The position numbers and the translations under genes are program-made. This document shows, piece after piece, positions 1-32,749 of a stretch of 32,749 bases of DNA. Below the pieces are notes generated by a model. The model was not told where the DNA came from, searched no databases, and was given only the letters and a program-made list of their open reading frames with translations. Numbering within the stretch: position 1 is the stretch's first letter; the number at the start of each line of letters is the position of its first letter. Source of the DNA: Kangiella sp. (GTDB lineage: Bacteria; Pseudomonadota; Gammaproteobacteria; Enterobacterales; Kangiellaceae); NCBI RefSeq assembly GCF_014762745.1, contig NZ_JABURJ010000134.1:1-32749 (forward strand), in the 5' to 3' direction.

Positions 1-38
1 AGCAATTAAAACAATGGGTTAAAGAAGAAATGGGTTAG
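1..38 (+). CDS. C-terminal end of an unidentified gene (partial)
   Basis: The third frame is open from the window edge to a TAG at 36-38 and reads QLKQWVKEEMG before the stop. The hydrophilic, Lys/Glu-rich composition looks like the tail of a real protein, but eleven residues cannot identify a family. No terminator hairpin follows. From 39 to 348 I see no gene, only AT-rich sequence with a weak promoter-like pair (TTGAAA at 266-271 and TGTAAC at 290-295) that could serve the next gene. Confidence 0.4.
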   Translation, partial: QLKQWVKEEMG

Positions 39-348
39 TTATCTGGATCAGCCCCAAAATAAAAGTTATCAAAAGAAGAATGTTTTTAATATCAATAGCT
101 TAAATGACTAATTAAGCATAAAAGAGAATAGATGTTTAAAGTTTGTTCAGTTCGGTTCACCAAAGCTCCTGTAATAATCTCAATATTTTCAATGACTTAT
201 AATAATAGTGAAAATTAATTGAAAGTACCGATCTATCGTTAATTCCTATCACTTAAAGTAACATTTTGAAATACAAGTCTTTGCTAGTCTGTAACTGTGC
301 AGCGAAGAAGCTCGTTGCCAATTTTAGATTTCAGACGAGGAAAAAGTG

Positions 349-813
349 ATGAACCACGAAGATGATAAAAAACCTGAAGGCACTGGTGACAGCAAACCAG
401 AACAAGGTAATCAGGGTAAAGAGCGGGTCTATGAAGGAGAAGCAGAAGTGCTTGGCACTGAAGAGATACGCGGCGAAGAGAAAACCTGGGCCATGTTTGC
501 TCATCTGGCGGCTTTCGTAGCGATGGTACCACTGGTGCCTGTCATCGGCATGATCCTTGGGCCATTGATTGTATGGTTGCTGAAGAAAGATGAGATGCCG
601 CTGGTGGCGGAAAATGGTAAGCGTGCTTTGAACTTTAACATCACCATGTTTATTGCTTACTGTGCGGCCCTGATTCTCTGTCTCATTCTGATCGGAATTC
701 CGATTCTGTTTGGCTTGATCATTTTCCACTTCATCGTGACCATTTTGGCAGCGATCAAGGCCAGCGAAGGTGGGGTATATGAGTATCCCTTCTCGATGAA
801 GCTGATTCAGTAA
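349..813 (+). CDS. DUF4870 family membrane protein
   Basis: A small inner-membrane protein of 154 residues with no known biochemical role. About 45 residues at the N-terminus are charged and Lys/Glu-rich with no membrane segment. Then comes EEKTWAMFAHLAAF, the opening typical of DUF4870 proteins, a hydrophobic helix pair ending in IVWLLKKDE, the family element ENGKRALNFNI, and a long hydrophobic stretch near residues 95-132. The start is set at the ATG at 349; GAGG at 337-340 gives an 8-base gap. A GTG directly before it at 346 is possible but closer to the ribosome site than usual. The gene stands alone and is followed by a terminator. The family assignment comes from remembered sequence pattern; the function is unknown. 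Confidence 0.8.
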   Translation: MNHEDDKKPEGTGDSKPEQGNQGKERVYEGEAEVLGTEEIRGEEKTWAMFAHLAAFVAMVPLVPVIGMILGPLIVWLLKKDEMPLVAENGKRALNFNITMFIAYCAALILCLILIGIPILFGLIIFHFIVTILAAIKASEGGVYEYPFSMKLIQ

Positions 814-894
814 TCGATAAAGAAAGATTCTAATAATAAAAAATGACTCTCCACAGGGGCGCTGTCGACTCTCAATTAACGCCCCATTCTCCCC

Positions 895-922
895 AGCGGC
901 TACCTTAGGTGCCGCTTTTTTT
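895..922 (+). terminator. Intrinsic terminator after the DUF4870 gene
   Basis: AGCGGC (895-900) pairs with GCCGCT (911-916), with ACC/GGT extending the stem inside, followed by six T residues. A second short hairpin (GGCTT/AAGCC, 926-940) with a T-rich tail follows. Together they separate this gene from the thiamin leader. Confidence 0.8.
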
Positions 923-966
923 ATTGGCTTTGAGACAAGCCCTATTTTATTTTGTCTTAGGCTGTG

Positions 967-972
967 TATAAT
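967..972 (+). promoter_or_regulatory. Probable -10 box of the thiamin operon
   Basis: A perfect TATAAT lies about 7 bases before the first conserved base of the TPP riboswitch, so transcription probably starts near 979. The -35 region is poor; TATTTT at 943-948 with an 18-base spacer is the best candidate. Confidence 0.55.
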
Positions 973-978
973 TTGCGA

Positions 979-1091
979 CAACTCTCGGGGTGCGCTTGAG
1001 CTAGCTGCTAAGGCAGTTTCTAGATTCAAGAGCTGAGATGCATGTGCAAACCCGTATAACCTGATCCGACTCGCATCGGCGTAGGGAAGAG
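979..1091 (+). promoter_or_regulatory. TPP riboswitch (THI element)
   Basis: This leader carries the hallmark blocks of the thiamin pyrophosphate aptamer in order: ACTCTCGGGGTGC (980-992), GCTGAGATG (1032-1040), ACCCGTATAACCTGATC (1050-1066) and GGCGTAGGGAAG (1078-1089). ThiC is the usual downstream gene. Between the aptamer and the thiC start lie about 95 bases. I see no strong hairpin with a T run there, so control is more likely at translation initiation than by an intrinsic terminator; that last point is inference. Confidence 0.95.
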
Positions 1092-1121
1092 TAATGTCAC
1101 AAGCTGACGATCTCACAATAA

Positions 1122-3029
<1,908 letters not shown>

Positions 3030-3055
3030 CGTAACGAAAAAGAGAAGCTGAGACT

Positions 3056-4111
3056 ATGAACATCGGAATTGTGGGCGCAGGAATTGCCGGCAGACTACTG
3101 GCCTGGCAAATGATAAAAAAAGGGCATGAAGTAACACTGTTTGATAAAAATCCATTAGACAGTGAAGCAGCATGCTCATTTGCTGCGGCGGGAATTTTAT
3201 CGCCACTTGCCGAACTTGAAATGGCGGAGCCTACAATTTTTGAACTGGGCACACGCTCGATGCATCTCTATCCAAAGTTAATAGAAGAGTTGGACTATCC
3301 AGTCTTCTATCGACAAATCGGTTCACTGGTCACTGCCCACGGCTCAGATAAAGTCGAACTGAATCACTTTCATAGTATGCTTAGACATAAATTAAGCGAT
3401 TGTGATAATTATGTGCAAAACATATCAATAGCTGATAAAGAGCCTGAATTGGCGCATATGGGTGATGGCCTGTGGGTGACTGACGAAGGGCAGCTGGATA
3501 CTATTAGTTTGTTAAATGCACTGCAACAATCATTACTTAAAAAAGGTGTCCAGTGGAAAGAGCAGGTTGAGGTTCAGGCGATAGAGCCAGGGAAGATCAA
3601 AACGGCAACAGACACTTATCGCCATGATTGGGTGTTTGATTGCCGAGGCATGGGCGCAAAAAAAGAATTACCCTTGCGTGCGGTGCGCGGAGAACTGCTT
3701 TGGTTGCAAGCGCCTGATATAAAGATAGAACATTTAACCCGGCTGGTTCATCCGCGCTATAGAATCTACATAGTGCCGCGCCCTGATAATATTTACCTGT
3801 TGGGAGCAACAGAGATTGAAAGCGAAGATTATAGTCCAGTATCCGTACGCTCATCGCTGGAATTATTATCCGCAGCATACAGTTTGCATAAATCATTTGG
3901 TGAAGCACGCATCATCAAACAGGTAGTCAATTGTCGGCCAGCGTTGCCAGATAACCTACCAAAAGTAGAGCTCAAAGATGGTATCGGCAGAATTAACGGA
4001 TTGTACCGTCATGGAATTCTGCTGGCACCGGCAGTAGTAGAGCAAATGATGATAAAGTTTAACCAGGCAATGGGCGCACACAACGAGGCTGAAAATGCAG
4101 TTAATAGTTAA
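3056..4111 (+). CDS. thiO: Glycine oxidase ThiO
   Basis: An FAD-dependent oxidase of 351 residues that turns glycine into the imine used by ThiG to build the thiazole ring; it replaces the radical enzyme ThiH, so this organism uses the oxygen-dependent route. The N-terminus has the dinucleotide-binding signature GIVGAGIAGRLLAWQM, then FDKNPLDSEAACSFAAAGILSP, typical of the D-amino-acid oxidase family. The C-terminus has NGLYRHGILLAPAV, matching the flavin and substrate loop of glycine oxidases. The gene starts 26 bases after thiC and its last 17 bases overlap thiS, which points to coupled translation. Confidence 0.93.
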   Translation: MNIGIVGAGIAGRLLAWQMIKKGHEVTLFDKNPLDSEAACSFAAAGILSPLAELEMAEPTIFELGTRSMHLYPKLIEELDYPVFYRQIGSLVTAHGSDKVELNHFHSMLRHKLSDCDNYVQNISIADKEPELAHMGDGLWVTDEGQLDTISLLNALQQSLLKKGVQWKEQVEVQAIEPGKIKTATDTYRHDWVFDCRGMGAKKELPLRAVRGELLWLQAPDIKIEHLTRLVHPRYRIYIVPRPDNIYLLGATEIESEDYSPVSVRSSLELLSAAYSLHKSFGEARIIKQVVNCRPALPDNLPKVELKDGIGRINGLYRHGILLAPAVVEQMMIKFNQAMGAHNEAENAVNS

Positions 4112-4292
4112 TGACGAAACGATAGAAATACCAAAGCCAATGAGTATTGCAGAATTTATTGATTGGTTTAAACAGCAAGGGAATTTTGCAATTGCTGTGA
4201 ATATGGAGTTTGTGCCTAGGTCTTTGTATGCGGAGACGATGCTAAAAGATAGTGACCGGGTGGAAATTGTTTTGCCCATGCAAGGCGGATAA
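4095..4292 (+). CDS. thiS: Sulfur carrier protein ThiS
   Basis: A 65-residue ubiquitin-like protein ending in Gly-Gly, the tail that is adenylated and thiocarboxylated to carry sulfur into the thiazole ring. The sequence ends IVLPMQGG, and the body pattern (MQLIVNDETIEIP, then IAVNMEFVPRSLY) is that of ThiS. GAGG lies 6 bases before the ATG, inside the end of thiO. No thiF (the ThiS-adenylating enzyme) or thiH is in the window; the rhodanese at the end of the operon may take part in sulfur supply. After thiS there is a 664-base spacer before thiG. Confidence 0.93.
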   Translation: MQLIVNDETIEIPKPMSIAEFIDWFKQQGNFAIAVNMEFVPRSLYAETMLKDSDRVEIVLPMQGG

Positions 4293-4355
4293 AACAAAAA
4301 ATCGTCACAATTACTTTGTAAAAAAACAGTGTTCTACAAGGTCATTTACTGAAGT

Positions 4356-4605
4356 AAACTCCCTCTTGAACATTGTTTTTCGCCGCGTACTTGCTTAGCT
4401 TTTTTGCTTTATCATGAAGAGAAGGGCTTTGTTAAAATTGATTATTGTCACAGTCATTTGTCATTAGCAAACTCCTGTTCCAAGAATTAAATTTGCCGCG
4501 TCTCAGCTTAGCTTAGACGATTTAACAAGTACGCAAAATCGGGGAGAAACTCCCTCTTGAATACTGTTTTTTCGCCGCGTAATTGTTTAGCTTTTTTTCT
4601 TTATC
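4356..4605 (+). repeat. Two direct copies of a 58-base sequence, with a decayed middle copy
   Basis: Copy one spans 4356-4413 and copy two 4547-4605. Both run from AAACTCCCTCTTGAA through TTTTTCGCCGCGTA to TTAGC, a T run and CTTTATC. The region between 4468 and 4520 has a weaker match (AAACTCCTGTTCCAAGAA, then GCCGCGT and CAGCTTAGC). AAACAGTGTTC at 4324-4334 can pair with GAACATTGTTT at 4368-4378. No open reading frame of note covers this stretch. Function unknown. Confidence 0.7.
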
Positions 4606-4647
4606 GGAGGAAATGGAGATTTTAAGTAATTTCAAAAAAATCTAGGC

Positions 4648-4898
4648 ATTCAGGCTTGCTCCAATACCCCCTTTTGATTGAGCTGAGTAGTAGCCAAGAC
4701 ATAGCAATTCAAAACAGGACGTTTTGAATAGTAAAATTCGGGCCAGGGATGGAACGTATTTTACGGTGCGTTAAGTGGCTTGGCGGATACGAAGGAAGTA
4801 GAGCGAAGCGAAACCTCAATCACGGGGTGGTCTTCTTTTGGTTACTTTTCTTGACCACGCAAGAAAAGTAACTCGCTGAGTAGCGAAAAAAGGGGGTA
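4648..4898 (+). repeat. Dispersed structured element, copy A
   Basis: The least decayed copy in the window. Near-terminal inverted repeats TACCCCCTTTT (4665-4675) and AAAAGGGGGTA (4888-4898) bound it; similarity to copy C reaches left to about 4648. Inside, in order: a hairpin with 9-base arms (4707-4715 and 4721-4729) and loop AGGAC; a long imperfect hairpin (4732-4763) with loop AGGGAT; the block GTGCGTTAAGTGGC (4767-4780); CGGGGTGGTCTTCTTTT (4823-4839); a perfect 13-pair hairpin (GTTACTTTTCTTG at 4841-4853, loop ACCACG, other arm 4860-4872); and a small hairpin TCGCT/AGCGA. It sits between thiS and thiG inside the thiamin operon. Short open frames across it are not genes. Confidence 0.85.
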
Positions 4899-4956
4899 TA
4901 GGCCTCGGATATGGTCGAAAGCGTTCAATTTAAGATAACCAAAAAGAGAATCGAAT

Positions 4957-5730
4957 ATGCTAAAAATTGCTGGAAAAGAAATTAACAGTAGATTATTTGT
5001 CGGGACGGCATTATATCCGTCACCGCAGATTATGCTGGATTCTATAAAAGCTTCTGGCGCTAACATAGTGACGGTATCAGTGAGACGTCAGGGGCTGGGT
5101 GGTGAGAATTTCTGGAAGCAGTTACAGCAGTTGGATTGTCACTGGTTGCCGAATACGGCGGGTTGCCATTCGGCAAAGGAAGCGATAACGACCGCTGAAA
5201 TGGCGCGGGAAGTTTTCCAGACCAACTGGGTCAAGCTGGAAGTGATTGGTGACGAGTACAATCTTCAGCCGGATCCATTTCAATTAGTTGAAGCGGCAAA
5301 AGAATTGGTCAAGCGTGGTTTTGAAGTGTTCCCGTACTGCACTGATGATTTGGTGTTGTGCCAGCGTTTATTAGACGCAGGCTGTAATATTTTAATGCCC
5401 TGGGGCGCGCCGATTGGGACGGGTCGAGGTTTAACGGATCCTTATGCGTTGCAGACTTTGCGTAAGCGCTTACCTGATGTGCCGATGGTGATTGATGCTG
5501 GATTAGGATTACCTTCTCATGCGGCGCAGGCAATGGAAATGGGCTTTGATGCAGTGCTGTTAAATACGGCGATTGCACAGGCGGAAAATCCGGTGCTAAT
5601 GGCGACAGCATTTAAAGACGCGGTCAACGCTGGTCGAAATGCATATCAGGCTGGAGCCATGCCGCAACGCGATCTGGCACAACCAAGCACGCCTGTTCTG
5701 GGAACGCCTTTCTGGCAACAAGAGTCATGA
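4957..5730 (+). CDS. thiG: Thiazole synthase ThiG
   Basis: A TIM-barrel enzyme of 257 residues that joins 1-deoxyxylulose phosphate, the glycine imine and ThiS thiocarboxylate into the thiazole phosphate of thiamin. The Schiff-base lysine lies in WVKLEVIGD (Lys93), and the phosphate-binding and barrel elements [42 protein letters not shown] and [12 protein letters not shown] are all present. Length is normal. The ribosome site is weak (AGAGAA six bases before the ATG). It lies 664 bases from thiS, unusual for an operon partner, and overlaps thiDE by 4 bases at its end (ATGA). Confidence 0.96.
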
Positions 5731-7202
5731 AGAAAAAAACAAAAGCTGTAATCTGGACTTATGCAGGACTGGATAACTCCGGCCTTGCAGGTCAGTTAGC
5801 CGATGTTAGAACTATAGAAGCGTTGGGTGGACATGGCTGCTGTATCTCAACTGCCCATACTGCGCAGAACAGTCAGAGAGTTATAGCGGTCAACCCTGCT
5901 GCAAAACAGCAGTTGCAGACTCAGTTAATGGCTTTATGCGAAATGGGCCAGCCGGATGCAATTAAAGTTGGCTTGCTTCCAAGCATGGATGCAGTAACAG
6001 TTCTGAAAGACTTTCTTGTGAAGAATAAGAAACCAATCCCACTTGTATTAGATCCGGTTATCACAAGCTCTTCTGGTACAGAGTTTATGCCAAAGGAAGT
6101 GCTTGCTCGGTTAAAAACTCTATTGCCTTATATCACTGTGCTTACGCCTAATATTGATGAACTTAAAATATTAAGCGGCGAACCGATTGAGTCAATAGAC
6201 GATGTTGAGCGTCAGGCCAAGCAGCTGTTGGTATCAGGTGTTGGAGCGGTCTTAGTCAAGGGAGGACATTTGCATACCGAGAAAGCAGCAGATTTCTTTG
6301 TTAGTTACAATCATCAGTTCTGGCTGCATAGCGATAGAAAAAATTGCGAGGACACTCGCGGCACAGGATGTGTTCTCTCTTCTGCCATAGCAACTGCACT
6401 GGCGTTGGAGTATTCAATTGAAGATGCAGTAGTGATTGGCAAAATGGCACTCAATCAGGGGCTAAGAAACAGTTATTCGGTGAAAAATGACAAAGGCCCA
6501 TTATGCGTACAGTCATGGCCGGCTGATGAAGAAGATATGCCGTATTTATCCAAATCGTATGCAATGAATGACTATCAATTTCCTTCGTTAAAGGGACAGG
6601 TGCTAGGTCTGTATCCGGTTGTGGACCGAGCGGATTGGCTTAAGCGTTTATTACCATTGGGAATTTCAACGATTCAATTGCGAGTAAAAAATCTCAAAGA
6701 TGAAGAGCTGGAAAATGAAATTGTAGAAGCGGTTAAGATTGCCCAGCAATATGATGCAAAACTGTTTATTAATGACTATTGGCAGCTGGCCATAAAACAC
6801 AATGCTTATGGCGTGCATCTGGGGCAGGAAGATCTGGATACTGCAGATCTGGCAGCAATCAGTAAAGCAGGTTTGCACCTTGGTGTCAGCACTCACTGCT
6901 TTTATGAAGTGGCGCGCGCCCATGCAATTGCCCCAAGTTATCTGGCCTGTGGTCCGGTTTATCATACAGACAGTAAGCAAATGCCGTGGATTCCACATGG
7001 GGTTGATAACTTGAACTATTGGAATGAGCTGATGCAAAGTTATCCGTGGGTTGCCATTGGGGGTATCAATGCTGATAGAATTGCCGAAGTAGCACAAACT
7101 GGAGTGTCAGGCATCGCCATGATTTCAGCCATTACAGGTGCACTTGAGCCGGAGCAGACAGCTACCAGTATGATGCAGTTAATTGAACAACACAGGCCTT
7201 AA
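5727..7202 (+). CDS. thiDE: ThiD-ThiE fusion: HMP(-P) kinase and thiamin-phosphate synthase
   Basis: One protein of 491 residues with two enzymes. Residues 1 to about 265 are the ThiD kinase fold that phosphorylates hydroxymethylpyrimidine phosphate; the anion hole [16 protein letters not shown] with Cys215 is intact. From about residue 290 to the end is ThiE ([47 protein letters not shown]), which joins the two halves to thiamin phosphate. The first glycine-rich loop of the kinase, usually close to GSDSSGGAGIQAD, reads [12 protein letters not shown], so substrate handling in the ThiD half may be altered. The start overlaps the thiG stop (ATGA), so the two are translationally coupled. Domain fusion of these enzymes is known in other bacteria. 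Confidence 0.94.
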
Positions 7203-7204
7203 AC

Positions 7205-7555
7205 ATGAGTCATTTTGAGTGGCAGGAATCCGATGAAGTTCAGCTGATTAGTCCAGATGAATTACGGCAATGGGCGAGTCAGCAAGATGCCCCTTTGCTG
7301 ATTGATGTCCGAAATACAGATGAGCATCAAGTCGATAAAGCGCTGCTTGCTTTTGCCAAAGCAGAGACATTAAATAATATTCCGATAACTGAATTTGGTA
7401 GTCATATTAATCAGCTCGATCCGGATCAGCCAATAGTGACCATTTGTCAGGTAGGGCAGAAAAGTTTTAATGCAGCCAGCCTGCTCATACAAGCAGATTT
7501 TTCCTGTGTCTACAGCTTGCATGGTGGCATCGAAGCCCTGAAGCGGAGCGACTAG
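7205..7555 (+). CDS. Rhodanese-domain protein at the end of the thiamin operon
   Basis: A 116-residue single rhodanese domain beginning 2 bases after thiDE. Signs of the fold are LISPDELRQW, LLIDVRNTDEHQVDKA and the active loop ICQVGQKSFNAASLL with Cys81 as the likely persulfide carrier. In many bacteria such a domain is joined to ThiF/MoeB-type enzymes or to ThiI. Here a free copy in the operon, with no thiF nearby, suggests it passes sulfur toward ThiS; that is inference from position. Stop codon is TAG. After it, 7566-7584 contains an inverted repeat CTGTA-N9-TACAG of unknown use. Confidence 0.85.
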   Translation: MSHFEWQESDEVQLISPDELRQWASQQDAPLLIDVRNTDEHQVDKALLAFAKAETLNNIPITEFGSHINQLDPDQPIVTICQVGQKSFNAASLLIQADFSCVYSLHGGIEALKRSD

Positions 7556-7604
7556 CAATAATACCCTGTAACATTCTGCTACAGTGTTGTATCTTGGTAC
7601 GCGA

Positions 7605-7610
7605 TATAAT
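7605..7610 (+). promoter_or_regulatory. Candidate -10 box for the PH-domain gene pair
   Basis: A perfect TATAAT 35 bases before the ATG at 7646. No good -35 hexamer sits at 16-18 bases; TTGTAT at 7587-7592 is too near. An activator-dependent promoter is possible. Confidence 0.4.
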
Positions 7611-7645
7611 TCTACTCATCAAGTAAGCTTTGGGGAAAACCGCTT

Positions 7646-8200
7646 ATGAGCAACGAACAAGAACAACATCAAGACTCAACAAATAATCCGAGCAGCACTC
7701 GACAACAGGTTCAGGATGCAAGTCTTATCGAACAGTTGCCGGATAATAAACAACGCCTTCACCCAGACTCAATTAAAGTATCACGAATCAGTACCGCTTT
7801 GGTTTGTTTGATCATTGCAATCGTTCCAAGTGCTATTTCTATATTTAGTGGTAGCTTCTGGCTGATGTATATTGGTCTGGCGGTTGCAGCGATTATCTTT
7901 ACCATTGGTTTTATCTGGGCTAAAAAATCATACGACTACACATGGTACTGGCTGGCTGACGAAGGTCTTTATATTCAAAGTGGCGTCTGGTGGCGTAAAA
8001 AGACGCTGATACCCTTTAACCGTGTGCAACACACCGATGTGGCGCAAGGTCCATTGGAACGCAAGTATAAATTGGGCAAGCTGGTGACGCACACCGCCGG
8101 TACGCGTGATGCATCGGTTTCACTGGATGGCATCTTGTTAGATACTGCTCATGATTTGCGTTCCGTGTTGCAGGAAGAAGGCGAAAGCGATGCAGTCTGA
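7646..8200 (+). CDS. Membrane protein with bacterial PH domain (YdbS type)
   Basis: A 184-residue inner-membrane protein. The first 45 residues are polar and Gln/Ser-rich. Two adjoining hydrophobic helices follow (about 49-69 and 72-92, from TALVCLIIAIVPSAI to IIFTIGFIWA), then one bPH2 domain from about residue 100 (WLADEGLYIQSGVWWRKKTLIPFNRVQHTDVAQGPLERKYKLGKL, given here only as the family's usual elements in sequence). GGGGA about 10 bases upstream is the ribosome site. The next gene begins inside its end, and the pair matches the YdbS/YdbT arrangement seen in many bacteria. The family has been linked to envelope stress in Bacillus; the role here is not known. Confidence 0.85.
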   Translation: MSNEQEQHQDSTNNPSSTRQQVQDASLIEQLPDNKQRLHPDSIKVSRISTALVCLIIAIVPSAISIFSGSFWLMYIGLAVAAIIFTIGFIWAKKSYDYTWYWLADEGLYIQSGVWWRKKTLIPFNRVQHTDVAQGPLERKYKLGKLVTHTAGTRDASVSLDGILLDTAHDLRSVLQEEGESDAV

Positions 8201-9677
8201 AGTACAGGCCAATCGGCTACACAAAATTTCCCCGTTATTTATTCTGTTTGAAAATATTAAGAAACTGATATTCCCTATCGTTCTTGCATTGTTCAGTACA
8301 CGCGGCAGCTCATGGGAATTATTTGCTTTAGGATTTGCCTTAATCATCAGTTTAGGCGCCATTGTCCAATACCGCTTTTATCGTTATTGGCTAGAAGGTG
8401 ATAAAATTCGAGTGCAGGAAGGGATCTTCTTTCGTAATGTTCGTCAGGTTCCTTATAAAAAAATTCAAAACCTCAATTTAGTGCAGTCACCATTACACCG
8501 GCTATTTGGTGTGGTTAAAGTACAGCTTGAGTCAGCATCAGGCGGTAAGCCGGAAGCGGTCATCAATGTGATTGATATGCAGGCAGTTAATGCGCTTAAG
8601 CGTAAAATTAATGATGAAGAAGAACTGCAGGAAGAAGAGGCTGCAAAACCAAAAGACAGTATCTTGAGCTTATCATTCGGCGAGATTGTTCGTTACGGCA
8701 TGATCACCAATCGCGGTATTGTTGCGGTGGCGATCTTTTTTGGTTTTGTAATGCAGTTCATGGATAACCAGATTGAGCGTCTGGTTACCAACTATATCAG
8801 TCAGTTCACGCAATGGATTGATGGCTTGGTCAGCAGTATCGAATTTGAAAATGGCTGGCTTTATTTCACACTGTTAACCATCATTGGCGTCATTGCCGCA
8901 ATCATTGCCTTGTGGTTACTGTCGATTGCCATGGCGCTACTGAAGTTTCATGGCTTCGTACTGATAAAAACTAAAGATAAACTGCAGGCAACCTTGGGAT
9001 TGCTGACGCGCCTGCAGGCGACCATTCCCATGACCCGTATCCAGTCATTAACCATCCATGAGTCACTGCTCCATCGCTGGTTTAAGCGAATTGGCATCAC
9101 CATAGAAACAGCCGGTGGCGTCAATAATGAACAGCAGGGTGTCAGCATGAAGCAGGTGGTTCCAGTTGCACCCAACAATATGCGTGAGCAGTTGCTTAAA
9201 GAAATACAGAGCGATGTGGATTGGGATGCCATTGAATGGCAGCCGATTAATCAGAGAGGCTGGCGCCGCGTGCTCAAAGTCATGGTCTTGATCGGCCTGG
9301 TCATAACTGCGCCATTGGCATTATGGAGCCTGTATGCCTATCCGGTTGGCTTTGTTTTGTGGGTTGTGTATAGCGTCTATTACTCAAAAGCCTATGTTAA
9401 AGGCGCGGGCTACCATATCAATGATCAGCTGGTAGCTTTTAAAGATGGTGTCATTTTTACCAAGTACACCTTCGTCCGACTACCGAAAACCCAAACCATT
9501 GCGGTGAAGGAAAGCCCATTCGATCGTCGCCATGGCATGGCTAGCCTTGAAGTGGATACTGCCGGTGCCATGGTTGGTGCTCACCATATCAATATTCCCT
9601 ATCTCGACCTTGGTGTTGCGATTGCTATCAAGGACCGCATCAGCGACAACATCAAAGGCACCAGATTTAACTGGTAA
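8190..9677 (+). CDS. Membrane protein with three bacterial PH domains (YdbT type)
   Basis: A 495-residue partner of the preceding protein. Hydrophobic helix pairs near residues 25-58, 175-250 and 370-405 alternate with three bPH2 domains, each opening with a pattern such as YRYWLEGDKIRVQEG, and then TRIQSLTIHESLLHRWF and VRLPKTQTIAVKESPFDRR. The frame is open back to 8151, but the ATG at 8190 is chosen because it overlaps the upstream stop by 11 bases and begins a polar N-terminus normal for the family; the extra 13 residues are Cys/Lys-rich and look non-native. Co-translated with the upstream gene. Probably a membrane complex; no enzymatic residues are evident. Confidence 0.85.
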   Translation: MQSEVQANRLHKISPLFILFENIKKLIFPIVLALFSTRGSSWELFALGFALIISLGAIVQYRFYRYWLEGDKIRVQEGIFFRNVRQVPYKKIQNLNLVQSPLHRLFGVVKVQLESASGGKPEAVINVIDMQAVNALKRKINDEEELQEEEAAKPKDSILSLSFGEIVRYGMITNRGIVAVAIFFGFVMQFMDNQIERLVTNYISQFTQWIDGLVSSIEFENGWLYFTLLTIIGVIAAIIALWLLSIAMALLKFHGFVLIKTKDKLQATLGLLTRLQATIPMTRIQSLTIHESLLHRWFKRIGITIETAGGVNNEQQGVSMKQVVPVAPNNMREQLLKEIQSDVDWDAIEWQPINQRGWRRVLKVMVLIGLVITAPLALWSLYAYPVGFVLWVVYSVYYSKAYVKGAGYHINDQLVAFKDGVIFTKYTFVRLPKTQTIAVKESPFDRRHGMASLEVDTAGAMVGAHHINIPYLDLGVAIAIKDRISDNIKGTRFNW

Positions 9678-9684
9678 TTAGCTG

Positions 9685-9721
9685 CTCCAATAGTAAGTAG
9701 GCTATTGGAGTAACTCTTTTT
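9685..9721 (+). terminator. Terminator between convergent genes
   Basis: CTCCAATAG (9685-9693) pairs with CTATTGGAG (9702-9710) over an 8-base loop, and CTCTTTTT follows after three bases. It lies between the PH-domain gene and the convergent hypothetical gene and could work on the plus strand. Confidence 0.65.
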
Positions 9722-9740
9722 GCCCATCAACTCTTGTTTA

Positions 9741-10760
9741 TCAATAGTGGCGGTTATAAAAAAGCCTGGCTGGGACTGGAGAATCAAGACTGCCAATCAG
9801 TTCGAACCTGTGTGAACTGGGCAGCAAAGGGTTAAGCTCATCCATTAATTGCCAGCAGTTCTCTGCTTTATCAATAATGGGCAGGAGCATATTACGGGTT
9901 TCCAGTTCATCCACATACCAAGCAAGGGTTTCTTGCAGATCAGCAAGAGGCGACTTCTTGTGGATAATCAGTGTGCCATCCTGGTAGTTGTTCCACTGTT
10001 TGGCGGTGACCTGACCAGAGTCTAAAAATGTGTCAATCACTAAAGTATCCAGCTCAATGCTGAATTGATAGTTTTGTTGTTCGATAGCTGCCTCAATCTG
10101 CTCATCGCTATAGTGAGCGCCTTGTTTGGCCGCCATATTTTTAACTTCTTCGGCAGTCATGCCCCGATCAAGTCGCCAGTCCATTTCTTTGGCGTATGCA
10201 TCCTCAAAAAACGAGACAAAATCACCTGGAAAAGCAGTACGAATACCGGCAGTTCTTTGCTCGAGTAAATGCAGGGCTTCAGCAAGTGTGGTTTCGGCAG
10301 GCAAAAAATGCTTTTCTTCGCCTGGCGGATGATCAAGACCATCGCCAGCGGGAGCTGTACTGTAGGTAACATTGAGTTTATCTTTGCTGGTGGCAACAAC
10401 GTCGAAAAAACAGCCTATAATATGCGAATAAATCACAATGGTTATATCTCTGCTGGCATTCGTTGCCGCATAAATAGAAGTCTGATCAATCTCGGGGATC
10501 AGGTAGTAACCAATGGTGTTGAAGTCTAACTTTTGGCATTGGCTGACCAGCTCATGAAACTCAGCATCATCGATGTCCTGAGCAGCAATAGATTCCAGGT
10601 GGAGGCGGGCTGGTTGGGCAAGTTGACCATGTTCCAATGCCTTGGCGAGGTGTTTACCAAGCTTGATGCGTAAATAGAACTTGAACCCATAGTAGGCAAG
10701 GATGAGTAAGACAATGATGCTGACAACAGCAATTCCTATTATCTGAAAGAAAGTTGACAC
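9741..10760 (-). CDS. Hypothetical membrane-anchored protein
   Basis: A 339-residue protein I do not recognise. One strong transmembrane helix spans about residues 7-30 (IIGIAVVSIIVLLILAYYG), followed by FKFYLRIKLGKHLAKAL, so positive charge after the helix places the large C-terminal part in the cytoplasm. The soluble part is acidic and helical, with a conserved-looking block around DWRLDRGMTAEEVKNMAAKQ and no catalytic motif I can name. It starts at a GTG with an excellent ribosome site (AAGGAG, 6-base gap). A TTGACA box lies upstream on the same strand. Codon use matches the neighbours, so no sign of recent transfer. Confidence 0.75.
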   Translation of the reverse strand: MSTFFQIIGIAVVSIIVLLILAYYGFKFYLRIKLGKHLAKALEHGQLAQPARLHLESIAAQDIDDAEFHELVSQCQKLDFNTIGYYLIPEIDQTSIYAATNASRDITIVIYSHIIGCFFDVVATSKDKLNVTYSTAPAGDGLDHPPGEEKHFLPAETTLAEALHLLEQRTAGIRTAFPGDFVSFFEDAYAKEMDWRLDRGMTAEEVKNMAAKQGAHYSDEQIEAAIEQQNYQFSIELDTLVIDTFLDSGQVTAKQWNNYQDGTLIIHKKSPLADLQETLAWYVDELETRNMLLPIIDKAENCWQLMDELNPLLPSSHRFELIGSLDSPVPARLFYNRHY

Positions 10761-10801
10761 CTTTAGCTCCTTATTGAGGCTTCTAATTATTGTTCCATTG
10801 T

Positions 10802-10830
10802 AAACTAGTGAAATGGTTCGGGTGTGTCAA
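10802..10830 (-). promoter_or_regulatory. Candidate promoter for the hypothetical membrane protein
   Basis: On the minus strand a perfect TTGACA (10830-10825) is followed after 17 bases by TAGTTT (10807-10802). A better -10 look-alike, TACAAT (10802-10797), is 22 bases away. It faces the GTG start at 10760. Confidence 0.45.
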
Positions 10831-10903
10831 TAAATTAAGGGCTGAATAGAGTAAATTTCAGGCATAGATGTTAGAATGGCGTCAATTTTATCGGTTTCAA
10901 ATG

Positions 10904-10920
10904 ACCTGCCATAAGCAGGT
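10904..10920 (+). other. Small hairpin in the kbl leader
   Basis: ACCTGC (10904-10909) and GCAGGT (10915-10920) form a 6-pair stem with a 5-base loop, 24 bases before the kbl start. TAGAAT at 10872-10877 could be a -10 box. Regulatory role unproven. Confidence 0.35.
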
Positions 10921-10944
10921 GTCCAATATTCAAAAGGTTATTTC

Positions 10945-12141
10945 ATGAATCAAGAATTTCTCAAGCATATCCAGCAGAACATTGACGAAGTTAAAGAAGC
11001 AGGCCTCTATAAAAAAGAAAGGGTCATCGACTCGCAACAGGCAGCGGATATTCATGTCACAACAGGCGAGAATGTTCTGAACTTCTGCGCCAATAACTAT
11101 CTCGGTTTGGCTAACAGCCCTGAGTTGATTAAAGCTGGTCAGGAAGCGCTGGACCATTATGGTTACGGCATGGCTTCGGTGCGCTTCATCTGCGGTACTC
11201 AGGATGTGCACAAAAAGCTGGAAAAACGCATCAGCGATTTCCTGGGTATGGAAGATACCATTCTTTATTCTTCATGTTTTGATGCCAATGGTGGTTTGTT
11301 TGAAACATTGCTGGATGCCGAAGATGCCGTGATTTCTGATGCACTGAATCATGCTTCTATTATTGATGGTGTACGTTTGTGTAAAGCTAAACGTTACCGT
11401 TATGCCAATAACGATATGGCTGATCTGGAAAAACAACTTCAGCAGGCGGATGCCGATGGCGCCCGTTATAAGCTGATTGTTACCGATGGTGTCTTTTCAA
11501 TGGACGGCATTATCGCTGATCTTAAGTCGGTGTGTGATCTGGCCGATAAATACAACGCGTTGGTTATGGTTGATGATTCACATGCGGTTGGCTTTATCGG
11601 TGAGAAAGGCAAAGGCTCGCATGAATTCTGCGATGTGATGGGTCGAGTGGATATTATTACTGGTACTCTAGGTAAAGCACTTGGTGGTGCATCTGGCGGT
11701 TACACCTCAGCGAGTAAAGAAGTAGTTGAATGGTTACGTCAACGTTCGCGTCCGTATCTGTTCTCTAATACCTTGGCGCCGGTGATTGCCGCGGCCAGCT
11801 TAAAAGTATTAGACATGTTGGAAAATGGTGACGAGCTACGTCAAAAGCTGCGTCATAACAGCGAATACTTCCGCGAGAAAATGACTTCGTTAGGCTTTGA
11901 GTTAGTGCCTGGTGAGCATCCGATTATTCCGGTGATGTTGGGTGATGCTTCTTTGGCCAGCAAGTTTGCAGACATGATGCTTAAAGAGGGTATTTATGTT
12001 ATCGGCTTCTCCTTCCCGGTAGTACCAAAAGGTCAGGCGCGAATTCGAACGCAAATGTCAGCCGCGCATAATATTGAACACATTGATCGCGCTATTGCCG
12101 CTTTTGAAAAAGTCGGCAAAGAATTGGGCGTTATAAAATAA
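10945..12141 (+). CDS. kbl: 2-amino-3-ketobutyrate CoA ligase (glycine C-acetyltransferase)
   Basis: A PLP enzyme of 398 residues, the same length as in E. coli. It splits 2-amino-3-ketobutyrate with CoA into glycine and acetyl-CoA, the second step of threonine breakdown. The PLP lysine is Lys244 in [15 protein letters not shown]. Other class elements are [46 protein letters not shown] and [24 protein letters not shown] precedes the ATG. Its product partner tdh follows 127 bases downstream; the gap is mostly a palindromic repeat. Confidence 0.97.
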
Positions 12142-12146
12142 ACCTA

Positions 12147-12218
12147 TCATTGCGAGCCTGCAAGGCAGGCGTGGCAATCTGGTGAAAGAGATTGCCGCGG
12201 CCAAAGGCCTCGCAATGA
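12147..12218 (+). repeat. CATTGCGAG-type palindromic repeat with cloverleaf fold
   Basis: The 72-base unit closes on itself with TCATTGCGAG (12147-12156) and CTCGCAATGA (12209-12218). Inside are three more stems: GCCTG/CAGGC, GGCAATCT/AGATTGCC, and GGCC-AAA-GGCC. The result resembles a four-way cloverleaf. Sequences with the same termini are common between genes of many proteobacteria. Here it lies between kbl and tdh and ends before GTGTTTTTC, so it may partly stop transcription or protect the upstream message. Confidence 0.85.
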
Positions 12219-12268
12219 CGTGCGTGTTTTTCAGTTACGTATTCAACAGGTAAACAATAGAGAAACCT

Positions 12269-13294
12269 ATGAAAACATTAAGCAAGGCCAAAGCCGAAAA
12301 AGGTATTTGGATGGTCGATCAGCCTAGACCTGAGCTAGGCCATAATGACGTATTAATCAAGATTAAGAAAACTGCAATCTGCGGCACTGATATGCACATT
12401 TATCACTGGGATGAGTGGGCGCAGAACACCATTCCAGTGCCGATGACGGTTGGTCATGAGTATGTGGGTGTGATCGAAGAAGTCGGTCAGGAAGTGAAAG
12501 GTTTCAAAATTGGCGATCGCGTTTCAGGTGAAGGTCATATTACCTGCGGTGTCTGTCGTAATTGTCGTGCTGGCCGTCGTCACTTGTGTCGCAATACCGT
12601 CGGAGTTGGTGTTAATCGCCCCGGTGCTTTTGGCGAGTATCTGGTGATTCCCGCCGAGAACGCCTATAAAATTCCAGATGATATTTCTGATGAAGTCGCT
12701 TCAATTCTCGACCCACTTGGCAACGCAGCACATACCGCCTTGTCTTTTGATCTGGTCGGTGAAGATGTGCTGATTACTGGTGCCGGCCCGATTGGTATTA
12801 TGGCCGCCGCCATTGCCCGTCATGCCGGAGCTCGCCATGTAGTCATCACAGATATTAACGACTATCGTCTGGACTTAGCTAAGCAGATGGGTGCAACGCG
12901 CACGGTAAATGTCAGCCAGGAAAAACTGGAAGATGTGATGAAGGAAATTGGTATGAAAGAAGGCTTCGATGTTGGCCTTGAAATGTCTGGTGTTCCTTCG
13001 GCATTTCGATCCATGCTACAAACCATTAATCATGGCGGCAAAATTGCCATGTTAGGTATTCCTTCAAGCGACTTGGCCATCGACTGGAATCAGGTGATCT
13101 TTAAAGGCCTTATCATTAAAGGTATCTATGGCCGCGAAATGTATGAAACCTGGTACAAGATGATTGCCATGTTGCAGTCTGGCTTGGATGTTTCGCCAAT
13201 CATTACTCACCGTTTTAAGATTGATGAGTTTGAAACGGGCTTTGAAACTATGGCTAGTGGTCAGTCTGGTAAAGTGGTTTTGAGTTGGGATTGA
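12269..13294 (+). CDS. tdh: L-threonine 3-dehydrogenase
   Basis: A zinc-dependent, NAD-linked dehydrogenase of 341 residues, equal to the E. coli enzyme, giving 2-amino-3-ketobutyrate for Kbl. Catalytic zinc ligands are Cys38 ([14 protein letters not shown]) and His63-Glu64 (VGHEYVG). Structural zinc ligands Cys93, Cys96, Cys99 and Cys107 lie in [16 protein letters not shown]. The nucleotide-binding loop is [20 protein letters not shown]. Normal operon order is kbl then tdh; here a palindromic repeat splits them. Confidence 0.97.
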
Positions 13295-13309
13295 TAGGAA
13301 TAATTTAGA

Positions 13310-13771
13310 TTGATTTCACTGCGCTGGCGAAGCTGGAATGGGTTATCCAAAAAAGAGTTGTATGACGTATTGCAACTTCGCTTAGCTGTGTTCTGCGTTG
13401 AGCAGAATTGTCCCTATCAGGATCTTGATGGTCTGGATAAACAGGCTATGCATTTGTTGGCTTATGATGATGGCAAACTGGTTGGTTATTTGCGTTTGTT
13501 TGAGTCGCTGGAGCATTATCATGGTTTGGCGGCGATTGGTCGGGTTTGCATCGAACAATCAGCGCGTAAGAAAGGGCTGGCAAGAGAGATGATGGAGCTG
13601 GCGTTGAATTACAGCGATCAACATTTTGCTAAAAATATTAAAATCAGCGCGCAAGAATATCTTGAGAATTTTTATTCAAGTTTAGATTTTGTCACGGTAA
13701 CGGAACCCTATCTCGAAGACGGCATCCCACATATCGGCATGATACGACAATACGAGGAAAACGATGCTTAA
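13310..13771 (+). CDS. elaA: GNAT acetyltransferase, ElaA type
   Basis: A 153-residue acetyltransferase of the Gcn5-related superfamily; substrate unknown. The N-terminal pattern LYDVLQLRLAVFCVEQNCPYQDLDGLD is characteristic of ElaA, followed by the acetyl-CoA region GRVCIEQSARKKGLAREMM. The start is a TTG with AGGA 10 bases upstream; the only nearby alternatives would cut into the conserved N-terminus. It begins 15 bases after tdh and its last 8 bases overlap the rhomboid gene, so it is co-transcribed with that gene. Confidence 0.88.
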   Translation: MISLRWRSWNGLSKKELYDVLQLRLAVFCVEQNCPYQDLDGLDKQAMHLLAYDDGKLVGYLRLFESLEHYHGLAAIGRVCIEQSARKKGLAREMMELALNYSDQHFAKNIKISAQEYLENFYSSLDFVTVTEPYLEDGIPHIGMIRQYEENDA

Positions 13772-14357
13772 AGATTTTTTGGCGCAAGCCGGCTGGATGA
13801 CTAAAACCCTGGTTGGTATTTCAGTTTTGGTTAGTATTTTGACCATGTCAGGGACTAATGATTATACCAAGTTGTTTTGGTTTGATTGGGATTTGATCCA
13901 GCAGGGACAAGTACACCGTCTTATCACGCCAATTTTTTTGCACTTTATGCTTGGTGCTTACCCCATTCACTTGTTATTTAATATGATGTGGCTATGGGAT
14001 CAGGGTGGCTCAATTGAGAAAGCAAAAAGTGCTTGGTATTTATTAGCGATAGTCTTAATTACTGCCTTATTATCAAATTTTGGCCAGTTCTACGTTGGAT
14101 ACCTCATGGATGACCCAAATAAATTTGGTGGTATGTCGGGCGTGGTGTATGGTTTGTTGGGCTTTAACTTTATACGTCGCCGTTATGACCCCTTCTTCCC
14201 AGTGCATGTCCATCCCGGTTTGATGCAGTTTATGTTGTTATGGTTAGTGTTAGGCTTTACCGGATTGCTGGGCAATATCGCTAACGCCGCACACTTAATC
14301 GGCCTGCTCAGTGGCGGCCTGTTGGGTTATATCACTGCAAAAACAAGAGGCTTGTAA
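13764..14357 (+). CDS. Rhomboid-family intramembrane serine protease
   Basis: A 197-residue polytopic membrane protease core. The catalytic pair is visible: Ser125 in FGGMSGVVYGLLG and His177 in NAAHLIGLLSGG. The oxyanion side is supplied by HLLFNMMWLW (His69, Asn73). About six hydrophobic helices span the length. It lacks the N-terminal cytoplasmic domain of E. coli GlpG (276 residues). It is followed within 10 bases by glpE, echoing the glpE-glpG neighbourhood of enterobacteria, but I leave the symbol open. Substrate unknown. Confidence 0.9.
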   Translation: MLKDFLAQAGWMTKTLVGISVLVSILTMSGTNDYTKLFWFDWDLIQQGQVHRLITPIFLHFMLGAYPIHLLFNMMWLWDQGGSIEKAKSAWYLLAIVLITALLSNFGQFYVGYLMDDPNKFGGMSGVVYGLLGFNFIRRRYDPFFPVHVHPGLMQFMLLWLVLGFTGLLGNIANAAHLIGLLSGGLLGYITAKTRGL

Positions 14358-14367
14358 GAGAAAGGAT

Positions 14368-14676
14368 ATGTTTAAACGAATCAGTATTGAAGATACCAAA
14401 CAGCTAATGCAAGACAAGGAAGTTTTGCTGGCCGATATTCGTGATCCGCAATCATATGCAGCTGGGCATATGCCTAATGCAAAAAATATCAATAACCAGA
14501 ATGCTGCCGAGTTTATTCAAGAGTCAGATAAAGATAAGCCATTAGTCGTCGTCTGTTATCATGGCAATAGTAGCCAGCCAGCAGCACAGTATTTTGCCGC
14601 CAATGGTTTTAAAGAAGTCTATAGCATGGACGGTGGCTTTGAGTTGTGGAAACTGAATAATCCGGTGGAGCGTTAG
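14368..14676 (+). CDS. glpE: Thiosulfate sulfurtransferase GlpE
   Basis: A single-domain rhodanese of 102 residues that moves sulfane sulfur from thiosulfate to acceptors such as cyanide or thioredoxin. The active loop VVCYHGNSSQPAAQYF with Cys63 is nearly the E. coli GlpE sequence, and SMDGGFELWK closes the domain. The ATG at 14368 is preferred over the open frame reaching back to 14311 because AAAGG lies just upstream and homology begins there. Located 10 bases after the rhomboid gene on the same strand. Confidence 0.92.
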   Translation: MFKRISIEDTKQLMQDKEVLLADIRDPQSYAAGHMPNAKNINNQNAAEFIQESDKDKPLVVVCYHGNSSQPAAQYFAANGFKEVYSMDGGFELWKLNNPVER

Positions 14677-14692
14677 CTGTTTCCTGTCTTTA

Positions 14693-14926
14693 TCACGCCG
14701 AAAAACTTTCTATCGGATCGGGTGGAAGTTCATCAGTCAGAATTTCTCTGGCACGAATATAGTTCTCCTCATCAACCATCAATGGAACTTCGCCAATAGT
14801 GAAGGAAGCAGTGCTGAGGGAATGTTCGTGCAGTATGGTGGCATGAATGCCATGGGATTCAAGGAGGCCACGGGCGATGTGCGCCTGCATGGTATTGGGA
14901 TAAGTTTCGACGACCACTAATGACAT
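14693..14926 (-). CDS. DUF2007 family small protein
   Basis: A 77-residue protein with the DUF2007 pattern: VVVETYPNTMQAHIARGLLESHGI at the start, a middle strand region and EVPLMVDEENYIRAREIL. The family is named as putative signal-transducing from its ferredoxin-like fold, with no proven role. The start is certain: an ideal ribosome site (AAGGAGGT) lies four bases before the ATG. It converges with glpE, with only 16 bases between the stops. Confidence 0.85.
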   Translation of the reverse strand: MSLVVVETYPNTMQAHIARGLLESHGIHATILHEHSLSTASFTIGEVPLMVDEENYIRAREILTDELPPDPIESFSA

Positions 14927-14986
14927 AAAAACCTCCTTGGTTAAGAGTTATTAAGCCATGAAGATAAGCCAAATGCAATTGAGATT

Positions 14987-15014
14987 GTAGGGACAAGTCA
15001 TGACTTGTCCGTAC
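14987..15014 (+). repeat. Perfect palindrome, GTAGGGACAAGTC type
   Basis: GGACAAGTCA (14991-15000) is followed at once by its reverse complement TGACTTGTCC (15001-15010), flanked by GTAG and GTAC. The first of three unlike palindromes packed into the 316-base gap between the DUF2007 gene and ahpF. Confidence 0.7.
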
Positions 15015-15026
15015 CAAAAGCTAGTC

Positions 15027-15133
15027 GTAGGTTGGGATGTACCCTTAGGGCAGGATCAGCGAAGCGCATCACAACATATCCGAATCGACGATACCTAAGT
15101 TGTTGGGATTCACTGTGTTCATCACCAACCTAC
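15027..15133 (+). repeat. GTAGGTTGGG-type inverted repeat element
   Basis: Bounded by GTAGGTTGG (15027-15035) and CCAACCTAC (15125-15133), with an internal AGCGAAGCGCATCACAACA. Elements of this outline are dispersed in many proteobacteria and cyanobacteria. No open reading frame of note. Confidence 0.7.
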
Positions 15134-15152
15134 AAATAAATTGTCATTAAAA

Positions 15153-15174
15153 GGGCGGACACGTAGGTCCGCCC
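15153..15174 (+). repeat. GC-rich palindrome, GGGCGGAC type
   Basis: GGGCGGAC (15153-15160) and GTCCGCCC (15167-15174) pair around ACGTAG, followed by CCTACC. A further short dispersed palindrome of a kind seen in other genomes. Confidence 0.65.
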
Positions 15175-15191
15175 CTACCAGAAGATGAATA

Positions 15192-15216
15192 AAAAAAGCG
15201 GGCACTTTGGCCCGCC
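15192..15216 (-). terminator. Intrinsic terminator of ahpF
   Basis: On the minus strand GCGGGC (15216-15211) pairs with GCCCGC (15204-15199), followed by seven T residues (15198-15192). It lies 27 bases after the ahpF stop. Confidence 0.9.
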
Positions 15217-15242
15217 ATGACTAACTCAACAAGAATAAGTAT

Positions 15243-16853
15243 TTATGCTGCTGCCGATTGGCTTGATTGATGATCCTGGTACATGGCTTCAAGCTTCGCA
15301 GAATTGGCCAACAGGTACTCAAAAGAAGCCAGTGATGCTTTAGCGCCTTCGCCCATGGCGACTACGATCTGCTTGTATGGGACCGTGGTCACATCACCGC
15401 AGGCGTAGATACCGGGCTGTGAGGTTTCGCATTTTTCGTTGATGACTACTTCGCCAAAGCGAGTCAGCTCAACCACATCACCCAGGAACTTGCTGTTAGG
15501 TACCAGACCGATCTGTACAAAAACACCATCCAGCTTCAAGCTGTGCAACGCTTCTGTAGCGCGATCCTGATATTCAATCGCTGAAACCTTGCCGTTATCA
15601 GCATGGATTTCTTTGGTCGCAACATTACGCAGGATCTTAATATTGTCACGGGCTTCTGCCTGATCTACTAATACCTTATCCGCTTTCAGTTCTGGCATGA
15701 ATTCAAATACAGTGACTGATTTTACGATGCCCGCCAAATCAAGCGCAGCTTCAATACCTGAGTTACCGCCGCCGATTACCGCCACATCTTTTCCTTTAAA
15801 GAAAGGACCATCGCAGTGCGGACAGTAAGCAACACCATTACCGATGTTTTCTTTCTCGCCTGGAATACCCAGTTCACGCCATTTAGCACCAGTGGCGATG
15901 ATCAGGGTTTTACTATCAATCACTTCACCAGATGATAAAGTCACACTTTTAATATCGCCCTGGTCAATGTCAGTTACGCGTAAATGTTCTTTGACCGTGA
16001 CGTCATAATCATTCAGGTGTGCCTGCAAAGCACCTGACAATTCTGGGCCGGTAGTCTTTGGTACGGAAATCAGGTTTTCAATACCCATGGTGTCTTTGAC
16101 CTGACCACCGATACGGTCAGCAATCAAGGTGACTTTAAGACCTTTGCGAGCACTGTAAATGGCTGCGCCAACGCCTGCCGGGCCACCGCCGATAACAACC
16201 ACATCCTGCAATGGCATCTTTTCGCCAGCACCTGCCTTGGCAATGCTGGGATCTTTTTCCAGCAATTTATCAATCAGTTCGGCTGCCGTGACTTTGCCGT
16301 TAGCGAATAGTTCACCGTTCAGGTAAACACTGGGCACGCCTTGGATGTCGCGTTCTTTGACCATGTCCTGGAATAGGCCACCGTCAATCATCTCTGCCTC
16401 AATGTTAGGGTTTAACAGAGCAAACTGATTGAGGGCCTGTACCACGTCGGGACAGTTGTGGCAGCTCAAGCTGATGAAAACTTCAAACTTCATTGGTTGC
16501 TGTACATTGGCGACCATCTTCTTCAATGATTCATCCAGCTTCACTGGGCTACCGGCTGCCTGTAATACCACCAGTACTAATGAGTTGAACTCATGACCAG
16601 ATGGAATACCTGAGAAACGGATACCTGTATCCTTGCCATCTGCCTCGAGAATAAAGCTGATCGGACTGCGCACCTGATCAGACAGGTCACGTTCTTCAAG
16701 TTGCAGCTTGTCGCTAACGCTGACAAAGCTGGTTAAGAATTCTTTAAGTTCGTTTCGTTTTGAGTGCTCACCGGTTTGCAAAACGAAAGTCACCGTCTTT
16801 TGCATCTTGGCGGTATAGCCTTTTAAGGCTTCTAAAATTTGGTTATTCAACAT
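15243..16853 (-). CDS. ahpF: Alkyl hydroperoxide reductase subunit F
   Basis: A flavoprotein of 536 residues that takes electrons from NADH and reduces the peroxidase AhpC. An N-terminal thioredoxin-like tandem domain carries CHNC ([12 protein letters not shown]). The FAD-binding motif is [20 protein letters not shown], the redox disulfide is CPHC in [12 protein letters not shown], and the NAD site is [19 protein letters not shown]. The frame is open for 14 more codons upstream, but [13 protein letters not shown] matches the family N-terminus and AAAGGTG precedes that ATG. Downstream of ahpC on the same strand and probably under OxyR control through the ahpC promoter. Confidence 0.95.
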
Positions 16854-16891
16854 TGGGATTACACCTTTGTCTTGCGTTGGTTGGATATTTC

Positions 16892-16971
16892 CCACCCAGC
16901 ATCGGCTCTATAGATAAAATGCTGGGTGGAAAATGCTCAAGCTCCGGAGAGCTGGCTGGCCGAAGCCAGCC
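16892..16971 (-). promoter_or_regulatory. Hairpin cluster between ahpC and ahpF
   Basis: Read on the minus strand, the first stem is GGCTGGC-TTCG-GCCAGCC (16971-16954), a 7-pair stem capped by the very stable UUCG loop. A second is AGCTC/GAGCT (about 16952-16939). A third pairs CCACCCAGCAT with ATGCTGGGTGG (16929-16919 with 16902-16892). None has a clear T run, so they fit partial termination, processing or protection of the ahpC message, giving more AhpC than AhpF. That role is inference. Confidence 0.65.
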
Positions 16972-16988
16972 AAGGGTCTAAAGTAAGC

Positions 16989-17552
16989 TTAGATTTTGCC
17001 TACCAGGTCTAATGAAGGAGCAAGAGTTTCTTCGCCTTCTTTCCAGGCTGCTGGGCAAACTTGACCTGGGTTGTTGCGAACGTATTGAGCGGCTTTAATT
17101 TTACGAACCAACTCTTTTGCGTCACGGCCAACACCTTCAGCAGTGATTTCCATAACCTGGATTACGCCATCAGGGTCAACCACGAAAGTACCGCGGTCTG
17201 CAAGACCTTGACCTTCGCGCATAACGTCGAAGTTACGAGTGATTTCACCAGTTGGGTCACCGATCATGGCATAGTTGATTTTGCCGATAGTGTCTGAAGT
17301 TTCGTGCCATGCTTTGTGCGTGAAGTGAGTGTCAGTTGATACTGAGAAAACTTCTACGCCACGGCTTTGAAGCTCTTCGTAGTGATCAGCAAGGTCGCCA
17401 AGCTCGGTAGGACATACGAAAGTAAAGTCAGCTGGGTAGAAGAAAAATACTGCCCACTTGCCTTCGATGTCTTTGTTAGAAACTTCAACGAATTCACCAT
17501 TTTTAAAGGCTGTCGCTTTAAATGGTTTAATTTCAGTGTTAATTAGTGCCAT
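16989..17552 (-). CDS. ahpC: Alkyl hydroperoxide reductase subunit C (peroxiredoxin)
   Basis: A typical two-Cys peroxiredoxin of 187 residues that reduces hydrogen peroxide and organic peroxides in the cytoplasm. The peroxidatic cysteine is Cys47 in [10 protein letters not shown] and the resolving cysteine Cys166 in [21 protein letters not shown] and the whole length match the enterobacterial AhpC class. AGGAG lies 9 bases before the ATG. Divergent from oxyR, with a 142-base shared control region. Confidence 0.97.
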
Positions 17553-17645
17553 AGTTAGGATCTCCTAATAGTATTAATAAGTAATTGACTTCGGGGACTA
17601 CTTTAATGTTTGATGGATGATAAGTAAATTTGGATATATTGAAGT

Positions 17646-17670
17646 TTATGTTCTAAAATACTGAACATAA
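17646..17670. promoter_or_regulatory. Candidate OxyR operator between ahpC and oxyR
   Basis: A perfect inverted repeat TTATGTTC (17646-17653) and GAACATAA (17663-17670) around nine bases lies in the shared ahpC/oxyR control region, 25 bases before the oxyR start. LysR-type regulators commonly bind such dyads next to their own divergent gene. The sequence does not show the full four-part ATAG/CTAT OxyR consensus, so the assignment rests on position and symmetry. Confidence 0.5.
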
Positions 17671-17694
17671 GTCACGAACTTTAGGGTGTACCCC

Positions 17695-18597
17695 ATGCTT
17701 TCATTCAAACAGCTCACTTATGCTCTGGCAGCCGAAGAAACCTTACACTTCAAGAAGGCAGCCGATAAATGCCATGTTAGCCAGTCCGCTCTAAGCACAG
17801 CCCTTAGTCAGCTGGAAGAGCAGCTGGGGGTACAGATATTCGAGCGTGATAATAAAAAGGTGCTGGTAACACCGATTGGCCGCGAGGTATTAGATAGAGC
17901 CCGTGAGATCGTGGCGCAGGTCAATTCATTGCAAAACCTGTCTTCCAGTCTGAAAGAACCATTAAGTTTCCCCTTGTCTGTTGGGGTGATTCCGACCATT
18001 GCGCCTTATTTATTACCCAAAATGTTCCCTATTCTGAACCAGCGCTTCCCTAATGCAGAGCTGAGGATTGTCGAAGAGCAATCTCATGTGCTGGTAGATA
18101 AGGTGCGTAAAGGGGAGCTGGATACGGCGATACTGGCGCTACCTTATGACTGCAATGGGCTTTTAACACTTGAGTTCTGGCAGGAGGATTTTTTCTGGGT
18201 GACCTTAAAAGGTGATAAATACAGCCAGCAGAAGGAAATCACCAGCGACGAGATGATGCACAGCAACCTGATGCTGCTTAAAGAAGGACATTGCCTGAAG
18301 GACCATATTCTGGATGCCTGTAAATTAAGCGAAGAGCAGACCGAACATGGTTTTGGCGCAACCAGCCTCAACACTCTGATACAAATGGTGCTGGGCAAGC
18401 TTGGAACGACACTGATCCCGGAGATGGCATTGGAACAGCTCATTTCGCAGAATAAAGAATTAACTGCCGTGCATTTAAAAGAACCGGGTCCGCATCGTCG
18501 TATCGCCTTTATTATCCGCCCAAACTTTACCCGCCTGTCCAGTGTGGAAGCCTTAAAAGACGTATGTAAAAATGCGCTGGCGGATAAGAGCGCTTAG
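17695..18597 (+). CDS. oxyR: Hydrogen-peroxide sensing regulator OxyR
   Basis: A LysR-family activator of 300 residues. The N-terminal helix-turn-helix spans about residues 2-60 (FKQLTYALAAEETLHFKKAADKCHVSQSALS, in sequence elements). The redox pair is present: Cys200 in LLKEGHC and Cys209, nine residues later in LKDHILDAC, the same spacing as Cys199-Cys208 of E. coli OxyR. The ATG at 17695 is chosen over a GTG at 17686 because AGGGTG sits 6 bases before it and it opens the family N-terminus. Divergent from ahpC/ahpF, its expected targets. Confidence 0.94.
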   Translation: MLSFKQLTYALAAEETLHFKKAADKCHVSQSALSTALSQLEEQLGVQIFERDNKKVLVTPIGREVLDRAREIVAQVNSLQNLSSSLKEPLSFPLSVGVIPTIAPYLLPKMFPILNQRFPNAELRIVEEQSHVLVDKVRKGELDTAILALPYDCNGLLTLEFWQEDFFWVTLKGDKYSQQKEITSDEMMHSNLMLLKEGHCLKDHILDACKLSEEQTEHGFGATSLNTLIQMVLGKLGTTLIPEMALEQLISQNKELTAVHLKEPGPHRRIAFIIRPNFTRLSSVEALKDVCKNALADKSA

Positions 18598-18600
18598 CAG

Positions 18601-18630
18601 TTGGGTAATGTGATTGAGATCCAGTACAAT
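18601..18630 (+). promoter_or_regulatory. Candidate promoter for ubiC
   Basis: TTGGGT (18601-18606) and TACAAT (18625-18630) are 18 bases apart, 30 bases before the ubiC ATG. Confidence 0.45.
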
Positions 18631-18659
18631 GACTCCACTTTAGTTTAGGCTGGCAACTG

Positions 18660-19217
18660 ATGAATTGTAACGATTGGCAAAACGCGGATGATGCCGCGAT
18701 AAAGGAACTACCTTTTTATGTCGCCGAATGGCTTGCAGAATTTGGCTCCCTGACCGAAAAGCTATCGCGTTATGTGGAACAGGTAAAACTGGATGTCTTG
18801 CATGAAGGCACTGGTATTTTAACCGCGGAAGAGGCTGCGGCATTAAATACAGAGGGTGAAGTCAACTGTCAGGTTCGAGAAGTCGTTCTATACGGCCCGA
18901 ATAATCCGTGGATCTTTGCCAGAACCAGTATGCTATTTAGTAGCAAACATCTGATTGAAAAGCTCGGCAATAAGCCGCTGGGCAGTATCCTGTTCTCCGA
19001 TGAAGAACTAAGGCGACATTTCTTACAGGTTTGCCAGTTAAATGAAAGCAGTGAGCTGTATCAAAGTACTATTCGTTATTTGGAAAAAGAAAAGCTAATA
19101 ACGAATAACTCGCAACCAAAATTGTGGGCAAGACGTTCGCTGTGGAAGAAGAAAGATAAAGATGACGGCATGTTGGTGTGTGAAGTGTTTTTGCCGGATG
19201 CGCCGTTGTATCGGTAA
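18660..19217 (+). CDS. ubiC: Chorismate lyase UbiC
   Basis: A small cytoplasmic enzyme of 185 residues that converts chorismate to 4-hydroxybenzoate and pyruvate, the first committed step of ubiquinone synthesis. Family elements are WLAEFGSLTEKLSR, VREVVLYG, PWIFARTSM, GNKPLGSILFSD, WARRSLW and VCEVFLPDAPLY. The ribosome site is weak. The next step, UbiA, is encoded 431 bases downstream with a repeat-filled gap between. Confidence 0.92.
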   Translation: MNCNDWQNADDAAIKELPFYVAEWLAEFGSLTEKLSRYVEQVKLDVLHEGTGILTAEEAAALNTEGEVNCQVREVVLYGPNNPWIFARTSMLFSSKHLIEKLGNKPLGSILFSDEELRRHFLQVCQLNESSELYQSTIRYLEKEKLITNNSQPKLWARRSLWKKKDKDDGMLVCEVFLPDAPLYR

Positions 19218-19287
19218 TATTTATTTTATCTCTGGTAAGAGTTAATGCTTTGTCACGGATATATGAATAAGGTCAATTTAAGATTTC

Positions 19288-19611
19288 GCCCCTCGGCGAC
19301 CTTCTTTTTCTTGTGTGCGCAAGAAAAAGAAGCGTAAGTTAATGCATATAGCTGATATACCATTAAACAAGTAAGAAGGTTTCATAGACCACTAGAGCTA
19401 GTGGCTAGCACCAAATAACCGATTAAAAGTTAGCCGAAGTATTCAAAATTATAGTGTAAATTGGGTAAGGATGGCCCAATTTAGCAAATTCGAAACATGG
19501 ATGTTTCGTTTTGCGGCACGTTAAGTGATTTTGAATAGTGAGGGAAGCGCAAAGCGCCTAACTTTTAGGGCGAGTTTTTTGGTTCGTTTTTTGCTCGTCC
19601 AAAAAATGAAC
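19288..19611 (+). repeat. Diverged relatives of the dispersed structured element (copy B region)
   Basis: The 431-base gap between ubiC and ubiA holds two pieces. The first (19288-19332) has a small CGCC/GGCG hairpin and a perfect 13-pair hairpin, CTTCTTTTTCTTG (19301-19313) with 19320-19332, loop TGTGCG. The second (19457-19611) has a hairpin TAAATTGGG/CCCAATTTA with AAGGATG in the loop (19457-19483), CGAAAC-ATGGAT-GTTTCG (19491-19508), the block ACGTTAAGTG (19518-19527), GCGCAAAGCGC and a 12-pair hairpin with a six-base loop (19582-19611). The order of parts matches copies A, C and D, though the sequence has drifted far. No gene seen in the gap. Confidence 0.65.
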
Positions 19612-19648
19612 ATAAGAAAAAATTTATATAAAGAGTTGCAACAAGGGG

Positions 19649-20515
19649 ATGAACTTGAATAAAGACAAATGGCACCAGTATGGGTTGTTGATGCGGTTGG
19701 ATAAGCCGATTGGCACTTTCTTGTTGCTATGGCCGACGCTGTGGGCGCTGTGGATCGCGGCGGAGGGTTTGCCGCCGCTGTGGATTCTGCTGGTGTTTTG
19801 TCTGGGTGTTTTTCTGATGCGTTCAGCGGGTTGTGTCATTAATGATTATGCGGATAGGGACTTTGATGCGCATGTGGAGCGTACACGTGAGCGTCCTTTG
19901 GCGCAGAATAAGGTGACATCGCGTGAAGCGTTAGCGCTTTTTGTGCTACTGGTGTTAATTGCTTTTGCTCTGGCGCTGACCTTGAACTGGTTTGCGGTGA
20001 GCTTAAGCTTTGTGGCAATTGGTCTGGCTGCCACTTATCCCTTTATGAAGCGTTACACTTATTTCCCGCAGGTAATTCTGGGAGCTGCTTTTGCCTGGTC
20101 AATTCCGATGGCGTTTGCTGCAATTCAAGATGAGCTGCCATTAATTGTCTGGGTCATTTATACCTCAACGGTTTTGTGGGTACTGGCCTACGATACCTTG
20201 TATGGCATGGTGGATCGGGAAGATGATTTACGGCTGGGTCTAAAGTCTACCGCTATTTTGTTTGGTGAGATGGATCTGGTAATGGTGGGGACCATACAAG
20301 CATTATTCATGATCGGCATGTACTTAGTTGGCGAGCAGTTAGAATTTGGAATCTACTATTATGTATGCTGGATAGTTGCAGCAATTTTGATAGGAATCCA
20401 AATGTGGCGTTGTCGTACCCGTGACCGACAGGAATGTTTCAACGCCTTTTTGAACAATAATTATGTTGGATTAGTCCTCTTTCTTGGGATCGTCCTGCAC
20501 TACCAATTTGGCTGA
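19649..20515 (+). CDS. ubiA: 4-hydroxybenzoate octaprenyltransferase UbiA
   Basis: An integral membrane prenyltransferase of 288 residues that attaches the polyprenyl tail to 4-hydroxybenzoate made by UbiC. Both aspartate-rich motifs are present: NDYADRDFDAHVERTRERPLA near residue 67 (shown here by its key residues N, D, D, D, R, R) and DTLYGMVDREDD near residue 180. About nine hydrophobic helices follow the usual pattern. The ribosome site AAGGGG ends right at the ATG, so a TTG two codons later (19655) could be the true start. The last 45 bases overlap the end of the convergent plsB. Confidence 0.95.
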   Translation: MNLNKDKWHQYGLLMRLDKPIGTFLLLWPTLWALWIAAEGLPPLWILLVFCLGVFLMRSAGCVINDYADRDFDAHVERTRERPLAQNKVTSREALALFVLLVLIAFALALTLNWFAVSLSFVAIGLAATYPFMKRYTYFPQVILGAAFAWSIPMAFAAIQDELPLIVWVIYTSTVLWVLAYDTLYGMVDREDDLRLGLKSTAILFGEMDLVMVGTIQALFMIGMYLVGEQLEFGIYYYVCWIVAAILIGIQMWRCRTRDRQECFNAFLNNNYVGLVLFLGIVLHYQFG

Positions 20516-23023
20516 AGATTCAGGTTCAGGAAGAATCTGATCACGAGCCTTTTGGCGTAGACTACGAGAGGCCTGCTGCAAACCTTGCTGTACTGGCACG
20601 CTGAGTAGGCTCAGGATACTGTGATATAGCTGCTTACAGCTTTCGGTAGCGCGCATACCGATCCCTTCTCGGTGTTCAACCCAGCCCTGTTCTTTTAGCA
20701 CTTTGACCTGAGTTTTAAATAAGTTCTTATCGAAAAATTCAGGGGCATTAATTCCGTATAGGGCCGCGATACGTTGCGCCAGCTTCTGACTTTCCTGTTC
20801 CAGTTCGGCGCGGTGAATAACCTGTTCCGGTTGCAGGCTGAACAGAATGGTTAAGCTCATGGCATAGCGCTGAAGAGCAGGCTGTACTGCCTGGGCAAGT
20901 AGCATCAGGCGTGACCATTGCGGTGCTTCACTGTCTGCTGGAACATACTCATTACCACGTTTGAATATCAACTTATGATCTAGCATGGTCTGGATTAGCT
21001 GTTCAGTGCGTTGCTCAAGTTCTGCGATATCCCAGCGTACATAGAGTTCCTGATGCAGGAAAGGATAAACCGATTTTACCGCATTGATGATATGGTCATG
21101 GGAAACATCATCGTGCCGTTGGAAGATAGAAGCAATCAATGAGGTCAAAGCAAAAACGTGCAGAATATTATTGCTGTAATAAGTGGAAAGAATGGCTTCG
21201 TCACCTTCAATTGAAATCACATCACCGGCCGGATCGTTAATCTCCTGAACCATGCCCAGCTTCTGTGCGGTTTCCAGTAATTCAGAGCCACTTTCTTCGG
21301 GGATGTTGATGTGTTCGCTATAAGGCGCCTGTCTGGCAAAAGTCATCAGCAGATCAAGGTGATCGATGAGTTCCTGCTTGTCCATGGCAAGGCGAGGAGT
21401 AGCCAGCAGGGAAAGACTGACCAGGCACACGCTATTCAGGCTGACTGCTGCGTTAATTCTACGATTAATTTCATCGCCGAGATCGACCACAAAGTTAGAC
21501 AGCCAGTCAGGACGAGCCTGTGCCTGACCCTGAAAATTGCTCCAATCAATATCCTGCTGCTTTAAGTAATCTACCAGTGGCAATGGCTGGCCAAAGTTTA
21601 AGTAAACCTTGCCGTAAAAACGCTTCAGTGCTTTGCGCACACCTAACAGCTGACCTACTGATTCTTGCTTTTTGGCGTGGCCGCGCAACTCGCCGACATA
21701 GCTTTTGCCTTCGAACATGCGCTCATAACCGATATAAACCGGCACGAACATAATCGGACGGCGAACACCACGCAACATGCTTTGCACGGTCATTGCCAGC
21801 ATACCGGTTTTTGGTGTCAGCAAACGACCGGTTCGACTACGACCACCTTCCTGGAAATATTCAACCGGAATTCCTTTGTTAAATAAGCGGTAGAGATATT
21901 CGTTGAAGACGGCGGTATAGAGTTTATTGCCACGGAAACTGCGGCGAAGGAAAAATGCACCGCCACGACGTAAAACCGAACCAATCGGCCAGAAGTTCAG
22001 GTTAATGCCGGCAGCAATATGCGGTGGCACTAGACCTTCATGGTATAGCTGATAGGACAATAATAAATAATCGGCGTGACTGCGATGGCAGGGCACATAA
22101 ACCAGTTCATAATCTTTTGCCAATTGACGCACTTCTTTGAGATTATGGACTTCAATGCCGGCATAAATCTTGTTCCAAAGTCGCGTCAGGAAAGTGGATA
22201 AAAAACGAATCATGCGAGGACTGAAATTGGCGGCAATTTCTTTAACGTATTTGCCGGCCTGCTTTTCAATCTGGGCACGAGATTTGCCGGTTTTTTTCAT
22301 CTCACGTTCAAGCGCATCCTGCACCAGATCGGAAGCGACAATACCATCAATCAAGTCACGGCGATTTTGCGTACGCGGGCCTACGGTAGCAACCCATTGA
22401 CGATTGAAGTGAACACGTAAAATACGGCTTATTTTATGGGCGGTTTTTTCAGGGGCATTATCTAAGTTCACCTGCCCGGAATTAAGCGCAATCGGCTCAC
22501 CGTATTGAACCAGACATTGGCGTCCCATGAACAGCAGAATAAAGAATTTTGCAATGCGGCCAGACTGCTCTACGTTTGACATGAAGTAGCGAAGGAAAGA
22601 CTTCTCCTTGCCCGGATTACGTCCCCAATAAATGGAAACCGGAACCAGCTTAAAAGATTTATCGGGATTAGCCTGTTGTGCCTGAACCAGTTTTGCCAGC
22701 GACTGCTTATGAGCTGCATTGACTTTGCTGCGACGAAAAATGCCGGGACGATTATTCAGGAACAGACAGCTGCCAGACTCTGGAACCGCCAGCTTTTTAT
22801 CGGTGGCGCGAGCAGAAGGCAACTCGAGCTGAGATGCCTGACGGCGTAATACTTCTATCGCCGTCATTGACTGAGTTCTTAACACATAAACAATGTGATC
22901 ATCATTATGGAGCTCGAATTCTTTTTTGGGATCCGATGGTGCCCCCTGTTCACGAACCAATAGTTTTAATGGCAGGCGTAACAGCGAAACGGTCAGGTTT
23001 TTTAAGGAAGATGAAATCGACAT
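20471..23023 (-). CDS. plsB: Glycerol-3-phosphate 1-O-acyltransferase PlsB
   Basis: The membrane-bound enzyme that makes lysophosphatidate from glycerol-3-phosphate and acyl-ACP or acyl-CoA, the first step of phospholipid synthesis. The protein has 850 residues, near the usual 800-plus. Acyltransferase blocks are visible in order: CHRSHADYLLL with His313 and Asp318, GGAFFLRRSFRGN, VEYFQEGGRSRTGRLL and MFVPVYIGYE. The frame extends 14 codons further upstream, but MSISSSLKNLTVS is the more natural start. It follows the PLP decarboxylase gene by 25 bases on the same strand, and its 3-prime end overlaps ubiA. Confidence 0.95.
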   Translation of the reverse strand: MSISSSLKNLTVSLLRLPLKLLVREQGAPSDPKKEFELHNDDHIVYVLRTQSMTAIEVLRRQASQLELPSARATDKKLAVPESGSCLFLNNRPGIFRRSKVNAAHKQSLAKLVQAQQANPDKSFKLVPVSIYWGRNPGKEKSFLRYFMSNVEQSGRIAKFFILLFMGRQCLVQYGEPIALNSGQVNLDNAPEKTAHKISRILRVHFNRQWVATVGPRTQNRRDLIDGIVASDLVQDALEREMKKTGKSRAQIEKQAGKYVKEIAANFSPRMIRFLSTFLTRLWNKIYAGIEVHNLKEVRQLAKDYELVYVPCHRSHADYLLLSYQLYHEGLVPPHIAAGINLNFWPIGSVLRRGGAFFLRRSFRGNKLYTAVFNEYLYRLFNKGIPVEYFQEGGRSRTGRLLTPKTGMLAMTVQSMLRGVRRPIMFVPVYIGYERMFEGKSYVGELRGHAKKQESVGQLLGVRKALKRFYGKVYLNFGQPLPLVDYLKQQDIDWSNFQGQAQARPDWLSNFVVDLGDEINRRINAAVSLNSVCLVSLSLLATPRLAMDKQELIDHLDLLMTFARQAPYSEHINIPEESGSELLETAQKLGMVQEINDPAGDVISIEGDEAILSTYYSNNILHVFALTSLIASIFQRHDDVSHDHIINAVKSVYPFLHQELYVRWDIAELEQRTEQLIQTMLDHKLIFKRGNEYVPADSEAPQWSRLMLLAQAVQPALQRYAMSLTILFSLQPEQVIHRAELEQESQKLAQRIAALYGINAPEFFDKNLFKTQVKVLKEQGWVEHREGIGMRATESCKQLYHSILSLLSVPVQQGLQQASRSLRQKARDQILPEPESSAKLVVQDDPKKED

Positions 23024-23048
23024 AAAAATCTCAATTCGTGGTAAACAG

Positions 23049-24275
23049 TTAGAGCAGCAGCTCAACAGGGTGTGGGTGGCTTAAGAAGTCGCGCGGACTG
23101 GCAGTAAAGCCATAAGCGCCGGACTGAAAAACAACCACCCAGTCACCAATTTCTGCCTTCGGGAGTTCCATCTTGTTGGCAAGGATATCGAGCGGTGTAC
23201 ATAAAGGACCGACTATGTTCACCAGCTCGGTGTCAGATTGTTGCATACGATTAGCAATTGCAACAGGATAATTTTTGCGGATGACCTGGCCAAAATTGCC
23301 GGAAGCCGCTAGATGATGATGCAGGCCGCCATTGCAGATTAGATAGGTCTGGTCACGTGAAACTTTTTTATCGGTAATCTGGCAAACATAGATACCAGCA
23401 TTGCCGACCAGATAACGACCGAGTTCTAAAATCAGTTCACAATCAGTGAGCAACTGTTGATGGTCTGCGATCAACTGGGTGAGGTTGTCGGCAATAGGTT
23501 CTAGATCAAGCAGTTGATCACCGGGAAAATAAGGAATGCCAAAGCCGCCGCCAATATTGAGGTGTTTCAGTGAGAAACCGTAGTCCTGCTGCAAGCGTTC
23601 GACCAATGCAAAAATACTGTTATGTGCGGTGATGATAGAACCAGAATTCAGGTTTTGAGAGCCGGTGAAAATATGCAGGCCCATGAACTTCAGCCGGGGA
23701 TGTTGTAGCAGTTCAAAAACCTGATCAAGCTGTTCGACGTCAATGCCAAACTGTTGTGGCCCGCCGCCCATCTTCATGCCTGACGATTTCAATTCAAAGT
23801 CAGGGTTCAGGCGTAATGCGACGTTCGCATAGCGGTCATGGCTATCGGTAACCTTGATAATTCTTTCCAGCTCGGTAATCGATTCGACATTAATGGTGAT
23901 GCCGGAAAAGATCGCCATGGTCAGTTCCTGTTCCGATTTACCGGGGCCAGCAAAGCTAATTTTAGTTGGTGCAATGCCGGTGGAAAGGGCGGTGTGTAAT
24001 TCTTTGCCCGAAGCAACATCAAGGCCATCGACCAGCTGCGATAAATGGTTAACCACCGCCGGCATCGGATTGGCTTTAATGGCGTAATGCAAACTGACCT
24101 TTGGGAAAAAGCTGCGCAGATTGTCGACGTTTTGCCTGATTACCGAGCGATCGTAAAGATAACAAGGGGTCTGTCCTGCAATAGCCACAGCTTCATCAAT
24201 CGTATGGCCGCCAATGACCAGCTGGCCATCACGGATGGAAAATTGATTCATGTCAGCATGTGTTTTGGGACTCAT
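23049..24275 (-). CDS. PLP-dependent decarboxylase, exosortase-A-associated type
   Basis: A fold-type III decarboxylase of 408 residues, related to diaminopimelate and ornithine decarboxylases. The PLP lysine is Lys67 in HYAIKANPMPAV; the glycine-rich phosphate loop is NIGGGFGIPYFPG; GPLCTPLDIL gives the active-site cysteine and aspartate; the stretch ELKSSGMKMGGGPQQFGID is typical of the subgroup found with exosortase A systems. Substrate unknown. It is not ordinary lysA: it lies 29 bases after an AMP-forming ligase of the same exosortase-linked subgroup and 25 bases before plsB. AAGGT lies 8 bases before the ATG. The subgroup name comes from memory of family sequences. Confidence 0.88.
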   Translation of the reverse strand: MSPKTHADMNQFSIRDGQLVIGGHTIDEAVAIAGQTPCYLYDRSVIRQNVDNLRSFFPKVSLHYAIKANPMPAVVNHLSQLVDGLDVASGKELHTALSTGIAPTKISFAGPGKSEQELTMAIFSGITINVESITELERIIKVTDSHDRYANVALRLNPDFELKSSGMKMGGGPQQFGIDVEQLDQVFELLQHPRLKFMGLHIFTGSQNLNSGSIITAHNSIFALVERLQQDYGFSLKHLNIGGGFGIPYFPGDQLLDLEPIADNLTQLIADHQQLLTDCELILELGRYLVGNAGIYVCQITDKKVSRDQTYLICNGGLHHHLAASGNFGQVIRKNYPVAIANRMQQSDTELVNIVGPLCTPLDILANKMELPKAEIGDWVVVFQSGAYGFTASPRDFLSHPHPVELLL

Positions 24276-24304
24276 TGGTTCAGACCTTATTCTATCGGAC
24301 TTAT

Positions 24305-25882
24305 TTAATGGTAAAGTTTAACGGCAAAGTCAGTTTGTAATTGCTGGCGATCAATTTTGCCGTTGGGATTGCGCGGCAGCTGCTCAACAAACTGTATGTA
24401 CTTGGGTTGCATATAATTGGGCAGTTGCTGTTGGCAATAGCGTTTCACATCCCTCTCGGTGAGCGCCTTATCTGTTTTGATTAACAGCATGATTGCCTGC
24501 CCCAGCTCTTCATCAGCCAGGCCAATTGCAACGACTTCGGCAACGCCGTCCAGCTGATAGAGGCTTTCCTCCAGTTCAGCGGGGCTGATGCGATAACCTG
24601 AACATTTTATCATATCGTCCTTGCGACCGATAAAATAGAGCAGGCCGTCTTTATCGCGACGCACCGTATCGCCGGACCAGACCGCCAGTTCAGGCAGGTA
24701 ATTTGCTGTTTCGCCAATCGGCTTAAAGCGTTCAGCGGTCTTTTCTGGCGCATTCCAGTAACCCAGACTGACATGGACACCACGATGCACCAGCTCGCCC
24801 GGCTCATCCACATCGCATTCAGTGCCGTCCGGTCTTAAAACCAGCACTTGTGCATTGGGAATCGCCTTGCCAATAGAGTCGGGGTGGGAATCGACCAGTG
24901 CTGGCTCAAGGTAGGTGGAGCGAAAGGCCTCGGTCAGGCCATACATCAGATAAGGCTCGGCATCAGGTAACTGAGCTCGTAATTGCTGTAATGTCGCTTG
25001 TGGCATGACGCCGCCACTGTTAGTGAAATAGCGTAAACAGTGTGCTTCATCGGGCCATTCCAGTTTTGCCAGTTGAATCCACAGCGGGGGCACGGCGGCC
25101 AGTCCTGTGATTTGATGCTTGGCAACTTGACGAATCACATCGCGTGGCAGCAGATATTCCATCAGAACCACAGTGGCACCAACTAACAGCCCCGTTGTGA
25201 TCTGGCTCAGGCCATAGTCAAAACTTAGCGGCAGAACGGCAAGGATTTTGTCTTCAGAAGAATTATGTAAGTACTGACTGACGCTCTGTGCCCCGGCAAT
25301 CAAGTTGCGGTGTGACAGGCAGACGCCTTTTGGCTGGCCGGTCGAGCCTGAAGTATAAAGAATGGCGGCCAGATCCTGATCGATTACCGAATGAGCTGGA
25401 GCAGTGAATTGCTGTGGTGACAGCTCGGGCCAGCGATGCTGCTTTACGGACAATGGGTGAAGATTATCTGTCAGCTCATCGACAAGCAAAAGATGCTCAA
25501 GATCAGAGCACTGCTGTAAAGCTTCAGCCGACAGCTTGGCTCTTTGCTGGCTGGTGATAAGCAACCGGACATTGCAATCGCGCAGAATATAAGCCACCTG
25601 AGCAGGCTTCAGTACCGGATTAACCGGCACAAATACCAGTCCGGCGCGGCTGGCAGCAAGGATGCTAATAATCGTTTCAACCTGCTTGGGCAGATAGACA
25701 GCAATCCGCTCACCTTTAGCGAGCCCCATGCTGAGAAGGGTCTGTGCGAGCTCATTAATGGCATGCTCAAGTTCGCTATAAGTCAGCTGACGTTTGTTAT
25801 CGTCAATCGCGACTTTGTCCGCGAATTTTTGCTGGCTTGCAGTTACAATGGCATCAAGCTGGCAATACATGGTGTTACTCAT
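24305..25882 (-). CDS. AMP-forming acyl-CoA ligase, exosortase-A-associated type
   Basis: An adenylate-forming enzyme of 525 residues expected to activate a carboxylic acid as acyl-AMP and pass it to a thiol. Motif A3 is LYTSGSTGQPKG (about residue 175), A5 MYGLTEAF, A7 SGDTVRRDKDG, A8 GRKDDMIKCSGYRISPAE and A10 NPNGKIDR with the catalytic lysine. The N-terminal run IAVYLPKQVETIISILAA with ILRDCNVRLLITS matches the exosortase-A-linked ligases. First gene of the minus-strand run ligase-decarboxylase-plsB. No acyl carrier protein or exosortase is visible. No clear ribosome site; ATG at 25870 is a possible alternative start. Confidence 0.87.
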   Translation of the reverse strand: MSNTMYCQLDAIVTASQQKFADKVAIDDNKRQLTYSELEHAINELAQTLLSMGLAKGERIAVYLPKQVETIISILAASRAGLVFVPVNPVLKPAQVAYILRDCNVRLLITSQQRAKLSAEALQQCSDLEHLLLVDELTDNLHPLSVKQHRWPELSPQQFTAPAHSVIDQDLAAILYTSGSTGQPKGVCLSHRNLIAGAQSVSQYLHNSSEDKILAVLPLSFDYGLSQITTGLLVGATVVLMEYLLPRDVIRQVAKHQITGLAAVPPLWIQLAKLEWPDEAHCLRYFTNSGGVMPQATLQQLRAQLPDAEPYLMYGLTEAFRSTYLEPALVDSHPDSIGKAIPNAQVLVLRPDGTECDVDEPGELVHRGVHVSLGYWNAPEKTAERFKPIGETANYLPELAVWSGDTVRRDKDGLLYFIGRKDDMIKCSGYRISPAELEESLYQLDGVAEVVAIGLADEELGQAIMLLIKTDKALTERDVKRYCQQQLPNYMQPKYIQFVEQLPRNPNGKIDRQQLQTDFAVKLYH

Positions 25883-26028
25883 TGGAAAGAATGCGGCTAT
25901 TGTAGCTTTTTCAATGAATTACGTCAGCAATTGACGTGCAGCTATGTCACCATCAGTGCCTACACTACAAAAAGCTCAATCCGTCGTGATTTAAATCGAG
26001 CGAGAAAATACAAAAAGAAAAGGGTTAT

Positions 26029-27156
26029 ATGCGGCTAATCTGGTACATCGTTATTTTATTTATCACCTATGGGTCACTGTACCCCTTTGACTTTACGCTT
26101 AGTGGTGAGCTACCAGAAAACTTTTCCAGCTGGCTTTTCAGTTGGCACCATAGAACCATCCGTAGCGATCTGATTGCCAATATCCTGTTATTTATGCCTT
26201 ATGGCTTTTTTGGCGCCCTGACCATTAAGGAAGAAAACCGTCGCTGGCCGATACTCTGGATTATTCTTACCTTTATTGGTGGCTTGCTGTTTGCGTTGTT
26301 TCTACAGATCCTGCAATTCTATTTACCCTCCAGAATTCCGGAGGCTGCCGATGCGCTGACCAATTCCATCGGCATTTTGATCGGCTTTGCGCTAGCGGGA
26401 TTTACCAACAGCCAAAGAGTACAGCGCTTAATACCAAGAGGGATGCGCTTCCAGTTAACGCCAGCATTGCTGGTACTGGTTTTATGGCTGGCCTGGCAAT
26501 TTTTTCCTTATATCCCGGTTTTTGAAGGCAAGCAGTTTGGCGATGGTCTGAGCCATATCGTGCGAAGTGGCTGGTCGCTGGACTTGTGGCTGGAAAGAGT
26601 GCTGTTCTGGATGGTGTTTTATTATGTTCTTGAGCGAGTGGTGGCTAAAAAATACAGTATGACGGTGATCATAGGCATCACCTTATTTGTGCTGATCATT
26701 AAACTGGCCATGTACCGCAGTCAGCTCGGCTGGAGCGAAATCAGTGCTGTGCCATTAGCGATATTGCTGCATGCCTATCTGGGGCATGGCGTGAAGGTCG
26801 CATTAATCAGCATTGGCGCAGCCACGCTGTTTATATGGCAAAACCTGCTTCCCTGGCAGTGGCAAACAGCCATCAACAGCTTTGAGTGGATGCCTTTTGA
26901 TAACTTCATGACCGGAAGCACCTGGAATAATCTCAGTGCCTTACTGCGAGAATCCCTGCTACTGGCCGCATTTGGCTACTTCCTCGGCAAATGGTTATCC
27001 AGTTACAGAACCGCAGGCACTGTGTTGACGGTTTTCGTGGTTGCTGTAACTGCAATACAATTCTTCATCGCCGGCAAGCAGCCCGACAGCACCTCGATTG
27101 TAATGGCGCTGGTATTGGCCATCTTGTTCCAGAGGCTGGCAAAGATAGCACCTTGA
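26029..27156 (+). CDS. VanZ-like polytopic membrane protein
   Basis: A 375-residue inner-membrane protein with about nine hydrophobic helices. Residues 1-120 have the VanZ-like outline: SLYPFDFTL, RSDLIANILLFMPYGFFG and SRIPEAADALTNSIGILIGF, where the paired Asp/Asn signature sits at membrane edges. The C-terminal two thirds form a second membrane region of unknown type (EWMPFDNFMTGSTWN is its longest polar loop). VanZ-like proteins occur in polysaccharide and exosortase gene clusters; here the gene diverges from an exosortase-linked ligase across 146 bases. AAAGGG lies just before the ATG. Confidence 0.8.
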   Translation: MRLIWYIVILFITYGSLYPFDFTLSGELPENFSSWLFSWHHRTIRSDLIANILLFMPYGFFGALTIKEENRRWPILWIILTFIGGLLFALFLQILQFYLPSRIPEAADALTNSIGILIGFALAGFTNSQRVQRLIPRGMRFQLTPALLVLVLWLAWQFFPYIPVFEGKQFGDGLSHIVRSGWSLDLWLERVLFWMVFYYVLERVVAKKYSMTVIIGITLFVLIIKLAMYRSQLGWSEISAVPLAILLHAYLGHGVKVALISIGAATLFIWQNLLPWQWQTAINSFEWMPFDNFMTGSTWNNLSALLRESLLLAAFGYFLGKWLSSYRTAGTVLTVFVVAVTAIQFFIAGKQPDSTSIVMALVLAILFQRLAKIAP

Positions 27157-27207
27157 TTTAATGGTGCTTATGAGACTGACTAATGCAAGCAATTAATATC
27201 AAGAGGT

Positions 27208-27631
27208 ATTCGGCTTGCACCAATAAATACCCCTTTTGATTGAGTTGAGTAAGAGCCTAGTCATAGCAATTCAAAACAGGATGTTTTGAATAATAAAATT
27301 CGGGCCAGTGACCGAAGGAATCCCTTTAGGGAGACGGAACGTATTTTATGGTACCCAAGGGGGCAGACCCTGCGTTAAGTGGCTAGGTGAATACGAAAGA
27401 AGTTTCGAGAAGCGAAACCTCAATCACGGGGTGGTCTTCTTTTATGAAGTACATCCTGTACTTCACCCTTCGGGCTAGCTTCGCTATTCAAAATCGTTCC
27501 TGACGATTTTGTGGTTACTTAGAGCAAGACAAATTTGTCTGGAACAAATTCGAACAGCGGAGTGAAGCGACGCTGGCTTTAGTGGAGTAAAAGGATGTAC
27601 TCCGTAAAAGTAACTCGCTGAGAGGCGAAAA
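27208..27631 (+). repeat. Dispersed structured element, copy C, enlarged by nested palindromes
   Basis: Homologous to copy A but about 420 bases. The first hairpin (27269-27291) has the same 9-base arms with loop AGGAT. The second keeps its outer arms, but its tip carries an extra block around TCCCTTTAGGGA. Another extra block, ACCCAAGGGGGCAGACCC, precedes TGCGTTAAGTGGC. CGGGGTGGTCTTCTTTT (27427-27443) is identical to A. Then come TGAAGTAC-ATCCT-GTACTTCA (27445-27465), CAAAATCGT/ACGATTTTG (27489-27511), AATTTGT-CTGGA-ACAAATT (27532-27550), and GGAGTA/TACTCC, before AAGTAACTCGCTGAG closes the long hairpin. It fills most of the 657-base gap after the VanZ-like gene. Confidence 0.85.
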
Positions 27632-27644
27632 ATTTCCAGAAGGA

Positions 27645-27746
27645 ATGACTGAATTAAGAATCATTGAAGTTTTAGGAGGCAGGAACCAGTGCTCTCCAAC
27701 ATGTATAGTAAAAATTAATAATCAAAGGGTAGTGTTAGATTCATAA
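27645..27746 (+). CDS. Possible 33-residue small protein
   Basis: An ATG-initiated frame of 33 codons encodes a peptide beginning MTELRIIEVLGGRNQC and ending NNQRVVLDS, with Cys16 and Cys20. AAGG lies almost against the start codon, closer than normal, so initiation is doubtful. It sits directly after copy C and just before a terminator hairpin. The composition looks protein-like, but length and ribosome site do not establish a gene. Confidence 0.2.
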   Translation: MTELRIIEVLGGRNQCSPTCIVKINNQRVVLDS

Positions 27747-27785
27747 TAAAAAACACCTGACCGTGATAGGAACCTGGTCAGGTGT
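27746..27785 (-). terminator. Intrinsic terminator of the hemerythrin gene
   Basis: On the minus strand ACACCTGACC (27785-27776) pairs with GGTCAGGTGT (27762-27753), followed by a T run. It ends the hemerythrin gene 28 bases after its stop. Confidence 0.85.
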
Positions 27786-27813
27786 AAAAAGGGAACTAAT
27801 GTTTAATGAAAAA

Positions 27814-28350
27814 CTAGTCAGGCTGATACAGGGTATAAAGCTCATTTTCTTCTAATGACACTCGGTGGGTTAGAACCTTACCCACAGTTTCAAAATCCTT
27901 CTTAAAAGACTCTTTCTGTTCAGCGGTAATAATGGGTTTCGAATAGGTTTTGCAGAATCGGATAACCGCTTGTGCAATATCATTCATTTCATTTCGGAAG
28001 TCTTTAACCAGATCCATGCTGGAAGAATCATCAGACAGCTTTTGCTCAAGGTAAACATAAAACTTCACGTTTTCTTTGAGTAAGTGTGCTTGAAAATCAC
28101 GTTTGAACTGGGTTACGAGATCGGCAAGCTTCTGTCGGTCATTAGCTTCAAAGCCTTCCGTCCAGATACGGCCATAAAGTGCCACGAGATGATTATGATC
28201 CCCTTTCAGGTTATCAATCAAATGGGGATCATAACTGATACCGTAATGATTACGCTTCTTGGTGAAATCAACTTCTTGGATTGGGTTTGGCTCTCGAGTA
28301 TCGACAGGCTCTGGCCGATCACGAAAAAAGTTCTTAATAAAACCAAACAT
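27814..28350 (-). CDS. Hemerythrin-domain protein
   Basis: A 178-residue soluble protein whose central and C-terminal parts form a four-helix hemerythrin-like bundle, expected to bind a diiron site that senses or handles oxygen or nitric oxide. Likely ligands are His52 or His54 (LKGDHNHLVALY), His89 and Glu93 (AHLLKENVKFYVYLE), His162 and Glu167 (LTHRVSLEENELYTLY). The first 40 residues are polar and outside the domain. GAGGAG lies 7 bases before the ATG. A perfect FNR-type box is centred about 82 bases upstream of the start codon, so low-oxygen or NO-linked control is likely. Its own terminator follows. Confidence 0.88.
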   Translation of the reverse strand: MFGFIKNFFRDRPEPVDTREPNPIQEVDFTKKRNHYGISYDPHLIDNLKGDHNHLVALYGRIWTEGFEANDRQKLADLVTQFKRDFQAHLLKENVKFYVYLEQKLSDDSSSMDLVKDFRNEMNDIAQAVIRFCKTYSKPIITAEQKESFKKDFETVGKVLTHRVSLEENELYTLYQPD

Positions 28351-28425
28351 GGTGCGACTCCTCAGCTATATGTGAAAGTAGGAACAAAATATTATCTTTT
28401 TAATCTCTTTAGTAGACACTAATTA

Positions 28426-28439
28426 TTGATATATATCAA
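28426..28439. promoter_or_regulatory. Perfect FNR/ANR/DNR-type box
   Basis: TTGATATATATCAA matches the consensus TTGAT-N4-ATCAA exactly. On the minus strand a TTAAAA or GATAAT -10 box (28403-28398 or 28396-28391) places a start site about 41-48 bases from its centre, a normal activation position for the hemerythrin gene. Confidence 0.75.
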
Positions 28440-28471
28440 TAGCTTAGAATGCAAAAATGACCACTAGATCA

Positions 28472-28674
28472 ATGCATAAATGCATCAAGAAAAATAGTAT
28501 TTTTTATGCATGATTTATAACAATTTTGTTAAAAAGACATAGAAAAGTGATAACCATTTCATAATCCCTACAAATAACCCTTTGCTACATATGGTTATTT
28601 TGCCAAGTGTATGATTATTTAGGGGGGCATAGAAAAACTGTAATAAAAATAAGCAGTTAATGCATATCTGCATT
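28472..28674. promoter_or_regulatory. Cluster of ATGCAT motifs between hemerythrin and DUF3050 genes
   Basis: Four ATGCAT hexamers occur at 28472, 28480, 28506 and 28660, the last in a dyad AATGCA-TATC-TGCATT (28659-28674). NsrR, the nitric-oxide repressor, binds half sites containing ATGCAT, but the spacing here does not match its full paired site. The rest of the 384-base gap is AT-rich and holds no gene. Confidence 0.35.
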
Positions 28675-28734
28675 TTTCGAATGTCAGATAAGGTAAAAAA
28701 TTTTACAACTATAGCTGAATAAAGGAAGGAAATT

Positions 28735-29478
28735 ATGATTGAACAAAAACTCTCACCATTAAAGCAGGCCTTATCCCACCATAAAGCCTATGGATTACTT
28801 AATTAGACGAACAATATTCGTCCCTATATGGAATATCACGTCTACGCAGTTTGGGACTTTATGACTCTGTTGAAGGCCTTGCAGCGCCGATTGACCTGTG
28901 TGGATATTCCGTGGCGTGAATCCAGTTATCCGACTGAGGTAGTGCGCTTCATCAATGAAATTGTGATCGGTGAAGAAAGCGATCTTGACCAGAATGGGCA
29001 TCCAATAAGCCACTACTCTCTTTACTTAGAAGCCATGCAGGAGGTAGGTGCTGATGTTGCGAAAGTGCAGCAGTTTGTTGCCTCATTGGATACCAGTATT
29101 ATTCCGGAAGGTGCTCGTGAATTTGTTGAGTACAACTTGAAGCTGGCTAAAGAGGGAACTGATGAAGAAGTGGCGGCTGCCTTTTTATATGGGCGGGAAA
29201 AATTGATCCCAGAAATGTTTACCGGCATCAAGGAAGCGTTAATCAGAGAGAACGCTGACTGCCCAACCTTAATCTATTACCTTGAAAGGCATATTGAGTT
29301 AGACGGCGATGAGCACGGCCCGCTGGCCGAAAAATGCCTGCAAGCCATCTGCGGAGACGACAAAGACAAATGGCAACGTGCATTAACCGTCGGCAAAGAG
29401 TGCTTACAGATGCGCGACGCCCTTTGGAACCAGGTCGAAAAAGCCCTGGTACAAAAATCAGGAATAAAAGCTGCGTGA
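28735..29478 (+). pseudogene. DUF3050 (heme-oxygenase-like fold) gene with an in-frame amber codon
   Basis: A full-length reading starts at the ATG at 28735 behind a strong ribosome site (AAGGAAGG, 5-base gap) and runs MIEQKLSPLKQALSHHKAY then GLLN, where a TAG at 28804-28806 stops it at codon 24. The same frame continues to 29478 with TNNIRPYMEYHVYAVWDF, a core DUF3050 motif, then VDIPWRESSYPTEVVRF, GHPISHYSLYLEAM and YYLERHIELDGDEHGPLA. A start at 28828 would cut into the conserved motif, so the upstream part belongs to the gene. Right after the stop is a hairpin GACGAA-CAATA-TTCGTC (28806-28822). Possible readings are a nonsense mutation, readthrough, or a sequence error. DUF3050 is, as I recall, in the heme-oxygenase-like clan; function unknown. 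Confidence 0.8.
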
Positions 29479-29535
29479 TGCAATTAGTGAATAGTCTATT
29501 GGCACGTAGAAATAGACTGATGGAATGTATGTTTA

Positions 29536-29766
29536 GCACCAACACCCCCTTATATTGAGCTAAGACACGTACAAAATATAGCAATCAAAATCTTGGATGA
29601 TTTTGATAAGAATTTTCAGCACAGGGATGTGATGTAAATTCTGGTGCGTTAAGTATTTTGGGAGTGGCGCAGGGAGTCACGCGAAGCGTGGCCTCAATAT
29701 CGGGGTGGTCTTCTTTTGACTACTTTTCTTGACCACGCAAGAAAAGTAGTTCGCTGAGTAGCGAAA
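29536..29766 (+). repeat. Dispersed structured element, copy D
   Basis: Begins GCACCAACACCCCCT like copy C. First hairpin ATCAAAATC (29584-29592), loop TTGGAT, other arm 29599-29607. Second hairpin AGAATTT (29609-29615) with 29636-29642, its tip CAC-AGGGAT-GTG. Then GGTGCGTTAAGT (29643-29654), GCGAAGCGTGGCCTCAAT, and CGGGGTGGTCTTCTTTT (29701-29717), identical to A and C. The long hairpin ACTACTTTTCTTG (29719-29731) with 29738-29750 keeps the loop ACCACG and 13 pairs although two pairs differ from copy A. The right-hand GGGGGTA end is lost. It lies in the 455-base gap before rpe; TACAAT at 29900-29905 may be the rpe -10 box. Confidence 0.85.
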
Positions 29767-29933
29767 TCAGTAATATAGGATTGTTCAGAATGAGCAGACT
29801 ATGATGGCTTTTTGTTAAACACAAATGTGAGACTTCTAAAGCCTCTAAATAGACGAATAACAATTACTCTATCCATTAGCACTTAAAATCAAGTTTAGTT
29901 ACAATGCGTTAAATCCATCCAATAAGTGCTGAT

Positions 29934-30611
29934 ATGAAAGATATCGTAATCGCCCCCTCCATTTTATCCGCAGATTTTGCCCGCCTTGGCGAAGAAGTTG
30001 AAAATGTTCTAAAGGCCGGAGCTGACTGGGTTCATTTTGATGTGATGGACAATCACTATGTTCCTAATTTAACGATTGGCCCTATGGTCTGCGAAGCCTT
30101 AAGAAATTATGGTATCGAGGCACCGATTGACGTGCATTTAATGGTTGAGCCAGTGGATAGAATCATTCCGGATTTTGCAAAAGCAGGCGCCAGCTATATA
30201 ACCTTCCACCCGGAAGCGTCAAAGCATGTTGACCGCACCATTGGTTTAATCAAGGAGCAGGGTTGTAAGGCCGGTGTCGTGCTCAATCCTGCAACGCCCT
30301 TAAGTGTTCTTGATTATGTGATTGAAAAGCTGGATATGGTGCTGTTAATGTCGGTTAACCCAGGTTTCGGCGGCCAGAGTTTTATTCCGCATACTTTGCA
30401 GAAATGTCAGCAAGTACGCCGTTTGATTGATGAGCGCGGCCTGGATATCCGCCTCGAGATCGATGGTGGCGTTAAGATAGATAATATTGAAGAAATCGCA
30501 GCCTGTGGTGCGGATACCTTTGTTGCTGGTTCAGCAGTGTTTAATGCCGATGATTACGGCAAGGTGATCCACACCATGAAAGAAAATGCAGCCAAAGGGC
30601 GTCTTGGCTAG
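29934..30611 (+). CDS. rpe: Ribulose-phosphate 3-epimerase
   Basis: A TIM-barrel epimerase of 225 residues that interconverts ribulose-5-phosphate and xylulose-5-phosphate in the pentose phosphate pathway. Signature elements: [34 protein letters not shown] with the metal-binding His and Asp, [21 protein letters not shown] and [11 protein letters not shown], and the phosphate loop FVAGSAVF. Normal length. In many gammaproteobacteria rpe is followed by gph, trpE and trpG; here the next gene is the amidotransferase and the other two are absent. Confidence 0.97.
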
Positions 30612-30664
30612 TTCTTAATGAATCATCATTTGAAAGATAAGCGTCAGCTTGTTAGGTTGAGTCT

Positions 30665-31525
30665 ATGAGAAAAGTTTGGTGGGTTTTAGTAGCGCTGGTG
30701 GTGGCAGCATTCATTGGCCACTACATTTCAGATCAGTCTGCCATTGACCAATGCCTCGACTCTGGGGGCAGCTATTTTTATGATCAACATTACTGTTCAA
30801 AAACAGAAACTTATACCGGCTCTACTAACTATATCGCAAATCACCTAGGCTTCATCATCCTGCTGGTATTAAGTATCGCCTTTGCGATCGGTGCTTATTT
30901 TATCAAGGCACCAAAACCGTTAGTAGGCAAACATAAACGTTTGCTGATGATCGATAACTATGACTCATTCACCTATAACCTGGTGCAATATTTTGCTGAT
31001 CTTGGATTGGACGTGCTGGTCAAACGTAATGATGAATTGACAGTTAAGGAAGCTAAGGAAATCAATCCAGACTATATCGTCATCTCACCTGGTCCTGCGA
31101 CACCCAATGAGTCAGGTATTTCTCTGGCCGTCATCGAGGAATTAGCGCATGACTATCCGATCCTCGGAGTCTGCCTGGGACATCAGGCCATGGCGCAGGT
31201 ATTTGGCGGTAAAATTGTCCGCGCCAAGCAGGTCATGCATGGTAAAACCTCAGAAATTTTCCATACCAACAAAGGCGTCTTTAAAGACCTGCCCAATCCA
31301 TTAGAAGCAACTCGCTACCATTCACTGGTAGTAGACAATGAAAGCCTGCCACAAGACTTCGAAGTCACCGCCTGGACCGAAGACGAAGAAGGTGAGCTTG
31401 AATACATCATGGGCATCAAACACCGCAGTCTCAAACTGGAAGGCGTGCAATTCCATCCCGAATCGATCATGAGCCAGCATGGCCATCAAATGTTGAAGAA
31501 TTTTATCCTAGAATATCGACATTAG
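30665..31525 (+). CDS. Membrane-anchored TrpG/PabA-type glutamine amidotransferase (fusion)
   Basis: A 286-residue protein in two parts. Residues 92-286 are a complete class I amidotransferase of the anthranilate/aminodeoxychorismate synthase component II type: [30 protein letters not shown], nucleophile Cys170 in [15 protein letters not shown], and His264/Glu266 in VQFHPESIM. Residues 1-91 are foreign to the family: a helix at about 4-20, a loop of 40 residues with Cys30 and Cys44, a second helix at 61-80, then [12 protein letters not shown]. The positive-inside rule puts the loop in the periplasm and the enzyme in the cytoplasm. No stop separates the parts; a TTG at 30941 could give a free enzyme. 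Starts 53 bases after rpe. Whether it serves tryptophan or folate is not decidable here. Confidence 0.88.
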
Positions 31526-31534
31526 AATCAAAGC

Positions 31535-31893
31535 ATGAATACACAAGGATGTGTTTATATTCTAGCCTCGAAAACTAAAGGGACATTCCCTAAAGGGACT
31601 TCCTTTGGTCGTATACTGGAGTCACCAGTAATCTCCTTCAAAGAGTCTGGCAACATAAGCAGGAACAAGTTAAAGGTTTCACACAGAAGTATGATGTGAG
31701 AAGACTGGTGTATTATGAAGTCATTGAAGATATTGTGTCCGCGATTACTCGCGAGAAACAGATTAAGAAATGGAACAGGGCTTGGAAGATCAGGCTGGTT
31801 GAAGAGATGAATCCTGAGTGGGAAGATTTGTATTATAAGTTGATTGGTGAATCCATGATAACCGTTGATAGCGTAGATCAATTAAAAGGTTAA
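31535..31893 (+). pseudogene. GIY-YIG nuclease-like gene broken by a palindromic insertion
   Basis: From the ATG at 31535 one frame gives MNTQGCVYILASK, the start of a small GIY-YIG protein (YhbQ-like group). After a palindrome-rich insert of about 30 bases (31575-31604) the homology resumes in another frame at about 31605 as YTGVTSNLLQRVWQHKQ, then VKGFTQKYDVRRLVYYEV, IEDIVSAITREKQIKKW and MNPEWEDLYYKLI, ending at a TAA at 31891-31893. The frame change equals two bases, as an insertion of 29 or 32 bases would give. The first frame ends at a TGA near 31697, so no intact protein is made. Confidence 0.8.
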
Positions 31894-31963
31894 CTACCCA
31901 AGGTGTTTTGAGATTACATACATGATTGGGTGGTGGGCTTGGTAGAGCAAAACAGTCTCCCAA

Positions 31964-31997
31964 CAAAAAAGCCATGTGTCTCCACATGGCTTTCTTA
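31964..31997 (-). terminator. Terminator of crp, probably bidirectional
   Basis: AAGCCATGTG (31969-31978) and CACATGGCTT (31983-31992) form a 10-pair stem with loop TCTC. On the minus strand a run of six T follows, 20-odd bases after the crp stop; the plus strand has TTCTTATT. Confidence 0.85.
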
Positions 31998-32016
31998 TTA
32001 TAACTAACCAGTAAAA

Positions 32017-32652
32017 CTAGCGTGCTCCGAAGATCACCATTGTTTTACCTTTCACATGAATATGGCCTTCTTCTTCTAGCGCTTTGAGTACGCGACCAAC
32101 CATTTCACGCGAGCAGCCAACAATACGGCTTAGCTCCTGACGGGTGACTTTAATCTGCATGCCGTCTGGGTGGGTCATGGCATCCGGCTCTTTGGCCAGT
32201 TCGAGCAATGCATGCGCCACGCGTCCAGTAACATCCAAGAAGGCCAGGTCGCCAACTTTGCGACTGGTTTTGCGCAGACGGGTTGCTAACTGAGTTGCCA
32301 GGCGGAATAGCACGTCTGGATTTTCGCGAGTCAGCTGACGGAATTTATCGTAGCTGATTTCGGCTACTTCACATTCTGATTTGGTGCGAACCCATGCAGT
32401 ACGATCGTGGTCGTCAGTAAACAGACCCATTTCACCAAAGAAATCACCTGGATTAAGGTAAGCAAGTACTAGCTCACGACCCTCATCGTCTTCAATTAAA
32501 ACAGTTACAGAGCCTTCGAGCAGAAAATAAAGTGTATTTGACGAATCGCCGGCATAAATCAGAGTGCTTTTCGCTGGGAAGCGACGTCTTTGACAATGGT
32601 TGAGGAACCATTGAATGGTCTCGTCTTGTGCCAAATGATATGGTAGCGCCAT
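32017..32652 (-). CDS. crp: Cyclic AMP receptor protein CRP
   Basis: A global regulator of 211 residues, close to the E. coli protein throughout. The cAMP-binding barrel covers about residues 20-120 with [10 protein letters not shown] and [22 protein letters not shown] (key residues Glu, Arg, Ser/Thr of the cyclic-nucleotide pocket). The C-terminal helix-turn-helix is [21 protein letters not shown], keeping the Arg-Glu-x3-Arg contact residues that read TGTGA sites. AGGA lies 7 bases before the ATG. It may behave like the CRP homologue Vfr of pseudomonads. The 97 bases upstream to the window edge are AT-rich promoter sequence with no gene. Confidence 0.95.
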
Positions 32653-32749
32653 GAAGTCGTCCTATTTTATTGTAATCTAATGAAAATATAGCATGAAATC
32701 TTAGTCATGTACCCCTTCAAAATCAAATTTGTTGTGGCACTATATAGCC

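Follow-up and report, generated by a model that had tools for sequence, protein, structure and literature searches.

How can a repeat that carries no protein-coding frame become so numerous in a bacterial genome, and does it act there as RNA or only as DNA? A window of 32,749 nt (the whole stretch of Kangiella sp. DNA that was analysed) raises these questions, since a sequence-only reading of it had described a dispersed, structured element. That description was borne out: the element belongs to a large family, and copy A alone gives 44 BLAST matches in the host genome, some of which are pieces of one copy.

Copies in the window and their named relatives

The blocks that had been read as common to copies A, C and D, and as standing in one order, were found again by sequence comparison. 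CGGGGTGGTCTTCTTTT is exact at 4823, 27427 and 29701, which are its sole three matches in the window at up to 3 mismatches (0.05 expected), and GCGTTAAGT is exact at 4768, 27372 and 29646 (0.16 expected in the window). The copies do lie between the longer ORFs of the window, and re-inspection, like the earlier reading, saw no transposase frame in them. Copy A (4658 to 4887, forward strand), delimited by alignment of own-genome copies, has a simple form of about 230 nt; copy D (29536 to 29765, forward) is also of the simple form and represents a AUAUUGAG subtype, while copy C (27217 to 27628, forward) is a long form with GGA-type hairpin modules inserted between linker L1 and stem S2. A fourth, diverged region had been placed at 19288-19611. 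Part of this stands, as a diverged forward-strand copy from approximately 19405 to 19611; the rest turned out to be a separate, truncated relic of another copy on the reverse strand (19286 to 19334), consisting of an S2-like hairpin and P7 with a TCGC/GCGA end and, as read from the sequence, having neither the linker nor the 5′ strand of the pseudoknot.

Does any known RNA family fit? None had been named, but the 5′ half is in fact Rfam RF01731, TwoAYGGAY, which matches copy A at 4686 to 4791 (forward, 47.1 bits) and copy D at 29557-29675 (forward, 45.1 bits), both above the threshold of 43. These are the values of the fuller scan, the faster default scan having listed copy A alone; the fourth copy scored 31.0 bits, under the threshold, and copy C was absent from the matches at E up to 1. 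AYGGAY-like loops on two hairpins, by which TwoAYGGAY is recognised, are present, loop 1 often being AGGAC, one base under the consensus. In copy A, all on the forward strand, an outer stem P1 is formed by UGAUUGAG (4675 to 4682) with CUCAAUCA (4815 to 4822) and encloses GGA hairpin 1 (4707 to 4729, loop AGGAC) and GGA hairpin 2 (4731 to 4764, loop AGGGAU). The likeness to TwoAYGGAY thus covers the two GGA-loop hairpins and a closing GCGUUAAG-type region, whereas the Rfam match stops ahead of the 3′ pseudoknot-triplex and P7, and in some hosts the 3′ domain is found without recognisable GGA hairpins. The 5′ half is already known; for the second half, the window gave no match to any Rfam family.

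Two further Rfam entries correspond to other parts of the element. AaHKsRNA22 (RF02902), an Aggregatibacter sRNA entry, equals the 5′ part and ends just before the pseudoknot, and Bp1_684 (RF02421), a Burkholderia/Caballeronia sRNA entry, equals the element from its purine arm onward; each match is partial. That parts of the element are sRNA families supports its transcription, and Bp1_684 RNA was detected by RT-PCR, in a paper whose accessible portion makes no mention of it as a repeat (PMC3521395). A search of the open-licence literature, in which a printed sequence is a weak probe, found no published account of the whole element, and the portions at hand of PMC9788540 and PMC9577009 had no relevance to it.

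A predicted pseudoknot with a third strand

What is the second half, then? Our main finding, which is well supported by comparison of copies, is that the 17-base block and the pyrimidine-arm hairpin, listed by the sequence-only reading as two parts, probably make up one H-type pseudoknot-triplex. In copy A (forward strand), the 5′ strand of stem S1, GUGGUC (4827 to 4832), would pair with GACCAC (4853 to 4858), which is the loop of the hairpin S2, whose pyrimidine arm lies at 4841 to 4852 and purine arm at 4861 to 4872; both S1 strands are placed by covariation. Comparison also supports the prediction that linker L1, UUCUUUU (4833 to 4839), is a third strand, as it runs parallel to the S2 purine arm with a match at every base, and U.A-U and C+.G-C triples are expected in the major groove. 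A terminal hairpin P7, UCGC/GCGA, follows at 4873 to 4886. A scan of the window for the pseudoknot-triplex found three, against none in 40 shuffles, including those of copy D (29711-29751, forward) and of the fourth copy (19575-19611, forward, linker TTTTTT); it gave no intact one in copy C, where the inserted modules part the linker from the hairpin.

The comparative support for S1 and S2 as the 3′ domain comes from 18 copies of the same spacing picked from 51 domains. Their S1 and S2 cells are 98.7% paired, against at most 57% when the alignment is slid, and their pairing was matched by 0 of 500 shuffles on three measures and by 1 of 500 on two; in S1, one pair occurs in all four Watson-Crick types. 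Among 59 distinct Kangiella domains (kept of 110 rows) the best S1 pairings are of 32 different kinds, of 3-8 bp and in some cases nested. An S1 of at least 4 bp was found in 82 of 128, against 27.5 (maximum 36) with loops swapped, so that about one fifth of rows reach 4-bp pairings by chance. In copies drawn from many bacteria, the linker matches the purine arm as a third strand in 141 of 143, against a shuffled mean of 65 and a maximum of 84; it is to be noted that the search pattern confines the strands to TTYYTTT and AARRAAA, and that the control was confined likewise. Across the 59 Kangiella domains the C/G positions in the match vary, and its runs measure 5-9. Two other own-genome copies have folding z values of -5.5 and -4.5.

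The stems of the 5′ half are likewise consistent: in 14 copies without inserts, P1, P2 and the GGA stems are 98.6% paired (at most 48% when slid), with two of the five measures not above shuffles (80/500 and 398/500). P1 is Watson-Crick in 583 of 584 cells over 73 genus copies, and its cells are 100% paired in the 14. Do such helices speak for RNA? G-U pairs outnumber A-C mismatches by 34 to 6 in P1-P3 and by 24 to 9 in P6 (73/110 genus copies), by 30 to 13 in the GGA hairpins of a diverse set, by 9 to 7 in those of Kangiella, and by 6 to 4 in S2 after re-anchoring. The counts are opposite in P7 (20 vs 42) and level in the pseudoknot columns (17 vs 18), both of which are badly aligned. The excess of G-U over A-C therefore argues for RNA only moderately.

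The same architecture is known elsewhere. Telomerase RNA and the SAM-II and preQ1-II riboswitches have H-type pseudoknots with loop 1 in the major groove of stem 2, and the fold predicted here likewise joins an H-type pseudoknot to a loop 1-stem 2 triplex; unlike them, it would belong to an interspersed repeat, with 7-8 consecutive pyrimidine triples including C+ positions, and it has no known ligand or template.

Hosts, sites and the search for a mobiliser

How far does the element reach beyond the window? Its parts, whose absence elsewhere would have spoken against an element, co-occur in other genomes. The own-genome set was scored for 40 of 58 candidates, and the survey across bacteria covered at least 120 stretches, a non-random sample. 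From the surveyed loci 50 hosts were chosen by element type, their CsrA status being not yet known at that time. Each has at least one match because the hosts were picked for carrying the module; 47 of the 50 have at least two, up to 165, and a reversed-pattern control gave 0 in all 50. The common orientation that had been read for the copies holds for the three of the window and not genome-wide: in high-copy hosts match numbers are near-equal on both strands, and at tandem sites, called with a simple ORF finder, 14 copies are sense and 26 antisense to the genes in Kangiella, and 22 and 26 elsewhere. Orientation relative to genes is random, for which reason a sense 3′-UTR function was rejected. 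The commonest gene context is convergent (47 of 108 sites); 13 of 108 and 53 of 130 sites were left unresolved in the context survey. A flank profile contained no promoter-like block in the left flanks, and this, like the random orientation, counts against transcription of all copies. No U-run is conserved after P7 in 86 right flanks; T-runs stand near single copies. With copy A alone as query, plasmids gave one short match and phages none; the GTTAC pattern occurs in three viral contigs.

In five of six pairs, orthologous copies share 97-98% identity, where flanks 100-400 nt off show 79-93%; the sixth pair, at 92%, is no better conserved than its flanks (88-93%). In five of the six, the orthologue is closer than the best fetched paralogue. 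Flank profiles and four site comparisons, in which no junction was clean, showed neither terminal inverted repeats nor a target duplication; clean empty sites at D, L006, L007 and L017 were accordingly given up, comparison with relatives giving neither a duplication nor an exact junction. One relative (G013) keeps a P7-like remnant at L017. At L006, L007 and D, element-less relatives carry another hairpin, which is flanked by a T-run like that of a typical terminator at L006 only. The REP palindrome GTCACTGGATnCC was rejected as a part of the element, being exact in 8 of 111 loci and standing only on the right side of certain Kangiella copies. That head-to-head pairs might enclose an autonomous version was rejected too, the ORF lists of L148, L167 and L192, compared by eye, having no shared frame.

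Which enzyme might multiply the element? Perhaps a transposase or recombinase acting in trans recognises single-stranded DNA hairpins, like those of REP/RAYT systems or IS200/IS605 ends, and the element has no RNA role at all. We consider this DNA-level reading unlikely. Random orientation with near-equal strand numbers, a site D that differs by lineage, the REP-like palindromes beside some copies, and the almost wholly Watson-Crick P1 and P3a stems would suit it. Against it, a Y1 transposase family, which scored above its cut-off in 38 of the 50 hosts, was missing from G432, G438, G464 and G462 (48-165 matches; the first two are MAGs), which are four of the six hosts with most copies and include the top two. 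Against a DNA element stand also the lack of terminal repeats and duplications in the comparisons above, the excess of G-U in most, not all, helix counts, and the association of GGA loops with CsrA, an RNA-binding protein, which it leaves unexplained. REP/BIME repeats and MITEs are similarly short, non-coding, high-copy, intergenic and frequently beside 3′ ends; the present element differs from them in its complex fold with compensatory changes, and the comparisons above saw neither inverted repeats at its ends nor a duplicated target. Very improbable, in our view, is a SINE-like retroelement, of which a host reverse transcriptase, recognising the triplex-pseudoknot, would make new genomic copies from the RNA. 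The resemblance to the pseudoknot-triplex of telomerase RNA, and the many copies for which a coding part was not found, invite the idea, but RVT_1 is present in just 19 of 50 hosts; among the six highest-copy ones it occurs in G448 and G453 and is missing from the same four that have no Y1 transposase. Both enzymes were thus rejected as the common mobiliser, and no mobilising enzyme was found.

A role at mRNA 3′ ends, in which the element stands in for intrinsic terminators, its pseudoknot-triplex either stabilising the upstream transcript or ending it, seems improbable as well. The frequent convergent context and the other hairpin in element-less relatives agree with such a role, the terminator-like T-run at L006 only; the excess of antisense over sense copies at Kangiella tandem sites and the right flanks without a conserved U-run do not.

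GGA loops and host CsrA

One CsrA dimer can clamp a pair of hairpins with ANGGAN-type loops. Comparison supports such a pair as the predicted 5′ domain in many hosts: in 124 rows (of 133) that are distinct and reach 150 nt or more upstream, GGA is the top trinucleotide of upstream hairpin loops, with 85, and GAT, which overlaps GGA, has 25. The hairpin detector misses some, such as L197, which scored 0 where Rfam gives TwoAYGGAY. Host CsrA was found in 20 of 22 genomes with GGA-type elements vs 6 of 28 with GGA-less ones (Fisher p = 8e-7, kinship ignored), an association that follows a few clades among the 50 chosen hosts; the six GGA-less genomes that have CsrA all belong to the Gammaproteobacteria. 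CsrA is present in all 21 genomes made up of the Kangiella host and 20 relatives. Comparison thus supports that GGA loops track host CsrA, most sampled hosts without CsrA appearing to carry the 3′ domain with other 5′ hairpins, and binding of CsrA by the element is likely.

In CsrB, RsmX, RsmY and RsmZ, paired ANGGAN-loop hairpins titrate CsrA or RsmA, and these sponges come from one or few regulated sRNA genes with an intrinsic terminator at the end. The element shares the paired loops and differs in its many dispersed copies with mostly two sites each, in its pseudoknot-triplex end, and in having no conserved promoter or U-run. Titration of the CsrB/Rsm type, and the proposal of 2014 that TwoAYGGAY binds CsrA, both stand in the accessible part of one paper (PMC4333381).

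The explanation that we prefer, and to which we give about an even chance, is a dispersed RNA element that is non-autonomous, ends in a pseudoknot-triplex and has exchangeable 5′ hairpins; in CsrA hosts its copies would be scattered CsrA sites. In the RNA of a transcribed copy, the pseudoknot-triplex, being compact, may shield the 3′ side from exonucleases, and the hairpin pair may clamp CsrA. Because the 3′ side would be protected and the pair would hold CsrA, the copies together could act as a distributed sponge that titrates the protein. They may spread by some host or passenger enzyme and, once settled, be held by purifying selection. More tentatively, and with somewhat more doubt than confidence, we propose a new cross-phylum class: a self-standing pseudoknot-triplex module, in more than 100 copies in some genomes, with exchangeable 5′ docking hairpins matched to the RNA-binding protein of the host (the CsrA pair where the host has CsrA, and in other hosts a kink-turn-like stem or different hairpins), of which TwoAYGGAY, AaHKsRNA22 and Bp1_684 would be fragments.

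In one genome of 2.5 Mb, where neither Y1 transposase nor RVT_1 was found, this structured element, which codes for nothing, has about 160 copies: what carries it to such numbers is a question that can be tested. If the present reading is right, a repeat of quite different bacteria would be an RNA whose fold includes a pyrimidine triple helix of unusual length, three candidate RNAs that now have separate entries would be joined into one element, and the 2014 idea of TwoAYGGAY and CsrA would have received a comparative test, in which GGA loops track CsrA from host to host.

Anatomy of the element

The sequence-only reading had placed three clear copies of an intergenic element in the window, and they are indeed there: its 17-base block recurs at 4823, 27427 and 29701, and GCGTTAAGT at 4768, 27372 and 29646, both far beyond chance. 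The 5′ half is the Rfam family TwoAYGGAY (threshold 43 bits), matched in copy A at 4686-4791 (+, 47.1 bits) and in copy D at 29557-29675 (+, 45.1 bits), while a diverged fourth copy (19405-19611, +) scores 31.0 bits, under the threshold, and the Rfam scan of the window lists no match for copy C. The default scan gave copy A only; D and the fourth copy came from a more sensitive scan. The host and its relatives, 41 genomes in all, include 22 with a family match at E ≤ 0.001, and in 18 the score is above threshold. In the literature TwoAYGGAY is listed as a probable RNA that is not riboswitch-like (PMC2864571), and CsrA binding has been proposed for it (PMC4333381).

In the alignment of copies, the outer stem P1 (UGAUUGAG/CUCAAUCA) closes this part and is followed by GUGGUC, the linker UUCUUUU, a pyrimidine hairpin with the loop GACCAC, and the terminal hairpin P7. 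GUGGUC pairs with the hairpin loop to form the pseudoknot stem S1, both sides of which covary across variants (GUGGCC/GGCCAC, UGUC/GACA, CGCC/GGCG, GCUGAC/GUCAGC and others). The linker mirrors the pyrimidine arm in sequence, so it is a parallel match to the purine arm and keeps to the G positions of that arm (TTCTTTT/AAGAAAA, TTTCTTTT/AAAGAAAA, TTCTCTTT/AAGAGAAA, TTTTCTTT/AAAAGAAA). By analogy, this would be the geometry expected if loop 1 occupied the major groove of stem 2, as it does in telomerase RNA and class II riboswitches.

There is good support for this anatomy. S1 and the hairpin stem S2 have 98.7% of cells paired versus at most 57% when slid (18 same-spacing copies), and P1, P2 and the GGA stems 98.6% versus at most 48% (14 copies), two of five measures in the latter test not being above shuffles. 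The third-strand match is present in 141 of 143 copies versus 65 shuffled, and an S1 of 4 bp or longer in 82 of 128 versus 27.5 with loops swapped. The window has three pseudoknot-triplex motifs, one each in A, D and the fourth copy and all in + orientation, versus none in 40 shuffles; the motif scan found no intact one in copy C. This copy (27217-27628) is a long form, as are L010, L013, L014, L019, L021, L027 and L029, whose inserts are GGA-type hairpin modules, one reversed, so that the linker is parted from S2; a similar arrangement occurs in a genome of another family (G039, locus L051). The window also holds a TPP riboswitch (976-1104, +, 64.2 bits).

Distribution and strand

In the 2.79 Mb host genome, of which the window is contig C79, copy A gave 44 BLAST matches, some partial (40 of 58 candidates scored), and a near-identical element is found in a Kangiella MAG. 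A looser pattern matches 14 of 20 genomes of the genus, 17 times in the host, and is without match in G008, G011, G012, G015, G016 and G017; in G008 and G015 diverged copies (L046, L048) are nevertheless present. The GTTAC closing-stem subtype gave at least 120 stretches in named genomes, the matches listed including Xanthomonadales, Burkholderiales, other Betaproteobacteria, Methylococcales, Psychromonas, Pasteurellaceae, Selenomonadales, Clostridia, Desulfobacterota, Bacteroidota, Lentisphaerae and others; as S1 is 3 bp in 25 and 2 bp in 18 of 124 distinct loci, not every match is a proven element. Drawing genomes evenly from the host's phylum, the exact pattern was found in 10 of 398, host included (reversed control 0), and the distribution is thus patchy. 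In 50 hosts chosen for carrying the module, the looser pattern matched at least twice in 47 and once in G446, G451 and G459 (reversed control 0), with a maximum of 165 in a Selenomonadales genome of 2.5 Mb. Elements of the Selenomonadales have a minimal form of about 100 nt, made up of a pair of GGA hairpins plus the pseudoknot hairpin, with GTAAC as its end.

Does the element act as RNA or as DNA? Counts of G-U versus A-C lean towards RNA from the + strand: 34 versus 6 in P1, P2, P3a and P3b, 24 versus 9 in P6, 30 versus 13 in diverse GGA hairpins (9 versus 7 in Kangiella) and 6 versus 4 in re-anchored S2, with 20 versus 42 in P7 and 17 versus 18 in the pseudoknot, both poorly aligned. Parts of the element coincide with two Rfam sRNA families: in Aggregatibacter, AaHKsRNA22 sits immediately on the 5′ side of the pseudoknot, and in Burkholderia and Caballeronia, Bp1_684, which has been detected by RT-PCR (PMC3521395), overlaps the 3′ end.

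GGA hairpins and CsrA

Loop trinucleotides of the upstream hairpins in the 124 loci are led by GGA (85), then GAT (25, overlapping GGA) and GCA (13); two GGA hairpins occur in 34 loci, one in 17 and none in 73. The commonest context is CATGGATG (26), and 79 of the 85 conform to CA(N)GGA(N)G, which we take to resemble the CsrA consensus. CsrA was found in 20 of 22 chosen hosts with GGA hairpins versus 6 of 28 without (p = 8e-7), but both traits split by clade, the sampled Betaproteobacteria and Bacteroidota having neither and the sampled Gammaproteobacteria and Selenomonadales mostly both, so that there are effectively few contrasts. Both GGA-hairpin hosts in which CsrA was missed are MAGs (L131, L200). 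The hairpin detector itself has misses, scoring 0 for L197 (Psychromonas, outside the 50 hosts), where a TwoAYGGAY match lies directly 5′ of the triplex. Judged from sequence, CsrA is likely to dock on the element, which may serve as its sponge.

CsrA hosts with GGA-less elements are Stenotrophomonas, Stenotrophobium, Cardiobacteriaceae, Porticoccus, Aggregatibacter and Actinobacillus; three of the six (L115, L125, L208) carry a TGTYYGAG...CGAGTT stem, presumably kink-turn-like by consensus. This stem is found in 21 of 73 GGA-less loci (among them L120, L145, L149, L157 and L207) versus 1/124 and 0/124 in controls, and beside a detected GGA hairpin in none of 51 loci.

Spread and constraint

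The element is absent at site D in four relatives, at L006 in G006 and G013 (present in G019) and at L007 in G019 and G006 (present in G003), other hairpins standing in its place, a T-flanked one at L006. Comparison of sites with relatives revealed neither a clean junction nor a duplication, so that insertion, and with it the mode of spread, we only infer. At the intergenic site of copy A, the G013 element (G013:C1:130345-130575) has the opposite orientation, and those of G006 and G019 the same. REP-like palindromes (GTCACTGGATnCC...GGnATGAC) form a second repeat about 20-27 nt past some Kangiella elements (e.g. L002, L003, L023), and head-to-head element pairs 0.5-4.5 kb apart occur in several hosts: L209 (1060-1101, 1693-1734), L207, L192, L148 and L167. 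The 108 Kangiella copies comprise 47 convergent, 26 tandem antisense, 14 tandem sense, 8 divergent and 13 unassigned, versus 17, 26, 22, 12 and 53 among 130 diverse copies.

Are the copies kept alike by selection or by homogenisation? Five of six orthologous pairs of copies share 97-98% identity and the sixth pair 92%, versus 79-93% in DNA 100-400 nt away (leaving out a gap-rich flank, 97% of 66 positions) and 54-95% in the adjoining 100 nt. For five of the six pairs, none of the fetched paralogues, a subset, comes as close to a copy as its orthologue does. Copies more alike than their flanks, and orthologues closer than paralogues, speak for selection acting on the element and against its homogenisation; the pair L251/L270 fits neither pattern.

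Genus members without versus with looser-pattern matches offer a contrast inside one genus that could help to find the mobilising factor. New here are the 3′ domain, the union of separately listed fragments in one element, the number of copies and the co-occurrence with CsrA.
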